A stretch of 64,000 nt of DNA from Ardenticatenaceae bacterium (lineage in GTDB: Bacteria; Chloroflexota; Anaerolineae; Promineifilales; Promineifilaceae), in NCBI GenBank assembly GCA_020634495.1, contig JACKBR010000018.1, positions 27,969 to 91,968 on the forward strand. Direction: 5' to 3'. The position numbers and the translations under genes were made by a program. The notes under the pieces are model-generated. The model ran no database searches. It was given only the letters and a program-made list of their open reading frames with translations, and was not told where the DNA came from. The number at the start of each line of letters is the position of its first letter. Position 1 is the first letter of the stretch. Below, in pieces: positions 1-64,000 of the stretch.

Positions 1-505
1 CCATTTTGTGCTTTATTGTTTCCGTAATCAGGTTGACGTCCACCGTGTACGAGACTTTCCATGAAACGGTGACAGGAATGCCATCCGCCGTGCGAATGTT
101 TTCTAATTTTCCTTTGGCCGTTAGGGATTTTTTGGGAATTGTCCCTCGGACTTCTTCGTACCAATGAAGGCGCACCAGGTAGGGATCGTTGATTGTAAAT
201 ACCCGTCGTCCAAAAGGAATCCAGCCTGGCTTGCGTGTGCGCTGGAGCTGGCGCACTGGCTCTGGTTCTGGGCTAACTGCAAAGCGTAGGAAGCTATTGT
301 TGATACGGTTGAAAATGACGCCTACTTCCATTTCATCCACCAGTGCTCCCCGGCGAAATGCAAACAGAACGGCCGTAACAAATAAAAAAACTATGAAAAA
401 CAGCAGGGCAATGCCTAATGCACCAAACGCTTCGTAAGTTGCGATAGTGACAAATCCTGCAAATAAAATAGCTGCGCCAAGAATTAGGGGATTTCTTAAG
501 TTCAT
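1..505 (-). CDS. SPFH/band-7 domain membrane protein (partial, C-terminus outside window)
   Basis: Reading from the ATG at 505 there are 168 open codons to the window edge with no stop, so the C-terminus is missing. A strong Shine-Dalgarno (GGGAGGT) lies just upstream of the ATG. Residues about 7-52 form two hydrophobic segments (a hairpin or two membrane spans). The following part resembles the start of an SPFH (stomatin/prohibitin/flotillin) domain, including the typical R-T-A-D-G-I-P-V-T-V stretch near residue 141. SPFH proteins form ring-like membrane scaffolds that often recruit proteases or organise lipid domains; this role is family knowledge, not seen here. The gene is divergent from the 914-2837 group across a roughly 400-bp regulatory gap. 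Confidence 0.7.
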   Translation of the reverse strand, partial: MNLRNPLILGAAILFAGFVTIATYEAFGALGIALLFFIVFLFVTAVLFAFRRGALVDEMEVGVIFNRINNSFLRFAVSPEPEPVRQLQRTRKPGWIPFGRRVFTINDPYLVRLHWYEEVRGTIPKKSLTAKGKLENIRTADGIPVTVSWKVSYTVDVNLITETIKHKM

Positions 506-670
506 GTTTACCTCCCAACGTGTGTTGAAACATTGAATGGAACAAGGTGTAGAACGCTGTTCAGATTGTAAACGGCGGACAGGCAATTTCCAAGCATTTG
601 TAAGGGATGTCAGCAAACTGTCGGGAAATAGTGATTGGTTGGGGTAGGGATAGCAAATTTGCCAAAAGTA

Positions 671-699
671 TTGACAAAGTGGCTGCATTAGACTATCAT
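671..699 (+). promoter_or_regulatory. Sigma-70-type promoter
   Basis: A perfect -35 box TTGACA (671-676) is followed by a 17-bp spacer and TATCAT (694-699, 5 of 6 matches to TATAAT). It points rightward to the 914 ORF and the SRPBCC fusion gene. The predicted transcript start, near 706, falls inside the operator-like repeat at 699-732, a position typical for repression. Confidence 0.55.
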
Positions 700-732
700 C
701 TAATAAGTTAGACGCTTATCTAATAGGTTAGA
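699..732. promoter_or_regulatory. Twin 14-bp operator-like repeat
   Basis: Two nearly identical 14-mers lie at 699-712 (TCTAATAAGTTAGA) and 719-732 (TCTAATAGGTTAGA). Each is an imperfect palindrome and their centres are 20 bp (two helical turns) apart. They sit directly at and after the -10 box of the promoter at 671-699. Related half-sites (CATTAGAC at 688, CCTAACG at 739) flank them. This geometry fits two dimers of a repressor (TetR, MarR or ArsR type). The regulator itself is not identified. The rest of the 506-913 gap shows only a small GGAAAC-TC-GTTTCC palindrome (858-871). Confidence 0.5.
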
Positions 733-913
733 TGGCTGCCTAACGACCCTATTGTACCAGCTCGGTTCTGAAAGCCAAAAAGATTTTTGAATGATAGCCG
801 TTTGAATATTAGCTTATCCCGGCGCTCTTTTTGGCCACCATCAACTGCATCATTGTGGGAAACTCGTTTCCAAACCATTTATTAACCAACAGAAAATTGT
901 GTAGGAGGCTACC

Positions 914-1024
914 ATGAATCTTTTACATCCAGACACATTTTATGAACACAATCGTGAGTATCAAAAACAACGTCTTGAGGAGAGCCAGAAATTGGGAGCT
1001 TATTTTATTGGGCTCAGTCGATGA
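914..1024 (+). CDS. Small hypothetical protein (36 aa)
   Basis: An ATG at 914 follows an excellent Shine-Dalgarno (AGGAGG, 903-908, 5-nt spacing) and runs 36 codons to TGA. The peptide is hydrophilic at its start, then rich in Glu/Gln/Lys/Arg (likely a short helix), with a slightly hydrophobic end. It has no recognisable domain. It lies between the promoter at 671 and the SRPBCC fusion gene 33 bp downstream, so it is probably the first gene of that operon or a leader peptide. The ribosome-binding site is the main argument that it is translated. Confidence 0.5.
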   Translation: MNLLHPDTFYEHNREYQKQRLEESQKLGAYFIGLSR

Positions 1025-1057
1025 GCGCGTAAGAGGCGCATATAAATGGAGGATGAC

Positions 1058-2269
1058 ATGGGAAATACAACAGAATTGACATTTTCACAACTGGTTGAGG
1101 CTGCGCCAACGGCCGTTTACTATGCACTTACAAACGGAGCTGCTTTGCGAGAATGGCTGTGTACCAATTCGCAGGTTTCCACCAGAGTGGGTGGTCGCCT
1201 CTTTCTCTACTGGCAGCAAGGTTATTATGCCTGCGGCGAGTTCAAAGAGTTGGTGCCTGACGAAAAAGTGGTTTATCAATGGCAGGGGCGGGGCGAAACG
1301 GCCGTTTCTACCGTAGCCATCACCCTGAAACCAGAAGGTGAAAGCACAAAAGTAAGCCTGGCTCACAGCGGATTGTCAGCCGGAGAAGACGCTGCCGAAA
1401 TGCGGCAGGGTATCAAAGAAGGCTGGGAAGCGGGTCTGGCTAATTTGAAAGCGGTTTTAGAAACTGGTTTGGATAAGCGAGTGTATGACCAGGCCTTTTT
1501 AGGTATTTTGATTTCTGGACAGATTTCAGCAGAGCAGGCGGTGGAGATGGGCATTGACGCTGAGGGCGGCATTACCATAAGTGGCACAATGGCCGAGACG
1601 GGCGCTGCTGCGGCTGGCTTGCAGAACAATGACATCATTGTGGACATGGGTGGAAGTCAGACCAAAGATTTTCGCTCATTGCAGGCAGCCATACGGCCGT
1701 ATCGCGCTGGTGATAAAGTGAAAGTAACCTACTTTCGAGATGGAACTCGTGAGCAAACCGTTCTTGAACTGTCGAGCCGTCCTGTGCCTACCATACCCGA
1801 ATCGCCCAGTGATTTGGCTGAAGCGGTTAAGGAGCTGTACGCCGAATTAACCCAAGAATTGAATGAGGTTCTGGCTGGAGTCACCGAGGCAGAAGCAAAT
1901 TATCGGGCCGATGACGAAGGCTGGAATGCCAAAGAAATTCTGGCCCATTTAATTACCACAGAGCGGGGCACCCAGATGGGCGCAGCAACGCGCATTACTG
2001 ATGGGGTGCTGGACGGTTTTCCAAACAATCCGCCCGCCTGGGTTCGATCGGTTACGGCCGTTTATCCGACATTAGCTGACATGGTTGCATTGTGGGAACG
2101 TACAAACGCAGAGTCAGTGGCCCTGTTGGCCAATCTGCCCCAAGCTCTCGTCGAGCGCAAAGCGACCTATTTTGGCATTGGCAATACATACTTAAATGGC
2201 TTGCCACCACATACCCGCGCTCACTTTGCCGAAATTCAAGGTGTCATTGCGGCAGCGCGGGAATCGTGA
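1058..2269 (+). CDS. SRPBCC-PDZ-DinB three-domain fusion protein
   Basis: The product has about 403 residues in three parts. Residues 1-130 look like an SRPBCC (AHSA1/START-like) ligand-binding domain. Residues about 150-240 look like a PDZ domain, with an A-A-A-G-L-x-x-N-D-I-I stretch typical of PDZ in HtrA/RseP-like proteins. Residues about 250-400 resemble a DinB four-helix bundle, with the common G-W-x-x-K-E-I-L-A-H-L motif and a late H-T-R-A-H pair that could complete a metal site. The start at 1058 is preferred because GGAGGA (1048-1053) sits at ideal spacing; an in-frame ATG at 1046 overlaps that site. DinB-like proteins are often metal-dependent thiol transferases; substrate unknown. 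The combination of all three domains is unusual. Confidence 0.7.
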   Translation: MGNTTELTFSQLVEAAPTAVYYALTNGAALREWLCTNSQVSTRVGGRLFLYWQQGYYACGEFKELVPDEKVVYQWQGRGETAVSTVAITLKPEGESTKVSLAHSGLSAGEDAAEMRQGIKEGWEAGLANLKAVLETGLDKRVYDQAFLGILISGQISAEQAVEMGIDAEGGITISGTMAETGAAAAGLQNNDIIVDMGGSQTKDFRSLQAAIRPYRAGDKVKVTYFRDGTREQTVLELSSRPVPTIPESPSDLAEAVKELYAELTQELNEVLAGVTEAEANYRADDEGWNAKEILAHLITTERGTQMGAATRITDGVLDGFPNNPPAWVRSVTAVYPTLADMVALWERTNAESVALLANLPQALVERKATYFGIGNTYLNGLPPHTRAHFAEIQGVIAAARES

Positions 2270-2285
2270 TTATGGGAGAAAATTA

Positions 2286-2837
2286 ATGAAGCACCCAAGT
2301 AGAATAAAAGTATTGGAACCTTTTATCGTATTGATTATCGTTGCAGCTGCCATTGTCTATTTGTTAAACGCATTTAACAGCGGTAGTTGGCTTTGGTTTC
2401 AGGGCAGGGCTTCTGTTCTAGAGCCACCAACACGAATCGTAGTTGTAAATAATGGCGACCGCCTCGTCTTGCAGCCGGGCACAGATTATTATGATGAGCT
2501 GGCCGAAGCGACTGTGGAAGCGTTGAGCAAGTTTAGCAATACAGACCTGGTAAGCATTGGCCTTTCTGATCAGACGTTGACAGATTATGCCGAGGATGCT
2601 TTGGTTGTTGAGCTATATTTTGACAAGCCCTTACAGTTTAATACGCTGGCACGTTCTGGTGAACCAACACAGCTGTTGATCCCCATAGACGGCCGTCACG
2701 CTTCGGGCGCATACGTTTTTCGGGGCGCACAGGGAGAATGGTGGTTTGGTGCAGTGCGCATGGCTGATCCATCCCCCCTGTACACCGTCCTCCAGCAGAT
2801 GGGTTACAGTGCGGCCGTATTCCAAACAGCCGGTTAA
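2286..2837 (+). CDS. Membrane-anchored hypothetical protein
   Basis: The protein has 183 residues, with one N-terminal membrane segment (about residues 11-29) after a basic start and an exported soluble domain of about 150 residues. I recognise no family. The chosen ATG at 2286 has GGGAGA (2274-2279) upstream and lies 16 bp after the SRPBCC fusion gene. The longer frame from 2196 would overlap that gene and lacks a membrane anchor at its start. It is probably in the same operon as the fusion gene. Confidence 0.6.
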   Translation: MKHPSRIKVLEPFIVLIIVAAAIVYLLNAFNSGSWLWFQGRASVLEPPTRIVVVNNGDRLVLQPGTDYYDELAEATVEALSKFSNTDLVSIGLSDQTLTDYAEDALVVELYFDKPLQFNTLARSGEPTQLLIPIDGRHASGAYVFRGAQGEWWFGAVRMADPSPLYTVLQQMGYSAAVFQTAG

Positions 2838-2845
2838 AAATGGCA

Positions 2846-2890
2846 ACCTCCCGCAGGTAAACTTTTGAGAAGCAAAAACCTGCGGGAGGT
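2846..2890. repeat. 13-bp perfect inverted repeat
   Basis: Arms ACCTCCCGCAGGT (2846-2858) and ACCTGCGGGAGGT (2878-2890) are perfectly complementary, with a 19-nt loop. No T-run follows on either strand, so it is not a classical terminator. It starts 9 bp after a stop codon and ends 17 bp before the ATG of the 29-aa ORF at 2908. It could be an mRNA-stability hairpin or a dispersed palindromic repeat. Confidence 0.6.
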
Positions 2891-2907
2891 AAAACAAGGA
2901 GAGTTCC

Positions 2908-2997
2908 ATGTCTGATAAAAAAGCACCCACCAAAACGGCCGAATCCGATGAAAAACAGACAAATTGGCTCATTCAATGGTACATTACTATTCCTTAA
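2908..2997 (+). CDS. Small hypothetical protein (29 aa)
   Basis: An ATG at 2908 is preceded by AAGGAGA (2896-2902, 5-nt gap) and runs 29 codons to TAA. The first 18 residues are charged and polar (Lys, Thr, Glu, Asp). The last 11 are aromatic and aliphatic with two Trp, giving an amphipathic tail. There is no known family. The strong ribosome-binding site and position in a same-strand gene string support translation; the short length limits confidence. Confidence 0.4.
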   Translation: MSDKKAPTKTAESDEKQTNWLIQWYITIP

Positions 2998-3027
2998 ATT
3001 GAACGGTTTTAGACAAAGGAGAAAGTA

Positions 3028-3657
3028 ATGTCAGAGCTAGAGCTTGTTACGCGCCAGGTAGGGCCTTGGGGCATGAACACCTACGCCCTCATCTGCCCAA
3101 CCAGCCGTCAGAGCGTCCTCATTGACCCCGGCGATGATCCCGAAATCTTGGAAGCGATGCTCGCTGGCAGCCAGCCTGTGGCCATTTTGCTGACCCACAC
3201 CCACATAGATCATATTGGGGCGCTGCCTGCAATGCGCCAAAAGCTGGGCGTGCCCGTAATGGGCAACGATGGCCCGCACGAACCGGGCGGCAAAGATATT
3301 CAGGCCGACCGCTGGCTGCGGGATGGCGATACCGTCGCTGTGGGTGAACACACATTGCGGGCGGTGTATGCACCTGGCCACATTGGTGACCAAATCTGCT
3401 TTGTCATTGCAGCGGATCATCGCATTATTGTTGGCGACACTATTTTTGATGGCGGCCCTGGCCGCACCTGGTCTGGTGAGGGATTTAGAACCACCTTGCA
3501 GACGCTGCGCAACGTTGTTTTGCCCTGGCCAGATGATACAGTTTGTTATCCTGGGCATGGGCCGCATTTTCGCCTGGGAGATCGCCGGGAAGAAATTGAG
3601 GCATTTTTAGCCAAAGATCACGGCGACTTTTTTGGTGATGCGACCTGGGATATGTGA
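3028..3657 (+). CDS. Metallo-beta-lactamase-fold hydrolase (glyoxalase II-like)
   Basis: The 209-residue protein carries the H-x-H-x-D-H metal motif at residues 57-62, an A-P-G-H-I-G-D motif further on, an Asp in the G-D-T-I-F segment and a late Y-P-G-H-G-P-H motif. This is the full set of ligands for a two-metal site of the MBL superfamily. Length and motif spacing match cytoplasmic glyoxalase II-like thioester hydrolases. A Shine-Dalgarno (AAAGGAGA) precedes the ATG. The exact substrate cannot be read from the sequence. Confidence 0.85.
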   Translation: MSELELVTRQVGPWGMNTYALICPTSRQSVLIDPGDDPEILEAMLAGSQPVAILLTHTHIDHIGALPAMRQKLGVPVMGNDGPHEPGGKDIQADRWLRDGDTVAVGEHTLRAVYAPGHIGDQICFVIAADHRIIVGDTIFDGGPGRTWSGEGFRTTLQTLRNVVLPWPDDTVCYPGHGPHFRLGDRREEIEAFLAKDHGDFFGDATWDM

Positions 3658-3827
3658 CGTTTTTAGCGCACATGCTTTTCCTCTTCTCTATGGATTGGTG
3701 GGGATCAGATAATGAATCTGACATTTGGGGTTTGGGTCAAGTCTGATTCCCACTTTTCCGTATACAATAGTAAAGCTTGCGGTAAATGCCGCACAGAAAA
3801 TGCCATAAATTTGGAGTGGATTAGGGA

Positions 3828-5315
3828 ATGAATCAATCAGCACAGCCTTCGGGTATGCGGGGTTTTGTCATTGTTTGGCTGGGTCAGGTGGTGTCTATGT
3901 TGGGCACCGGCATGACCAATTTTGCCGTGTCGTTTTGGATTTTTCAGCAAACGGGGGAAGCGACTGCGCTCACCTGGGCTATCTTTTTCTTCATGGCTCC
4001 GAGCGTGTTGTTCAGTCCCATTGCCGGGGCAATTGTGGATCGTGCCAATCGCAAGATGGTGATGATCGTTAGCGATTTGCTGGCCGGTGTGGCGACCATA
4101 TTTTTGCTCTCGCTGTTGGCAGCCGACAGCCTGCAAATTTGGCACATTTATTTGGCGAACTTGTTGGCGGGGGCGGCCAATGCGTTTCAGTTTCCAGCTT
4201 ACTCAGCGGCCGTTACCATGATGCTGCCTAAGGAGCAATACGGCCGTGCGGCGGGCATGTTGTCTTTGGCAGGCTCCGCCTCTGGCATTTTGGCACCTGC
4301 TTTTGCCGGGGCGCTGCTTGGTCCAATTGGCTTAGTGGGCATCATGAGCATCGATGTCGTCACGTTTCTTTTTGCTATTTTCGCCCTATTCATTGTGTTC
4401 ATTCCTCAACCCGAAGTGACTCCTGAAGGCCGCACCGGGCAGGGCAGTTTGCTGCAAGAATCGGCATACGGCTTCCGCTATATTTTTCAACGACCCAGCC
4501 TGATTGGCTTGCAGATGGTCTTTTTCTTTATCAACTTCCTGGCAATGTTTGGCTTTGCAGTGATGGTGCCAATGATTTTGGCGCGCACAGGCAACAACGA
4601 GATCACTCTGGCCAGCGTGCAATCGGTTGGCGCGATTGGCGGCGTTGTGGGCGGTTTGCTGCTTAGCACCTGGGGCGGGCCGCGGCGCAAGGTGAACGGG
4701 GTGTTGATTGGCATGATTTGCGTCAGCATTTTTAGCCAGGCTTTGATGGGGGTAGGGCAAAGTGTCTTTATTTGGGCCACAGCCTCGTTTATGGGTCAAT
4801 TTATTATTCCTATTTTGAATGGGTCAAATCAGGCGATATGGCAGGCCAAAGTTGCGCCTGATGTACAGGGGCGTGTGTTTGCCGTGCGCCGGTTAATTGC
4901 TCAAATCACGGCTCCGTTGGCCACGGCGCTGGCTGGGCCGTTGGCTGACAGGGTGTTTGAGCCAGCGATGCAGCCAGATGGTGCCTGGGCTTCGATGTTT
5001 GGCTGGCTTGTGGGCACAGGCACGGGCGCTGGCATGAGCCTAATGTTTGTAATTACAGGTTTTATTGGGGTGGCGGTTGGACTGGGGGCTTATTTGTTCC
5101 CAGCCATTCGCAATGCAGAAGATTTGTTGCCGGATCATGAGGTGGTGGTGCAAACGGCCGTTCTCGAAAAACGTCTCAATGAGCTTACGCAACAAAGAAG
5201 GGAATTGCGTCACGCGCCCAACAGCCCGCAAAATCAGCAAGCCTTAAAAGCAATTGCCCTGGAAATGCGGCAAATTGGCTTAGACTATCCCCAGCAGCCA
5301 AAAAGTAAAAGATAA
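3828..5315 (+). CDS. MFS transporter (12-TM, exporter-like)
   Basis: The 495-residue protein has about twelve hydrophobic helices, with the MFS loop 2-3 motif seen as D-R-A-N-R-K after helix 2. The overall pattern resembles the MFS_3/EntS-like efflux branch: Q-V-V-S-x-L-G-T-G-M-T-N-F-A at the start, then S-I-x-S-P-I-A-G-A-I-V-D-R type residues. An unusually long hydrophilic tail of about 55 residues follows the last helix. Proteins of this branch usually export small molecules or siderophores; the substrate here is unknown. The start has GGGA upstream. The next gene, an ArsR-type regulator 105 bp downstream on the same strand, could control it. Confidence 0.8.
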   Translation: MNQSAQPSGMRGFVIVWLGQVVSMLGTGMTNFAVSFWIFQQTGEATALTWAIFFFMAPSVLFSPIAGAIVDRANRKMVMIVSDLLAGVATIFLLSLLAADSLQIWHIYLANLLAGAANAFQFPAYSAAVTMMLPKEQYGRAAGMLSLAGSASGILAPAFAGALLGPIGLVGIMSIDVVTFLFAIFALFIVFIPQPEVTPEGRTGQGSLLQESAYGFRYIFQRPSLIGLQMVFFFINFLAMFGFAVMVPMILARTGNNEITLASVQSVGAIGGVVGGLLLSTWGGPRRKVNGVLIGMICVSIFSQALMGVGQSVFIWATASFMGQFIIPILNGSNQAIWQAKVAPDVQGRVFAVRRLIAQITAPLATALAGPLADRVFEPAMQPDGAWASMFGWLVGTGTGAGMSLMFVITGFIGVAVGLGAYLFPAIRNAEDLLPDHEVVVQTAVLEKRLNELTQQRRELRHAPNSPQNQQALKAIALEMRQIGLDYPQQPKSKR

Positions 5316-5420
5316 ACCGGCTTTTTCAGACGTCAATGAGAAAATTTTGCACCGATATGTACTTCTGGTTTATAACTACAAGAAAATGTTTGACAATGAG
5401 AAACGTAGGAACAGGTCTAA

Positions 5421-6512
5421 ATGACTATTACACCGCAGTTAACTTGGGAAATCGGCACAGCCTATGACCTTTTTACTAGCCTGAATGTGGTTCACGATCC
5501 GGCACGTTATGGTTTGCGTGGCTCTTGGGCCGCCGGGGTGCGCTCCCGCTTGCCGGCGGAGCAGCGGGAATTTTTGCAAGGAGCCGTAGAAAAGCATCAT
5601 TTTTGGGCGATCCCCTGGTTGGCTAACCAGGACGGGCCAAAGAACAGCGCTGCAATCCTAAAAAAGCTTGCCGAAATTCCAGCAGAGAACAGGATGAAAG
5701 AGTTATCTGCCTGTTATATGGATGAGTCCTGGCAGGCGTTACTTTTCCGGGTGGCAGAGCAAGGCATGTGGGATGCAAAAGACAAAAAGCAATTGCGCTC
5801 ACTTTATACCGAGATGTATAGGAAGGAAAGTGGCAAAAGCAAAAAAATCTCTGATGATGAATTGGTTGCCACGCTGAATATTTGGGCAGATACGGCCGTT
5901 TACAGCCAAAAAATGCTCCAGGCCCTGCAAATCTATTATGATGTTTTCTTCAAAGAAGAAGAAGCCAGGATTATTAAGCCACTAGAAGCACGGGTAGCCG
6001 AAGCCAAAGCGGTGGCCAAGAAATTGGCCCTCCCAGAACTGCTTAACGAACTTTCCCAGGGACTCCGTTTTGAATTTGACAAAACCAAAGATATGGAAGA
6101 GCTCGTTATGATCCCTTCCTTTTGGACTACCCCACTGTCCATGTTTATCCCCTTTTCCAAAGATAACAAACGTTGGCTTTTCATGTTTGGCGGCCGTCCC
6201 GATGGCGTATCCCTTGTCCCCGGCGAAGTGGTGCCAGAACTGCTTTATCAAATGCTGAAAGCCCTGGCAGACCCCACCCGCCTGCGCATTTTGCGCTACT
6301 TATCAGAAGAACCGCTTACCCCTGCTGAACTGGCTCGCCGGTTGCGCCTGCGCCCCCCAACCGTTATTCATCACCTGGATGCCTTGCGGCTGGCCCGACT
6401 GGTACACGTAACCCTAAGTATGCAAGGTCGCCGCTATGAAGCCAGACACGAAGCCATCAAAACCGTTTGCACCATGCTAGAGGGCTTTCTCGATGGCGAG
6501 ACCTTCACCTGA
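5421..6512 (+). CDS. ArsR-family HTH regulator with large N-terminal domain
   Basis: The 363-residue protein ends in a winged helix-turn-helix (about residues 275-345) with the ArsR-type sequence A-L-A-D-P-T-R-L-R-I-L-R-Y-L and L-T-P-A-E-L-A. The first 270 residues are mostly helical and charged and resemble the DUF5937-type ligand domains found before such HTHs; this match is from memory. No Cys pair for metal sensing is visible in the HTH, so small-molecule or protein sensing is more likely. A regulatory role for the adjacent MFS gene is an inference from position. A convergent terminator pair follows. Confidence 0.75.
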   Translation: MTITPQLTWEIGTAYDLFTSLNVVHDPARYGLRGSWAAGVRSRLPAEQREFLQGAVEKHHFWAIPWLANQDGPKNSAAILKKLAEIPAENRMKELSACYMDESWQALLFRVAEQGMWDAKDKKQLRSLYTEMYRKESGKSKKISDDELVATLNIWADTAVYSQKMLQALQIYYDVFFKEEEARIIKPLEARVAEAKAVAKKLALPELLNELSQGLRFEFDKTKDMEELVMIPSFWTTPLSMFIPFSKDNKRWLFMFGGRPDGVSLVPGEVVPELLYQMLKALADPTRLRILRYLSEEPLTPAELARRLRLRPPTVIHHLDALRLARLVHVTLSMQGRRYEARHEAIKTVCTMLEGFLDGETFT

Positions 6513-6521
6513 AAAAGAAAA

Positions 6522-6546
6522 AGGTGATAGTCCCAGACTATCACCT
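6522..6546 (-). terminator. Intrinsic terminator of the pilus operon
   Basis: A perfect 11-bp stem (AGGTGATAGTC with GACTATCACCT) has a 3-nt loop. Read on the minus strand it is followed by a T-rich tract (the complement of 6511-6521). It lies downstream of the minus-strand pilin gene that ends at 6607. Confidence 0.75.
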
Positions 6547-6566
6547 AAATAACTTGAACCTAAACA

Positions 6567-6605
6567 AAAGGTGGCGAGGAAAATATTCCCCGCCACCTTT
6601 ATTTA
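6567..6605 (+). terminator. Intrinsic terminator between convergent genes
   Basis: A stem AAAGGTGGCG / CGCCACCTTT (6567-6576 with 6591-6600) is followed by a TTTATTTAT-like tract on the plus strand. It would stop transcription of the ArsR-type gene. The stem can also act on the opposite strand. Confidence 0.7.
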
Positions 6606-6606
6606 T

Positions 6607-8151
6607 CTATGGGACAGAATAAACAACGATTAATTCAGGCGCTGGTGGCTGGTTGTTTTGGCCAGCATCTGCGCTGTCAAAGCGGAATCTATCACGCTCA
6701 CCATCCCCATCATCATCCAATTGGAAGTGAATTCTAAACTGGGTGAACCCATTCCGGTTAACAAGGCCAAAGTTGCCTGCTCCCAGTGTGCCTGTTGACC
6801 AATCATCGCTGTTTACCGTTGGGCTGAGGACAATGACATTTGTTCCCGCTGCCCCGGCAATAAAGTCAGCCGCCTGCAATGTGTAACTGCCACTAAAACC
6901 AGCAGCTGGAGCAATATCAGCATATAAGACGCCTAAGCCAAAGTCGCCAAATGGTGTGCCGTCCTGGCCATTGCGCTGTTGCAGCCTGAGCTGCACGCTG
7001 GTAATCGTTGCATTTGCCGGAATTGCTGAGGTATCAAAACTCACAATGCTGACATACTTCTCATTATCATTGCCGTTATAGTCACCGGCAAATAAGCTGT
7101 TGCTGGTGTTGTTCGTTTGGTTCGGATCACCCGTGTTTGACGTACCGTCTTCACGAATATACCCATCATGGTTCGCATTACTGTACAGTGTCAAGGTAAC
7201 CGGTGGCGGCGAGGTTGGCGTGTCCGTAGGCACAGGCGTTGCCGTTGGGGTTACAGGTGTTGGGGTCGCTGTTGGCGAATAAGGCTGAATGTCAAAGTAA
7301 TTAAAATTAACCGAACCGCTTATTATGGAGAAGCGCACGATGTTAGAGCCCGCAAAAAGTTGGACTGAACTTACAACATCATTCGCCCAATCTTGCCAAC
7401 CATTTGTTGAACCTAGAGAAATTATTCCTGTGTCGTCGTTAAGAATTCCGTTGTTTACCGTAATGCGAATACGTGGGTTGCTGGTGCTAAGAGAAGCATT
7501 ACGAATTGTAAAATCAACACCGGCAGCCTCAGCAGCAATAATTTCATATTCAAGCCATTCACCATCTCTAACCCAGCCAATATTTAAATTGCCGCCAGTT
7601 GGATCGTTTTGAACACCCTGTAAATCTGGCCCTTCAGCGCCTACATCCGTACGGTAACCTACGCTTCCAGGGCCGCCGTCGTTGTTAACTTCTTGGAAGG
7701 CTACCCCAGCGCCACCGCAGCGAAAATCTTCCATTTGAACCCGAATTGAGCCATTGGCTGCTAAGTTGTGTGGTCCAAAACCGCAGGGCGTAGGCGATGG
7801 CGTATTGGTGGCCGTTGGTGTGACAGGCGTGTTAGATGGGGTGGGGGGATCGGCTGTGTTAGACGGCGCTGGCGGCGGTGACGTATTTGTAGCCGTTGGC
7901 GGTAACGGTGCACTTCCATCTGGCGTAGGGGTGCTGGTGAAAGTGGGGGGCGGTGTGTAATTTAGCAGAGAGGGAGGCGCAACCGGTGCCTGGGCAACAA
8001 AGCGCGAGAAAACTTCGCCAACCGCAGGCTGCATGAGGCTAACAATGGCTACAACGGCAATGCCAACGAGTATCAGGATGATGGCATATTCCACAAAGCC
8101 TTGTCCTGATTCGTTTGTTTGATTTGAGGTGCTATGTTCAACGGTTTTCAT
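6607..8151 (-). CDS. Flp-type pilin fused to CBM6 and DNRLRE domains
   Basis: The product has 514 residues. Residues 15-50 form an Flp-pilin-like segment: G-Q-G-F-V-E-Y-A then a long hydrophobic helix. A Thr/Pro linker follows (about 60-115). Residues about 125-290 resemble a CBM6 carbohydrate-binding beta-sandwich (V-Q-M-E-D-F early, D-G-E-W-L-E-Y-E mid). After a second Thr/Pro linker, residues about 320-514 look like a DNRLRE domain (D-G-Y-I-R-E start, S-F-D-T-S-A-I-P, L-R-L-Q), usually found in cell-surface proteins. A typical Flp pilin is only 50-80 residues, so this looks like a minor pilin or pilus-tip adhesin. It is the last gene of the minus-strand operon; GAGG precedes its ATG. Glycan binding is inferred from the CBM6 match. 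Confidence 0.7.
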   Translation of the reverse strand: MKTVEHSTSNQTNESGQGFVEYAIILILVGIAVVAIVSLMQPAVGEVFSRFVAQAPVAPPSLLNYTPPPTFTSTPTPDGSAPLPPTATNTSPPPAPSNTADPPTPSNTPVTPTATNTPSPTPCGFGPHNLAANGSIRVQMEDFRCGGAGVAFQEVNNDGGPGSVGYRTDVGAEGPDLQGVQNDPTGGNLNIGWVRDGEWLEYEIIAAEAAGVDFTIRNASLSTSNPRIRITVNNGILNDDTGIISLGSTNGWQDWANDVVSSVQLFAGSNIVRFSIISGSVNFNYFDIQPYSPTATPTPVTPTATPVPTDTPTSPPPVTLTLYSNANHDGYIREDGTSNTGDPNQTNNTSNSLFAGDYNGNDNEKYVSIVSFDTSAIPANATITSVQLRLQQRNGQDGTPFGDFGLGVLYADIAPAAGFSGSYTLQAADFIAGAAGTNVIVLSPTVNSDDWSTGTLGAGNFGLVNRNGFTQFRIHFQLDDDGDGERDRFRFDSADAGQNNQPPAPELIVVYSVP

Positions 8152-8252
8152 AATGATGCCTCTTGGCTGCTATCTACCAATACAATTTCAATTAATCGTA
8201 ATATAAGGGTATAGAAATGTCTCTATGACATTGGTATACCAGAGAAAAACGG

Positions 8253-10244
8253 CTACTTTACAAGGTAAGGAAGCCCTTCAATTCGAATTTGCCAACCGTA
8301 AGTATCATTTTGACCGCCGGTATACCGTGCTGTCAAAATACCCCCATAAAATGGCGTGCAATCAAACATATTTGGATTACTGTAATCGCAGTTGTCTAGT
8401 TCACCCGGTACAGTAATTTGGTAAGGTGGAAACACCCAGCCAGAATTTGCTCCTGATATAGATCCATTGGCTGCACAACTGCCTGGGACGCAGCGCCCTG
8501 CGCCTAGACCATCCGGGTCTGCCACCCCATTCACCCCAAAAGCCATCGCCCAGTCGGTTTTGTCTGGATCATAACCCAGGTCGGTTCCGTCTGCTGGGGT
8601 AAAGGCGATGGTGTCAAAGAAGAAAATGACGGGCGGCTCTGCGCCGGAGTCAGAATCGAACATGGTAACTTCAATGGTTTGCCCGGTCATTTCTGGACTG
8701 ACATAGAGCAACGGAATGTTCACCGGATTGATGTCGTTGTTATTGTCTGCATAGTTGGAGTTCATGGGCAGGTTGCCTAAACCAAAAACCGTAGCGCCCT
8801 TTGAGCTGTGGGAGCCAGGATTGTTCAAAATATGCAGGTTCCGCAAATTTACATCGCTTGGCACGGTGCTGGTATAAGTTGCTGGCCCGGCCCAAATCTC
8901 AAAGCCATTTTCAGAAGAACCGCTGAGCGTGGTCACATCTAAAAAGATGTACCTTGCGTTGGTGCTTTGGTCACGCACGATGCCGGGAACATCCTGTGTT
9001 AAATCAATCTCAAAGCTATCAATTTGCAGTGGGGTTACCTGAAGATCTGGGCCATTTGGATTTGGATCATAATCATAACCGAAGCTCATATCGGCTCCTG
9101 GAGAAACCCAATACATGTCTGTACTGGGATCCCCATTGTCTCGTGAAGCCTCGCCCGTTTGGCCGTAATAAGTAACCAGGTCAATGCGCTCAACGGTGCC
9201 ATCTGCGTTTTGGCGGAAGTAATAGAGTGTAAAGTCAGTTCGCGTGTTATAGCCTACCGAATAATTGCTAGGCTCACCACATGTGCCATTGCCTGGAGCG
9301 CCACCTGTGCCACGATTTTCATCAATCCGAACAAACCAATAAGGATTTACTTGATCAATATCGAGAAAAGGCGATCCTGTGACCAGGTCTTTTTCGCCTG
9401 TCCGCAGCAGGCAGGGCTGTTTTTGGTTGCTGCTGCCACCATCACCATTTGGCTCTGGCCCGCAATTTTTAGTTTCTGAGGGGTTGGAAAAGTAGGGATT
9501 CGCTATATCTGAATGAAAGATTTCATGATCGTTTTTACTTGCGTTAACAGAATCGGGGTCAAACAACTCAACCCGTAAAATGTCCTCGGGATAATCGTCC
9601 GGCACCAAGATGCGATATTGGTAAGTATAAGAATCTGGGGCAAACGGACTGCTCCAGGGCGAAAAAGGGTCACCGAAGTTGACACAAATTTGGGGGCCAA
9701 ACACTGCCTGGTTGGATGTGCTCAGGACGCCATCTTCAACGCGGCGGCTGGCATAAATATCGGCCAAGGAAAAGACAGCGGCCGTTGCCGACCGGGTCAG
9801 ATTGATGGGTTCTCTAAATCCCAGCACTTTCAGAAAAAACGTTTCTACAGGCCAGGTGGCGGTAACAGCATATTGAGTTGCACCTAATAATGTGGCCTCT
9901 ACCTGGTAATTGTTTGGATTATTTAAGGATGTTGTTACCGATATTGGCATGTTGTTGGCGTTAAGAAATTGAGCCGACTTGGTGAGGGCGTTATTTTCCA
10001 GAGCTATGTCTTCTGCTGATCCAGCACTCGTCCAGCCGGATAGTTCAACGACCCCTGCTAAAGCGGCCGAATCGATGGCGGCCTGGAGCTGTGAACCGCG
10101 GGCAAAAATGAAGCCAACATCAATGGCAATACCCACCAAGGCTATGATGGCGACCATCATTAAGGCGATGAGGACAATGCTTTGCCCTTTTTGGCTTTGT
10201 TCAGCATCTGGTTGACGTTGAAAGAATTGTTTGACTCGGTTCAT
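8253..10244 (-). CDS. TadG-like pilus-associated protein with large exoplasmic domain
   Basis: The product has 663 residues. After a short basic start, residues about 18-70 carry the TadE/TadG-type signature (K-G-Q-S-I-V-L-I-A-L-M then I-A-L-V-G-I-A-I-D-V-G-F) and the D-S-A-A-L-A-G motif common in TadG N-termini. The rest is a long beta-rich extracellular region with many Asp, Asn and Gly residues and several Cys. It shows no von Willebrand A motif I can identify and no Thr/Pro linker. TadG proteins are minor pseudopilins of Tad/Flp systems. AGGA lies upstream of the ATG. It is about 90 bp from its neighbours on either side. Confidence 0.7.
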   Translation of the reverse strand: MNRVKQFFQRQPDAEQSQKGQSIVLIALMMVAIIALVGIAIDVGFIFARGSQLQAAIDSAALAGVVELSGWTSAGSAEDIALENNALTKSAQFLNANNMPISVTTSLNNPNNYQVEATLLGATQYAVTATWPVETFFLKVLGFREPINLTRSATAAVFSLADIYASRRVEDGVLSTSNQAVFGPQICVNFGDPFSPWSSPFAPDSYTYQYRILVPDDYPEDILRVELFDPDSVNASKNDHEIFHSDIANPYFSNPSETKNCGPEPNGDGGSSNQKQPCLLRTGEKDLVTGSPFLDIDQVNPYWFVRIDENRGTGGAPGNGTCGEPSNYSVGYNTRTDFTLYYFRQNADGTVERIDLVTYYGQTGEASRDNGDPSTDMYWVSPGADMSFGYDYDPNPNGPDLQVTPLQIDSFEIDLTQDVPGIVRDQSTNARYIFLDVTTLSGSSENGFEIWAGPATYTSTVPSDVNLRNLHILNNPGSHSSKGATVFGLGNLPMNSNYADNNNDINPVNIPLLYVSPEMTGQTIEVTMFDSDSGAEPPVIFFFDTIAFTPADGTDLGYDPDKTDWAMAFGVNGVADPDGLGAGRCVPGSCAANGSISGANSGWVFPPYQITVPGELDNCDYSNPNMFDCTPFYGGILTARYTGGQNDTYGWQIRIEGLPYLVK

Positions 10245-10332
10245 ATGATTATCCTGAAAATTAACTAACGAAATTTTTCATTTGCTGCATAGAGCGTTGA
10301 TGTTCCAATGTGCCTGATCTAATGATTATTGA

Positions 10333-11625
10333 CTATGGACCAGTCGAAGCTACCTGGCCGCAAGAATTATCCCAACGAATAAACTCGGCTAAAATCCAGT
10401 TTTGGCTCAGGTTGTAGCCAATGATACGAAAGATAGCGAAGCCATTTTGGTCATCAATATGGTAAATTGTGTTGTCCCCGGTGCCGGTGGAGCTGTCCCA
10501 GACGATAACCCGGAGGGTGCGATCCAGCTGAACATGCTCATCGAGTGCTTCGCGGACTGCGCTTGAATTGACAACACCAGTATCTCCTGCTACATAATCA
10601 TCCAGATGTAAAGCCTGATCGGTGACGTTGCCTGGTTCAATGTATCCGCGTGGTTTAAAGTTACCACCCCAACCGTTAATTGGGCCTAGGCTACCATTAC
10701 TGACGCTATCGTTATAGTCATTGTAGTCGGTGCTGTTGCCCGGCCAGGCTAAACTTTCTGCCAGGTTGGGCGCGTTAGCGGTGATGGCCTGGTTCCAGTG
10801 GAGCCAGCCAAAGTTACCGCCTCCAGGCCCATTGTAGATTCTGTACACATAGCCTTCTTTGGCGTCTAGCAGGGATTGGTTATCTACATGGTTAAAGTAT
10901 TGGTTGTAGGTAGGACGATTGCTGCTGGGGTATGTAAAATCGCTTGCGTTGGGGAAGTCATAGGCGCTTGCTTCGCCATCATCGGGGTCTGTGACAGAGC
11001 GTATGCCTTCATAAACGGCGATGGGGAAGGCGGCGCAGCCTTTGGTAACCTCATTGCCGGTGGCGGTAACGCGCATGACGCTGAGGGCATCGCGTGACAT
11101 AAAGCCATTAAACTGGGGTAGAGCACTTAGGCCCAGGATGGAATCTACGTCGTGAATGGCGTAGGTTGCTACAAACTCAATGTCTGAGGCGAGGGCGTTA
11201 TCTGTTACTTTATTTTGGTCTTGCTGGAGTTCTTCCAAGATACGATTTTGTATATCCGTAGGGTTGATCGAAGACGAACGGACAGTATTGGATATGCCAT
11301 ATTCATGTTCGAATTCCCAATCGATAATTCCATCGCCATTTTGATTTACTTTGCCCCGAATGACCCATAAATCCCAAAGTGTCGGATCGACTTCCAGGGT
11401 TTGGGTGACGGTGTTGAGGACGACGTTGGCGACACCGACGTTTTCTCCACCGTTGGCTGCAAAGCGTGTTCCGGCTCGTGCTGCACTGCTGATGCGGTTT
11501 TGGGTAACAATTAGCTGCGATACCTCTACCAGCCCAGCAAGTAGGATGATGAAGATTGGAAAGAAGAGGGCAACTTCTACCAGACTTTGACCATGCTGTT
11601 TGTGTTTGTTTGCGTTGGTGTTCAT
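10333..11625 (-). CDS. TadE-like pseudopilin with exoplasmic domain
   Basis: The product has 430 residues. Residues 11-60 hold the TadE-like signal: H-G-Q-S-L-V-E-V-A-L-F-F-P, a hydrophobic helix, then S-S-A-A-R-A-G-T-R-F-A. A TadE protein is usually about 150-200 residues, so the extra 250 C-terminal residues are an addition of unknown fold, rich in Asn, Asp and aromatic residues. GAGGT precedes the ATG. It probably assembles with the neighbouring pseudopilins; this is inferred from operon position. Confidence 0.7.
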   Translation of the reverse strand: MNTNANKHKQHGQSLVEVALFFPIFIILLAGLVEVSQLIVTQNRISSAARAGTRFAANGGENVGVANVVLNTVTQTLEVDPTLWDLWVIRGKVNQNGDGIIDWEFEHEYGISNTVRSSSINPTDIQNRILEELQQDQNKVTDNALASDIEFVATYAIHDVDSILGLSALPQFNGFMSRDALSVMRVTATGNEVTKGCAAFPIAVYEGIRSVTDPDDGEASAYDFPNASDFTYPSSNRPTYNQYFNHVDNQSLLDAKEGYVYRIYNGPGGGNFGWLHWNQAITANAPNLAESLAWPGNSTDYNDYNDSVSNGSLGPINGWGGNFKPRGYIEPGNVTDQALHLDDYVAGDTGVVNSSAVREALDEHVQLDRTLRVIVWDSSTGTGDNTIYHIDDQNGFAIFRIIGYNLSQNWILAEFIRWDNSCGQVASTGP

Positions 11626-11702
11626 TTTTTACCTCGACTGCTTCCGATGAATCGGTTGATATATTGCTCCTTTATATTATCTATAAGCGTCAGTTGATTT
11701 GT

Positions 11703-12377
11703 TTAAGGAGCAGTTGATTCCAATAATTCTCCAGATGTAGCGTCTAGCCGTACGGTAAGCGCTTGATTGGTTTGTAAAGAGAAAAGGGAGATTTGCCATT
11801 CCATACGGCCGTTTCTCTCTTGATCATCTGTAAATAGGGCCATCGTTAGGGTAGAGACGCCAGCGCTTTCTATGAAGCTGTTGCCGCCAGCGTTTAAAAA
11901 TGACTCAATGGCTTCCTGGCTGTCTAAGTTCCAGCCTGTGACGGATAAAATAGGCGCTTCCTGGTTGTGTGGCCCTTCGCTAACGACAACGGCCGTATCT
12001 TCCACCACTGACACGATGGCTATTTTTTGCACCGAGGCAGCGTAGAAGGTGAAGCCCCAGGTGGTTTTGCCCTGGCGTAAATCGGTGGCGGTGGTTCCTT
12101 GGGGCCAGGTGGCCTGGGCATTGAGCAAAACGGCGTCGGGCTGCCAGTCTTCGGCCGTTTGCTGTGCTTTGGCATAGGCGACCATGGCGGTACGGCCGTC
12201 GAAGACCGACGTTGGAGCAATGTCATCGGCTCGTTCAGCGATGATGGTGGCGGAATTGGCGGTGGTGTTGGAAACGGCCGTGCTGCGGTTGCCAAACCAA
12301 AACGTCAGCGATAGGCCCGCTACCACAATCAGCAATACCACCATGATTATTCCTAATACCCACTCAAACCGTTTCAT
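11703..12377 (-). CDS. Membrane-anchored hypothetical protein in pilus operon
   Basis: The product has about 224 residues from the ATG at 12377 (an in-frame GTG at 12383 is possible). There is one membrane segment near residues 6-28, then a soluble exported domain with no family I recognise. The gene starts 16 bp after the stop of the beta-propeller gene and is followed by the TadE-like gene, so it belongs to the same transcript. Unlike its pilin neighbours it contains four copies of the ACGGCCGT palindrome. Confidence 0.55.
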   Translation of the reverse strand: MKRFEWVLGIIMVVLLIVVAGLSLTFWFGNRSTAVSNTTANSATIIAERADDIAPTSVFDGRTAMVAYAKAQQTAEDWQPDAVLLNAQATWPQGTTATDLRQGKTTWGFTFYAASVQKIAIVSVVEDTAVVVSEGPHNQEAPILSVTGWNLDSQEAIESFLNAGGNSFIESAGVSTLTMALFTDDQERNGRMEWQISLFSLQTNQALTVRLDATSGELLESTAP

Positions 12378-12392
12378 AATCACACATCTAAG

Positions 12393-13715
12393 CTACTTTG
12401 AAAGAAAAGGGATATAAGTCGCCGGTACGTTACGCAAAAAACGTATCTGACGAATGTCTTCACTAACAAATTCCTCAAAAACTAAATAAACCCACCAATT
12501 ATTTTGCACATCCATGTTGGGGAAGATGGCCCTGGTCTCGAAATCAGTAATTTCGTCTTTCGGAGAGGTAGCCCAGTTTCCGCAACTGCTAGTACCCCAA
12601 ATTTGTTCGTTGTCATTGCCAGATATCAGCCCATGGAAATACACAAAAGTGCAACCCCCTATTTGACTAATTGTGGATGTGAGATCGAAGGGATTTGAAG
12701 CATGGACACCCAGAACCTGCCCTGAAATAGGGTTGCCACGCGATTGCCAGTTGTTGCTTACGGTTGCACCTGTGCAATTAGATGAACATTGAATATGGTG
12801 GATGTATTGTTGAGTACCATTGAATCTTTCTGTATAAGCAACATGACGGGTGTTACCAGCCAGGGTGATTTGAGGCTGCTTGGCGTTCGTGGCACCACTG
12901 GCAGTAGAGATCGTTCGTGCTGTTGTCCAGGTAACTGTATTTGTGGTGGTATTCACTGTGCCTTGTGAGTATTGAGTACCAGCGGTAAAAAGCCCTTCTT
13001 CCCAAACCACATAGATGGTGTTCCCTGAAACTGCCAAGGCTGGCCTGGTTGAGAAATCTAAGGAGCCAACAGAAACCTGATTTTTGGCAACGGCCCAGCT
13101 GGTTCCCCCATTTTTGGATCGCGTATGGAAAATTTGCCATTGTGAGCCATCAAATTCTGCCCAAACGATGTCAATATTACTGCTGCCGCTGGCAATAATT
13201 CGAGGATTTGTTATGCCTGTGGCGCTTGTAGAGCGAATGGCCGAGGTATTACTGGCCCAATCATCTTCATGGGCATAATGCAATTGTAAGCCATTTTCTA
13301 CCCAGACCGCGTGTGCTTTGTTGCTGCTATCGTAGTCCAAATCCAATTCGGTTGAGCGGACGCCTCCGCTAGAGTGGATGCGTGTTACAAGAGACCAGCT
13401 TCCGGCTGCTCCATTATTTGTTGAGCGACGGTAATAAACGTCTGTGTCGCTTTCGGTTGCACTCATTTGCCGAACGAACCCAACCATAACGGTACGGCCG
13501 TTTGGCGCACCACGCACCACAGCCAATCTTGACCCAAACGTGTTACCAGAAAGATTTTGTATTGGATCCCATGCTGGGCCTGTTGTGATCTCCGAAGGCG
13601 CATCTGGTGTTTCAATTTCTTCCGCCGTCAGCGATCCCTGTAAAACCAATACAAGTATTAAATTCAGTAAGACAAAAACTGTTTTTTGCCAACTTAAATG
13701 TTTCGTTATGGACAT
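12393..13715 (-). CDS. Secreted sialidase/BNR-like beta-propeller protein
   Basis: The product has about 440 residues. The ATG at 13715 gives a good signal peptide (K-H-L-S-W-Q-K then a hydrophobic core ending near L-T-A); the longer frame from 13784 would hide it. The mature part has repeated W-/Y-rich blades with Asp-box-like pieces such as S-x-N-G-G-T-S-W and S-T-N-N-G-A-A-G-S-W, as in sialidase/BNR propellers. Catalytic sialidase residues are not evident, so a binding role is as likely as hydrolysis. The C-terminus ends Y-I-P-F-L-S-K, a hydrophobic tail recurring in other secreted proteins here. The start overlaps the preceding pseudopilin gene by 10 bp, implying translational coupling. 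Confidence 0.65.
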   Translation of the reverse strand: MSITKHLSWQKTVFVLLNLILVLVLQGSLTAEEIETPDAPSEITTGPAWDPIQNLSGNTFGSRLAVVRGAPNGRTVMVGFVRQMSATESDTDVYYRRSTNNGAAGSWSLVTRIHSSGGVRSTELDLDYDSSNKAHAVWVENGLQLHYAHEDDWASNTSAIRSTSATGITNPRIIASGSSNIDIVWAEFDGSQWQIFHTRSKNGGTSWAVAKNQVSVGSLDFSTRPALAVSGNTIYVVWEEGLFTAGTQYSQGTVNTTTNTVTWTTARTISTASGATNAKQPQITLAGNTRHVAYTERFNGTQQYIHHIQCSSNCTGATVSNNWQSRGNPISGQVLGVHASNPFDLTSTISQIGGCTFVYFHGLISGNDNEQIWGTSSCGNWATSPKDEITDFETRAIFPNMDVQNNWWVYLVFEEFVSEDIRQIRFLRNVPATYIPFLSK

Positions 13716-15790
13716 GGACCAACCCTCATTGTGACATGTGCCGTCGTGTTTGGTACAGAGCCAACAATAATAAACCCGTACCACTCAGTTCCATCAATTA
13801 ACATACACCCCGCAACATTGTAGGTCGTAGTAGGCGGAGGAACATTGATAAATGAATAGAAGCCATTAATATCAGAAGACGTTATAGCAACGACCTGACC
13901 AGTTGAGTTATCAATCAATGTCATTGTTGCTCTAAATTGTAAGACGATATCATCACCTAACGTCAAGGCTCCACCACTAATTTGATTACTACCTCCTAAG
14001 TCAGAGGTTGGCGTTGGGGTTGGCCCAGGCGTGACATTGTTCATCGTTAAAGGCTGGGTAATATTATTGGTCTCGTCAGCCTCATCAATTTGTAATACAG
14101 AATCAACCATGCCATAAATTTGATGGTTGGTTGGCGTGTTATTGAAGCCAAGTGGGGAGGTAATCGTTATAACACGACTGGCACCTCCTGGCAGTCCAGA
14201 CACGGCCGAATAGCCATCGCTTTGGGCCAGGGGAATACGGTCGGTAAGTATTGTGGTGGGGTCCAGGTAAATATCGACAAAGAATTGTTCAGAAACATTT
14301 TCCGTGCCGGTGTTGGTAATAGCAACACTAAATTGCACAGGCTGGTAGCCTACGATAGGTGGTGTGCTAACCAATTTTGGCGGCGCTACAGCTATGAGAT
14401 CTGCCGGGGCTGTAGTCGCTGAGGGGATAGGCGTTGGTGTGTTGGTTGGCTGGCCAATGCAGGGCACGGTGAAGTTAACTGTATTGCTTGCCCCGTTTGT
14501 ACCCGACACCGCAACAATGGGATAGGTGCCCGCTGCAACATTATTTCTGGTATAGATGAATGAGAAGGTACCGTTGTGCTGGTTTGCCCCAACATTATAG
14601 ATAATCGTTGTACCGTTCCAGTACACGTTTATCGATTGATTCACTGGCCAGTTAAAGCCTAAAACATCAAATTGAACCGTTGGCCCAGGGCCACAGCTGG
14701 GCAGAATTGTAATGTATGGCGAACTTGGCGTGGGCGTGTTGGTTTGCACCGGTGTGCTGGTTGGTGTATTGGTTGGAACTGGTGTAAAGGTGGGTGAAGG
14801 CGTAGGCGTTGGCGGTGCCCCAACCACTACAGTCGTGTCTGCATTATCGGGCACGTCATCTTGCCGTACAATTAATATGTCGCCAAATTCATTGCTGGTA
14901 AGCCCTGGATCAAGCGTTACTGAGGCAAAACCAGGGCAAGCATGATCATCCCCAAAAGGCCCGGCTAGCGTAGCGGTGCCCAAAACTTGACCGGTTGTTA
15001 GATTACTCACAGTAACGTCAATGCCTACATCACCGGTGACAAAAACAAAGTTGTTGCCAGTGATCGCGGCCCCTTCAAATAGTATATCGCAGCGAGGCGT
15101 GGGTGTGGCTGTTGGCGTATCTGATGGTGTTGCAGTTGGCCCTGGTGTGTCCGTGGGCGGTACTGGCGTGGGTGACGGGGTGACACCCGGCGTGGGAACC
15201 GGCGGCAAATTTGGCGGCAGCGCGGCGGCATCATTGCCTGAACCGCCAAGGTTGCCAAAGGTTTCATTGTTTAGGGTTTCCTGCCCGAATACCGGAATTG
15301 AAGGCAGGATGGGGCGGAAGAAGGGGGTGATGATAGGTACGCGGTAGGTAACGCGGACAATGACCGGATTGCTGGGAATTCCCGCAAAGTCGTATTGCAA
15401 CTGCCCGCTTTGATCAACTCCCCACATTTCAATATTGTAATATTGATCTTCTTCAAAGGTGACAGATTCTTCATCAAGAGGCAGCCCGGCGAGGTGTTCA
15501 TGTGCTTTATCAATAATTGAAGCGACGCGTAGATCATCACAAACGTTGCGACCTCCGGAAACAAATTTGGGCAGGCCAAAATCGACGGCACAGGTGGGGC
15601 GCTCGGCTTGCCCGGTGATGGCGTAACGGGCACCTTCGCGGGCGGCGTTTTGCACGGTGTTCCAGGCCCACAAAATGCGTGCGCTTTCAATTATTAAGAA
15701 GATCATCATGAGCAGCACGGTGAGGATGAGGGCAAATTCGACCAATGCCTGTCCTGGAGAGTCGTTAAATCTTCGTTTGAGTTTGATCAT
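13706..15790 (-). CDS. TadE-like pseudopilin with Thr/Pro linkers and CARDB domain
   Basis: The product has 694 residues. Residues about 12-60 carry the TadE signature (G-Q-A-L-V-E-F-A-L-I-L, a hydrophobic helix, then N-A-A-R-E-G-A-R-Y-A). Two or three beta-sandwich regions follow, separated by long Thr/Pro tracts near residues 200-235, 330-350 and 450. Residues about 470-590 resemble a CARDB adhesion domain (V-A-I-T-N-T-G-T-E-N, ending V-D-E-A-D-E-T-N-N). The last part may be a small carboxypeptidase-regulatory-like beta domain. It is the first gene of the minus-strand operon and is divergent from the BTAD regulator, which is a candidate controller. No copy of the ACGGCCGT palindrome occurs in it. 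Confidence 0.7.
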   Translation of the reverse strand: MIKLKRRFNDSPGQALVEFALILTVLLMMIFLIIESARILWAWNTVQNAAREGARYAITGQAERPTCAVDFGLPKFVSGGRNVCDDLRVASIIDKAHEHLAGLPLDEESVTFEEDQYYNIEMWGVDQSGQLQYDFAGIPSNPVIVRVTYRVPIITPFFRPILPSIPVFGQETLNNETFGNLGGSGNDAAALPPNLPPVPTPGVTPSPTPVPPTDTPGPTATPSDTPTATPTPRCDILFEGAAITGNNFVFVTGDVGIDVTVSNLTTGQVLGTATLAGPFGDDHACPGFASVTLDPGLTSNEFGDILIVRQDDVPDNADTTVVVGAPPTPTPSPTFTPVPTNTPTSTPVQTNTPTPSSPYITILPSCGPGPTVQFDVLGFNWPVNQSINVYWNGTTIIYNVGANQHNGTFSFIYTRNNVAAGTYPIVAVSGTNGASNTVNFTVPCIGQPTNTPTPIPSATTAPADLIAVAPPKLVSTPPIVGYQPVQFSVAITNTGTENVSEQFFVDIYLDPTTILTDRIPLAQSDGYSAVSGLPGGASRVITITSPLGFNNTPTNHQIYGMVDSVLQIDEADETNNITQPLTMNNVTPGPTPTPTSDLGGSNQISGGALTLGDDIVLQFRATMTLIDNSTGQVVAITSSDINGFYSFINVPPPTTTYNVAGCMLIDGTEWYGFIIVGSVPNTTAHVTMRVGPCP

Positions 15791-15919
15791 GATAAGTTCA
15801 CTTTTGGTCTACTTTTCGGTTCGTTGATTCCATCTAAATCTCGTTTCCGGTATACTGTTTAAGATGGAACGGCCGCATTTTATTAATTCACCCTTAAAGA
15901 TTAGCAGATACCTGTCGTT

Positions 15920-15941
15920 CAAGCGTTGATCAAGCGTTGAT
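15920..15941 (+). promoter_or_regulatory. Tandem 11-bp direct repeat upstream of BTAD regulator
   Basis: CAAGCGTTGAT is repeated exactly twice, back to back (15920-15930, 15931-15941), 5 bp before the first possible start codon of the BTAD gene. Known SARP/BTAD regulators bind heptamer direct repeats spaced 11 bp apart, one helical turn. The geometry therefore fits an autoregulatory site; the function is inferred. The rest of the 15791-15946 divergent gap shows nothing else clear. Confidence 0.4.
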
Positions 15942-15946
15942 CTGGC

Positions 15947-17572
15947 ATGGAGTTGCGACCAATCGGCATGACAAAAGTACTGAAATTGGCTCTTTTGGGG
16001 CCATTGCAGATTTCAATTGACGATGAACCGTTGATCGGTTTGGATTCAGGCAAAGCCCAGGCGCTGTTGTGTTATCTGGCGGTGAACGGCCGTTCCCATT
16101 CTCGTCATGCGCTGGCCAGTTTGCTGTGGGGAGAATTGCCCGATGCCGATGCCCGGCGCAACCTTCGTGGCGTTATCCTCAAGTTACGCCAACAGCTGGA
16201 ATCCTATTTGCACATTAGCCATCAAGCCGTGGGGCTAAACCCAGATGCGACCGTTTGGCTGGATACGGCCGTTTTCCAAAATAACTTGAACGCTGGCACA
16301 GCAGAAAACAACGGCTGGCAAACGGCCGTTCAGCTTTATCGCGGAGAATTTTTGCAAGAGTTTTACATCCGGCAGGCTCCCGATTTTGATAACTGGCTGC
16401 TTGCACAGCGAACCTGGTTCCATAACCAGGCCGTAAGCGCCCACGATGCCAGGGCGACCCATTTGCTGCACCAGAGCGATTTTACCGAAGGCATTCAGGT
16501 AGCCCGGCGCTTGATAATCCTGGAGCCAACTCGTGAAGCCAGCCACCGCTTGCTGATGGAGCTTCTGGCTCTTTCTGGCCAGCGCCCGGCTGCCTTGCAG
16601 CAGTTTGAGCAGTGCCAGCAGCTTTTGGCCGATGAGCTTGGCGTGGAAGTCTCGCAAGAAACGGCCGTTCTCCACGAGCAAATTCGCTCCGGGGAGTATG
16701 ACAAGGTGACAAATAGACAAGGTGACAAGGTGACCCGCCCAAACAATGTCACCTTGTCACCCCCTCACCTTGTCACCCCTTCACCCTTCATCGCCGGTCC
16801 CCCCATCACCGAACCCACCCAATTCTTCGGCCGTGAACGTGAACTCAAGCGGTTGGGGATGATGCTGCGGCAACGGCCGTTGCAAAACGCGGCGATCATT
16901 GGTCCCAGGCGCAGCGGCAAAACCTCACTGCTGCACTATTTGCGGTTGGCCAACTGGCTGCCAGAAGCCAGCAACACCTGCTGGATTTTTGTCGATTTTC
17001 AGGATGCCCGGTTGGGCAAGCAAGAAACGCTGCTGCACACATTGCTTGCAGAAATGGGTCTGGAACCGCCTGATTCATGCGATTTGGAAACGTTCCTGGA
17101 CGTGGTGAGTGAGCAGCTAGATCGCCCAACCGTCATTTTGTTTGATGAGATTGGCGTGGCCCTGACCCGCTATCCAGAGCTGGACGATACCTTTTGGGAA
17201 AGTTTGCGCTCCCTGGCAACCAACCAGGTGGATGGTAATTTGGGTTTTGTGCTGTCCAGCGCCCAGCCGCCAGACGTGCTGGCGCAGCATCAGGGTTTGG
17301 GATCGCCATTTTTTAACATTTTTGGCTATACGGCCGTTCTCGGTCCACTGTCCGAAGAAGGTGCACGCAGCCTCATTGCCACTTCGCCCATCAAATTTGC
17401 AGCGCGAGATGTGGACTGGATTTTGGCCGAAAGCGGCCGTTGGCCCATGCCCTTACAAATTCTCTGCCGCGAGCGCCTGCTGGCCCTCAGCGAAGGCGAA
17501 TCGGGCGACGACTGGCGTGAAGAAGCCCTGCGGCAGTTGGAACCGCTGCGCCGCATGGCCGGGGAGCAGTAA
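15947..17572 (+). CDS. BTAD (SARP-like) transcriptional regulator fused to ATPase
   Basis: The product has 541 residues. About 10-100 is an OmpR-type winged helix, and about 105-245 a bacterial transcriptional activator domain (BTAD, TPR-like helices). A linker follows at 250-285. About 290-540 is a P-loop ATPase with Walker A G-P-R-R-S-G-K-T-S near residue 320 and Walker B V-I-L-F-D-E-I-G. Such SARP-AAA proteins act as transcriptional activators of adjacent gene clusters. The divergent pilus operon and the following membrane-ATPase gene are candidate targets. The linker is encoded by an in-frame palindromic repeat (16699-16775). The start is unsure: the ATG at 15947 or 15968 has no clear Shine-Dalgarno. 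Confidence 0.75.
   Translation: MELRPIGMTKVLKLALLGPLQISIDDEPLIGLDSGKAQALLCYLAVNGRSHSRHALASLLWGELPDADARRNLRGVILKLRQQLESYLHISHQAVGLNPDATVWLDTAVFQNNLNAGTAENNGWQTAVQLYRGEFLQEFYIRQAPDFDNWLLAQRTWFHNQAVSAHDARATHLLHQSDFTEGIQVARRLIILEPTREASHRLLMELLALSGQRPAALQQFEQCQQLLADELGVEVSQETAVLHEQIRSGEYDKVTNRQGDKVTRPNNVTLSPPHLVTPSPFIAGPPITEPTQFFGRERELKRLGMMLRQRPLQNAAIIGPRRSGKTSLLHYLRLANWLPEASNTCWIFVDFQDARLGKQETLLHTLLAEMGLEPPDSCDLETFLDVVSEQLDRPTVILFDEIGVALTRYPELDDTFWESLRSLATNQVDGNLGFVLSSAQPPDVLAQHQGLGSPFFNIFGYTAVLGPLSEEGARSLIATSPIKFAARDVDWILAESGRWPMPLQILCRERLLALSEGESGDDWREEALRQLEPLRRMAGEQ
16699..16775. repeat. In-gene inverted/tandem repeat (ACAAGGTG family)
   Basis: Direct copies of TGACAAGGTGAC occur at 16699-16734. 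Inverted copies (GTCACCTTGTCAC) follow at 16748-16775. The inner arms 16722-16734 and 16748-16760 are a perfect 13-bp inverted repeat around a 13-nt loop. The element lies inside the BTAD gene, keeps the frame open, and encodes the interdomain linker (Asp/Lys/Val/Thr then Pro-rich). It resembles a dispersed intergenic-type repeat that inserted at a tolerant site. Confidence 0.7.
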
Positions 17573-17645
17573 TCAGTATTCAGTAAGCAGTAATCAGTGC
17601 TGACCTACTGAACACTGACCTACTGAACACTGACCTACTGAACAC
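17567..17645. repeat. Heptamer and 15-mer tandem repeats between genes
   Basis: Five heptamers of the type CAGTAAT / CAGTATT / CAGTAAG / CAGTAAT / CAGTGCT run from 17567 to 17601. Three exact copies of the 15-mer TGACCTACTGAACAC follow at 17601-17645. The TAA stop of the BTAD gene falls in the first heptamer, and the next ATG (17652) starts 7 bp after the last unit. No ribosome-binding site is left for that gene. A related CAGTAAT repeat occurs at 31865-31937. Confidence 0.75.
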
Positions 17646-17651
17646 TGACTC

Positions 17652-20416
17652 ATGAACGACACTCTCCGCAACCGCTACACCGACGCCCCAACCCTGCCCG
17701 GCAATCCGCTGACGGGCAGCGTGCGGCTGCTGTTCTGGCTCTTTTTCCACCCCTCCGCCTGGCGCAATCACCTAAAACGGTTAGACAGCACCCTTTCGCC
17801 TCATTTTAGTCTGGCGGATTTGCAGCGGCGGCAGTGGGCGAACACGGCCGTTCTCCGCTTCCTCCTCATGACCTTTTTTGCCTGGCCGCTGCTGGTGGGT
17901 TTGCTGCTGGGGCTCCTCCTCTGGCTGCTCAACTTGCCCACAACGGCATTGCTGCTGGGCGTCATGCTGGGCATTGCCGTGGGACTGATTGTGGGATTGG
18001 CCGCCAGTATCGCGGGCAGCGTGGCCATTGGCGTGACGGTGGGCATGGCCACAGGTTTTTCCTTGGGACTGGGTGGCGCTTTGCTGCTGCGCTCGGCGGG
18101 GGATTTGGTGCTGAATGGCGTGCCGGTGGCCCTGAACATTGTGGTAAGCAGCTTGATTGGCCTGACCAGCGGACTGGCGGGCGGGCTGGCTTACGGCGTG
18201 GGCGTAGGCGTAACGCGGGAGGAACTGGTGCAGGAAACGGCCGTTCCCAGCGTGTCGGTTTTGCGGCAGGTGAGCGGCATGGTGGTGGGCATTCTCATTG
18301 GGCTTGGCGCGGGATTTTTAGCCAGACTGCTTGAGGGCGTTTGGGCGACGGCACTGCTGGCGGCGCTGCCTTTTGGCCTGGCGGTCGGATGGCGCAGCCA
18401 GAGCTGGCGTCGGGGCGTGTTGGCTGGATTGTTGGTGGGAACGGCCGTTTGGTTAGCAGGGGTGCCATCGGCAACGGCCGTGGGCGGCCTGGTTCAGGCG
18501 CTGGCCTTTGTTGCCTTTGTGGCGGCGCTCTTTGCCCTGCCTTACGTGCTGGCCGAAAAAATAGCAGGTACCTGGGCCGGCGGCCTGGCCGGATCGCTGG
18601 GCAGCGGGGCCGGGCTGTTCCTCTTCGCCACCAATGGCGCGGCTTACGGCCCATTTTTGTCGTTTGGTCTGGCCGGGATTTTGCTGGGGCTAACGCTGGC
18701 CTGGTGGCGGCCCGTCCTGCTTTACCCCTTTTTAATTGTGTGGAATCGCATTTTGTACCAGCTAGATGTGCAGCGCGTTGGCCAAAAAGAAAAACGGCCG
18801 CTCCTGCGCTGGCACTCCGCTTTTTGGGATGAATTTCAACGGCTGCCCCTCCTGAATTTAGATGCCCACATTTTGCTCACTATTGAAAAAAACCTGGCCG
18901 AGGGGCGCACGGCGATGGCCTACCTCACCGGCACCCGGCAGCGCTGGGCGGCCCAATCGGCCCAAATTGAGCTGGATGCGCGGCAGTTGGAATGGTGTGA
19001 AACGGCCGTACAAATCGCCGAGTGCATCCCGGGTTGGCGGCGGGCGATCTGGTCGGCCCGGCCAGCGCCCTGCTGCGCAGCTTCAGCCGCCTCAGCACCG
19101 ACGTGGCCGCCGCTTTGCAGCAGGAAAGCGCCTACAACCAGCGCCTCGCCCTGCACGCCGTCGAGGATCGGCTGGACGGGCTTCTTCGGGAGTTAACCCG
19201 CAGCAATGAGCCATCGCCGCCCGCTTCCGCCCGATTGCCGCCAACTGGCGGCACATCATCGGCGAAAAGGGGCGCGGCTGGCCGAGGAGGCGGAGCTGCG
19301 CCAGGAGATTGACAGCCCGTACATCATCGGCGTGCCGCTGACGGAAAAGCAGGCGATTTTCATCGGGCGGCAGGACGTGAGCAGCCGGATTGAGCAGCTG
19401 CTGCTAGACCGCCGCCAGCCGCCGCTGCTGCTTTACAGCCAGCGGCGCGTGGGCAAAACCTCGCTGCTGAACAATTTGGGGCGGCTGCTGCCCAGCAGCA
19501 TCGTGCCCCTGTTTGTGGATTTGCAAGGCCCGGCCTCGCGGGCGCAGGATGAGGCGGGCTTTTTTGTACAACGTGGCCCGCAGCATGGTGAGTCGGCCAA
19601 ACGGCAGCGGGGCGTGGCGTTGCCGCCGCTCAGCCGCGAGCAGCTGCACGACGATCCGTTCACCCGCTTCGACGAGTGGCTGGACGAGATGGAGGCGGCG
19701 CTGGGCGGCAAACGGCGCTGCTGATGCTGGACGAGTTTGAGGCGCTGGAGCGGGTGCTGGCCTTGCAGCGCTTCGACGAGGAGATTGTGCTGGGGATGCT
19801 GCGCCATCTCATCCAGCATCGGCCTAAATTTAAGGTGCTGCTTCCGGCTCGCACACGCTGGCGGAGTTTTCGCGCTGGTCCAGCTATCTCATCAACGTGC
19901 AGGTGGTCCATATCGGCTATCTGCATCCGGACGAGCGCGGCAGCTGGTGGAAAGCGCGGTGCAGCACTTTGCCCTGCGCTACGAACCGGCTGCCAGCCAG
20001 CGCGTGCTGGATTGACGCGGGGGCATCCGTTCCTGGTGCAGCTGCTCTGCGCCGAGATTGTGGCCCTGAAAAATGAGCAACCCCGCGCGCTAGCGTCGGT
20101 TAGCAGGACGGTGGCCCGGATGTGGAAACAACGCGTACCCGAAGCGCTCATCACGGCAGCTTTTTTCTTCGCCGATATGCGCAACCAGACGGACAGAGTT
20201 GGGCGGGCAGGTGCTGCTGATTTGCTTGCAGCGCAAGCAGGGCTGGCAAACGCAAGCGCTTTCAGCGTAGCAGGAACTAGAGGGGCGATGGGTGGCGTGG
20301 AGCTCAGCCAGACCCTCCGCCAGCTCAACAGCGCAAAGACTCATCGAAGGCCGCACGGCGATGGCCTGCGCTTTCAAATTGAGTTGGTGCGCCGTTGGTT
20401 TGTGGGGCAGGGGTGA
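17652..20416 (+). pseudogene. Multi-membrane-span AAA ATPase gene broken by frameshifts
   Basis: Codons 1-455 (to about 19020) are intact. They encode a soluble start, then about 300 residues of Gly/Ala/Leu-rich membrane helices (about 70-370), then a helical region. After 19020 the homologous reading jumps frame at least six times: near 19025, 19215, 19280, 19570-19600, 19705 and 19850-19950. Reassembled, the second half is a P-loop ATPase with Walker A Q-R-R-V-G-K-T-S-L-L, Walker B L-L-M-L-D-E-F-E and a later R-G-H-P-F-L-V-Q-L-L motif. The first jumps are all of the -1 type, as from missing single bases in G/C runs. It could be a decayed gene or a poorly polished assembly stretch. The ATPase part is like that of the upstream BTAD protein. 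Confidence 0.7.
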
Positions 20417-20484
20417 GAGATAATGCCAGGCAGGATTCTACGCTTGCCGAAAACCGTGCCGCAACATGATAGGAGTTCGCCCCA

Positions 20485-21147
20485 ATGCCTGTACTAAAAG
20501 AATTTGACCTAATTACTTCTGGAAGCAAGGAAAAGATAAGAGCATTTCAATTACAGACACGTTGCGTCACTGCGTTGTACGAGCGTTTCTTCCCCAAGTT
20601 TAAGACGAAAGACTGTTGGAAAGTGCTAGTGCGATGTGACCACGATGCCGCCAGGATACATTACCGTAACATAGGAGGTGTTTGTGAACTAAGCATTGTG
20701 GCAGACGTTGACAGTTTTTTCTTGCTTACCGATGCTGAGAAAAAAGTATGGTCATTTGAACAGTTGAAGATCGGATTATTGGAGTTGATAGACCAAACCC
20801 AGTGGAAAGCAGAACCATTCGTTGAAACTTTCCAAAGAGTGGGAGAGTTAAATCTTCAAAATGTCTGGCTTTGGAAAAAAGTTCGCTCGCCTTCTCAAAA
20901 ACTTTCGGCCGAAATCTGGATAAACCATGATGTGCACTCGTGTGTAATTAACCTCGTGGTGCGCGATGCTTCTGGACAGGAAATCAAGCGACAGGAATTG
21001 ATTACCGAACTGCCAAGTGAGTGGGCATATGCACATCATCTTGGTTCGCTGAAATGGGTATCACCGGCGTGTGTTGTTTTGGAAAATAAGGATCGAGATA
21101 GAAAATGGTCGTATGAGGTTGGAGATATCCAGCTTGGATGTAGCTGA
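20485..21147 (+). CDS. Hypothetical protein (220 aa)
   Basis: The product is 220 residues with no signal peptide or membrane segment. It is a mixed alpha/beta sequence rich in Lys, Glu, Trp and Val, with no family I recognise. AGGAG (20471-20475) precedes the ATG at about 10-nt spacing. Base use is slightly more A/T-rich than the neighbouring ATPase pseudogene, and the gene holds no copy of the ACGGCCGT palindrome, which could mean recent arrival. It lies between a decaying gene and a toxin-antitoxin pair. Confidence 0.55.
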   Translation: MPVLKEFDLITSGSKEKIRAFQLQTRCVTALYERFFPKFKTKDCWKVLVRCDHDAARIHYRNIGGVCELSIVADVDSFFLLTDAEKKVWSFEQLKIGLLELIDQTQWKAEPFVETFQRVGELNLQNVWLWKKVRSPSQKLSAEIWINHDVHSCVINLVVRDASGQEIKRQELITELPSEWAYAHHLGSLKWVSPACVVLENKDRDRKWSYEVGDIQLGCS

Positions 21148-21282
21148 ATGTCTTCTTCGTGCTACCTGGCTATGGCGCAGCCTCTCGCGGTGTCGCCAAT
21201 CTTACTTTGCTGAATTTTGGGTTTTGGTGTGGGTTGTTTTTCACAAGGAAGAAGGCGAGGGGAAGAGGGTGGGCAACGGCCT

Positions 21283-21310
21283 GTAGGTCAATTTTGCAAA
21301 ATTGACCTAC
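21283..21310. repeat. 28-bp perfect palindrome upstream of toxin-antitoxin genes
   Basis: GTAGGTCAATTTTG is followed directly by its reverse complement, giving a 28-bp palindrome with no loop. It lies about 125 bp before the antitoxin start. It could be a regulator site, a cruciform-forming element or part of a short terminator. No T-run follows. Confidence 0.75.
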
Positions 21311-21360
21311 GTAGCAGGATTGACTTGTGGCTACATGTGGCTACAATTTTGCTATCAGGA

Positions 21361-21419
21361 AGACCCCAAGGGTTTTCCTAAAAGTGGCTACGGTTATGGT
21401 TGGCAAACCCTTGGGGTCT
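21361..21419. repeat. 15-bp inverted repeat in antitoxin leader
   Basis: AGACCCCAAGGGTTT (21361-21375) is perfectly complementary to 21405-21419, with a 29-nt loop that contains further GTGGCTAC direct-repeat pieces. The right arm ends 8 bp before the GGAGG of the antitoxin gene. It may be an autoregulatory operator, an mRNA hairpin, or a dispersed repeat. Confidence 0.65.
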
Positions 21420-21436
21420 GCGCGATGGAGGCAAAA

Positions 21437-21712
21437 ATGGCGAAAAAAATTGGTGTGCGGGAGTTGAAGAACAATGCCTCGAAGATTGTGCGGGCGGTGC
21501 GCGAAGAGGGGGCTGAGTACGTGGTGACGGTGCATGGGGAGCCGGTGGCGGTGATACGGCCGTTGGCTGAAGAACAATCCCACGAATACGACGAAGCCGA
21601 AATCAAGCACCTGATGAGCGAACTCAACAAAATGGCAGATCGGGTTTCCCAAGCGTGGCAGTCGCCGCTTTCTGCGGTGGAAGCCGTTCAAGAGCAGAGG
21701 CGTGATTTATGA
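21437..21712 (+). CDS. Phd/YefM-type antitoxin
   Basis: The product is 91 residues from the ATG at 21437, chosen because GGAGG (21428-21432) lies at 4-nt spacing; the longer frame from 21302 reads through repeat DNA. The N-terminus (I-G-V-R-E-L-K-N-N-A-S-K-I-V, then V-T-V-H-G-E-P-V-A-V-I-R-P) is the Phd/YefM DNA-binding fold. The acidic, helical C-terminus would bind and neutralise the toxin. Its stop overlaps the toxin start by 4 bp (ATGA). Such antitoxins usually repress their own promoter together with the toxin. Confidence 0.85.
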   Translation: MAKKIGVRELKNNASKIVRAVREEGAEYVVTVHGEPVAVIRPLAEEQSHEYDEAEIKHLMSELNKMADRVSQAWQSPLSAVEAVQEQRRDL

Positions 21713-22116
21713 CCGTTGTTTTGGATGCATCTGTTTACGTGGCCATGCTGAAGCGTGAAGAGCCAAATCATGCGGCCAGCCAGAACTGGTACAACGAGGC
21801 TTTAGCCAGCGGAACACCTTTAGCCGCGCCGCTGCCGTTTCTGGCAGAAGTGGCAGGCGCGATTAGCCGATCAACTGGTGATACACAGCTAGCCGAAGCG
21901 GTTTTAGCCCAAATTCAGTCGTTGGGTGTGATTGAGCTCATTCCGGTGAACGATTTCTTGGGTGTTCGGGCGGCAGAAATTGCTGCCAGGCACCGTCTGC
22001 GCGGCTGTGACGCGCTTTACGTCGCTGTTGCTGAACAGTTGGGCGCGGTGTTGGTATCTTTGGATCAAGAGCAGTTGGCGCGGGCAACGGCCGTAATCCC
22101 CACGCGCCAGCCCTGA
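21709..22116 (+). CDS. vapC: VapC-type PIN-domain toxin
   Basis: The 135-residue PIN domain shows the acidic active-site residues D6 (V-L-D-A-S-V-Y), E47 (L-A-E-V), D101 (C-D-A-L-Y-V-A-V-A) and D119 (S-L-D). This is a complete PIN ribonuclease site, typical of VapC toxins that cut tRNA or rRNA. The ATGA overlap with the antitoxin gene gives translational coupling. No inactivating change is visible. Confidence 0.87.
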   Translation: MTVVLDASVYVAMLKREEPNHAASQNWYNEALASGTPLAAPLPFLAEVAGAISRSTGDTQLAEAVLAQIQSLGVIELIPVNDFLGVRAAEIAARHRLRGCDALYVAVAEQLGAVLVSLDQEQLARATAVIPTRQP

Positions 22117-22180
22117 TTTTTGGAACGGCCGTTTTTGTTGTACCATTCCCCCGAATCGCAATTCGCTAAAATAAAACGCA

Positions 22181-22230
22181 GATTCTCTTGATCAGCTCCG
22201 CGCCTTTGCGCCTCTGCGTTGAAAATTTCA
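22181..22230. repeat. Dispersed A-E-A-Q-R-R-G-type repeat
   Basis: The stretch with CTCCGCGCCTTTGCGCCTC and TGCGTTGAAAATTTCAC reads on the minus strand as F-N-A-E-A-Q-R-R-G-A. It matches a short interspersed sequence I know from many unrelated bacterial genomes, often misannotated as small proteins. It ends immediately before the ribosome-binding site of the E1 gene. Confidence 0.5.
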
Positions 22231-22243
22231 CAGGAGAACCCCC

Positions 22244-24304
22244 TTGAACAAGCTACATCCCGCATTCGATTGGCAAGAAGTCGCCCGGCTGGCCCTGGCC
22301 TCCCGCATTTTGGACGAACTGGAAGAGAATGAGCTCACGCCACAAGGATTGGTCACCTACCAATTTTCGGCACGAGGACATGAGCTGGGCCAACTGCTGC
22401 TCAGCCAGCTCTTGGATCGCCCTTATGATGCCGCCAGCGCCTATTATCGCTCACGGCCGTTTATGCTCGGCTCCGGGCTAACATTGGTCGAAGCATTGGC
22501 CTCCGACATGGCCCGGACGGGTGGGTTAAGCGGCGGACGCGACGTGGGTGTGGTCTTTAATTTGCCCCGGCGCAAGCGGGCGTTGGCGCTGCCCATGGCC
22601 GGGGATGTGGGGTCGCAGTACACCCCGGCGGTCGGTTGGGCCCAGGCCATCCGCTACCACAAAGAATCCCTCAAAACGGCCGCTGTCGATGACAGCATCG
22701 CGGTGGTGTTTGGCGGGGATGGCTCGGTGGCTGCCAATGGCTTTTGGAGCGCGTTAACCATTGCCACCACCCTGGAACTCCCGCTGCTGTTTGTGATTGA
22801 AGACAACGGCTATGCCATTTCGGTAAAAGGGCCAGCCCAAACGCCCGGCAGCGACATTGCTGCCAATCTTGCCTCATTCAACAATTTAACTATTTGGAGC
22901 GGCAGCGGCACGAGCCCGGCAGAAACGGCCGAACTGGTGCATACGGCCGTACGCGAAGTGCGTGCCGGAAACGGCCCAGGTCTGCTGCGGCTCACCGTGC
23001 CCCGGCTGTCTGGCCACTCCAGCGTGGACAACCAGGCGTACAAAGGTGAACAAGAGCTCAAAGCCGAGTGGCAGCAGGACCCCATTGCACAATTGCACGA
23101 CTACCTGGTGCCTGCGCTGCTGCGTGAAAACGAGTGGGAAAATTTGCAAAACCAGGCCAAAAGGGACGTCCTGAAGGCCAAAGATGAGGCAATGAAGCAG
23201 CCGCATGGCGATCCGGCGACAGTGACCAAATACGTTTTTTCTGATCCGGAACGGCCGCAGGATGTGGGTGGTTTGGTTGCCGCAGGGATAGAGCTTCCGG
23301 GCGGAACGGCCGTTGCCAATCCCCCCGATCCGCGCCGCATCAACATGATTGAAGCGATTCGGCGCACGCTGGATGTGGAGTTGGCGTTGAATCCGCGCCT
23401 GCTGGTGTTTGGCGAGGATGTGGGGCTGAAAGGCGGCGTTCATGCCGCCACGCTGGGGCTGCAAACCAAGTACGGCGACGACCGCGTGTTCGACACCAGC
23501 CTGAACGAAGAAGGCATCATCGGTCGCTCGGTAGGGATGGCCTACGCCGGACTGGTGCCGGTGCCGGAAATTCAGTTTCGTAAATATGCCGACCCGGCCA
23601 CGGAGCAGTTGAATAATTGTGGCACGGTGCGCTGGCGGACAAACGGCCGTTTTGCCGCCCCCATCATCGTGCGCATTCCCGGTGGCTACCGCAAAATTGG
23701 CGATCCGTGGCACAGCGTCACCAGCGAAGTGACCTTTGCCCACCAGCCGGGGTGGCTTTTTGCCGCTCCCTCGAATGCAGAAGATACGGTTGGGCTGCTG
23801 CGCACGGCCATGCGGGGCAACGATCCGGTCATCTTTTTTGAACATCGCGCCATGTTAGATGCTGCCTGGGCCAGACGGCCGTATCCCGGTGACGACTACA
23901 TGCTGCCCTTTGGCCAGGGCAAACTAATCACCGAAGGCAGCGATCTGACCATTGTTACCTGGGGCGCGATGGTGGAGCGCTGTGAACAGGCTGTTCAGCA
24001 GATGAACGCCAGCATCGAGATTATCGACCTGCGCACCCTGGTGCCCTGGGACAAAGAAATGGTGCTGGCTTCCGTGCAAAAAACGTCCCGCTGCCTGATT
24101 GTGCATGAGGATATAGGGCTGGGTGGCTTTGGCGCAGAAATTGCCGCCACCGTCGTGTCTGAGGCATTTTTGGATTTGGACGCGCCAGTGGAAAGGGTGA
24201 CAGCTCCTGCCTCACCCGTGCCATTTAGCACCGCGTTAATGGAGGGCGTTGTACCTACGGTGCACCTCATCCAAGAGAAAATTGAGGATCTGCTGGCGTT
24301 TTAG
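22244..24304 (+). CDS. Fused alpha/beta E1 of a 2-oxoacid dehydrogenase
   Basis: The product has 686 residues. The N-terminal half is E1-alpha-like, with the thiamine-diphosphate motif G-G-D-G-S-V-A-A-N-G (near residue 156) ending D-N-G-Y-A-I-S-V. The C-terminal half (about 365-686) is the E1-beta part: E-A-I-R-R-T-L-D, G-E-D-V-G, E-I-Q-F and the transketolase C-terminal fold with V-H-E-D. It would decarboxylate pyruvate or branched-chain 2-oxoacids and pass the acyl group to lipoyl E2. The start is TTG at 22244, with GGAGAA six bases upstream. No E2 or E3 gene is nearby, so the partner subunits must be elsewhere. Confidence 0.85.
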   Translation: MNKLHPAFDWQEVARLALASRILDELEENELTPQGLVTYQFSARGHELGQLLLSQLLDRPYDAASAYYRSRPFMLGSGLTLVEALASDMARTGGLSGGRDVGVVFNLPRRKRALALPMAGDVGSQYTPAVGWAQAIRYHKESLKTAAVDDSIAVVFGGDGSVAANGFWSALTIATTLELPLLFVIEDNGYAISVKGPAQTPGSDIAANLASFNNLTIWSGSGTSPAETAELVHTAVREVRAGNGPGLLRLTVPRLSGHSSVDNQAYKGEQELKAEWQQDPIAQLHDYLVPALLRENEWENLQNQAKRDVLKAKDEAMKQPHGDPATVTKYVFSDPERPQDVGGLVAAGIELPGGTAVANPPDPRRINMIEAIRRTLDVELALNPRLLVFGEDVGLKGGVHAATLGLQTKYGDDRVFDTSLNEEGIIGRSVGMAYAGLVPVPEIQFRKYADPATEQLNNCGTVRWRTNGRFAAPIIVRIPGGYRKIGDPWHSVTSEVTFAHQPGWLFAAPSNAEDTVGLLRTAMRGNDPVIFFEHRAMLDAAWARRPYPGDDYMLPFGQGKLITEGSDLTIVTWGAMVERCEQAVQQMNASIEIIDLRTLVPWDKEMVLASVQKTSRCLIVHEDIGLGGFGAEIAATVVSEAFLDLDAPVERVTAPASPVPFSTALMEGVVPTVHLIQEKIEDLLAF

Positions 24305-24443
24305 GTTGCAAAAGCTGGCAGGTCTGATATTATTCTCCACCGTTGCACAGCAAACAATTTTATATATCTGCTGCTTTCCGCTCTTAAACAAAGTTTAAGG
24401 GCAAAGCTCGCCAGAGTCATTCCAAGGAAAGGAGGTTAGCAAC

Positions 24444-24755
24444 GTGCGAGAGTACGAAGTTACCGTTATTTTTCAGACAAATTTAGACGATGAGGCCCGC
24501 TCCACATTGGTTGAGCGCGTTTCTGGCTGGTTGACCCACAGTGAAGCTGAAGAGGACAAACCAGTACAAAATGTGTGGGGGCAGCGCCGGTTGGCGTATC
24601 CCATTCGTAAACATACCGAGGGTTACTATATTTTGTTTGATGCAAAATTGGACCCTGAAGGTCTTTCCGATATTGAACGTAATATGCAATATACGGAAGA
24701 CATTTTGCGTTACATGATTGTGCGCAAAGAGCAAGTAACTGAAACTTCTAGCTAA
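24444..24755 (+). CDS. rpsF: 30S ribosomal protein bS6
   Basis: The product is 103 residues with the S6 pattern: Y-E-V-T-V-I-F near the start, W-G-Q-R-R-L-A-Y-P-I-R-K mid-protein and Y-M-I-V-R-K near the end. It starts with GTG at 24444 after a strong AAAGGAGG. It heads the classic S6-SSB-S18 operon. S6 and S18 form a heterodimer on the 30S platform. Confidence 0.95.
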   Translation: MREYEVTVIFQTNLDDEARSTLVERVSGWLTHSEAEEDKPVQNVWGQRRLAYPIRKHTEGYYILFDAKLDPEGLSDIERNMQYTEDILRYMIVRKEQVTETSS

Positions 24756-24848
24756 TTTTAATGTTGCTGTGTAAGTCTGACTAGCTAGAAAAATTTTATA
24801 TTAACAAGCGAACTACGGGTAAATCCCCCCTAATGTTGGGAGTGTGTC

Positions 24849-25190
24849 ATGAACAAGGGGCTGAATAGAGTAATGATCATTGGTTGGGTCGATGGTGAAC
24901 CAGAAGTGCGGCAAACGCCCAATGGCCGACCAGTTGCTTCGTTCAGTGTCGCCACCTCCCGAACCTGGACCTCTTCGGATGGGGCCAGGCATGAAGAAAC
25001 AGAGTGGTTTAACGTGGTTGCCTGGGGCAGTTTGGCAGAAATTAGCAGCAAACGCCTGGGGCACGGCCAGCAGGTTTATGTTGAAGGAAGATTACAAACC
25101 CGCAGCTGGGATGACAACAATGGGCGCAAGCATTTTCGGACAGAAGTGATTGCCCATGAATTGATTGCCCTGGCAGAAGGCAGCGTTTAG
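24849..25190 (+). CDS. ssb: Single-stranded DNA-binding protein, tail-less
   Basis: The product is 113 residues covering the complete OB-fold: G-W-V-D-G-E-P-E-V-R start, S-F-S-V-A-T-S, E-E-T-E-W-F-N-V-V-A-W-G, then V-Y-V-E-G-R-L-Q-T-R-S-W. It stops right after the OB domain. The usual Gly/Pro-rich linker and acidic D-D-D-I-P-F-like tip that recruit repair proteins are absent. It lies between rpsF and rpsR, the standard location of the housekeeping ssb. Confidence 0.93.
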   Translation: MNKGLNRVMIIGWVDGEPEVRQTPNGRPVASFSVATSRTWTSSDGARHEETEWFNVVAWGSLAEISSKRLGHGQQVYVEGRLQTRSWDDNNGRKHFRTEVIAHELIALAEGSV

Positions 25191-25256
25191 CTCTGTGTTT
25201 TTTGGGGATTGACTGGAATCTTATTGCCGATTGTATGAATAAGAGAGGAAACTAAA

Positions 25257-25487
25257 ATGCGTTCAAGAAATCAAGGGCCCAGAAGAAAGCGTTCCTGCAA
25301 CTTCTGTGTCGATAGCGTGAAGGTGATTGATTATAAGCAGCACGAGATGCTGAGCCGCTATGTGAATGAATTCGGCCGTATTCGGCCTCGTCGTCAAACG
25401 GGTACCTGCGCCAAGCACCAGCGTGCTTTGGCTGTGGCCATTAAACGGGCGCGTCACATTGCGCTGCTTCCGTTTGCAGACGAATAA
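25257..25487 (+). CDS. rpsR: 30S ribosomal protein bS18
   Basis: The product is 76 residues with the S18 core: D-Y-K near residue 25, then [15 protein letters not shown] and [13 protein letters not shown] Cys pair near residues 15-18 (C-N-F-C) suggests the zinc-binding variant of bS18. GAGG precedes the ATG. A strong intrinsic terminator follows at 25521. Confidence 0.95.
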
Positions 25488-25520
25488 TCATCCTAAACAC
25501 ACCATGATACTGTGATCGTC

Positions 25521-25556
25521 ATCCTCCCGAAAGCTCAATGATTCGGGAGGATTTTT
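25521..25556 (+). terminator. Intrinsic terminator of the rpsF-ssb-rpsR operon
   Basis: An 11-bp perfect stem (ATCCTCCCGAA with TTCGGGAGGAT) with a 10-nt loop is followed by a run of five T. It lies 34 bp after the rpsR stop. Confidence 0.9.
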
Positions 25557-25592
25557 GTGGTCAAGTTGTGTCATTGGAGCACTTGAGAAATT

Positions 25593-26918
25593 ATGGCAAA
25601 AAAACGAGATACAACGACAGAAGATGCGCAGCGCCAATCACGTAAAGAGGTGCTGCTGGCCCGGAAACAGGCTCAGCAGACCCGCCAGATTCGTATTGGT
25701 GTGGCGGCGGTTGGTGGCTTGCTGCTTTTTGTTTTTCTGGCAGCCATTGTCAATGAGTTGATCATTGCCCCCAATCGTGCGGTCGCCATTGTGAATGAGC
25801 AAGAGATTAGCTTGAAGGATTGGCAAGATCGTGTTCGGTTTGAACGGGCGCAGCGCATTATTTTGCTAGAAAATCAGCTGGAGGCTTTTCAGGGTAATGT
25901 GGGTGTGGTGCAGCAGTTTGCCGGTCAGGCGATTAATGATTTGCTGCAAGCGGACTTGCTTGGCCAGAATACGCTGAACCAGATGATTGACGAGCTGGTA
26001 ATCCAGCAGGCAGCGGAGGCGCGGGGCATTACGGTAACGGATGCGGATGTGGATGCTGAAATTGGCAGCACCTTCAACTACTTTGATGGCGGTTTGCCCA
26101 CGCCGTTTCCCACGGCGACAGCCACGATTGAACCGACGCCTTCGATTACGCCGATTCCTACGGCCGTAATCACCGACATCATCCCCACGAATACCCCATT
26201 CCCCACCGCTACGCTTGGCCCCACAAACACGCCAGCGCCAACCGCCACCCCTGTTTCGGCTGAGTCGTTTCAGCAGGAATTTGGCGATCTCATGGCGCAG
26301 TTTGAAGAGCTGGGCGTTTCTGAAGAGCAGTACCGCAATATTGTGCGGGCGCAACTTTATCGGGAACGGCTGACGGAAGAGTTGGCCATTGCCAATGAAC
26401 TGCCGGAAGAGGCTGAACATGTGAGCTTCTTTGCCCTGCAATTTGGCAGTGAAGAAGAGGCGAACGAAGCCGCCGCTGTTATCGATTCTTCAGATTTTCT
26501 CTCGGTTTGGAATGAGATTCGCAGTCGCCCCGTTGGTCAAGACCCTGAATCGACGGCCCAAGAGTCTGAAGCCGTTTGGCAATCACAAGATACTGTGGCT
26601 ACGCAATACGGGCAGGCGGTGGCTGAGGCTGCCTTTGACATTGGAATTGGCGTGCCCAGTGGCATCATCTCGCAAACGGTGGATGCAGAAACTACGATTT
26701 ATGCGCTCATTCAGGTGTCGGGCCGTGAAGTACGGCCGTTATCCGCCTCAGAGCTGCAAACGTCAAAGTTAGAAAACCTGACCGCATTTATTGATGCCCA
26801 GCTCACGGGAAATCTGACCCTGACCGAGTATGATCGCGGCCGTACGCCAACATCCCCGGTGCTCGATCCCATCTTTACCACGCCGCCAACGGCCACACCC
26901 GCCGCAACGGGTGGATAG
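25593..26918 (+). CDS. Membrane-anchored SurA/PrsA-type peptidyl-prolyl isomerase
   Basis: The product has 441 residues, with one membrane helix at about 31-52 and the rest outside. Residues about 60-170 match a SurA N-terminal-type chaperone domain (V-N-E-Q-E-I-S, then I-D-E-L-V-I-Q-Q-A-A-E-A-R-G-I-T-V-T-D-A-D-V). Residues about 175-225 are an unusual Thr/Pro insert, splitting the chaperone domain. About 265-385 resembles a parvulin/PPIC rotamase region (E-E-A-E-H-V-S-F-F-A-L-Q-F-G, ending V-S-G-R-E-V-R-P-L). A second Thr/Pro tail ends the protein. It likely helps fold exported proteins. Confidence 0.75.
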   Translation: MAKKRDTTTEDAQRQSRKEVLLARKQAQQTRQIRIGVAAVGGLLLFVFLAAIVNELIIAPNRAVAIVNEQEISLKDWQDRVRFERAQRIILLENQLEAFQGNVGVVQQFAGQAINDLLQADLLGQNTLNQMIDELVIQQAAEARGITVTDADVDAEIGSTFNYFDGGLPTPFPTATATIEPTPSITPIPTAVITDIIPTNTPFPTATLGPTNTPAPTATPVSAESFQQEFGDLMAQFEELGVSEEQYRNIVRAQLYRERLTEELAIANELPEEAEHVSFFALQFGSEEEANEAAAVIDSSDFLSVWNEIRSRPVGQDPESTAQESEAVWQSQDTVATQYGQAVAEAAFDIGIGVPSGIISQTVDAETTIYALIQVSGREVRPLSASELQTSKLENLTAFIDAQLTGNLTLTEYDRGRTPTSPVLDPIFTTPPTATPAATGG

Positions 26919-26953
26919 CGGTTGGTGGAAAACCCTACTGAAAATCTTTACGA

Positions 26954-26980
26954 GGGCAGGTCTTAGACCTGCCCTTATTT
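26954..26980 (+). terminator. Intrinsic terminator after the PPIase gene
   Basis: A GC-rich 9-bp stem GGGCAGGTC / GACCTGCCC with a 3-nt loop is followed by TTATTT. It lies between the PPIase gene and the methyltransferase gene. Confidence 0.75.
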
Positions 26981-27007
26981 GCGTATTGCGCCAGTTGGGG
27001 CAAAATC

Positions 27008-27766
27008 ATGCGGATGAGTGAAGAAGTTAGCTGGTTAGAAGGCTCCATTTCTGTGGCTGCGGCTCTGTCGGGGCGCTGCCGACCTGTGGAAGCGGTGTAT
27101 ATTCAGGCTGGCAACGGCCGTCGCTGGGAGCGTCGGCTGGGGAAAATGCAGCGTCTGGCCGCTGGCCGCAATGTGCCGCTGCAAATTGTCGATGAATCAT
27201 TTATTGCGGAGCGGGTTACAGGGCAGTCGCATGGGGGAGTGGTGGCGGCTGTGGGGCCACGCCAGTTTGTACCGATGGCCTCGTTGGTTGCAGGGGTGGA
27301 ACGGCCGTTTGTTGTCATGCTAGATGGCCTTGAAGACCCGTTTAATTTTGGTCAGGCGCTGCGCTCGCTGTATGCTGCCGGAGTAAACGGCGTGGTTGTG
27401 CGACCGCGCAACTGGTTTACTGCCGCTGGCGTGGTGGCCCGCGCATCGGCTGGCGTTTCTGAACAGATGTCCATTGCCATTGCTGAAACGGCCGAATTAG
27501 CCGCTGATACATTTCGTGGCCTGGGTTTACAAATTGCAGCCACCAGCCACCAACAGGCCGTGACTCTTTATGAGGCTGATCTAACTCGGCCGCTCTTTTT
27601 ACTGCTTGGGGGTGAAAAAAGGGGCGTCACGCGCTCTTTTTTGGCTCAGGCTGACTTGGTTTTGCAAATCCCATACCAACAGCCAAAGTTCCAGCAATCG
27701 CTGGGGGTGGTCGCCTCGGCGGCGATTCTTGCTTTTGAGGTGATGCGCCAGCGGGCGCACAAATGA
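27008..27766 (+). CDS. SpoU/TrmH-family RNA 2'-O-methyltransferase
   Basis: The product has 252 residues. The C-terminal 150 residues form a SPOUT domain with the family motifs: D-G-L-E-D-P-F-N-F-G-Q-A-L-R-S (motif 1), L-L-G-G-E-K-R-G-V (motif 2) and Q-I-P-Y-Q-Q-P-K-F-Q-Q-S-L-G-V-V-A-S-A-A-I (motif 3, the knot). The N-terminal part is a short substrate-binding domain. It methylates a ribose 2'-OH in rRNA or tRNA; the position cannot be told. The two close ATGs (27008, 27014) have no clear Shine-Dalgarno. Confidence 0.87.
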   Translation: MRMSEEVSWLEGSISVAAALSGRCRPVEAVYIQAGNGRRWERRLGKMQRLAAGRNVPLQIVDESFIAERVTGQSHGGVVAAVGPRQFVPMASLVAGVERPFVVMLDGLEDPFNFGQALRSLYAAGVNGVVVRPRNWFTAAGVVARASAGVSEQMSIAIAETAELAADTFRGLGLQIAATSHQQAVTLYEADLTRPLFLLLGGEKRGVTRSFLAQADLVLQIPYQQPKFQQSLGVVASAAILAFEVMRQRAHK

Positions 27767-27772
27767 TGGCTT

Positions 27773-29092
27773 ATGAATGAGTTGGCGGAAACTGCACAAA
27801 AAAAGAGGTCTGGCTGGAAAACGGCCGTCAATATCATTGGCCCCATCCTTATCACCCTTCTAACCCTGGTTGTGGCCATCGAGGTTGGTTTCCGCCTGTT
27901 TTACCAGCTTATCCCCATCGAAGTTTGTGCCTCTGACCCCATCATTGGCACCTACACCTGCCAGCCCTATTTTGTGTACGATAAACCTGTGCGCATTGGC
28001 TACCGTTACACGCCAAATTTCAAGCTAGAGGGGCTTTGGAATCCGGCCAACCCCTACCTGGCTAACTCAGAAAACAGCACGGCTCCCACAGAGCGGGATG
28101 ATTCTTTTGAATACCGATTTGTTACCGATGATCACGGCTTCCCCAACGAGCCAGCCGTCTGGCAAGACCAATATGATATTGTGATTGCTGGCGACTCGTT
28201 TACCATTCGCACCGCGCCGACTACCTGGATTGAACGGCTGGAGCAGCACGCCGGGCAGGAGATTTTGACCTTGGGTGCGCCTAGCTGGAGTACGCTGAAC
28301 GAGGCCGAAGCGATCCGGCAGTTTGGTCTGGACAAGCAGCCACGCTATGTGCTGCTGATGTTTTTTGAGGGGAATGACATCATCAATACCCAGCAATATT
28401 TGGAACGCAAAGAGAGTGGCCTGGATTGGCGGGAATATGACATGCAAGATGTGTCGCTGTTCCGGCGGCTGCTCACGCCACATTTTGTGAGCTATCTGTG
28501 GCAGAAGCTCTTTCCGCCTGCTGAAGAAGCCGCGCCACACTATCGCTATCCAATTGTGGCCAACACGGAAGCGGGGCCGATTGAAACGGTGTTCAAGGAT
28601 ATTCATTTGCTGCCCTTAAGCGCTGATTATGATGCGTTAGCTGCTTCGGATGAGTTTACGGCCGTAAAATCCACTCTCGTCACCCTGAATGAAGAAGTTG
28701 CCGCCCAAGGAGCAGAACTGGTGGTGGTGTACATTCCCAGCAAGGAGCACGTGCTGTGGTCTCGTGTGTGGGACCCGGTGGACGTCAATAACGTGCTGGA
28801 GCGAACCGTAACGGTAACTTTGAGCGAAGGCGATCAGGGCACGCTACAGTGGGAACCCAACTATTTGAGTTATGAAAAATTCAACGAAACCACGCAAGCT
28901 CAGGAACAGTTGTTAACTGATTTTACAGCAGAGGCTGGCATTCATTTTCTAAACCTCACGCCAATTTTTTGGCAGGGCAGCATTGCCAACGGAGAGCTGT
29001 ATCATTATGGCGATCCGCATTGGAACCAGGCGGGTAATGACGTGGCGGCTGATGCCATTTGGGACTTTTTGCAGTCGTTGTCTGGGGAGTAG
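27773..29092 (+). CDS. SGNH-hydrolase-like membrane protein (acyltransferase-type)
   Basis: The product has 439 residues, with one N-terminal membrane helix (about 18-42) and an extracytoplasmic SGNH fold. I see the nucleophile block G-D-S-F-T near residue 140, an F-F-E-G-N-D-I block and a C-terminal D-P-H-W-N-Q-A-G block supplying the Asp-His pair. This pattern resembles AlgX/AlgJ-like and DHHW proteins that add acetyl groups to exported polysaccharides. Acetyl transfer rather than ester hydrolysis is a guess. The gene starts 7 bp after the methyltransferase stop. Confidence 0.7.
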   Translation: MNELAETAQKKRSGWKTAVNIIGPILITLLTLVVAIEVGFRLFYQLIPIEVCASDPIIGTYTCQPYFVYDKPVRIGYRYTPNFKLEGLWNPANPYLANSENSTAPTERDDSFEYRFVTDDHGFPNEPAVWQDQYDIVIAGDSFTIRTAPTTWIERLEQHAGQEILTLGAPSWSTLNEAEAIRQFGLDKQPRYVLLMFFEGNDIINTQQYLERKESGLDWREYDMQDVSLFRRLLTPHFVSYLWQKLFPPAEEAAPHYRYPIVANTEAGPIETVFKDIHLLPLSADYDALAASDEFTAVKSTLVTLNEEVAAQGAELVVVYIPSKEHVLWSRVWDPVDVNNVLERTVTVTLSEGDQGTLQWEPNYLSYEKFNETTQAQEQLLTDFTAEAGIHFLNLTPIFWQGSIANGELYHYGDPHWNQAGNDVAADAIWDFLQSLSGE

Positions 29093-29111
29093 GGTGGTTG
29101 GCAACGGCCGT

Positions 29112-29624
29112 TTACTGGGTCAGTTTACGCCAACTATAAAACGTCATGCCTAGGCCAATAAACGCACTGGAAAGCGCAAACGTAATAGCGGTAACCATGA
29201 TATTTGCATACGATTCAGTAGGCACATTGAACACAATCATAGCCAGACCCACAATTGCCATCATCAGCACACCACCAAGCACCCCGCAAAATGAACCAAA
29301 AATCAAAGATCGCATAAATGGCGAAGGCTCAGTGGCCTGATAAGACAGCGCTGTACGCAAAGGCTCCGGCAGCTCGTGAATCTCCAATTGCGCCCCCATT
29401 TGCAGCCGCAAAATAGCAAACTTTAGCGCCTGCCTTTGCGCAGCATCTGAAATTTCTCGCAAAGAGAGATAAACAGACTCGCCGCGCTGAATAATGCTCC
29501 TCGCGCAAAAAGCATCAAACCGGCGCGCCTGAAGCAATTGTGCTTGCAGCCGAGGCTGGGTGACCAACACAAAATCATCATTTTCTAAAGGCAATGACTT
29601 TTGGTGGGGGAAGGTTACTGTCAT
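29112..29624 (-). CDS. Two-TM hypothetical protein
   Basis: The product is 170 residues from the ATG at 29624; an in-frame TTG at 29660 is possible. The first 105 residues are soluble and charged. Two hydrophobic helices follow (about 115-138 and 143-163), with a short basic tail. No family is recognised. It is on the opposite strand from the flanking genes. Confidence 0.55.
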   Translation of the reverse strand: MTVTFPHQKSLPLENDDFVLVTQPRLQAQLLQARRFDAFCARSIIQRGESVYLSLREISDAAQRQALKFAILRLQMGAQLEIHELPEPLRTALSYQATEPSPFMRSLIFGSFCGVLGGVLMMAIVGLAMIVFNVPTESYANIMVTAITFALSSAFIGLGMTFYSWRKLTQ

Positions 29625-29825
29625 TTCAGGATTATGGGAGGACAGCAGTGGTCGGGTCAACGTGACATATGGTCTACTATTTCGCCGTACTGGATAGGGC
29701 GTGCTATAATTTTTTGGCTCTTTTCAAGACAAAATGCGGACAGTCTACAACCCGTTCGCAAAATCCAAACAGACCAATCCATTAAAAAAAATATAATGGA
29801 AAATCCCCCTTAAAGGAGTATGTAA

Positions 29826-30983
29826 GTGAATCTGCACGAATATCAAGCAAAACGATTATTTGCCGAACACGGCGTGCCGATTCCCAACGGTGACATCGCC
29901 TCAACCCCAGTGGAGGCGCGTGAAATTGCCCGGGAATTAGGCGGCAAGGTTGTCGTCAAGTCACAAGTGTTAATTGGCGGTCGCGGCAAAGCAGGCGGCA
30001 TCAAACTTGCCAATAATCCAAATGAAGCGGAAGCTGCTGCCGGGCAAATCCTTGGCATGAACATCAAAGGGTTTCAAGTTCACAAGGTATTGATCGATGA
30101 GCAGTCGCCCGGCGGCATTGACCAGGAAATTTACCTGGCGGTGCTCATTGATCGGGCTAAACGGCGGGCAATGGTCATGGCATCTGCGGAAGGTGGCATG
30201 GATATTGAAGAAGTGAATGAGCGGACGCCAGAAAAGATCTTCCGAGCCTACATTGAACCTGCCCTAGGGGTGCGCAGCTACCAAACAACGTATCTGGCTT
30301 CTGCTATGGATTTGCCCCGTGAGCTGTGGCGCGATTTTCACAAAATTGTCGTGGGCTTGTATTCATGTTTCAGAGCTAATGATGCCTCATTGACGGAAAT
30401 TAACCCGCTGGTTATTACCGGCAGCGGCAAGCTAATGGCGCTAGACGGGAAGATGTCGATTGATGACAATGGGTTGTTCCGGCAGCCCAAGCTTGCCGAG
30501 ATGCGTGATGTGGATGAGGAAACGGCCGCAGAAAAAGAAGCTCGTCTCAATGGAATAAATCTCATCCAGCTGGACGGAAACATTGGCTGTATGGTGAATG
30601 GGGCTGGTTTGGCAATGGCCACCATGGACGTGGTAAAGAAATTTGGGGAAGAACACAACTGTGCTCCGGCTAACTTCTTGGATATTGGCGGTGGAGCCAA
30701 AGCCGAGCAGGTTGCCACGGCGCTGCGCCTCATTTTGTCTGATGCCCGTGTAAAAGCAGTCCTGATCAATATTTTTGGGGGCATTACGCGTGGTGATGAA
30801 GTAGCAAAGGGTATTTTAGAAGCGCTAAATGAAGTGCAGACGGATGTGCCGATGGTTGTACGTCTGGCTGGTACAAACGCGGCTGAGGGGATGGCCATTT
30901 TAGCAAATTCCGAAATGGAAACGGCCGTTACCCTCTCAGATGCAGCACAAAAAGCGGTTGCCGCCGCAAAGGGGGCCAAATAA
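29826..30983 (+). CDS. sucC: Succinyl-CoA synthetase beta subunit
   Basis: The 385-residue protein has the standard N-terminus (M-N-L-H-E-Y-Q-A-K) and an ATP-grasp domain with [15 protein letters not shown]. It also has E-I-N-P-L-V-I-T and the C-terminal CoA-binding part with [10 protein letters not shown]. With SucD it forms ATP or GTP from succinyl-CoA in the citric acid cycle. It starts at GTG 29826 behind AAAGGAG. An A/T-rich TATAAT-like box lies at 29792-29797. The stop overlaps the sucD start by one base. Confidence 0.97.
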
Positions 30984-31861
30984 TGAGCATTCTCGTTGAT
31001 AAAAACACACGCCTGCTGGTTCAAGGCATTACCGGCCGTGAAGGCAGCTTCCACACCACGCAAATGATTGAATATGGCACCAACGTTGTGGGCGGTGTAA
31101 CGCCCGGCAAAGGCGGCCAATGGTTCAGCGCTGGTGATAAAAAGGTACCCGTTTTTGATACGGTTCAAGAAGCCGTCATTGCCACAGGGGCCAATGCTTC
31201 CCTTATTTTTGTGCCGGCTCGTTTTGCTGTTGATGCTATTTATGAAGCGGCCGATGCTGGCGTCGCCCTGGTCATTTGCCTGACTGAGCATATTCCCGTG
31301 CTGGATATGATTGCCGCCCGCGCCTACCTGGACACACGAAACGTTCGCCTGGTGGGGCCAAACTGCCCTGGCTTGCTCACTCCCGGTGAAGCCAAAGTGG
31401 GCATTATTCCTGGCTCCATTGCTATGCCCGGTCATGTTGGCGTCGTTTCCAAAAGCGGTACGTTGACCTATGAAGTGATTGATGCTTTAACAAAGCTTGG
31501 TCTGGGCCAATCGACCTGTGTTGGCATTGGGGGCGATCCGATTGCCGGAACCAACTTCATTGACGTACTGGCCTTGTTTGAAGAAGACCCGGCCACCGAG
31601 CAGATTGTGATGATTGGTGAAATTGGCGGCAACGCTGAAGAACAAGCGGCGGCTTACATTGCTCAGCATGTAACCAAACCCGTTACCTCCTTCATTGCTG
31701 GCCGCACCGCCCCTCCCGGCAAGCGAATGGGCCATGCTGGGGCCATTGTGGAAGGCAAAAGCGGTACGGCCGAAAGTAAGGTGGCCGCTTTGCGTGACGC
31801 TGGCGTGCGGGTGGCCGACAATCCCGACGATATTGCCCGGATCGTCGCTTCGCGACAGTGA
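30983..31861 (+). CDS. sucD: Succinyl-CoA synthetase alpha subunit
   Basis: The 292-residue protein carries the CoA-binding Rossmann fold ([12 protein letters not shown]) and the P-N-C-P-G-L motif. It has the active-site region G-E-I-G-G-N-A-E-E and the phosphohistidine site G-H-A-G-A-I near residue 250. Length and motif order are normal. It is co-translated with sucC through a TAATG overlap. Confidence 0.97.
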
Positions 31862-31864
31862 TTT

Positions 31865-31937
31865 GGTAATCAGTAATCAGTGAACAGTATTCAGTTTTCT
31901 GAATAGTGATTCACTGATTACTGGCCTTCTGATTACC
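31865..31937. repeat. Long hairpin built from CAGTAAT-type repeats
   Basis: GGTAATCAG (31865-31873) pairs with 31929-31937. TAATCAGTGAA (31874-31884) pairs with 31910-31920. CAGTATTCAG (31885-31894) pairs with 31899-31908 with one mismatch. Together they make a long stem with one small bulge between sucD and rsmD. It shares heptamers with the repeat at 17567-17601. It may also serve as a transcript 3' end. Confidence 0.7.
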
Positions 31938-31941
31938 GAAA

Positions 31942-32511
31942 ATGCGCGTCATCAGCGGTAGTGCCAGGGGAAGCCGGTTGAAGCGGGTGCCAGGTGATTC
32001 TACCCGCCCGATAATGGACCGCGTTAAAGAGAGCTTGTTCAACATTTTGGGCAAGGTAGATGGCGAAGTTTGGCTGGATTTGTTTGCCGGAACGGGGCAG
32101 GTGGGGATTGAGGCGTTGAGCCGGGGCGCAGCTGAGGTTGTTTTTATAGACAAGGTGCGCCCGGCGATCAAAACTATCCAGGCAAATTTACAGACCACGC
32201 GCTTGCAGCAGCAGGGGAAGGTGGTTCAGGCGGATGCGTTTGATTATTTGGCCCGAAGCGCTCAGGCGGGGAACGGCCGTTTCCACCTCATCTACGTCGC
32301 TCCGCCGCAATATGTGGGTTTATGGCAAAAAGTAATGGCTGTGTTGGATGAACGGCCGTCTGCCTGGCTCACCTCGGCAGGCATCATCGTTGTACAAATC
32401 GATCCCAAAGAGTACGAACCCCTTACCTTGCAAAATCTATCGCTTTACGACAGCCGAACTTACGGCAACACCCAACTTTGCTTTTATGAGCAAGCGGCTA
32501 CTGCAACGTGA
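31942..32511 (+). CDS. rsmD: RsmD-type 16S rRNA guanine-N2 methyltransferase
   Basis: The 189-residue protein has the RsmD start (M-R-V-I-S-G-S-A-R-G), the T-R-P-x-x-D-R-V-K-E-S-L-F-N-I-L helix and the SAM-binding motif D-L-F-A-G-T-G-Q-V-G-I-E-A-L. The catalytic motif, normally D-P-P-Y, reads V-A-P-P-Q-Y (residues 119-124): the Asp is Ala and a Gln is inserted. The rest is complete. It would methylate G966 of 16S rRNA if active. Its last 14 bp overlap the convergent gene. Confidence 0.83.
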   Translation: MRVISGSARGSRLKRVPGDSTRPIMDRVKESLFNILGKVDGEVWLDLFAGTGQVGIEALSRGAAEVVFIDKVRPAIKTIQANLQTTRLQQQGKVVQADAFDYLARSAQAGNGRFHLIYVAPPQYVGLWQKVMAVLDERPSAWLTSAGIIVVQIDPKEYEPLTLQNLSLYDSRTYGNTQLCFYEQAATAT

Positions 32512-33277
32512 CCTGAATGACGCATTGCGAAATGATATTTTGTGATTGGTCGGCTGCGGAGAGCCGGATGAGGTAAGGGCCGGTGGCCCACTGGCTCAGG
32601 TTGACGCTTCCCAAGAACCCTTCCTGCACCGTTTGCTCAATGTTTCTCCCCAACAAAGACGCCCACTGGCCGCCCGTCTGCGGCCCGTTGGCCTCCAATG
32701 TGTAATAGCCAAAATCTTCAAAATCCACCGTACCATTAAACATGATTGTGCCAGACACCACAGAGCCGTTGCGCGGCTGGCTGATGTTTAGCTGGATAGT
32801 GCAGCCAACTGAGGGTGTGGGTGGGGGGAGTGGTGTGCCAACGGCCGTTTCCGTGGCTTCTGGGGTTGTTTCTGCCGGGTTTGGGGCAGGTTCCCCAGGA
32901 TTGCTGGCGAGGGTAATGGTTGGCACCAGCGGTGGGGTTGGCGTTGGCTGGCGGGTTAGCAATGGAGTGGGGGAAGCCAGCGGCGTGCGAAAGATGTCTG
33001 GGGTGGGGGTAGCTGGCCGCAGCAGCGATGCAGGCAAGGTAGGCGCTATCTGGCTGTTGACATAGTAAACCCCGCCAATAATGCCCGACAAGATTAAAAT
33101 GATAATAAGCGCCGTGTTTCGGGTATGGGTATTGGTTTCCCGTTCCAGATTAAAGATGGCGACTCGCAGCCGTTGTTGGGCGCGGAAAAACTCAATCAGA
33201 TACCAAAACAGTCCCATTGCAGAGACAATATAAATCCAGACATCGTTGTGTAGAATGAAGACGTAAAATTGATCCAT
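32498..33277 (-). CDS. Membrane protein with Thr/Pro linker and Ig-like domain
   Basis: The product is 259 residues from the ATG at 33277; the longer frame to 33322 has a Cys-rich start that looks spurious. A hydrophobic stretch at about 5-28 and a second membrane helix at about 54-72 are followed by a Thr/Pro-rich linker (about 80-155). A C-terminal beta-sandwich (about 160-259) starts with a Cys and contains I-S-x-P-x-x-G-S-V-V-S-G-T. Such domains resemble Ig-like or glucodextranase-B-like modules. Function unknown, probably surface-exposed. Confidence 0.6.
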   Translation of the reverse strand: MDQFYVFILHNDVWIYIVSAMGLFWYLIEFFRAQQRLRVAIFNLERETNTHTRNTALIIILILSGIIGGVYYVNSQIAPTLPASLLRPATPTPDIFRTPLASPTPLLTRQPTPTPPLVPTITLASNPGEPAPNPAETTPEATETAVGTPLPPPTPSVGCTIQLNISQPRNGSVVSGTIMFNGTVDFEDFGYYTLEANGPQTGGQWASLLGRNIEQTVQEGFLGSVNLSQWATGPYLIRLSAADQSQNIISQCVIQVTLQ

Positions 33278-33382
33278 TTCGATGTTGCGTTCGCAAGTAC
33301 ACAGACAAACAAAGGCGCACATTTTGTGCGTCTGTCAATTCTAGCTGATTTAGCGAATCACAGAAAGGATTGTATCGTGGAT

Positions 33383-34225
33383 TTACAGTTGTTGCAGAAT
33401 GCCGCGAAGGAGTGCCGTGAGTTTGGGGATGATTTGCTGCCCAATTTCTAATACTTCCGTGTGGTCGAGGACAGTCCCTGGCGCTGGGTCTGGGATGGCC
33501 TTATTGGTAATGGAAGAGATGCCTAAAATTTGCATACCGGCATGACGGGCTACCACCACTGTTGGTACGGTAGACATGCCCACCGCATCTGCGCCAACTG
33601 TGCGCAAAAAGCGCAGCTCGGCGGGGGTTTCAAAACTGGGGCCTGCGACGTAAGCATAGGTGCCTTCTTGCAGGGTGAAGTTGTTGGCAACGGCCGTATC
33701 ATGGGCCAGCTTTCTCAAATGCAAATCGTAGGTGCCAATCATGTCTGGAAAACGCGGGCCAACCGTGTCATCGTTGGGGCCGCGCAGCGGATTTTGCCCA
33801 GCCAGTCCCAAAAAGTTGATGTGGTCTGTAATAAGCATCAGGTCGCCGGGAGTAAAGCTGGCATTAATGCCACCGGCGGCGTTGGTCACAATGAGCACCC
33901 GAATGCCCAAAGCCCGCATTACGCGCACGGGCAGGGTAATCTGGTCCATGTCGTAGCCTTCGTAATAATGGGCACGGCCCTGCTGCACCAATACCGTTTT
34001 GCCTTCAAGCGTGCCAATCACTAAACGGCCGCTGTGTCCCACGACGGTAGATTGTGGCCAGCCAGGGATATTTTCGTATGGAATGATGTTTGGATTTTGA
34101 ATGCTGTTGGCCAATTCGCTAAGACCAGAGCCAAGAACCAGGCCCACGGTTGGACGATAATTTGTTTGTTGCCGAATAGCCTCGGCGGCAATTTCTACTT
34201 GTTTGGCGGTTTCTGTGGTTGTCAT
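33383..34225 (-). CDS. Purine nucleoside phosphorylase (family 2, trimeric type)
   Basis: The 280-residue protein shows G-L-V-L-G-S-G-L-S early, the H-Y-Y-E-G-Y-D substrate loop, V-T-N-A-A-G-G-I-N and M-L-I-T-D-H-I-N-F. It also has A-Y-V-A-G-P-S-F-E-T-P-A-E and A-D-A-V-G-M-S-T-V-P-T-V-V-V-A-R-H. These are the PNP/MTAP family phosphate, ribose and base sites. It splits purine nucleosides with phosphate. AGGGG precedes the ATG. A hairpin lies between it and the recombinase gene. Confidence 0.92.
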   Translation of the reverse strand: MTTTETAKQVEIAAEAIRQQTNYRPTVGLVLGSGLSELANSIQNPNIIPYENIPGWPQSTVVGHSGRLVIGTLEGKTVLVQQGRAHYYEGYDMDQITLPVRVMRALGIRVLIVTNAAGGINASFTPGDLMLITDHINFLGLAGQNPLRGPNDDTVGPRFPDMIGTYDLHLRKLAHDTAVANNFTLQEGTYAYVAGPSFETPAELRFLRTVGADAVGMSTVPTVVVARHAGMQILGISSITNKAIPDPAPGTVLDHTEVLEIGQQIIPKLTALLRGILQQL

Positions 34226-34246
34226 GGTTTCCCCTGAAAATAAGAG

Positions 34247-34271
34247 GCCACGACATATTTGGTGTCGTGGC
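34247..34271 (-). terminator. Hairpin between recombinase and PNP genes
   Basis: A 9-bp stem GCCACGACA / TGTCGTGGC with a 7-nt loop is followed on the minus strand by a weak T-rich tract. It could end the recombinase transcript or attenuate the PNP gene whose ATG is about 20 bp downstream. Confidence 0.45.
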
Positions 34272-34303
34272 GCTTAAGTTGAATGTAGATTAGGTTGGCT
34301 GGG

Positions 34304-35176
34304 CTATTTTGCAGCTTCGGTTTCTTCTAGTTGCGTATAAATTTGCGTCGTTGAAATGTTGGCATGGCCCAGCAGCTTTTGCACTTCTTGTAAATCCGAA
34401 CCGCTGTTTAGTTTGTGAGCGGCGAAACTGTGGCGCAGGGTGTGGGGGGTTACAGCTACGCTTAGATTGGCTTCTTTGGCATAGGCTTTGATGATGAGCC
34501 AGAGTCCCTGGCGGGTGAGCTGCTGCCCTCGGTGATTGAGGAACATGGCGGTTTCATCTTTATCTTTGACCAGAAACGGCCGTCCTTCTTCGATGTAGTT
34601 TGCCAGAATATCTTTCGTATATTGATCGAAAGGCAGTTCGCGTACCTGGTCATCCTTGCCGGGGCAGTACAAAACCATTTCCTCTAAATCAACATCTTCC
34701 AGCCGAAGCGAAACAACCTCTGTTACGCGCATCCCCGTGGAGTACAGCATGTTTAGCAGCGCCATATCTCGCAAATTTTTAGGCGACTTTTTGTTGGCTG
34801 GCGCTTGCAGCAGCATCTCAACTTCTTCTGCGCTTAATGTTTTGGGCAGGCGCTTTTTTACTTTAGGAGAATTAATATCCGTAGTGGGATTTTCTTGAAC
34901 AATATGGTTTGTTTCCAAATAGTTAAAGAATGACTTAACAGCGGCCACTTTTCTGGCTACCGATGAAGAGGCATATGGTTGATCCTTCATGTAAGTGACA
35001 TAGCCATTAATTTCATCTGAACCAATTGCTTGCCAGCTTCCAGCGCTATTTAATTTGTGTGCCTGCAAATAGGAAACAAACTGACCAAGGTCATTTTTGT
35101 AAGCGGCTATGGTATTGCTTGAATAGTTGTACTCTTTTTGAAGGAACTTCAGGAAGGCGAGCAGCTGTTCTTCCAT
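34304..35176 (-). CDS. Tyrosine recombinase, XerC/XerD type
   Basis: The product is 290 residues from the ATG at 35176, which has AAGGAG upstream. The first 100 residues are the SAM-like core-binding domain. The catalytic domain has the full set R150 (T-G-M-R), K174, H245-x-x-R248 (H-T-L-R-H-S), H271 (L-G-H-A) and the nucleophile Y280. Length and motifs fit Xer recombinases that resolve chromosome dimers at dif. No phage or integron genes are nearby, so a housekeeping role is likely. Confidence 0.9.
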   Translation of the reverse strand: MEEQLLAFLKFLQKEYNYSSNTIAAYKNDLGQFVSYLQAHKLNSAGSWQAIGSDEINGYVTYMKDQPYASSSVARKVAAVKSFFNYLETNHIVQENPTTDINSPKVKKRLPKTLSAEEVEMLLQAPANKKSPKNLRDMALLNMLYSTGMRVTEVVSLRLEDVDLEEMVLYCPGKDDQVRELPFDQYTKDILANYIEEGRPFLVKDKDETAMFLNHRGQQLTRQGLWLIIKAYAKEANLSVAVTPHTLRHSFAAHKLNSGSDLQEVQKLLGHANISTTQIYTQLEETEAAK

Positions 35177-35344
35177 CGCCTCACACTCCTTGCTATGCCC
35201 AGAGTCTTTATTGAGGGCTGAAATTCGTGTAGCAATAAATGTGTTAGTTGTATGCAGCAAACACATTTGCCTACGAACGGGGAGCCACTCTAAAGATTTG
35301 CTTTTGTGCTGAGCCAGAAAGTGCCAGATGAAATGATATCGGAC

Positions 35345-35369
35345 AACTTAAATTAAGATTATGTAAGTT
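35345..35369. repeat. Imperfect palindrome upstream of xer gene, dif-like half
   Basis: AACTTAAATTA (35345-35355) and TTATGTAAGTT (35359-35369) are inverted repeats with 9 of 11 matching positions, separated by 3 bp. The right half shares TTATGTAA with the XerD half of known dif sites, but the spacer is shorter than the usual 6 bp. It sits in the A/T-rich 35177-35531 gap, which otherwise holds only the terminator at 35464. Confidence 0.3.
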
Positions 35370-35463
35370 AAACTAGGGGCATTATAACAATTACTTTTCA
35401 TAAGATCAAATATAAATCAACATAATGATCTGGATTTTGGTAGTCTATTTGTGCTATACGAAC

Positions 35464-35501
35464 AAAAAAGCCAGGCTGCAATTTTGCAGCCTGGCTTTTT
35501 T
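35464..35501 (-). terminator. Strong intrinsic terminator
   Basis: An 18-bp perfect stem (A6-GCCAGGCTGCAA with its complement) with a 2-nt loop lies 31 bp past the stop of the minus-strand lipoprotein gene. The stem ends in six T on either strand, so it can work in both directions. Confidence 0.9.
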
Positions 35502-35531
35502 GTAATTTATTGAGAATTTACAGTGATAATT

Positions 35532-36173
35532 TTATTCGTCTTTTACTAAAACAAGGTCATCACTTGTGGGAATATCTGATGGGCTGGCATCTGCGGCTAG
35601 CGTTGCGGTTGCTTGGGCTAAAATGCCGAGCTGATATTGGAATGGTTGAAGCTGGTCACCATCCTCAAAAAAGGTCTCTGCCAGGTCCTGGCTGCGGAGA
35701 CGGAATTTCAGACCATCCGGGGATTGAATCAAGAATTCGGGGGAGGTGGTTGGGGTTAGGTTCATGCTAATAATTTCGCCACGAACGATAAAGGTATCAC
35801 CTGGATTGACCGAATCTGGGTTAATTGCAAGGCCTGTTTCGGGGTCGGTGCCGGTCATTGGGCGGTCACCAAAACCACCACTGGCTTCTTCAACAGGTGC
35901 TTCTTCAACGGCCGTTTCTTCTTCAGGTTCATCGGCTGCTTCTTCATCTGCCGGGGCTTCTTCAGCTTCTTCCTCGGTATCGGCCGGGGCTTCTTCCATT
36001 TCCTCTGAATCGGAAGATGTGCTATCTTCTTCTTCAGCTTCTTCTTCGGCCGCCGTTGAAGAACTGGTATCATTGGTTGAAGCGGGGGCGTCTGCTTCTG
36101 GTTCGCCGCCTCCGCCACAGGCAACCAACATAAGTAGGGCTATTATCCAGAGTAATACAGCTTTCTTGTTCAT
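35532..36173 (-). CDS. Acidic lipoprotein
   Basis: The 213-residue protein has a lipoprotein signal (K-K-A-V then hydrophobic core and lipobox L-V-A-C near residue 19). A highly acidic low-complexity linker follows (about 25-95, Glu/Ala/Asp/Ser). The C-terminal domain of about 110 residues (D-P-E-T-G-L-A-I-N-P onward) shows beta strands and no known family. It is expected on the outer face of the membrane. The long Glu-rich spacer probably lifts the domain through the cell wall. Confidence 0.7.
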   Translation of the reverse strand: MNKKAVLLWIIALLMLVACGGGGEPEADAPASTNDTSSSTAAEEEAEEEDSTSSDSEEMEEAPADTEEEAEEAPADEEAADEPEEETAVEEAPVEEASGGFGDRPMTGTDPETGLAINPDSVNPGDTFIVRGEIISMNLTPTTSPEFLIQSPDGLKFRLRSQDLAETFFEDGDQLQPFQYQLGILAQATATLAADASPSDIPTSDDLVLVKDE

Positions 36174-36293
36174 GAATCATCTCCTCTTCTCTTTGAACGT
36201 GGGGGTTTAATTACTCTATAATATTACACATTCTTGTTTATGCAATTTACCTTAAATTTGTGCTTAAGCTTATTCGTATAGCAAAGGATAGTT

Positions 36294-37646
36294 GTGACAA
36301 TATTTAATAAAAAACGATTGACGGATGCCGTTTTTAAGCTGGATGTTGAGCGAATGCGGCAGGGTTGGTATTCAGACAAATATTTTGCCAATATTTTGAA
36401 GATGCTGGATGGTGTTGGGCAAAACAGTGGGTATCAGGGGCATTATGCGCGTGATATTGGTGTGAACACATCTGGGCTGAATGTAGGCGATATGGATGTG
36501 GAGGTGCAGTTTTTCACACGCAGGGCTGGGAAAACGGTTGTTGTGGGTGTGGATAAAGCGCTTTCGATGCTGCGGCACTGCACGGGTTTTTTCAATGATG
36601 CGGGGGAATGGGTTTCTACCTGGCAAAATTTGCGGGTTACGGCCGTTCATGATGGCGCTTGTACACATTATCATGGCGATGCGCTCAAGGTTCAGCCCGT
36701 CATTAAAGTGCAGGGGCGATACCGGGATTTTGCCTTGTTGGAAACGCCTATGCTGGGAATTCTCAGCCGCAGCAGTCGCATTGCTACCAATGTCTACAAT
36801 GTTTTACAAGCGGCACGTGGCAAATCTGTGCTGTTTTTTCCGGCCCGGTTTGATTTGCATGAAGTCCAGGCCGCCGATGGCTACGCTTACGATGTGGCCG
36901 TTGCGCGGTTTAATCAAGATTTTGGCGGACAGTTACGGCCGTTTGTCTCCACAGATGCTCAGGGAGATTGGTGGGGGGGCGCTGGGGGCGGCACCATTGC
37001 CCACGCCGTGATCGCTTGCTTCTTAAGCGATACGGCCGCTGCCATGTTGGCCTTTGCTGAATACGTTCCGGCAGATGTGTCCCGAATTGCCCTGGTTGAT
37101 TTTAACAACGACTCGATAACCGATGCCATTCGCACCATGAAAGCAATGTTCGAACGTTACCGTGTCCACATGCTGGCCGGTAATGAAGCCGAAGCGCAAA
37201 AATACGTTCTGTTTGGGGTGCGTTTAGATACCAGCGGCGGCCTGCGCGATGTCAATGTGCCACCTTTAGGTGATCCTGGTTTAGATTTGGGGGTGACGCC
37301 GCGACTGGTCTTCAATGTGCGCCAGGCGCTGGACAATGCCTGGGAGCAATGGACATTATCACCAACAGAAGAAGAGATGGCGAAGCAATATTGCCGAAAC
37401 GTTCAAATCGTGGTGACCGGCGGGTTTAATCCAGCAAAAATTGCCCGATTTGAAAAGTTGCAGGTTCCAGCAGATATTTACGGCGTCGGCTCTTCGTTGC
37501 TCTTAAATGATAAAGAGACGAATACCGATTTCACCGCAGATGTTGTGCGGGTAAAGATTAATGGTCAGTGGCATGATATGGCCAAAGTTGGGCGACGCGC
37601 CAATGATAATCCAGAATTATTCCCGGTTGATCTCAGCAGTTTATAA
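36294..37646 (+). CDS. pncB: Nicotinate phosphoribosyltransferase-family protein
   Basis: The 450-residue protein shows family traits: Y-S-D-K-Y-F near the start, L-G-I-L-S-R-S-S-R-I-A-T-N-V, F-P-A-R-F-D-L-H-E-V-Q-A-A-D-G-Y-A-Y, G-G-G-T-I-A-H-A-V-I and V-R-L-D-T-S-G-G. The last part has V-V-T-G-G-F-N-P-A-K-I. It would join nicotinate to PRPP in NAD salvage. The first 90 residues are somewhat unusual, so a related quinolinate or nicotinamide enzyme is possible. The start is GTG after AAGGA. Confidence 0.8.
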   Translation: MTIFNKKRLTDAVFKLDVERMRQGWYSDKYFANILKMLDGVGQNSGYQGHYARDIGVNTSGLNVGDMDVEVQFFTRRAGKTVVVGVDKALSMLRHCTGFFNDAGEWVSTWQNLRVTAVHDGACTHYHGDALKVQPVIKVQGRYRDFALLETPMLGILSRSSRIATNVYNVLQAARGKSVLFFPARFDLHEVQAADGYAYDVAVARFNQDFGGQLRPFVSTDAQGDWWGGAGGGTIAHAVIACFLSDTAAAMLAFAEYVPADVSRIALVDFNNDSITDAIRTMKAMFERYRVHMLAGNEAEAQKYVLFGVRLDTSGGLRDVNVPPLGDPGLDLGVTPRLVFNVRQALDNAWEQWTLSPTEEEMAKQYCRNVQIVVTGGFNPAKIARFEKLQVPADIYGVGSSLLLNDKETNTDFTADVVRVKINGQWHDMAKVGRRANDNPELFPVDLSSL

Positions 37647-37784
37647 CAAAACCTGCTAGAAACTGCGGGTATTTACCAGACCACATTGGTCGAGTTGATA
37701 GTCATTTTATTGATTGGTTTTCCTTATGTCTTGGCTTTTTGCCACCTCTTGTAAGGATGGCCTTTAGATAGATTGTGTAAAGAA

Positions 37785-38303
37785 ATGAAAAATAATTCCA
37801 AAATGAAAGATGATGATTTACAGTTTGACGCCTTGTTTCGGAGAGGGAGTGAACTTTTGCACCGTGGCAAAGTGAATGATGCTGTTACGGTCTTGCAAAA
37901 AGCTCACGAACTTCAACCAGAGCATTTTGATGCCGCCCTCAATTTGAGTGGGGCGTACATTTTAACAAAGAAGTTTAAGCAGGCTGCTGCGCTGTTGGAA
38001 AAGTTGCGAGAGCAAGCGCCAAATAATGCGATGGTGTGGACAAATCTAGGCGCTGCTTATTTAGGAAATCCCGTTTTGGCGCGTGAAGAAGAACAATTGC
38101 AAGCCATTGCTGCTTTTGAACAGGCGCTGGCAATTGACCCGGTTGCGCCCAATGTGGCTTATAACATTGGCCTGATTTATCGTGACAGACGTGAATATGA
38201 TATGGCAATTGCCTGGTTTAAGCGGGCGTTGCAAGCGAATCCCAATGACAAAGATGCACGAGACCTGATTAAAAAGCTCAATGATATGAACGGCCGTACC
38301 TAG
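37785..38303 (+). CDS. TPR-repeat protein
   Basis: The product is about 172 residues from the ATG at 37785 (an in-frame TTG at 37773 is less likely). It holds three to four tetratricopeptide repeats: F-R-R-G-S-E-L-L-H-R-G-K, A-A-L-N-L-S-G-A-Y, V-W-T-N-L-G-A-A-Y and A-Y-N-I-G-L-I-Y-R-D-R-R-E-Y. It has no membrane segment, so it is cytoplasmic. TPR domains bind protein partners; the partner here is unknown. Confidence 0.75.
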   Translation: MKNNSKMKDDDLQFDALFRRGSELLHRGKVNDAVTVLQKAHELQPEHFDAALNLSGAYILTKKFKQAAALLEKLREQAPNNAMVWTNLGAAYLGNPVLAREEEQLQAIAAFEQALAIDPVAPNVAYNIGLIYRDRREYDMAIAWFKRALQANPNDKDARDLIKKLNDMNGRT

Positions 38304-38360
38304 CCACAGATCGAATCACCCACAGCTTCGTAAGGCCCACTGCACAAAACAGGCGTTAAA

Positions 38361-39764
38361 ATGACAATTATGATTTCTACTTTTTCCCCATTTGTTACCC
38401 GCATGAAGGCAGAAGGACTGCCGACTATTTTTATTGACACCTTTGCCTATTATTACGAGCAATTGCTCACTGGCAATACGGGCTACATTCCAGAAGCAGA
38501 GATAGAACCCGTTCGTCTGATCCCTGATGCCGAACAGTTTACCGGTCGATTTGAAACGATAGGTAAACATGCTCTGGCCAAAACGGCCGTTATCAAACTA
38601 AATGGCGGCCTGGGCACCAGCATGGGCCTTGAACAGGCCAAATCCCTCTTGCCCGTAAAAGATGGCCACACCTTTTTAGACATCATTGCCCGGCAGGCGC
38701 AGCTAACCAAAGTGCCGCTTTTGCTCATGAACAGCTTTTCCACGGAAGCCGATTCAGTGGCCTTGCTAGAGAAGCACCCAGGCTTGAACCACACCTTGCC
38801 CCACAGCTTTTTACAGCACAAAGAACCAAAAATTCGCCAGGAAGATTTTTTACCTGTGGATTGGCCAGAAAATCCAGAACTAGAATGGTGCCCACCCGGC
38901 CACGGCGACATTTACACAGCTTTGATCACCAGCGGTACGCTGGTTTCCCTTATGCGGCAAGGGTATGAGTATGCCTTTGTTTCCAATGCAGATAATTTGG
39001 GGGCGGTGGTAGACCTGGCCATTCTGGGCTACTTTGTGGACAACGAAATTCCCTTCATGATGGAAGTGGCTGACCGGACGGAGATGGACAAAAAGGGGGG
39101 GCATTTAGCGCAGCGACCCGACGGACAACTGATTTTGCGTGAATCGGCGCAATGTCCACCAGAAGATACGGCCGAATTCCAAAACATCCAGCGCCACAAA
39201 TATTTCAACACCAACAACCTCTGGTTCCACCTGCCCACGCTGTACCGGCAAATGAAGGCGCACGACAATCGCCTGGGTTTGCCCATGATCCGCAACCGCA
39301 AAACGGTTGATCCCCGCGACCCGAATTCTACACCCGTGTACCAGCTGGAGACGGCAATGGGTTCGGCCATTGCTGTATTTCAGGGGGCGCAGGCCATTCG
39401 CGTACCGCGCAGCCGGTTTGCCCCTGTAAAAACCTGCAACGATTTACTTGCAGTCCGTTCAGACGCCTACACGCTCACCGCGGATTATCGGGTTGTGCCC
39501 AGCGGCAGCCGCCGTATGCGGCAGTTCAACATTAACCTGGACGACCGGTATTACAAGTACGTGGGCGATTTAGATGCACGGTTTCCAGCAGGGGTGCCCT
39601 CTTTGGTGCAAAATAAGAGCCTGCTGGTGGAAGGTGATTTTTGCTTTGGCAAGGATGTGGTTTGCCAGGGAGATGTGTGGTTGCGTAATGAAACGGCCGT
39701 ACAGATTCACATTCCTGACGGCACAATTTTGTCTGGCAAGCACCACTACGAAAAAAAGCCTTAG
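38361..39764 (+). CDS. UTP-glucose-1-phosphate uridylyltransferase (eukaryotic UGP2 type)
   Basis: The 467-residue protein has the nucleotide-binding motif [11 protein letters not shown] near residue 80, then K-S-L-L-P-V-K-D-G. It continues with [20 protein letters not shown] and [10 protein letters not shown]. It ends in the typical left-handed beta-helix. This is the eukaryote-like UGPase family rather than bacterial GalU. It makes UDP-glucose for glycans. Two close ATGs exist at the start. Confidence 0.92.
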
Positions 39765-39861
39765 CCAGTGTGACTTTTTTGCCATAATTTTGGCCTTCCC
39801 CACCTTTGTTTTTGTTAAAAATGCACGGTGTTCTCAGTTTTGTTGTGATACAATTGGGCGC

Positions 39862-41250
39862 ATGAGCCAATCTCTTGTGATTATTGGTGGTGGGTTAGCT
39901 GGGACAGAAGCAGCGTGGCAACTGGCAGAGCAAGGCATACAGGTAAGATTGTATGAGATGCGGCCTCAGCGCCAGACGCCTGCTCATGTAACCCATCAAC
40001 TGGCCGAACTGGTTTGCAGTAATTCTTTGGGATCCATGCTGCCGCACAAAGCGCCTGGTCTGTTAAAGGCAGAATTGCGGGGGTTGGGGTCTATGATTTT
40101 GGCTTGCGCCGCACAAACGGCCGTTCCTGCCGGGTCTTCTTTGGCGGTCGATCGTGATAAATTTGCTGACCTGGTCACTCGCCAGATTGAATCTCACCCC
40201 AATATCGAGCTAATTCGTGAAGAAGTAACGGCCGTACCCCAAGAACCTACCATTATTGCCAGTGGGCCACTCACCTCCTCGGCGCTTACCGCCAGCATCA
40301 GCCAGCTAACTGGCGAAGAATACCTCTACTTTTACGACGCCGTATCTCCCATCGTGGATTACGAGTCAATTGATACCACAATCGCTTTTCGCCAATCCCG
40401 CTACGACCAGGGCCAGGAAGAGGGGGATTACATTAACTGCCCCATGACCAAAGAAGAGTATGAACGCTTTTACGATGCGCTATTAACCGCTGAAACGATT
40501 ACTCTTAAGCAGTTTGAGCAGGAAGACCCCCATTTTTTTGAAGGCTGTATGCCGGTAGAGGTAATGGCCCAGCGTGGGCGCAAAGCCCTGGCTTTTGGCC
40601 CGATGCGGCCTGTGGGTTTGATTGATCCGCGCAGTGGCAAACGGCCGTATGCCGTTGTGCAGCTGCGCCAGGATAATCTCATCGGTTCTCTTTACAACAT
40701 CGTTGGCTTCCAGACAAACCTGAAATGGGGCGAGCAAAAGCGCGTTTTGCAGCTTATCCCCGGTTTGGAAAACGCCGAATTTTTACGCTATGGCATGATG
40801 CACCGCAACACCTACATCAATGCGCCGCGCCTGCTTCAACCAACACTGCAATATCGCGGCCGTACCGATCTCTTCTTTGCTGGACAAATTACCGGTGTAG
40901 AAGGGTACATGGGGAACGCCGCCACCGGGTTGGTTGCTGGCCTAAACGCCGCCCGGCTGCTCAAAGGGCAAATGCCCCTCATATTCCCCACCAACACCAT
41001 GCTGGGCGCACTGTGCCACTACGTCACCCACGCCAGCATTAAGGATTTCCAGCCAATGAAGGCCAACTTTGGCTTGTTCCCCCAGCCGCCTTCCCAAATG
41101 CCCAAATCAGACCGCTACCGCTGGTACAGCGAACGTGCCCTCACCGCTATGCGCCGCTTTGCCCGAAACAATGACCTGGCCTATGATCGTCAGGTCGCTG
41201 AATCAAATTTTGCCGAAGAAGTATTCGCCATGTCAGGAGAAATAAATTGA
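39862..41250 (+). CDS. trmFO: Methylenetetrahydrofolate-tRNA-(uracil-5-)-methyltransferase
   Basis: The product is 462 residues from the ATG at 39862. The upstream frame to 39574 overlaps the UGPase gene and is not real. FAD motif [11 protein letters not shown] is followed by Y-E-M-R-P, the conserved C-S-N-S-L-G-S, and [14 protein letters not shown] near the C-terminus. It makes m5U54 in the T-loop of tRNA with folate as carbon donor. Its stop overlaps the histidine-kinase start by 4 bp. Confidence 0.94.
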
Positions 41251-42446
41251 TCGAGAATCTAAAGCTGTGGCTGCGACAACAGTCGGCGCATCTGTGTACA
41301 GCTACCATGCATCGGGTGCCAAATATGCTGCCCGACGAGGATGATCTGATTCAATTTCTTTCTGTGTTGGTGAACTGCATTGGCAGCCTGCGTGAAATGC
41401 AGTTAGCCAAAGTGCAATCCTGGGCGCTCATTGCCATTGGCCATGATGCCCCTGCCGCCTATGACTGGATGGTGCTGCTGCGCGTGCTTAAGGAAGAAAT
41501 TGGTCGCAGCCTGGAAGCCCACTTTCCCCCAGAAGAGGCGCTAAGCGGCTGGCGGCAAATTGATGACGTGCTGACCTATGCCATCATTGAAGCCACCCAG
41601 CTCGCATCCGACATGCAGCGGTCTGAACTACTGGCGCACATGGAACAGCTGCGCACCCAGCAAGAGAAGTTTAAAGAGAGCAAAACCAAATTTATTGCCG
41701 TCGCTGCCCATGAGTTAAAAACACCGCTCACGATTTTGGAGGGATACACCAATATTTTGCGAGCGGAGAGCCAAAATGAACCCCAACTGCACATTTACCT
41801 GGAAGGTTTGGGCAACGGGTTCCGGCGCATGCACGAAATTATTGGCGACATGCTAGACGTTTCTTTGCTAGATTTGCGCACGGTTGAGTTAAAGCACCAA
41901 AATATCAACCTGGAAAAAACAGTGCTTTTGGTTGCCGACAGCGTTGATCGTTATTATGCCAGCCGAGGTGTGGATCTAAATATTATTCCGTTTGAGTTTG
42001 ACAGCGATACCTATGGCGATCCTGAAAAGTTGAAAAAAGCGTTGTCTAAAATCTTGATGAACGGTTTGAAGTATACGCCTGACGGCGGGCAGGTTGTGGT
42101 GTCTGGGGCGCTGATACGGCAAGATGAAGTTACCGATGAAATTGCTGGATTTGTGGATATTCAGGTGCGAGACAATGGCATTGGTATTGATCCAGAGAAT
42201 CTGGAATCAATCTTTGAAAAGTTTGGCAGTATTGCCGACGCTAGTTTGCACTCATCCAGTAAGACAAAGTTTAAGGGCGGCGGCCCTGGTTTAGGTTTGC
42301 CTATTGCGCGGGGCATTGTAGATGCGCATGGCGGGCGTGTTTGGGCAGAAAGCCCTGGTTGTGATGAAGATGATTGTCCGGGCAGTACGTTCCATATTGA
42401 GTTACCCATCTGGCTTGCTCCGCCAGAACTCCCTTCCGATTTTTAA
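41247..42446 (+). CDS. Soluble sensor histidine kinase
   Basis: The 399-residue protein starts at TTG 41247, overlapping trmFO, with AGGAGA upstream. Residues 1-140 are a helical domain with no membrane segment, of unknown input. HisKA follows with phospho-acceptor H155 (A-A-H-E-L-K-T-P-L). The HATPase domain has an N-box ([10 protein letters not shown]), G1 (D-N-G-I-G-I) and G2 (G-P-G-L-G-L). All catalytic boxes are intact. No response regulator is next to it. The short N-terminal domain may sense a cytoplasmic signal or interact with a partner. Confidence 0.88.
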
Positions 42447-42558
42447 TATTAGTTGCTGCCCATCCATAAAGCGGGTATGAAATGATTGAGCGGGGCGGAA
42501 ACGGCCGTTCCCGTCTTTTGGTTTCATGCCAGGCGGCTCCACAAAAAAGGAGATTTTG

Positions 42559-44151
42559 ATGGATGTCTCTGTAGAAATTACGATAAAAGATGTAACAGTG
42601 TACCCGGACCGTGCTCGTGTGTCTGGCGTGGGCACCTGCGATTTGGCAGGAGGGCGTCATCGCTTGGTTGTGCCCAACTTGCCGCTCACAATGGACGTAA
42701 ACTCGATTCGGGTGCGGGGCAGCGGCGTCGCCAGGGTGCGCGTACTGGGTGTGGAAGTTGCTCGCCAATTTTTTGAGGAATCGCCTGCTGAAGCGGTGCG
42801 TAAGTTAGAAGCGCAAATTGAAGAAGTGCAAGATTCGCTGCGCGTGCTGGAGGATCAAAAGGCTGGCTGGCAGGCACATGGCACTTATCTGGATGGCATT
42901 CGCCAGGCAACGGCCGAATTTGCCAAAGGTTTGTCGCGTGGCAAAACCACCGTGGCCGAGCAGCAGCAGGTGATTGCATTTTTGCAGGAACAAGACGAAG
43001 CGATGCGCACGGCCGTTCGTGAATTGGAGCAAACCCAGCGGGGGCAGTTGCGCCGCCTGCAAAAATTGCAGCAAGAGCTAAAGCAAATTCGCACCACCAA
43101 GCCGCCCCAACAATATCAGGCTTACATTGAGGTTGACGTGCTTACAGACGGCCGTTTCCAGCCAGAAGTGAGTTACGTGGTGACCCAGGCTGGTTGGCAG
43201 CCGCTTTATGATATTCGTCTGCTGCCGGAAAACGGCCGTTACGCCCTGGAAATCAGCTATCTGGCCCAAATCACCCAGCGTACCGGGCAGACGTGGTCAC
43301 AGGTAAATTTGGCCGTTTCTACAGCCCGTCCGGCGCTCAACCAAAGCGTGCCGCAAATAGAGCCCTGGTTTATTCGTGAATTCCAGCCTCCACCGCCGCG
43401 CCCGCTGGTGCGGGCGGCCCAACCCGCAGCGGCCAAGATGGCCATGATGACGGCTGACGCAGCCGCCCCTGAACCTGAGATGGCCGAAGATCCATTTACG
43501 GCAGAGGTGGCTACCGCTGAGGTTCAATCTGAGGGAACGGCCGTTACCTACCGCGCCACTGGCCAGATTGATATTCCCAATGACGGTTCGCCTCACAAAA
43601 CGACGTTGCAGAACCTTCCTTTCCAGCCAACATTAGATTACCTCACCATTCCCAAATTTAGCGATGCTGTTTTCCGCCGGGTAACGGCCGTTTATGACCA
43701 GCTTGGTCCCCTGCTGCCTGGTTCTGCCAGCCTGTTTGTGGGTGACGAATACATTGGCCAAACAAAGATCGAGCTGACGGTTCAGGGAGATGAACTTGAG
43801 CTGCTGTTTGGCGTCGAAGACCTCATTACCGTTGAGCGCAAACTCACCCGGCGTGACGTCGATAAGAAATTGCTGGGGGATAAACGACATCTGCGCTATG
43901 GCTATGCCATTGAACTGAAAAATTTACTTCCGGCCGAAGCAACGATTGTGCTGAAAGATCATTTTCCTCTTTCGCGCCACGAGCAGATCAAGGTAAAATT
44001 AGAAGAAATACGGCCGCAGCCCACAGAGCAAACCCAGCTAAATTTGGTAGAATGGCAGCTTAAAGTGGCAAGCGGCACAGAAGTGACCGTGGAGTACGAA
44101 TACAGCGTGGTGCATCCACGCAGCTTAAAGGTAGCGGGGCTGCTCGATTAG
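42559..44151 (+). CDS. MuiA-like protein (DUF4140/DUF4139)
   Basis: The product is about 530 residues from the ATG at 42559, with AAAGGAGA upstream; the longer frame from 42526 lacks this. It begins with the DUF4140-type strand (I-T-I-K-D-V-T-V-Y-P-D-R-A-R-V), followed by a coiled coil of about 90 residues (about 85-185). The DUF4139 beta region follows, with S-Y-V-V-T-Q-A-G-W-Q-P-L-Y-D-I-R and a C-terminal beta domain. Relatives are called mucoidy inhibitor A proteins; their molecular function is unknown. No signal peptide is seen. Confidence 0.85.
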   Translation: MDVSVEITIKDVTVYPDRARVSGVGTCDLAGGRHRLVVPNLPLTMDVNSIRVRGSGVARVRVLGVEVARQFFEESPAEAVRKLEAQIEEVQDSLRVLEDQKAGWQAHGTYLDGIRQATAEFAKGLSRGKTTVAEQQQVIAFLQEQDEAMRTAVRELEQTQRGQLRRLQKLQQELKQIRTTKPPQQYQAYIEVDVLTDGRFQPEVSYVVTQAGWQPLYDIRLLPENGRYALEISYLAQITQRTGQTWSQVNLAVSTARPALNQSVPQIEPWFIREFQPPPPRPLVRAAQPAAAKMAMMTADAAAPEPEMAEDPFTAEVATAEVQSEGTAVTYRATGQIDIPNDGSPHKTTLQNLPFQPTLDYLTIPKFSDAVFRRVTAVYDQLGPLLPGSASLFVGDEYIGQTKIELTVQGDELELLFGVEDLITVERKLTRRDVDKKLLGDKRHLRYGYAIELKNLLPAEATIVLKDHFPLSRHEQIKVKLEEIRPQPTEQTQLNLVEWQLKVASGTEVTVEYEYSVVHPRSLKVAGLLD

Positions 44152-44167
44152 CCCCTCGGAGGCAACT

Positions 44168-45496
44168 ATTTCCCAAAAATTTTATGAAACAGCCCAACCA
44201 AAGGAACGTGCCTTTTTGGTTGGGGCTGAACTGAAACATGGACGGCCGTTACTGCCCGTAGAGGATAGCCTGTTAGAGCTGCAACGCCTGGCGGATACGG
44301 CCGGATTAGCTGTGGTTGGGCAGTCGGTTCAGCGTTTTGACCGTCCCGACAGCGCCACGTACATTGGCTCCGGTAAAGTAGAAGAAGTCAAAATACTTAT
44401 CGAAGAATTGGATGCTGGCGTTATTATTTTTGATGATGAGCTGACGCCGCGCCATCAGCGCGAGCTAGAAAAAATATTTGGCGAAGATGTCAAGGTAATT
44501 GATCGCACCGCGCTGATTTTGGACATCTTTGCCCAACATGCCCAAACTCGTGAAGGCAAGCTTCAGGTTGAGCTGGCTCAGTTGGAATATCGCGTGCCGC
44601 GCCTGACGCGCATGTGGACCCATCTTGCCCGGCAGGCGGGTGGACGTGTTGGCGGCATGGGCGGCGGCGTGGGGCTGCGCGGCCCTGGTGAAACCCAGCT
44701 AGAAACCGACCGGCGAGAAATTGGTCGGCGTATTGCCCACATAAAAGGGCAGTTGGAAAATGTGCGGGCGCACCGCGAGCGACATCGTGCCAAGCGGCAG
44801 CAGACAGAGCTGCAAGTGGTGGCCATTGTAGGCTACACCAACGCGGGCAAATCGACCTTGCTAAACAAGCTGAGCGATGCCGATGTGCTTTCGGCCGATA
44901 TGCTGTTTGCCACGCTGGACCCCACCACGCGCAAAGTGGATATGCCGGGCGGTCGTGAGCTGCTCTTTACCGATACGGTGGGCTTCATTCAAAAGCTGCC
45001 TACGGACATTGTGGCGGCCTTCCGGGCGACGCTTGAGGAGATTACTGAGGCAGATATGCTGCTGCATGTGGTTGATGCTACCCATCCCAATGCTGCGGCC
45101 CAGATGGAAGCTGTAGAGGACACGCTGGCTGAGCTTGAGGTGGATCATTTGCCGATGGTGGTGGCGCTGAATAAGATTGATATGCTGCCAGATGATGTGA
45201 ATCCACGAGAGATGTTTGACCTGCCCTATCCCGTTGTGCCGGTTTCGGCCGTTTCTGGGGAAGGCATTGGCGAGCTGTTGGTGGCAGTTGATGCGGCAAT
45301 GGTGCGCTATTTACGGCCGTTAACCGTTCTGCTGCCTTACAAGCGTGGGGATTTGCTCTCGATGATGTATGAGCGGGGCCAGGTAGACGGCGAAGAGCAT
45401 ACCGCAGAAGGGGTAATTGTTTATGGACGATTGCCCCAACGACTGATACCATACTTTGAACCTTACATGAACGGACAGCAAACAGCCCATGAATGA
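44168..45496 (+). CDS. hflX: HflX-type ribosome-associated GTPase
   Basis: The C-terminal two thirds hold G1 G-Y-T-N-A-G-K-S-T-L, switch II region D-T-V-G-F-I, N-K-I-D (G4) and the HflX-specific G-x-G-G-V-G-L-R-G-P-G-E-T-Q-L-E loop. The N-terminal domain begins with a stretch conserved in HflX (K-F-Y-E-T-A-Q-P-K-E-R-A-F-L-V-G). That stretch can only be included if translation starts at ATT 44168, which has GGAGG (44158-44162) at ideal 5-nt spacing and no ATG/GTG/TTG alternative. The next TTG at 44216 would cut this segment off. Product about 442 residues. Confidence 0.85.
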   Translation: MSQKFYETAQPKERAFLVGAELKHGRPLLPVEDSLLELQRLADTAGLAVVGQSVQRFDRPDSATYIGSGKVEEVKILIEELDAGVIIFDDELTPRHQRELEKIFGEDVKVIDRTALILDIFAQHAQTREGKLQVELAQLEYRVPRLTRMWTHLARQAGGRVGGMGGGVGLRGPGETQLETDRREIGRRIAHIKGQLENVRAHRERHRAKRQQTELQVVAIVGYTNAGKSTLLNKLSDADVLSADMLFATLDPTTRKVDMPGGRELLFTDTVGFIQKLPTDIVAAFRATLEEITEADMLLHVVDATHPNAAAQMEAVEDTLAELEVDHLPMVVALNKIDMLPDDVNPREMFDLPYPVVPVSAVSGEGIGELLVAVDAAMVRYLRPLTVLLPYKRGDLLSMMYERGQVDGEEHTAEGVIVYGRLPQRLIPYFEPYMNGQQTAHE

Positions 45497-45689
45497 TTTT
45501 TTAGATAAAGTAAGTGATTTTTTAAGCAAATATCCAGGCTTACTACCCCTGCTTGGTGTCTTGCTCATTATTGTAAATCTTATTTTACAGTTCTTCCCTG
45601 GCAGCTGGTTTGTAGACCGAAATATTTTGTTGCATCTTGGCCTGATTATCAGCTTTGTTGGCTTGCTGGTGATTCGGCCGTTAACCTGA
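45489..45689 (+). CDS. Small two-TM membrane protein (66 aa)
   Basis: The 66-residue protein starts inside the last codons of hflX (8-bp overlap) and has two hydrophobic helices (about 17-36 and 46-63). No family is known. Translational coupling to hflX suggests both are made together. Confidence 0.6.
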   Translation: MNDFLDKVSDFLSKYPGLLPLLGVLLIIVNLILQFFPGSWFVDRNILLHLGLIISFVGLLVIRPLT

Positions 45690-45736
45690 TTCCCCTTATT
45701 TCCTAATGACTTACCCCGCTGGCCAGGTTGTTGCTC

Positions 45737-46900
45737 ATGATTCCTATTGAAACCGTTGCCCAAAATACGGCCGTTCAGGCCGCACTTGCCACTTTCCCAG
45801 AAATTGTTCCCCAAATTGTTGAGCAAACCATTGCTATCCAGCAAATTCCCGCCCCGACTTTTGCGGAAGCAAAGCGGGCTGCCTATGTGCAAAAGCGTTT
45901 TGCTGAGGTGGGACTAGTAGAAGTTGCTCAGGATGGGCTGCATAACGTATACGGCCGTTTCCCAGGCAGCGCCCCTACGAAGCAGTTGCCTGTCATTATT
46001 TCCGCCCATACCGACACCGTTTTTCCAGCCTCTACCGACCTCACCGTGCGGCGAGAACCTCCGCTCTATCATGGCCCCGGCATTGGCGATAATTCGACGG
46101 GGGTGGCAGGCTTGTTGGCCCTGGCGGAGGCGTTACGAGTGCATGAGATACGGCCGTTGGCCGACATCTGGTTTGTGGCCAATGTGGGGGAAGAAGGGCT
46201 GGGGGATCTGCGTGGAATGCGGGCCGTTGTGGAGCGATTTGGCGGCAACGCAATCTATCTGGTTCTTGAAGGTGGGCTTTTTGGGCAGATTTCCCATCAG
46301 GCCATTGGCGTGCGGCGCTACGAAATTGAAATTCGCACGCCGGGTGGCCACTCATGGGGGAATTTTGGCCAACGCAGCGCTATTCATGAATTAGGACATC
46401 TTATTGTCGCCATCGACAAGCTGCAAGTGCCAGCAAACCCCAAAACCACATTCAATGTTGGCGTAATTGAAGGCGGCACCTCTATTAACACCATTGCCCA
46501 ATCCGCCAAAATGCTGCTGGATTTACGCTCAGAAGACCCAGAGCAGTTGGCTGGCCTGGTGGCTGAAGTGGAAAAGTTAGTAAGGCGCTGCCAAAAACGG
46601 GCAAATGTGTCCGTGCAAATGACTCAGATTGGCAGCCGCCCGGCTGGCTGGCTTGAGCGCGAAGCTCCTCTGGTGCAGCAGGCTGTTGCTGCGCTGCGCT
46701 ATGTTGGTTGCTCGCAGATTAGCTTTATTGCCAGCAGCACCGATGCCAATATCCCGTTGAGTAAGGGGTATACGGCCGTTTGCCTGGGGCTTACCGAATC
46801 GAGCAATGCTCACCGCCTGGATGAATACATGGACAGCAGTCATTTGGCCGCCGGTATCAGCCAAACTTTGTTGCTGGCCTTATCTGCTGCCGGGTTATAA
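45737..46900 (+). CDS. M20-family metallopeptidase (dipeptidase/tripeptidase-like)
   Basis: The product is about 387 residues from the ATG at 45737. It shows the M20 metal motifs: S-A-H-T-D-T-V-F near residue 92, G-I-G-D-N-S-T-G-V, N-V-G-E-E-G-L-G-D with the catalytic Glu pair, and S-T-D-A-N near the C-terminus. The middle holds the dimerisation domain (G-G-H-S-W-G). It is likely a cytoplasmic peptidase, similar to PepT-like enzymes. Confidence 0.87.
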   Translation: MIPIETVAQNTAVQAALATFPEIVPQIVEQTIAIQQIPAPTFAEAKRAAYVQKRFAEVGLVEVAQDGLHNVYGRFPGSAPTKQLPVIISAHTDTVFPASTDLTVRREPPLYHGPGIGDNSTGVAGLLALAEALRVHEIRPLADIWFVANVGEEGLGDLRGMRAVVERFGGNAIYLVLEGGLFGQISHQAIGVRRYEIEIRTPGGHSWGNFGQRSAIHELGHLIVAIDKLQVPANPKTTFNVGVIEGGTSINTIAQSAKMLLDLRSEDPEQLAGLVAEVEKLVRRCQKRANVSVQMTQIGSRPAGWLEREAPLVQQAVAALRYVGCSQISFIASSTDANIPLSKGYTAVCLGLTESSNAHRLDEYMDSSHLAAGISQTLLLALSAAGL

Positions 46901-46935
46901 ATCCACAACCGAAATCAACCTTTCTGGAGAAAAAC

Positions 46936-48084
46936 ATGAATTTTGAACTAAATGAGGAACAGCGCGAGTTTCAGCACATTGTGCATGATTTTGTGGCCAA
47001 AGAGCTAAAGCCGATGGCCCGTGAAACTGACGAGAAAAGCGAATTTAACTGGACGGCCGTAAAAAAAATGGGCCCAATTGGGCTGCTCGGTTTAGAGGTG
47101 CCCGAACAATATGGAGGAGCACAGGTCGATGCCGTCAGCGCGGCTATTGCCATTGAAGAGCTGGGCTGGGGCTGTGGGTCAACTGCCCTGGCCGTTGCCG
47201 CACACAACGGGCTGGCGCTGGGGCCAATTGTGAAATACGGCAGCGAAGCCCAAAAGGAACAATGGTTGCCAGACCTGGCTACGGGCAAGGGCAAGTTAGG
47301 TTGTCTGTCGCTTACAGAGCCGGGCGCTGGGTCAGATCTACAGGGTGGGGTGCGCACAACGGCCGTAAAAGAAGGCGACTCCTGGATCATCGACGGCGCA
47401 AAAATGTGGATGACCAACGCCTCAATCGCTGACCTCATGGTCGTGTTGTGCCGTACCGACTCAGCTGGTGGCAGCCACTCCCTAAGCCACATCCTGGTGC
47501 CCACAAATACTCCAGGCATCACCGTTGGCCCCGCCGAAAAGAAGATGGGGCTAAAAGGCTCGCCAACCCATGCCGTCACCTTTGATGAAGTTCGGGTTCC
47601 CTTAGGAAATTTGCTGGGCGAAGAGGGGCGAGGCTTGCAGCAAACCCTGGCTACCCTGGACAGTGGCCGGGTTGGGATCGGCGCACTGGCGGTTGGTTTA
47701 GGGCAAGCAGCATACGAGGCAGCCATCAAATATGCTCATGAACGGGAAACATTTGGCAAACCCATTGCCCATCACCAGGCGGTGCAGTGGATGCTGGCCG
47801 ATGCCGCCACAGAACTGCAAGCAGCCCGGCTAATGGTTTACTGGGCCGCTTCATTAAAGGGAGCCGGACAAAAGTTCACAAAAGAAGCCGCCATGGCCAA
47901 ACTGTTCGCTACCGAGGTCAGTGAGCGGGTTTGTCGCAATGCGATTCAGATACACGGGGGCTACGGCTACAGCAGTGAATTTGAGGTAGAGCGCATCTAT
48001 CGAGACACCCGCCTGATGACGATTGGGGAAGGAACCAGCGAGATACAGCGCCTGGTTATTGCTCGTCACATCCTGAGTCTATAA
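46936..48084 (+). CDS. Acyl-CoA dehydrogenase
   Basis: The 382-residue FAD enzyme has the ACAD signatures: L-T-E-P-G-A-G-S-D near residue 128, W-I-I-D-G-A-K-M-W-M-T-N-A, R-E-T-F-G-K-P-I and Q-I-H-G-G-Y-G-Y. The likely catalytic base Glu is in Y-S-S-E-F-E-V-E-R, as in short-chain and butyryl-CoA types. It catalyses the first step of fatty- or amino-acid beta-oxidation. GGAG precedes the ATG. No other beta-oxidation gene is close. Confidence 0.93.
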   Translation: MNFELNEEQREFQHIVHDFVAKELKPMARETDEKSEFNWTAVKKMGPIGLLGLEVPEQYGGAQVDAVSAAIAIEELGWGCGSTALAVAAHNGLALGPIVKYGSEAQKEQWLPDLATGKGKLGCLSLTEPGAGSDLQGGVRTTAVKEGDSWIIDGAKMWMTNASIADLMVVLCRTDSAGGSHSLSHILVPTNTPGITVGPAEKKMGLKGSPTHAVTFDEVRVPLGNLLGEEGRGLQQTLATLDSGRVGIGALAVGLGQAAYEAAIKYAHERETFGKPIAHHQAVQWMLADAATELQAARLMVYWAASLKGAGQKFTKEAAMAKLFATEVSERVCRNAIQIHGGYGYSSEFEVERIYRDTRLMTIGEGTSEIQRLVIARHILSL

Positions 48085-48137
48085 AGATTAATTCAGGGGC
48101 TGGGGCCAAGTACAAACAGCTTTAAGTTAATGGTTTT

Positions 48138-48190
48138 AGCCGCAGATTCTTTCGACACCACTAGGGCGCAGAAAGAATCTGCGGCTGCTT
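48138..48190 (+). terminator. Intrinsic terminator between convergent genes
   Basis: A 16-bp perfect stem (AGCCGCAGATTCTTTC with GAAAGAATCTGCGGCT, loop 17 nt) is followed by GCTTTTATTA. It ends the acyl-CoA dehydrogenase transcript and also lies just past the stop of the opposite cadherin gene. Confidence 0.8.
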
Positions 48191-48193
48191 TTA

Positions 48194-50500
48194 TTAGTTC
48201 AAATTGATACGAAGCGTGTAAGTTGTGTTTGTCACAGGGACGCTGTACACGCGAATGTAATACGTACCCGCAGCGAGCGTACCGAAATTCAACGTTTTGG
48301 TTGTTGAGGGATTACCGTTGTTGCCGAGCAACGTTGGGTTATTGCAGCTGCCGGAGTACATAATTAATTGCCCCTGAGATGGCTCAAAACTGGATAAGAT
48401 CACAGTTGGATTAGCCGCACTGCTTAAGGTAAAGACATACCAATCCTCAGTGTCATCGGATGTAAATTCATAATCTGTGCCTGGCCCAAGTCCGTAGGCC
48501 TGGCTGCAAAGGTCATTGGGTTCCACCGGGGGGTAGTTATTCAACATTGTGGGTACAAAAATATACGAGATGGGTAGGGCAGAGACATTGATAGTGATGA
48601 TGCCAGTGTCAATTTGCCCGCCTTTATCAATGGCCCGAATTGTTAAGTTGAAGGTTGGCATTACGTCAGCGTCTAGTTTGCTGGTGTCCGGCACCGTAAT
48701 TTGGCCGGTGCTGCTATTGATGGCAAAAACAGTGCCTGTATTGCCACCCGTAATGGAAAAAGTGAGGGCATCCCCGCTGGCAAATTCTGGGTCTGTGGCG
48801 GAAACAGTGCCCACCACAACGCCATTGGCACTGCCCTCGGAGACGTTAAAAGTGGCATTGTTTACAGTTGGTGCCTCGTCATACAGGTTGTTTAGGTTTA
48901 TGGTGACTGTGGCTGTGTCTTGCAAGCCGCCAGTGTCGGTGACGATGACACCAAGCATGAAGTTTGGATTTGTTTCATAGTCCAACTGATTGGTGTCAGC
49001 GACGGTGATTTGGCCGTTGTTGTTTATAGCAAAAGCGTTGCCCGTATTGCCTGTGGATAAGCCAAAAATAAGCGCGTTCATGTCGGCGGCATCTGGATCA
49101 GAGGCGGTTACTGTTCCAACTAGCGACCCATTGCCAAGGTTTTCGTTGATACTGAATGAATTGTCATTAACTGTTGGCTCCTCATTTAGGTCAACGAGGT
49201 TAATAAAAGCGGTAGCCGTTTCGGCGGGGTTAACGCCGTCATCCACATCTACTGTCAGGGTGAATGTTGGATTTTCTTCAAAGTTGAGCTGGGTTGTGTC
49301 ATTTACTGTAATTTCGCCAGTTGTGCTGCTTACAGCAAAGGCATTGTTGGTGTTCCCCACTAAATTACTAAAGGTTAAAGGTACCTCTTCTGGGTCATTG
49401 GCCAGAAAAAAGCCAACAGACTCGTTATTGGCTAAATTCTCATTTGGCGTGTAGGTGATGTTGCTGGTGCTGGGCGGTTCGTTTTCATCAATTATGTCGA
49501 TAACAATATCGGCTGAGTCTGTGTTCATGCCACTGTCTTCAACCTCTACGGTTAGGGTATAAGTAGGGGTGGTTTCATAATCAAGCTGATCGCTGTCGTT
49601 CACAGTGATGTCCCCGCTGCTGTCAATTGCAAAAGCAGCTAAGGGGTCACCGCCAATGATGCTGTAGGTAAAAGATTCATTGGCATCTACGTCACTGGTG
49701 ATGACAGTTCCTACGAAGGTTCCAATCGTTTCATTTTCTGTAATAGTAAAAGGCCCGCCGCTAATAGTGGGTGGCTCGTTAATGTCGTTAATGTCTACGG
49801 TGATTTCGGCCGTATCAATTAGCGCGCCCCTATCTTCTACCTGAACGGTGAAGGTGAGGCTTTGATTGGTTTCAAAGTCGAGTGGCCCTTCACTGTTGAC
49901 TGTCACGGCCCCTGTGCCAATATCTAAGGCAAACGGCGTGCCAAAGTTACCGCCTATGATGGTATAAGACAGTGCATCCCCAGCATCTAGATCGGTGGCC
50001 ACAACAGTGTCAACAGGGGTTCCTGTTGGGCTGTTTTCATCTACCGAAAATGTCTGGTTAAGTACTGTTGGTTGTTGGTCAAAAATAGGTGTAATTGTGA
50101 TTTCAAAGGTGGCCTGGGATGTGGTTGTGGCGCTTGTCTCTGCTGTAAAATCAAATGAGTCGGCTAATGTTTCGCTGTCGTCATGCACATAAGCCAGGAA
50201 ACCATTGTCGATGTCCGATTGGTTGAATTGGCCCGTAGGTGCTAGGGTTGTAGTGCCGTTGAGTAGGAGGGAGCCGTTGGTGGGCGTGGTGACCAGGGTA
50301 TAGGTTATGATGGCTCCAGGGGCATCTGGGTCTTCGGCTAAAAGTAAGGCTGAAGTGATGGCGCTGCTGCTTGCTTCTTCTACAGTTAAGCCTGCATTAA
50401 TAGAGATTGTGGCCGCAGCCAATACATTACCCAGCCAGAAAACGGCCGTACTCATGGCAAACAAAACTGCAAATATAGTTAGGACACGATTTCTTCGCAT
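48194..50500 (-). CDS. Secreted cadherin-repeat protein with PPC domain
   Basis: The 768-residue protein has a signal peptide (about 1-29), a CSPG-like repeat (about 35-135) and about five cadherin repeats (about 140-645), each ending in motifs such as D-I-N-D-I-N-E-P-P and D-I-I-D-E-N-E-P-P. These Asp-rich joints would bind calcium. A short hydrophobic stretch with Y-I-F-V-P-T follows, then a C-terminal prepeptidase (PPC) domain with D-D-T-E-D-W-Y-V-F-T. It is likely a surface adhesin. Only one ACGGCCGT copy is present, in the signal-peptide region. Confidence 0.8.
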   Translation of the reverse strand: MRRNRVLTIFAVLFAMSTAVFWLGNVLAAATISINAGLTVEEASSSAITSALLLAEDPDAPGAIITYTLVTTPTNGSLLLNGTTTLAPTGQFNQSDIDNGFLAYVHDDSETLADSFDFTAETSATTTSQATFEITITPIFDQQPTVLNQTFSVDENSPTGTPVDTVVATDLDAGDALSYTIIGGNFGTPFALDIGTGAVTVNSEGPLDFETNQSLTFTVQVEDRGALIDTAEITVDINDINEPPTISGGPFTITENETIGTFVGTVITSDVDANESFTYSIIGGDPLAAFAIDSSGDITVNDSDQLDYETTPTYTLTVEVEDSGMNTDSADIVIDIIDENEPPSTSNITYTPNENLANNESVGFFLANDPEEVPLTFSNLVGNTNNAFAVSSTTGEITVNDTTQLNFEENPTFTLTVDVDDGVNPAETATAFINLVDLNEEPTVNDNSFSINENLGNGSLVGTVTASDPDAADMNALIFGLSTGNTGNAFAINNNGQITVADTNQLDYETNPNFMLGVIVTDTGGLQDTATVTINLNNLYDEAPTVNNATFNVSEGSANGVVVGTVSATDPEFASGDALTFSITGGNTGTVFAINSSTGQITVPDTSKLDADVMPTFNLTIRAIDKGGQIDTGIITINVSALPISYIFVPTMLNNYPPVEPNDLCSQAYGLGPGTDYEFTSDDTEDWYVFTLSSAANPTVILSSFEPSQGQLIMYSGSCNNPTLLGNNGNPSTTKTLNFGTLAAGTYYIRVYSVPVTNTTYTLRINLN

Positions 50501-50568
50501 ACCAATCTATCTCTAATGTTACTTCTTGTTACAAATTGCAAGGACAACTCATAACGTAGGCCCCACGT

Positions 50569-52497
50569 TTATCCACCGGGAAGGGGTGGGGGTGTTGGGC
50601 TAGCAGGGGGCGAGGTTGGTTGTGGATTACTGCCGCCACCGCCACCAGGGGCAGGTGTAAATGTCGCGGTGGGCGTGGGCGTGTTGGTGGGCGTTGGTGT
50701 TGGTGTGTTTGTTGGCCGAGGTGGAATGGTAGCGGCAATTGGAATGATGTTAATGCTGTTTTCATCTAAGAGACGGCTGGCGCTGGCAGCAAGCCAACCC
50801 CGAAGCCCGTCATCTAAAATGACATTATACCATTCACCTTCCGAATTATCTTTCGCCAAAACGGCAACAACATCTCCCTGGTAAAGATAGCGCAGGATGG
50901 GGTAAACGGTGCCAGGGCCCTGCCGTAAGCTGGCAGAACTCACAAATACCTCAACCTGGGGGATTGGTGTTGGCGACACTGTGAAGGTGGGCGTTGGGGT
51001 GTTGGTAGGCGTTGACGTAAAGGTTGGGGTGGCAGGGGCAGGCTTGATAGATATTACGCTATTGTTACTTGTGACAATATCCCGGTTGGTTGTTAGGTCT
51101 TCTAGCACAACGTGCCATTCGGCGGCTGTGCTGCTGTCTGGGAGCAGCGTTTGTAGGCTGTAAGTGCCATCTGTGGAGGGTGCGCTGATGCTGCCCAAAA
51201 GGGAACGGCCGTTTTCCGTTAGCAAATAAACGGCAAAGCGCTGGTTCTCTTGCAGCACTGCGCTCGATCTCCAATTGAAATTGACTGTGTCCCCAGCTTG
51301 AAATTCGCTGGCATTTGGTGGCCCTAAAATTTCAATTGTTTCATCAACAGAGGTCACTTCAGAAATGGGAATGGCCTCTTGGGAGAGTTCGATATCGGGT
51401 GAGGTTTGGGGCAATTGTGGGGTTGGTGTCGCGCTTTCTTCGGCCGTTTCGCTCAGGGTAATGGCTGGCTCCGTTGGCTGCCCACCATTTGATTGGTTGC
51501 GGGCAAATGCCCACGCGGCAACGGCGCTCAGGCTTAGAATCAAAATGGCTACTGGCAGCAACAACATCAATCTTGAGCGGCGCGGCGGTGGTGGGCTGAT
51601 GACGGACGTTTCGCCCCGCGTTTGAATGAGCAGCCGCTCGCTTTGCAAAGCCTCATTGATTGCTTCCAAAAATTCCTGGATGGTGTTGTAGCGGCCCCAA
51701 GGCTGCTTGCGCAAACTTTTATCAATCAGGTCGTAAGTTTGGCGAGACAAGTCTGGACGGGCTTCTTCCAGGGCTGTGTTTTGTGGTTTAAGGGTCAGGG
51801 CAAAGGTTTGCCAAAATGAGCCAGCTTCAGTGGGTAGTTCACCGGTTAGGATTTCATGCAAAATAACGCCCAGGGCAAAGATTTGACTGCGGCTATCGAC
51901 TGGTTTGCCATTGGCCAGCTCTGGAGCAACATAGGCCATGTTCAGTTGGAGGGGGAGCTGTGCGGCCGTTCCATTTTCGGCGGCCGGTACGCCCAGATCG
52001 ACTAAAACAACGGTGCCATCATGCTTGAGCATGATGTTGTCTGGCGTGAGGTGATGGTGATAAAGGTCTAGCCGTTCGGCAAGTTCCAGGGCTTCTGCCA
52101 GTTGGCGAACAATTTTTAGGGCGTAAATGCTGTTGGCTGGCGTGCCTTGTTGGGCAAGCTGGCGCAGGCGTTCTCGCAGGGTGATCCCTTCAACTAAGTC
52201 ACGGGCAACGTAGGGGCGATCCGTGGGGGTGAGGCCAATTTGGTATACCTGGGCGATGTTGGGGTGCTTTAGCTGAGCCACCTTGTTCATCTTGTCTAGG
52301 AACAGCTCAACGTATTGGCGCTTGTTATTAAATACAGGCAGCAAAATTTCAATCGCGACGGCGCGATTTTCATCAACATCAAACGCACGATAAAGATCGG
52401 TAACGGCCGTTTGGGTGATGTGCGCTTCTAATTTATATTGATCAATTAATTGGTCATATAAATTAGACGGCCTTGCCTGGTCTTTCTGGGTTTCCAT
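50569..52497 (-). CDS. Membrane pseudokinase with Ig-like and SH3 ectodomains
   Basis: The 642-residue protein has a kinase fold at about 18-285. Key residues differ from active kinases: the beta-3 Lys is E50 (V-A-I-E), the glycine loop has no glycine, and the H-R-D-L-K-P-x-N loop reads H-H-H-L-T-P-D-N (147-154), so the catalytic Asp is His149. D167-L-G keeps only the metal Asp. A membrane helix (about 308-328) leads outside to an Ig-like domain (about 390-480), a Thr/Pro linker, an SH3-like domain (about 510-580) with L-R-Q-G-P-G-T-V-Y-P-I-L, and a Thr/Pro tail. It may signal by binding, not phosphorylation. Confidence 0.75.
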   Translation of the reverse strand: METQKDQARPSNLYDQLIDQYKLEAHITQTAVTDLYRAFDVDENRAVAIEILLPVFNNKRQYVELFLDKMNKVAQLKHPNIAQVYQIGLTPTDRPYVARDLVEGITLRERLRQLAQQGTPANSIYALKIVRQLAEALELAERLDLYHHHLTPDNIMLKHDGTVVLVDLGVPAAENGTAAQLPLQLNMAYVAPELANGKPVDSRSQIFALGVILHEILTGELPTEAGSFWQTFALTLKPQNTALEEARPDLSRQTYDLIDKSLRKQPWGRYNTIQEFLEAINEALQSERLLIQTRGETSVISPPPPRRSRLMLLLPVAILILSLSAVAAWAFARNQSNGGQPTEPAITLSETAEESATPTPQLPQTSPDIELSQEAIPISEVTSVDETIEILGPPNASEFQAGDTVNFNWRSSAVLQENQRFAVYLLTENGRSLLGSISAPSTDGTYSLQTLLPDSSTAAEWHVVLEDLTTNRDIVTSNNSVISIKPAPATPTFTSTPTNTPTPTFTVSPTPIPQVEVFVSSASLRQGPGTVYPILRYLYQGDVVAVLAKDNSEGEWYNVILDDGLRGWLAASASRLLDENSINIIPIAATIPPRPTNTPTPTPTNTPTPTATFTPAPGGGGGSNPQPTSPPASPTPPPLPGG

Positions 52498-53017
52498 CCG
52501 TTCCTATATTAAGTTTGGCTGGTCTTATGCAAACTTAGCATCTTCATTATAGCCCAACTAAAACATTAGATGTAATGATTTGGTGCGCTAATTGACCGAG
52601 CGGGCGAGGTGCGGCGGCAATGCTGCTCGAAACTCTCTTTTATCCGTTTGCACAAAAGTTTTTAGCCTGAGCTGTGGGCTAATCTCTTCCTAAATTAATG
52701 CCAGCACAGCGAATCTTGCTTAGAGCGGCTTTCACAATTATTTTGGTGAATGCTTGCTCTTTTAGCTTGCTTATGTTCCTGAGAACAAGGGCTTGCCCTG
52801 GTTCTTCAAACTACCCCCACAATAAACATAATGCAATAAACATTGCAATGATACTCAGTAAAAGTTTCAATAATTCTTACGAATTATCATGAAACAAGCG
52901 TAAAAAAAGCGTGAAAAGAAATGCAGTTCCTAAAATAAAGCTGCCTTCTTCCTCTGATGTAATAAGTGACCAAAATCGGCTGTTTGTCACGTACGATGTT
53001 TTTTTGCTAACGGCCGT
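52498..53017. other. 520-bp non-coding gap
   Basis: This A/T-rich stretch separates two surface-protein genes. It holds a near-palindrome GAACAAGGGC-TT-GCCCTGGTTC around 52784 and a small ATAATTC-TTAC-GAATTAT hairpin near 52870. An open frame of 64 codons at 52698-52892 has no ribosome-binding site. I see no promoter I would defend. One copy of ACGGCCGT lies just before the end. Confidence 0.4.
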
Positions 53018-54595
53018 TTATGGGGTTGAGACAGTCAGCGAATATTTGTCCGTGGCATTGATTGGGCCATCGTTGATAAGCCAGATGTAATACATTCCCG
53101 GCGGCTGGTTGGTTAGCGAGATGATTTTTGTGGTGGAAAAATCCCCATTTTGGCCAATAAGCGTGAGAGATTGACAATCGCCTCGCCAGACGGTTATTTG
53201 CCCGGCAATTGGGACAAAATTGTTGAGCTTCACCGTCAGGTTGCTGCTTGCGTTTAAGGTGAATTGATACCAATCATGCACATCTTCTGCCAGAAACTGC
53301 CCCGCCTGGTTTGGTGTGAGGGGGTAAGCCAGGTCGCAGCTGTTATTTACTTCGCCCAAAGCATTGTGGTTCATGAGGTTGAAGGCGAAAAATGGGACAA
53401 ATTGGCTGGATGTTGAAATGTTCGGTGGCGGGAGCAGTTCAATGGAAACGGCCGTTTCCACAGAGGTTTCTCGGCTGGTTGCGGGATCAATCGCCGTGGC
53501 TAAAAAGGAAAGGCTGCTGCTTTGGTTGGGAGTAAATGTGCAGGTGAATTCGGCCGTTTCGCCCGCGTCTAGCTCATTTGCGGCAAAGGTGCAGCTTCCT
53601 ACCTGGGCAGAGCTAATTTGCACATTGGCCAGGGCAACGTCCCCAATGTTTGTCAGAGTGAGCGCCAAGGTGACCTGATCCCCCTCAATCACTGAAACGG
53701 CCTCTGGGGAGATAATAAGCTGTAAATCGGCAATGGGGACAGTCCTGGTTTGGCTGGCTTCCACTGGATATTCTATTTCTGTGGTAACGGCCTGCGCGGT
53801 CGCTGTGTTTTCCATGGCGGCGCTGGCATTGGCGACTTCACAGGTAACGATTGTATTTTCACCTGGCGCTAAATCGGGCAGGCTGCCTGCTTCCCGGTTA
53901 CAGCCAGAAAAGGTTGAATTGGTGACTGAGACATTATTCAACGTTGTGTCGCCGCTATTTTCCACAGTGATCTCGACCGTGAAGCTGCTGCCGGGGGCAA
54001 CGGCCGTTGGCACAAATGCCTGATTGACCGTGATGGCTGGATTAAGAAATTCAATGTAGTCAAAAAAGACGTTGGCCACTCTAGTATCATTGTTTTGCTG
54101 CATTTCCAATGTGAGCGTGACTGATTGGTTGGCATATTGGCTAATGTCAATGAGTGCGTTGTTCCAGCCAGTCGGGTTTGTCATGCCATCAACACTCAGG
54201 CTCCAAACTTCAGCATCATTTATTGAGACGATTGCTCGATCAATTCCGAGGGCATCAGGGGATAGTTTTATAGGGTTAAACCAAAAAGAGAGAATTGCGG
54301 CATTCTCTTGAAGCGTAAAATTTTGGCTTGCCCCATTGTTTCGCACAATAAGCGTGCATGTGCCACCGACCCAAAGAGTTTGCTGCCCATCAAAATTATC
54401 AGGTGCATTGTTGACCTCTGACCAATCACCAATGCCAGTGGGGTTGCAAGGCGTGTTGAAAAATTCCTCCCAGGCGGTGGGATTGTTTTCAAAACTGCCG
54501 TCGTTCACTAGTTCAGCAAAGGTGAAAGGGGCGACACACAAGAAGAGGCAAAGAATGGAAAAAATCCACAAGAACAACACGTTACGTCGGGGCAT
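53018..54595 (-). CDS. Secreted protein with CARDB-like and PPC domains
   Basis: The 525-residue protein has a signal peptide (1-27, ending F-T-F-A). A beta-sandwich follows (about 28-190, N-D-G-S-F-E-N onset typical of CBM-like or choice-of-anchor modules). Two CARDB/DUF11-like domains come next (about 190-290 and 290-395). Then comes a hydrophobic stretch Q-F-V-P-F-F-A-F and a PPC domain (about 425-525) with D-V-H-D-W-Y-Q-F-T-L. AGGAGA precedes the ATG. It lies between the two pseudokinase genes on the same strand, so a role as their ligand or partner is possible but unproven. Confidence 0.75.
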   Translation of the reverse strand: MPRRNVLFLWIFSILCLFLCVAPFTFAELVNDGSFENNPTAWEEFFNTPCNPTGIGDWSEVNNAPDNFDGQQTLWVGGTCTLIVRNNGASQNFTLQENAAILSFWFNPIKLSPDALGIDRAIVSINDAEVWSLSVDGMTNPTGWNNALIDISQYANQSVTLTLEMQQNNDTRVANVFFDYIEFLNPAITVNQAFVPTAVAPGSSFTVEITVENSGDTTLNNVSVTNSTFSGCNREAGSLPDLAPGENTIVTCEVANASAAMENTATAQAVTTEIEYPVEASQTRTVPIADLQLIISPEAVSVIEGDQVTLALTLTNIGDVALANVQISSAQVGSCTFAANELDAGETAEFTCTFTPNQSSSLSFLATAIDPATSRETSVETAVSIELLPPPNISTSSQFVPFFAFNLMNHNALGEVNNSCDLAYPLTPNQAGQFLAEDVHDWYQFTLNASSNLTVKLNNFVPIAGQITVWRGDCQSLTLIGQNGDFSTTKIISLTNQPPGMYYIWLINDGPINATDKYSLTVSTP

Positions 54596-54769
54596 GATGA
54601 TTTCTCCTATGATTGACGAATCTGCTGTGGATATAAAGCCTTTTGGGTTTCCTCAATTAGAGGTTTCTCAATGGTTTTATCGCTTTATTTCTTTGTAGCT
54701 TTTGCAGATAGTTTTGTCTTTCGGCAAGGATATTTATTCAATTATGCCGGCAAAGTATTGCAGTGCTTC

Positions 54770-56398
54770 TTAAGGGGAAGGCGCATTTGGCGGGGTTGGG
54801 GTTGGTGGATTAGAGGGTGTAGTTGGTTGGGGTACGGCCGTAGGCTCATCGCCGGGGGGGACGGCCGTAGCTTGCTCGGTTGCTGTTGCGGCAGGTTCTG
54901 GGGGTGCGGGTACCCAAATTTCCTGGCCAATGCTGAGCAAAATAGTTTCCAGGCAGTTCACCTCTTGCAAGCGTTCTACTGTGGTATTGCCAGCCTGGCT
55001 TATAGACGAGAGGGAATCATTTGCCTGAACGCTGTAGCGAACCCAGCCAAATGGAGGGGATGGCACACAACTCTCTTCAGTTGGTTCAGCAGTAGGTGAG
55101 GCGGTGGTGGTAATTTCAAGCGTGGGAGTGGCAGTTAAGATTGGGATGGATTCAGTAGGGGTAGCGACAACGGCCGTTTCTGTTGGGCTGGGCCGGACGG
55201 TAGGCGTTTCTACCTCCTCGGTAGGGGGAAGCACCTCATCTTCGTCCAAACGGGTTGCGGTGGTTGCCTCAATGGTGATAGCTGTCGGGCTGCTAGCAGG
55301 CAAATTATCTTGATCGATAAGTACGGCCGTTTCTATTTCCAAGGGCAGCGCGGCGGCGTCTGGCGTTGGTGTGCTGTTGTTACCCTGGCGGTTTGCCCGA
55401 CCTCGCATGAGCATCAAAACCAGGAATAGCAACAAGAGAAACACCAGTGCAGGAATCGCAAATTTGAGCACTTTTGGCTGGCGTAAACGGTTGAGCAATA
55501 ACAGCCAGACGGGTGGCGGGGGCGGCGGTGGGGCCGATTCCTCGGCAATGGCCTGGTCCAAGGCGGCAATTTGGGCATCGACCGTTTCGTAGCGGCTCCA
55601 TTCCTTTTGCCAGATGCTGTCTTGAACGGCCGTAAAAGTAGCGGCCGCTAAATCCTGGCGAACTTGATTGAGCGGTTGTTCGCGGGCCATGCCCTTGTGC
55701 TCAAAAATATCCCACTCAGAGACCGGCAGCGCAGGTTGCTGACCCGCCAACAGCCGGTACAGCAAAATCCCCAGCGAATAAATATTGCTGCGCCCAGACA
55801 ACGCTTTACCCGTTAGCTGCTCTGGAGATTGATAATCCAGTTCGGTTAATGGCGCTTCCTCAAGTTGAACGGCAGCAGGCGGAGTGGACGGCACCGCCAG
55901 GTCTAGCAAATGAGGCTGGCCAGTTTTAGACAAGTAGATGTTTTCTGGACGTAAATCGTGGTGGATGAGCCCGTTGGGGTGCGAAACTGCGAATCCGGCA
56001 GCAATTTGCTTTACAAGGTTTAGCGCCTCGATGATTTTTGCTTTGTCGTCTGGGGGCGGCGGCGCTGAATTTTCCAGTTGAGCGGCTAAAAATTCCCCGG
56101 CCACGTGCGCCATTACGGCATACGGCCGTTTCCCATCAACGCCAAAATCCAGCAGCGGGGGAAACAGAGGATGGTCTAATTGAGACAATGTTTCTGCGCG
56201 CCGCTGAAACCGCTCGACCAGGTCTGAAGAGCGTGCTGCCTCAGGCTGAAGCGTCACCAGAAAAACTTTAGAATCCGTTTTTTCATCTTGGGCCAGGTAG
56301 ATGGCGCTAATAGTCTGCACCACAAGGGGGTCGATTAGCTGGTAATGACTTATTGTATTGTCATTGTCTTTTTTACTTTTTATGGATGCCATAGACAT
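54770..56398 (-). CDS. Membrane pseudokinase with LysM ectodomain
   Basis: The product is about 542 residues from the ATG at 56398; a TTG at 56416 also exists. The kinase fold spans about 18-275. The beta-3 Lys is replaced (V-F-L-V, position 48). The catalytic loop reads H-H-D-L-R-P-E-N (146-153), with Asp kept but Lys changed to Arg, and D-F-G reads D-L-A (166-168). A membrane helix at about 312-336 is followed by a Thr/Pro-rich linker and a LysM domain near residues 455-505 (Y-S-V-Q-A-N-D-S-L-S-S-I-S), which could bind peptidoglycan. The protein probably senses the wall; activity is doubtful. Confidence 0.75.
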   Translation of the reverse strand: MSMASIKSKKDNDNTISHYQLIDPLVVQTISAIYLAQDEKTDSKVFLVTLQPEAARSSDLVERFQRRAETLSQLDHPLFPPLLDFGVDGKRPYAVMAHVAGEFLAAQLENSAPPPPDDKAKIIEALNLVKQIAAGFAVSHPNGLIHHDLRPENIYLSKTGQPHLLDLAVPSTPPAAVQLEEAPLTELDYQSPEQLTGKALSGRSNIYSLGILLYRLLAGQQPALPVSEWDIFEHKGMAREQPLNQVRQDLAAATFTAVQDSIWQKEWSRYETVDAQIAALDQAIAEESAPPPPPPPVWLLLLNRLRQPKVLKFAIPALVFLLLLFLVLMLMRGRANRQGNNSTPTPDAAALPLEIETAVLIDQDNLPASSPTAITIEATTATRLDEDEVLPPTEEVETPTVRPSPTETAVVATPTESIPILTATPTLEITTTASPTAEPTEESCVPSPPFGWVRYSVQANDSLSSISQAGNTTVERLQEVNCLETILLSIGQEIWVPAPPEPAATATEQATAVPPGDEPTAVPQPTTPSNPPTPTPPNAPSP

Positions 56399-56563
56399 TT
56401 TTGTGGCGGACGACAATACCTGATTGGCTGGCGCATAGCTATGTTTACAATATGTTTCACGTATCTTAATCGTTACAGTAAATTTCCAACCGCCCCATTA
56501 TACACATTCTGCGATTATGTAAAAGAGAGAAGCGAATAAAAAATAGGCAGGAGCAGCGTGCCG

Positions 56564-57250
56564 CTAATTACCTGGCAGAAAAATAAGAAGGCGCGCCTCG
56601 CTGGAAAGCAGGGGTGTTTGCTCGCTGACCCTTTCTAAATGCACTTGCCAAACGGCCGTTCCTGGCCAGCTCTCCGCATCCTCAAACTCGGTAAAGTCCA
56701 GCAGGAGTTGGAACGTATCCCCAAGCGTTGGTTCACTGATTGGCACCGTCACGAGTGGCGCATCATTTTGGGAAAGCGTAAACACCATTTGCTGCCCTGG
56801 GAGCAGGGTTTCAGAGTAACGCCAATAGAATGATAAACGGCCGTTTATCAAAACAGCGCTTTCCGTCGGTGGCCCCAGCAGCGTAATGGCCGCCGCTGTT
56901 GGTACAGCTGGCTGGGGCGTTTGGCTTGGCGTTGGGCTGGGCAGAATCGTGGCGGGTAAGATCGTTGGGGGTATGGCCGTTTGCTGAGGCGTTGCTTGCC
57001 GGGGCACGGTTGTTGCGATGGCTACTTGAGTCGGCTGCACAGCCGCTGCCTTAGGTTCAGCAACATTCACGTACCCAATAACCGCCAGGGTTAACAGCAA
57101 TGGCGTTATTGATTTCCAAAAATAGCTTGTGCGCCAAAGCTTTGGGCGCTTGTTTTCTTCTGCCACGAATCCCTCAATACTCGAATTAGAGAAATAATTG
57201 CTGGCATCCCCTCTGGTAAAGATTTCTGGGAAATGCCCAAAATGGATCAA
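56564..57250 (-). CDS. Membrane protein with Ig-like ectodomain
   Basis: The 228-residue protein starts at TTG 57250; a GTG at 57166 after GAGGGA is an alternative. It has one membrane helix (about 48-66), a Thr/Pro linker (about 75-120) and a C-terminal beta-sandwich (about 120-228) with L-L-G-P-P-x-x-S and F-Y-W-R-Y-S. The same module occurs in the ectodomain of the pseudokinase at 50569-52497 (I-L-G-P-P, F-N-W-R-S-S). This suggests a shared binding role. Confidence 0.65.
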   Translation of the reverse strand: MIHFGHFPEIFTRGDASNYFSNSSIEGFVAEENKRPKLWRTSYFWKSITPLLLTLAVIGYVNVAEPKAAAVQPTQVAIATTVPRQATPQQTAIPPTILPATILPSPTPSQTPQPAVPTAAAITLLGPPTESAVLINGRLSFYWRYSETLLPGQQMVFTLSQNDAPLVTVPISEPTLGDTFQLLLDFTEFEDAESWPGTAVWQVHLERVSEQTPLLSSEARLLIFLPGN

Positions 57251-57307
57251 ACTCTTATCGGCATTTTAGCATATTGTTTGGCTGAACCTGTAACGCTGGC
57301 ACATGAA

Positions 57308-57337
57308 CAAACGGCGCAACACCTGTTGCGCCGTTTG
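57308..57337 (-). terminator. Hairpin downstream of penicillin-acylase gene
   Basis: A 13-bp perfect stem (CAAACGGCGCAAC with GTTGCGCCGTTTG) with a 4-nt loop lies 114 bp after the minus-strand hydrolase gene. There is no strong T-run, so it may be a factor-dependent end or a plain stabilising hairpin. Confidence 0.45.
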
Positions 57338-57450
57338 CCTCAGAAAAGAAAGAGGAGCCCCGTGTAACTTCCTCAGAAGCTACAGTCACATTGTAGCAAG
57401 GGGCAGGGGGGAATCATCTGATGGATGTCACTAGTGCTGTGTGAGCTTCA

Positions 57451-59823
57451 TCACGGCCGTTTTGCCAGGGTGAGCGTGTGTTTGGCGGCGGCCTGCACAT
57501 CTGCCTGGTGCCACAGGATGGGGAAATTTTCACCTTGCTGCCACATCGCAGCTAAATCGTCGTAGTGGGGGCTGCCCAGATAGCCCGACTGTCCTGGCGT
57601 TAGCATTGCCTCGGCACGCTCAATGGCGCTCAGGTCGATGATGAGGCGCGAGGAGACCGAGATGCCATCGCTGGCAAAGCTGCCGGGGCGCGTGCCCGCC
57701 TGGGCCACGGTGTTGGCATCGCCACCCAGCGGCAGCGGCCCCACGTTAAAAACACGGTCAAATGGCGCAATCTGCCCCAGCGCGTGCCGGAAGGTGACCT
57801 GGTGCAGCTGGCCCCACTGCCAGTTAGCCGAATCTTCGCCTAGCGTTTGTTGTAAAACGGCCGTTGCCCCACCCAAGCAGCGTTCAATAAGCGCGTTTCG
57901 CGTAGCGACGGAATCAAGCCAGGGCGACGGCACATCTGCCAAAATATTTAACAAATTGACCAGCCAATACCCCTGAAACTCATTGACCGGGTGCAGATTT
58001 TCACTCATCCCTTGGCCCAGCAGGTAAGGCAGCAGGTCAGGCGGCACTTTGGCTGGCAGCAGCGCCTGCGTAAGCTGCTCAACCAGGGCATGAAAAACAG
58101 CGCCGCCCACGCTGTTTGGGCGCAGCGAACCATCCCACGCCTGTAGCTGGATGAGGGCCAGTTGGGCGGCTGGATCGATTACGTGCAAACCATCAAGCAG
58201 CGCCACCAACTGCAAGCCTGGCAGGCTGTGCTGGTCTAGCTGAATGCGGCGGCAGTCGGCCACGCTGAGTTTTGGCTGGCTGGCCAGCAGCTGGCGAATG
58301 CGTTCGGCACGGTAGCCATTGCGCCACAGCTGCCCCAGGTTGTGCTTGCTATTTTCCGGCGGCAGCAGGCGGTGGTTGGCAGAAATGATGAGGCCGGATT
58401 GGGGATTGAGGGCGTGGGGCATTTCGCTGAACGGCACCACGCCTACCCATTCGTGGCTGCCAGCCCAGCCGGGCGCAGGCAGGCTGCCATCTCCGGCAGC
58501 GCGGAGAGGCACCTGCCCGGTGACCCAATGCCCGATGTTGCCTTTTTGGTCGGCATACAGCAGGTTGAGCGAGGGGGCCTGGATGCGGGCAACGGCCGTT
58601 ACAAATTCATCCCAGTTTACGGCCGTATTCACCCAGCCAAAGCCATCGACGGTGATGCCGCTGCGCAGGGCGGTGGAGCTAAAAGCCAGTGGCTGCGTTG
58701 CCCCCGCCAGCAAGTTGTGGATTAGCGGCCCGTGGTGGGTCAGGCTGACAATTTCCTGGTGTGGCTTTTGCAGGCGAATGGCAATCTCTTCCTCGATTTG
58801 CTCAACCGGACGCCACTCGTTGCCAAATTGGTACAAAGTTGGGTTCTCTGGATGCAGTTTTTCAATGAACAGGTCTTCGCAGTCGGTGTAGGCCAGCGTT
58901 GCGCCCCAGGCAATCTGCCCGTTATGCCCCACCATGACGTAGGGCAGCCCCGGCAGGGTAAACCCGGCCACGTGCAGGCCAGCGGCGCTGTGCAAATGTT
59001 GGAAGTGCCAGATGGAGGGTGTGCCAACCGGCAGGTGCATGTCGTTGGCCAAAATGGCTCCACCCGTTTGGCTGCGCTCTGGGGCAATGACCCAGCCGTT
59101 GCTACCCCGGCCTGCGCCGTCCAGGTTGCCTTTGCCCAGGAAGGGATTTTGCCAGGGAACGGCCGTTCCCCGCCAGGCATCGATCCATTGGGCATTTTCC
59201 TCCAGGCCGTCGGGCAGCGTGGCTGGAAATTGGTCAGGATAGGTCATCAGCAGATCGTTTACCAGCTCCGGATCAACTTGCTGCAACAGCTGCGCTTTTA
59301 CCAATTCGCCAATGGCTCCGTGGGTGAGCGCCCACATTTGCAAATGGCCATAGGCCAGCGAATCGAGCAGCTGCCAGGGCTGGGGGCGGTGCTGCACAAT
59401 GCTAAACTCGATGGGCAGTTGGGGATTGCTTTGCAGGAAGGCGTTAATGCCTTCTGAGTAGGCGACCAGGTCGCTGTGGGCCTGGGCTTCCAGCGTTGGT
59501 AGGGTGGCTTTGGCCAATCTGGCAAAACCAAAGGTGCGGCTCAAGCGGTCTGTTTCCAGGGTGATGGGGCCAAAAACGGCCGAAAGCGTGCCGTTGGCCG
59601 CACGGCGGTTCAGCTCTAGCTGCCATAATCTGTCCTGGGCATGGACAAAGCCCTGAGCCAAAAACAGGTCGTGGCGACTGTTGGCCTGGATGTGGGGCAT
59701 GCCCCATTGATCGCGATGAATAGTAACGTTGTCCTGGAGCTGGGGCAGGTAGATACGGCCGTCTTGCTGCGGCATTCGTTGGCGGCTCCAGCGTTGGACA
59801 ATGGTTTTAAGTCGGTCGGCCAT
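57451..59823 (-). CDS. Penicillin acylase-family Ntn hydrolase
   Basis: The 790-residue protein is colinear with penicillin/acyl-homoserine-lactone acylases. An alpha-chain region (D-Q-W-G-M-P-H-I-Q-A, then G-F-V-H-A-Q-D-R-L-W-Q-L-E) is followed by a processing site G-R-G-S-N-G-W, whose Ser241 becomes the N-terminal nucleophile of the beta chain. A linker around residues 205-235 may be excised. Typical relatives are secreted, but I see no signal peptide at this start. Substrates could be amides or lactone signals. It starts 7 bp after the M23 gene stop. Confidence 0.88.
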   Translation of the reverse strand: MADRLKTIVQRWSRQRMPQQDGRIYLPQLQDNVTIHRDQWGMPHIQANSRHDLFLAQGFVHAQDRLWQLELNRRAANGTLSAVFGPITLETDRLSRTFGFARLAKATLPTLEAQAHSDLVAYSEGINAFLQSNPQLPIEFSIVQHRPQPWQLLDSLAYGHLQMWALTHGAIGELVKAQLLQQVDPELVNDLLMTYPDQFPATLPDGLEENAQWIDAWRGTAVPWQNPFLGKGNLDGAGRGSNGWVIAPERSQTGGAILANDMHLPVGTPSIWHFQHLHSAAGLHVAGFTLPGLPYVMVGHNGQIAWGATLAYTDCEDLFIEKLHPENPTLYQFGNEWRPVEQIEEEIAIRLQKPHQEIVSLTHHGPLIHNLLAGATQPLAFSSTALRSGITVDGFGWVNTAVNWDEFVTAVARIQAPSLNLLYADQKGNIGHWVTGQVPLRAAGDGSLPAPGWAGSHEWVGVVPFSEMPHALNPQSGLIISANHRLLPPENSKHNLGQLWRNGYRAERIRQLLASQPKLSVADCRRIQLDQHSLPGLQLVALLDGLHVIDPAAQLALIQLQAWDGSLRPNSVGGAVFHALVEQLTQALLPAKVPPDLLPYLLGQGMSENLHPVNEFQGYWLVNLLNILADVPSPWLDSVATRNALIERCLGGATAVLQQTLGEDSANWQWGQLHQVTFRHALGQIAPFDRVFNVGPLPLGGDANTVAQAGTRPGSFASDGISVSSRLIIDLSAIERAEAMLTPGQSGYLGSPHYDDLAAMWQQGENFPILWHQADVQAAAKHTLTLAKRP

Positions 59824-59830
59824 TGCTTAA

Positions 59831-60622
59831 CTAACTTTCACAGGTTGGCTGGGCAGAACAGCCGGAGGTGTTGTCAGCGCAGTGGTAGTTCACGGCCATG
59901 CCCAGGTAGGGGGAAGGGTCTAGGGTGTTGGTGAATTCTAGCTCGTTCAGGTAACGGCCGTTGCCATCATCTTGCACAATAGAAAAATGTAAATGCACCC
60001 AGATGGTGCGTGGTGAATTGCCGTTGTAATCGCCCGTGTAGCCCAGCAGCGTGCCTTGTTCTACAAACAATTCAGCTGTGCCTGGCGGAAAGGCTGGCTC
60101 AATAAAGCTGTTGCCGTCCCGGTCTGCCATGTGGGCGTAATACAGCCAAATCTGGTTGCCAGGCCGCAGCGGATCATCTGGCACGCGCATGATGAGGGCG
60201 CTGCGCCAGCCAGCATCGCGGGTAACATAGCCATCATAAGCGGCGTACACGGGCGTGACGCCAGGATCGCCATCGCTAAAAATATCAATGCCTTGATGCG
60301 GATTGCTGCTGGAGTAAGGGCCGCGTGGGTCGGCATAGAGCAGGCCAATAAAGCCATCTGTGGGCAAAATGAACGGCGCGCCGGGGCAGGCATCTTGCTG
60401 CACGGTTTTTAGCTCGGCGCGGACGTCTGCATCTCCCTGCACCCACTGCAAAATTGGCCGACTTTGGGGATCAGTTAGAAGCCGCCAATAATTGCGCGCC
60501 TGGTTGAATAAATAGAGAAAAATAAAAAATGCAACCAGTAATCCGCTAAGTTTGATGAGGCGAAAACGGGGATTGGCAAGCCAACGAAGGAAATTTTTGA
60601 GCATTGGTAGTAGATGGGTCAT
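59831..60622 (-). CDS. Membrane-anchored M23-type peptidase (LytM-like)
   Basis: The product is about 263 residues from the ATG at 60622 (TTG at 60631 possible). It has one N-terminal membrane helix (about 25-45). The catalytic domain shows H-Q-G-I-D-I-F, with the first zinc His and Asp, Y-Y-A-H-M, and V-H-L-H-F, the H-x-H pair. This is a complete M23 zinc site. Such enzymes cut peptidoglycan cross-bridges. It is in an operon with the acylase gene. Confidence 0.8.
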   Translation of the reverse strand: MTHLLPMLKNFLRWLANPRFRLIKLSGLLVAFFIFLYLFNQARNYWRLLTDPQSRPILQWVQGDADVRAELKTVQQDACPGAPFILPTDGFIGLLYADPRGPYSSSNPHQGIDIFSDGDPGVTPVYAAYDGYVTRDAGWRSALIMRVPDDPLRPGNQIWLYYAHMADRDGNSFIEPAFPPGTAELFVEQGTLLGYTGDYNGNSPRTIWVHLHFSIVQDDGNGRYLNELEFTNTLDPSPYLGMAVNYHCADNTSGCSAQPTCES

Positions 60623-60657
60623 TGGCCGCAATTATACCCGGCGAGGTTGCTGAATTC

Positions 60658-61614
60658 TTAAGTAAATAATGAGCTTATTTGGGCCAGATCTACATTGCCA
60701 CCGCTCAGGATGACGCCAATGCGTTGGTTTTTTGGGGTGATTTTGCCGCTTAGGATGGCCGCTAGCGGTACGGCCGAACTTGGCTCTACCACCAGCTTTA
60801 GCCGGGTCCAGAGGTATTTGAGGGCGTCGATAATTTCTGTTTCCGTTACGGTGAGAATGTTGCTGACGTACTGGCGCAAGATGGGCAGGTTATGTTCGCC
60901 CACAAAGCGGGTGCGTAAACCGTCGGCAATGGTGTGGGGAACGGCCGTTAACCGCACAATTTCCCCCGTTTGCCAGGAGCGTTGGGCATCGTTGGCCAGG
61001 GCTGGCTCCACGCCGATGACCTGGCAGCCAGTTTGGTGCGCAGCGGCGGCCAATGCCGTGCCGCTCAACAAGCCGCCGCCACCTACCGGCGTCAGGATCA
61101 GGTCTAGCGGCCCGGCCTCTTGCAGAAGTTCCCAGGCGGCCGTGCCTGCGCCAGCAATGATGTGGGGATTGTCGTAGGGGTGAATGAGGGTGTAGCCGTG
61201 CCTGGCAATTTGTTGATGGCACACGGTTTCGCGGTCAATGGCCGGGCAGGTGATGATATGTGCGCCATAATCGGCCGTAGCTGCCTTTTTAATGGCTGGG
61301 GCGTCTTCGGGCATCACGATGGTGGCCTGCACCCCCAGCAGTTTGGCCGCCAGGGCCAGCCCTTGGGCATGGTTGCCGCTGGAGTGGGTGATGACCCCGG
61401 CGGCTTTTTGCGCTTCGGTTAGCTGGCTGACGGCATTGTACGCGCCGCGAAATTTAAACGCGCCAACGCGCTGGAAGTTTTCACATTTCAAAAAGATTTG
61501 CTGCCCTGTTTGCTTGTCGAGGGTGCGGGAGGTGTGGATGGGGGTGTGGTTGACAATCTTTTGCAGGCGATGGGCTGCTTCGGGAACGGCCGTTGGCTCA
61601 GGAATCGTAATCAT
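60658..61614 (-). CDS. Threonine dehydratase / serine racemase-type PLP enzyme
   Basis: The 318-residue fold-type II PLP enzyme has K54 in G-A-F-K-F-R-G-A (Schiff base), S-S-G-N-H-A-Q-G and V-G-G-G-G-L-L-S-G (phosphate cup). It also has the serine-racemase-like E-P-S-S-A-V-P-L-A-A near the end. It has no ACT domain, so it is the short catabolic or racemase type. It deaminates threonine or serine to the oxoacid; L-versus-D preference cannot be told. Confidence 0.9.
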   Translation of the reverse strand: MITIPEPTAVPEAAHRLQKIVNHTPIHTSRTLDKQTGQQIFLKCENFQRVGAFKFRGAYNAVSQLTEAQKAAGVITHSSGNHAQGLALAAKLLGVQATIVMPEDAPAIKKAATADYGAHIITCPAIDRETVCHQQIARHGYTLIHPYDNPHIIAGAGTAAWELLQEAGPLDLILTPVGGGGLLSGTALAAAAHQTGCQVIGVEPALANDAQRSWQTGEIVRLTAVPHTIADGLRTRFVGEHNLPILRQYVSNILTVTETEIIDALKYLWTRLKLVVEPSSAVPLAAILSGKITPKNQRIGVILSGGNVDLAQISSLFT

Positions 61615-61644
61615 TTTATTTTCAAAGGTAGGGGTGGGTGGGGT

Positions 61645-62481
61645 TTATAACGGCCGTTTCATCTCGATGCGGCGGAAGGAGTCAAAGTAGCCTGTTTTTT
61701 GGAACCCAAGCCATTTTTCATCTTCACACAAGTTCTCTGCAATGGAATCTTGCCGTTTGTGCCGCTGGTGCAGCACGGTCAGAATTGCCTCGGTTACTTC
61801 TGTAGGATCGCCCACAGTCACTTCTACAATGACCCGCGTGAGCTGAAGCAAACCAGCGTGGTAAGTGACCCAGCCACGACCGCCGTTTTTTAGCTCCACC
61901 AGCAAGGCAGAAAGGTTACGCACGTTTTGCTGTGACTCGGTTTCGTTTAGCCAATTCGGCCGTTCTTCCCGATGGGAAAGCAAAATAATAGCGTCTTCAT
62001 GGTTAAGCGTTGTGATGCGTCGAATCTGGTCAAAAACGACTTTGTTAAATTCTGCTTTGGGCGCACGTCTGGCTACGATCAGCTCGCGTGTTTCTTTGAA
62101 GCCAAACTTTAGAAAAAGTTTATGGGCTGGCTCATTCCCTTTAATAACCTCCAGCCACATCATTTTTAACGATTCTTGCTGCGCTGCTTCAAGGAGACCC
62201 GTCATTAGGGCGCTGCCGGTGCCTTTGCGCCGACCGGCTGGCAGAACGCCCAGGCGGGTAATCCAGCCGCGTTCGTGGCGCACGCCAAGCATTCCCAAAC
62301 CGAGCATCACGTCATCGTCCACAGCCACACAGGAATGCTCCAGAGAAACGTCGTACACCCGGCAATATTCCATGAGCCGGGCCACGTTCATGGGCATCGG
62401 CACCATGTAATCAACGCGAGTCTCGTTGTAAGCCTCGGTTAATTGCTCGTAGGTAAAATTGCTTGCAGTTTGAAGTTCCAT
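61645..62481 (-). CDS. GNAT acetyltransferase
   Basis: The product is about 278 residues from the ATG at 62481; the longer frame to 62550 would overlap the response-regulator gene. The acetyl-CoA site reads V-L-P-A-G-R-R-K-G-T-G-S-A, followed by E-V-I-K-G-N-E-P-A and F-G-F-K-E. A second part of about 130 residues may be a degenerate second GNAT domain. The substrate is unknown. Confidence 0.8.
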   Translation of the reverse strand: MELQTASNFTYEQLTEAYNETRVDYMVPMPMNVARLMEYCRVYDVSLEHSCVAVDDDVMLGLGMLGVRHERGWITRLGVLPAGRRKGTGSALMTGLLEAAQQESLKMMWLEVIKGNEPAHKLFLKFGFKETRELIVARRAPKAEFNKVVFDQIRRITTLNHEDAIILLSHREERPNWLNETESQQNVRNLSALLVELKNGGRGWVTYHAGLLQLTRVIVEVTVGDPTEVTEAILTVLHQRHKRQDSIAENLCEDEKWLGFQKTGYFDSFRRIEMKRPL

Positions 62482-62509
62482 GCTTGCTGCTGAAATGTGT
62501 TTTGCGGGT

Positions 62510-62881
62510 TTAGGCATCATTATAGAAATAGGCGGCAACTTGATCGGCAAAGGTTTTTACATTGATAGGTTTGGTAATGCAACCGTCACAACCATATTGC
62601 TGGGCCATTTCTAACGCTTTGTCTGAAGGCCAGGCGGTGATAGCCACTATCGGGATATTTTCCATATCGGGAATTTGTTTTAGCAGGGTAACGACGGTTT
62701 GCCCGTCCACATCGGGCAAACCCATATCTACCAAGATGAGGTCTGGCTTTTCTTCGATTGCCAGAGAGACTCCCGTTTCCCCATCTGCTGCATGCAGCAG
62801 GCGATAATTGTGTGGTTCAAGAACGCGCTCAACTAACAGGCGGTTGGCGCGATTGTCTTCTATTTGTAATATGGTTTTCAT
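62510..62881 (-). CDS. Single-domain response regulator (CheY-like)
   Basis: The 123-residue receiver domain has the acidic pair E8-D9, phospho-acceptor D52 (L-V-D-M-G-L-P-D), a Thr in A-I-T-A and the conserved Lys in I-T-K-P-I. All catalytic positions are intact. There is no output domain. It could receive phosphate from an orphan kinase such as the one at 41247-42446, but that link is a guess. Confidence 0.9.
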   Translation of the reverse strand: MKTILQIEDNRANRLLVERVLEPHNYRLLHAADGETGVSLAIEEKPDLILVDMGLPDVDGQTVVTLLKQIPDMENIPIVAITAWPSDKALEMAQQYGCDGCITKPINVKTFADQVAAYFYNDA

Positions 62882-62889
62882 CAGTTAGA

Positions 62890-63144
62890 TCATGTTTGTG
62901 GCGGCGGCACGGGCAGGTCGGCAACGGCCGTATCACGCCATTTCATCCCTTCGTCAATTAACATGACCGGGATTCCGTCTCGGATAGGATATTTCATGTT
63001 GGTGTCGGCGCAAACCAGCCAGCAACCATGAACAATTTCTAATTTTCCAGGATCATCCCCAAACTCTGTTGATTGTACTGCCATTGGACAGCGCAAAATC
63101 TCAAGTAATTGAGGGCTGATGGGTAAATCACTACTGGGTGTCAT
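62890..63144 (-). CDS. Trm112-like protein
   Basis: The 84-residue protein resembles the Trm112/UPF0434 family: L-L-E-I-L-R-C-P, then V-C-A-D-T-N-M-K-Y-P-I-R-D-G-I-P-V-M-L. Trm112 acts as a zinc-binding partner that stabilises methyltransferases; only two or three Cys remain, so zinc binding is uncertain. GAGGAA precedes the ATG. Confidence 0.8.
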   Translation of the reverse strand: MTPSSDLPISPQLLEILRCPMAVQSTEFGDDPGKLEIVHGCWLVCADTNMKYPIRDGIPVMLIDEGMKWRDTAVADLPVPPPQT

Positions 63145-63225
63145 GCAATTCCTCGCTTTATATTTTCACGTAAACGTTTCTGGCAATCATACGCATCTTC
63201 AAAAAAGTGGCAAACGGGTCAGGCG

Positions 63226-64000
63226 CTAGGGGTCTCGCACGCAGCGGAAGCCCACGGCCGAACTGATAAAGTCTGGCGTGAGCGAGCTGCGATTGGTGGC
63301 CCGAATGCGATCTGCCTGGTTATTAAATGGCCAGGCGCCACCCCGAATAACGCGGGCAAATCCGGTTTCTGGCCCGGATGGATTGCTAATATTGCTTTCT
63401 GCGTACCAGGTTTCTTTGTACCAATCGGCCGTCCATTCCCACATGCTGCCAGCCATGCTAAAAATACCAAAAGCGCTGGCCCCGTTGGGTAACGCATCCA
63501 CCGGTTTTAGATTTTCGTAGCTGTCGCTTTGGAAAACGGCCCGGTCGCCTTCTGGTTCTGGTTGGATGCTGCCCCAGGGATAGATACGGCCGTCTGTCCC
63601 TCTGGCGGCGTATTCCCATTCTGCTTCCGTGGGCAGGCGGGCTCGCACCGATTCGCAATACAACTTGGCACCATACCAGCTTACATGGTTGATGGGGTAG
63701 TTGGCGTAGCCAGTGGTGGGAAAATATTGTACGGTGCCATCCCCTAAATCTTGTCGTACAAGATAGCTGGTATAGCCAGCCAGCTCTTGTGGCCAGGCAC
63801 AATCAACCCCTTCGCAGGCTCGTTCGTAAGAGCCGAGCCTGTTTAGGAAAGCAGCATACTGCTCCACATTCACCTCAAATTTGTCCATGTAAAACTGCGA
63901 GAGGCGCACCTCGTGGGCCGGACGTTCATCTGGGGCGGCTACAAAATCATCCTCTGCGGCTCCCATGGTAAACATGCCAGCCGGAATGAGCAGCATAACC
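63226..64000 (-). CDS. Formylglycine-generating-enzyme-type (SUMF1) protein, 5' partial
   Basis: The frame is open to the window edge, so the N-terminus is missing. The visible 256 residues form the FGE-sulfatase fold: P-A-G-M-F-T-M-G, L-P-T-E-A-E-W-E-Y-A-A-R-G, G-S-M-W-E-W-T and R-V-I-R-G-G-A-W, ending V-G-F-R-C-V-R. Active sulfatase-activating enzymes need two Cys in the C-terminal part; only one clear Cys is visible near the end. A binding or kinase-associated role is therefore also possible. Confidence 0.8.
   Translation of the reverse strand, partial: VMLLIPAGMFTMGAAEDDFVAAPDERPAHEVRLSQFYMDKFEVNVEQYAAFLNRLGSYERACEGVDCAWPQELAGYTSYLVRQDLGDGTVQYFPTTGYANYPINHVSWYGAKLYCESVRARLPTEAEWEYAARGTDGRIYPWGSIQPEPEGDRAVFQSDSYENLKPVDALPNGASAFGIFSMAGSMWEWTADWYKETWYAESNISNPSGPETGFARVIRGGAWPFNNQADRIRATNRSSLTPDFISSAVGFRCVRDP

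Follow-up and report, generated by a model that had tools for sequence, protein, structure and literature searches.

A HIP-like iterated palindrome outside the cyanobacteria: an octamer of Chloroflexota genomes and its candidate solitary methyltransferase

The palindrome in the window

The window, i.e. the whole 64-kb stretch of DNA that was analysed, carries exactly 95 copies of the palindrome ACGGCCGT by exact 8-bp count, where about one is expected. The copies, the close pairs among them, the longest stretch that lacks the palindrome and the ORFs lying whole within that stretch are as follows.

369, 1109, 1298, 1693, 2054, 2689, 4240, 5154, 5892; unstranded; ACGGCCGT starts (8 bp each, here and below)
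11805, 11989, 12192, 12274, 13494, 16086, 16265, 16322, 16661, 16873, 17330, 17844, 18237, 18441, 18474, 19002; unstranded; ACGGCCGT starts
21556, 22087, 22125, 22453, 22943, 23306, 23643, 23875, 26160, 26732, 27114, 27301, 27821, 28658, 29104; unstranded; ACGGCCGT starts
30921, 32273, 32352, 32841, 33690, 34576, 35908, 36639, 36935, 38290, 38583, 39693; unstranded; ACGGCCGT starts
40117, 40228, 40641, 42501, 43009, 43148, 43232, 43537, 43684, 44242, 45313, 45767, 45951, 46150, 46772, 47053, 47359; unstranded; ACGGCCGT starts
50442, 51205, 52403, 53010, 53448, 54000, 54834, 54861, 55170, 55323, 55626, 56122, 56652, 56837, 57453, 57857, 58592, 58619, 59159, 59755, 59954; unstranded; ACGGCCGT starts
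60941, 61586, 61650, 62924, 63586; unstranded; ACGGCCGT starts
18441..18481; unstranded; close pair, 33 bp start to start
22087..22132; unstranded; close pair, 38 bp start to start
54834..54868; unstranded; close pair, 27 bp start to start
58592..58626; unstranded; close pair, 27 bp start to start
5900..11804; unstranded; longest ACGGCCGT-free stretch, 5.9 kb
6607-8151, 8253-10244, 10333-11625; minus strand; three whole ORFs inside the ACGGCCGT-free stretch

A first-pass annotation had set about 95 copies against about one expected, and had proposed a Markov background as the check. The estimate stands, since the base composition of the window predicts 1.1 copies and second- to fourth-order Markov models fitted to it after masking of CGGCCG predict 0.5-1.1, and background models thus fail to explain the 95 copies. 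In simulations with nothing masked (100 sequences per Markov order) the highest count rose from 4 at order 1 through 5, 8 and 20 to 78 at order 5; the order-5 model, with a mean of 51.8 copies, has largely memorised the motif. The runner-up 8-bp palindrome in the window has 10 copies.

The spread over unrelated genes and intergenic DNA described in the annotation is borne out, with 89 copies within ORFs and 6 outside (1.54 vs 0.97 per kb), ORFs here, as in the phases and the enzyme and nurA loci below, being the product of simple longest-ORF picking rather than of a gene caller. All three reading phases are likewise present, as the annotation had it, in unequal shares: of 72 placements in 32 ORFs (site 39693 counting twice because two ORFs overlap there), 49 read T-A-V, 11 x-G-R and 12 x-R-P. 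A weak extension to W-ACGGCCGT-W is seen at 75 of the 95 sites; no such flank preference was found in 400 kb of a relative, G011.

The ACGGCCGT-free stretch has a GC content of 0.487 vs 0.524 elsewhere in the window, and a gap as long as this has a chance of about 1.6e-4 per interval. Spacing is not regular in the 400 kb of G011, where intervals are near exponential (CV 1.06; variance/mean of 10-kb counts 1.09), with a mild depletion at 20-80 bp (53 vs 74.4 expected).

Site strictness and conservation

Among 83 dense loci (583 kb; at least one copy per kb, picked among loci recovered with a triple-copy pattern, one of them, from Lachnospiraceae, not being Chloroflexota) exact ACGGCCGT occurs 1,313 times against 10.4 expected, a density biased upward because the loci were chosen for copies; the window and the 400 kb of G011 were not selected in this way. 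Within the same loci one-letter variants inside CGGCCG number 163 vs 173.2 expected, and variants of the outer letters 298 vs 91.4, a three-fold rise. The six core letters are all-or-none and the outer pair is slightly leaky.

At orthologous positions ACGGCCGT is exactly kept in 38/49, 34/42 and 10/10 cases, and control octamers with six G/C are kept in 14-18%. Ortholog identity climbs across the 8 bp and drops at both edges, and in nurA and herA the sites fall at the same codons between genera.

Distribution among genomes and viruses

In relatives the enrichment is genome-wide, against the annotation's refuting case of none outside the window. A search of 56 genomes from the order to which one relative belongs (Chloroflexota, probably Promineifilales) gave 26 with 5,641-15,176 copies of ACGGCCGT (1.0-2.1 per kb), and no genome with more than 646 copies was found among 300 others drawn from Chloroflexota. 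Among the matches listed in the triple-copy pattern scan, 23 of 24 Chloroflexota genomes are high in ACGGCCGT; the exception, G021, has 90 copies, and its match looks like a misbinned contig. G331 has 2,984 copies in 3.0 Mb and G332 has 2,887 in 6.6 Mb.

In a few genomes from that order another palindrome takes its place at similar density, and the palindromes of sister genomes are mutually exclusive. TCGGCCGA reaches 9,414 copies in G329 and 7,668 in G339, where ACGGCCGT numbers 198 and 85, respectively; GCGGCCGC reaches 12,040 copies in G348, its reversed control 2; and TGCCGGCA has 3,665 copies in G336. In G330, G352-G354 and G356 (sampled) and in G355 (by counts) enrichment of CGGCCG is flank-agnostic. 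The 31 genomes treated below as having an octamer palindrome are the 26 above 5,000 copies together with G331, G332, G329, G339 and G348, and 28 of them have ACGGCCGT. The 25 others include the TGCCGGCA genome G336 and, because all or most CGGCCG flanks are enriched there, G352 (2,982 copies of ACGGCCGT in 5.8 Mb), G330 (1,727) and G356 (1,189).

A HIP-like system exists outside cyanobacteria: the palindrome stands far above Markov expectation, occurs in relatives genome-wide at about one per kb in coding and intergenic DNA, and is replaced in some of them. The counts in relatives, the alternates, the conservation and the strict core give good support to the earlier suggestion that this genome has a HIP system of its own with CGGCCG at its centre.

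Some viruses share the palindrome. Four of eight viral records counted carry ACGGCCGT at 1.6-3.5 per kb (227 in 65.5 kb, 226 in 100 kb, 106 in 46 kb and 89 in 57 kb), the first of these having portal, terminase and head genes; the other four have less than 1 per kb. Phages rich in TCGGCCGA were looked for and rejected, the search giving 7 stretches with 4-7 copies each.

A candidate methyltransferase

The best candidate for the recogniser of ACGGCCGT, judged from sequence, is a solitary amino-methyltransferase of ~660 aa with motif I DPMMGGGTT and motif IV TDPPY, distantly DUF1156-like. It is found (E<1e-90, some matches being only pieces at contig ends) in 29 of the 31 octamer-palindrome genomes vs 14 of the 25 others (Fisher p 0.0013, kinship not corrected). 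Since 14 genomes that lack a strong palindrome also have it, the enzyme is not sufficient; degenerate catalytic motifs are rejected as the reason, motifs I and IV being intact in 11 of 11 such genomes read. Two high-copy genomes, G007 and G013, gave no match, though their assemblies may be incomplete. A 6.36-Mb contig labelled Candidatus Leptofilum also encodes the enzyme.

The enzyme appears to track the palindrome type, with residue 555 following that type. The residue was read in 22 of the 28 ACGGCCGT genomes, both TCGGCCGA genomes, the GCGGCCGC genome and 11 of the 14 other enzyme-bearing genomes. All 22 ACGGCCGT genomes and the GCGGCCGC genome have N there, and the two TCGGCCGA genomes have K; of the 11 without a strong palindrome, 10 have a residue other than N, the exception being G350. 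For N the comparison is 22/22 vs 1/13 (Fisher p 1.6e-8, before G014 was read and with kinship not corrected); because the genomes are related, neither the enzyme nor the residue association is independent. In the enzyme tree (25 rows; seven genomes without the palindrome were left out because the script motif missed them) the residue varies with type in at least two branches. No single swapped recognition block was found between types, which diverge across both the middle and the end of the protein.

The solitary methyltransferase suggested in the annotation is thus to be met as a candidate in relatives, where it follows the palindrome type, and is not encoded in the 64-kb window. A C5 methyltransferase as universal cause is rejected by its absence from 12 of 26 high-copy genomes, and ordinary N4/N6 methyltransferases above the Pfam cut-off are not universal among the matches listed, PF01555 having no match over its curated cut-off in G011 and G007. 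The candidate is lacking in G330, G352-G356 and G336, where another cause is needed. A Dcm-like C5 enzyme common to G330, G353 and G354 may be a cause of flank-agnostic enrichment; G341 has it too, however, and CGGCCG is not among the most enriched palindromes there. A phage-borne form of the candidate was rejected, viral contigs yielding only 8 distant relatives (e.g. 52% identity over 33 residues).

No neighbour is common to all 20 enzyme loci viewed, and there is no restriction gene among eight Pfam-scanned neighbour proteins, many ORFs being unclassified. The enzyme gene lies directly upstream of nurA on the same strand in 5 of the 20 enzyme loci (not adjacent in 15), and in 8 of 19 enzyme-bearing genomes (not adjacent in 11), the 19 nurA loci being partly chosen in that both genes lie on one contig. 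NurA was rejected as a genome-level correlate because 50 of the 56 genomes have it, irrespective of palindrome. For the repair role raised in the annotation, the position of some enzyme genes near nurA and herA is no more than a hint.

Proposed mechanism and alternatives

In a first step ACGGCCGT would be the recognition site of the solitary amino-methyltransferase, which would place a methyl group on a cytosine within CGGCCG; cytosine is the suggested target because GCGGCCGC holds no adenine. Motif IV of the DPPY type is commoner in adenine than in cytosine enzymes, which counts against the cytosine reading. Were the specificity of the enzyme to change, the outer pair would be replaced throughout the genome. 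In a second step a DNA-processing machine would read the marked sites, the most plausible one being the HerA-NurA helicase-nuclease, whose genes the methyltransferase gene adjoins in several genomes; the marks would identify DNA as self, or restrict or steer the resection of ends. Each extra site would bring a small independent benefit, and if site number reflects a balance between mutation and selection (or drive), the scaled strength per site is given by the log enrichment of ~4.8. Phages that encounter this machine would acquire the sites too. Taken as a whole, the account in which ACGGCCGT, as the highly iterated palindrome of one Chloroflexota lineage (probably Promineifilales), is explained by recognition by the methyltransferase together with reading by HerA-NurA is about evenly poised between right and wrong. 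An extended form, in which the enzyme would write ~10,000 sites per genome for HerA-NurA to read as a symmetric methylated counterpart of Chi, changes of enzyme would re-code the genome and phages would need dense copies to survive, is speculative and on balance unlikely.

Best placed of the alternatives, although still rather improbable, is the methyl-directed mismatch-repair ratchet of Elhai's HIP1 model (PMC4390886, sections 3.4 and 3.5), in which replication errors that create the methylated site tend to be kept and those that destroy it corrected, the palindrome being a functionless by-product. The all-or-none core, the retention of sites and the density near one per kb fit such a ratchet, which would act on phage DNA too, and the GC step sits inside the core. 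However, Elhai's saturation at about 1 per kb should give regular spacing, unlike the near-exponential intervals of G011; no nuclease able to do the correction was found, and a ratchet alone leaves the outer base pair unexplained.

Selection by some other sequence-specific DNA-binding protein, serving nucleoid or chromosome organisation or transcription, with the methyltransferase link due to shared ancestry, seems decidedly doubtful. The methyltransferase is neither sufficient nor in every high-copy genome, its associations are uncorrected for kinship, and the weak W flanks of the window resemble a binding-site footprint; against this, residue 555 differs by type in separate branches, the spacing is not regular, and viral densities up to 3.5 per kb, above the bacterial 1.0-2.1, do not suggest chromosome architecture.

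A DNA uptake signal, raised in number by biased uptake in natural transformation, is very improbable. Thousands of scattered exact copies do resemble the many short genome-wide copies of the uptake sequences of Neisseriaceae and Pasteurellaceae described in PMC1939737; unlike ACGGCCGT, however, those are non-palindromic, enriched in one-mismatch forms (947 vs 86 expected for Actinobacillus pleuropneumoniae) and over-represented in non-coding DNA, whereas here coding density is higher, single-letter variants of the core stay at the expected number, with only those of the outer letters raised three-fold, and viral contigs carry the palindrome. An artefact of composition, codon use or protein repeats, to which the preponderance of T-A-V might point, is refuted by the core-masked models that give about one copy, by the presence of ACGGCCGT in all phases and in intergenic DNA, and by conservation that ends at the 8-bp edge.

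Comparison with known systems

HIP1 of cyanobacteria, GCGATCGC, has been a puzzle for three decades (a 1995 report stands in the reference list of PMC1939737), and as far as the text of PMC4390886 goes its cause is still modelled, not shown. According to the latter source HIP1, like ACGGCCGT, is an 8-bp GC-rich palindrome found about once per kb in most genomes of its clade, with alternates in some relatives and linked solitary methyltransferases; HIP1 goes with enzymes specific for CGATCG and GATC, and here the methyltransferase link is a candidate one. Unlike HIP1, ACGGCCGT belongs to a different phylum and is a different sequence with a CGGCCG core, GCGATCGC having 0-1 copies per dense Chloroflexota locus; the candidate is a DUF1156-like amino-methyltransferase, and C5 enzymes are missing from nearly half of the high-copy carriers. 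The Synechocystis HIP1 decamer has 1,830 one-mismatch forms vs 160 expected (PMC1939737), again unlike the core of ACGGCCGT. The alternate cyanobacterial palindromes (TCGATCGA, GGGATCCC, GGCGCC, rCCGGy and GCsGC; PMC4390886, section 2.3) likewise replace HIP1 in some lineages at comparable density; unlike them, three of the Chloroflexota palindromes share a common core and differ in the outer pair, at about 7,700 to 15,200 copies per genome. Neither Chloroflexi nor CGGCCG is mentioned in the main text of PMC4390886, and among the matches listed from the open-licence PMC literature none dealt, in title or abstract, with a palindrome of this kind in Chloroflexota.

Strict sites in a second clade, together with mutually exclusive palindromes, their presence in phages and a single methyltransferase in which one residue follows the palindrome type, offer a natural experiment on selection vs repair drive, and the HerA-NurA neighbourhood names a testable reader of the putative mark.

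The DUF1156 antiphage methyltransferases (NF042963; PADLOC DUF1156_MTase) give partial profile matches to the candidate over the motif I and DPPY blocks; three candidate orthologs score 76, 75 and 68 bits, far short of the curated cut-off of 1,000, and the candidate is shorter than that profile (~660 vs 960 positions). M.Ssp6803II of Synechocystis (GGm4CC) is a cytosine N4-methyltransferase on GGCC linked to DNA replication and repair; it recognises 4 bp, and its abstract assigns it no iterated 8-bp palindrome (PMC6560206). Viral contigs dense in HIP1 exist as well, 64 of 106 triple-match stretches having at least 1 copy per kb.

An octamer palindrome in the window

The octamer ACGGCCGT, a palindrome with the core CGGCCG, is present in 95 exact copies in the 64-kb window, where 1.1 are expected from base composition and 0.5-1.1 from core-masked Markov models of orders 2-4; the runner-up 8-bp palindrome has 10 copies. 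The first-pass annotation had counted about 95 copies against about one expected, a count that is reproduced here and that a Markov background does not account for. Simple ORF picking places 89 copies inside ORFs and 6 between them, and the 72 placements in 32 ORFs use all phases with T-A-V the commonest (49/72), which bears out the earlier description of copies in every reading phase and in intergenic DNA. The unit is an octamer; A or T is found directly outside it at 75 of the 95 copies, a weak preference that is not common to the relative genome G011. The longest stretch of the window free of ACGGCCGT, 5900-11804, has a GC content of 0.487 vs 0.524, encodes a DNRLRE-domain protein, an unclassified 663-aa protein and a weakly TadE-like protein, and is possibly recently acquired DNA.

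Distribution among relatives and alternate palindromes

A search of species genomes for a pattern of three palindrome copies gave, among the matches listed, many Anaerolineae/Chloroflexota MAGs together with scattered other phyla. Counts in 28 genomes found by this triple-copy pattern were 5,641-15,176 in 23 of the 24 Chloroflexota, the exception being G021 with 90, and 32-101 in each of four genomes outside Chloroflexota (e.g. 101 copies in the 2.8 Mb of G025). Matches in Bifidobacterium contigs (L063, L067, L083, L051, L081, L047) show one recurring 71-bp arrangement and are likely a repeat, not enrichment genome-wide. The maximum among 300 further genomes of the phylum is 646. Of the 56 genomes in G020's order, 26 have more than 5,000 copies, an enrichment outside the window such as the first-pass annotation had anticipated, and several more are intermediate:

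Intermediate ACGGCCGT counts in the order of G020
G331: 2,984 in 3.0 Mb
G352: 2,982
G332: 2,887
G330: 1,727
G356: 1,189

The window's succinyl-CoA ligase protein (385 aa) shares 95% identity with that of G014, 94% with that of G019 and 91% with that of G017. We infer that the order of these relatives is Promineifilales, because the candidate methyltransferase of G019 (see below) has 86% identity to a protein labelled Candidatus Leptofilum, which NCBI places in that order.

Alternate palindromes were first seen in samples of low-ACGGCCGT genomes of the order and then counted genome-wide. TCGGCCGA and GCGGCCGC share the core with other outer pairs: the former has 9,414 copies in G329 and 7,668 in G339, the latter 12,040 in G348 (reversed control 2), a genome with just 83 ACGGCCGT and 65 TCGGCCGA. 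TGCCGGCA, with 3,665 copies in the 4.0 Mb of G336 (L168, L169, L246, L446), is an alternate with a different core. The palindrome types are mutually exclusive among genomes of the order. CGGCCG with varied flanks is enriched in samples of G330, G352, G353, G354 and G356 (L180-L185, L359; 131 in 21.8 kb of G330), and its enrichment is weak or nil in the remaining low-copy genomes sampled, which are some of that set.

Exactness, conservation and spacing

Across a large part of an order the palindrome is kept exactly at the DNA level, and its alternates are exclusive. The 83 dense loci (583 kb) hold 1,313 exact copies where 10.4 are expected; the 18 one-letter variants within CGGCCG total 163 vs 173.2 expected and the six outer-position variants 298 vs 91.4. 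Four viral stretches give 147 exact copies vs 1.0 expected, and 12 core one-offs vs 14.9. In 400 kb of G011 the enrichment is 89-fold for the outer pair A..T and 0.6- to 5.8-fold for the other 15 pairs. Core one-offs are thus near background, unlike the one-mismatch forms of an uptake sequence (947 vs 86 expected) and of the decamer of HIP1, the iterated palindrome of cyanobacteria (1,830 vs 160), as tabulated in PMC1939737. In the available portion of the literature the key comparison for iterated palindromes is PMC4390886, and in the accessible text of PMC8093824 HIP primers serve strain typing only.

Window sites are kept exactly at 38 of 49 positions in G014, 34 of 42 in G019 and 10 of 10 in G017, as against 14-18% for control octamers with six G/C in the same alignments (77-78% DNA identity); identity climbs across the 8 bp and drops at both edges. 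Even between genera ACGGCCGT occurs at identical codons of nurA and herA, two herA positions having it in all four ACGGCCGT genomes, and none of eight TCGGCCGA sites of G329 and G339 coincides with ACGGCCGT in three aligned genes. Weak per-site selection and biased repair predict an equal balance, with a log enrichment of 4.84. Repair of saturating range is mildly disfavored by the near-random spacing of ACGGCCGT in G011, which is approximately exponential (CV 1.06; variance/mean of 10-kb counts 1.09).

A candidate methyltransferase: METHYLTRANSFERASE

Of the order's 56 genomes, 26 encode a C5 methyltransferase (PF00145), and 12 of the 26 high-copy ACGGCCGT genomes have no PF00145 match; G011 and G007 have no PF01555 match above cut-off. 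Weak permuted PF01555 matches in several genomes revealed a conserved protein of ~660 aa, an apparently solitary amino-methyltransferase, in which motif I (DPMMGGGTT) is followed by a variable middle and motif IV (TDPPYFDS). It is distantly DUF1156-like, scoring under that family's cut-off, and no solved structure came out as a close match. The protein (E<1e-90, some copies only pieces) is present in 29 of 31 octamer-palindrome genomes, i.e. the 26 high-copy genomes with G331, G332, G329, G339 and G348, vs 14 of 25 others (Fisher p 0.0013, uncorrected for kinship). The solitary methyltransferase that the first-pass annotation proposed has a candidate counterpart in relatives, although no gene for it lies within the 64-kb window. 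The ~660-aa protein is absent from G330, G352, G353, G354 and G356. A Dcm-like C5 enzyme is common to G330, G353 and G354 and is also present in G341.

All 22 ACGGCCGT genomes read have N at residue 555 (HHW-N-P), as does G348, and both TCGGCCGA genomes have K; of 11 genomes read that have the enzyme without a strong palindrome, 10 carry a residue other than N. Sequence divergence between enzyme types is not limited to a single block. In a 25-row tree the two TCGGCCGA enzymes group together on long branches (support 70/90), a pairing that may reflect branch attraction, and palindrome-less genomes are placed at more than one point.

No partner gene is common to all 20 enzyme loci viewed. The enzyme gene sits immediately upstream of nurA, in the same orientation, in five (G001, G329, G338, G339, G348), and in eight of 19 nurA loci of enzyme-bearing genomes, partly picked for having both genes on one contig (those five with G002, G022 and G331). 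Further along, herA follows in five of the eight (G001, G002, G022, G329, G339); the G339 enzyme gene is split into two frames. NurA itself occurs in 50 of the 56 genomes. Other PF01555 methyltransferase genes lie in or beside the nurA-herA region in L447 (G009, between nurA and a ~210-aa ORF), L448 (G010) and L446 (the TGCCGGCA genome G336, downstream of herA at 5468-6466).

In the proposed reading ACGGCCGT would be recognized by the solitary methyltransferase, and HerA-NurA may read the mark. Since GCGGCCGC is without adenine, any function common to the enzyme family would be cytosine methylation. In the available parts of the sources, Synechocystis GGm4CC is tied to replication and repair (PMC6560206), GANTC, TTAA and GCWGC are reported for three Chloroflexi genomes from Lake Biwa, of which two are CL500-11 (PMC6329791), and GGCC does not appear in the main texts of PMC12772301 and PMC13340088.

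Viral records

Four of eight viral records counted are dense in ACGGCCGT, and the remaining four have 9 to 32 copies. The 65.5-kb record (227 copies) has genes for portal protein, terminase and major head protein, and the 57-kb record (89 copies) a tail- or endolysin-type peptidase and a RecT-like protein; the 100-kb (226 copies) and 46-kb (106 copies) records, possibly plasmid-like, have partition proteins with FtsK-like or terminase-like matches. Cyanobacterial HIP1 (GCGATCGC) is likewise dense in viral contigs, and dense viral copies are therefore a feature common to both palindromes. Because HIP1 density is 3-5 per kb in 20 of the 106 viral stretches that a triple-copy pattern picked out (L466-L571), the carriage of an iterated palindrome by phages may be a general phenomenon.
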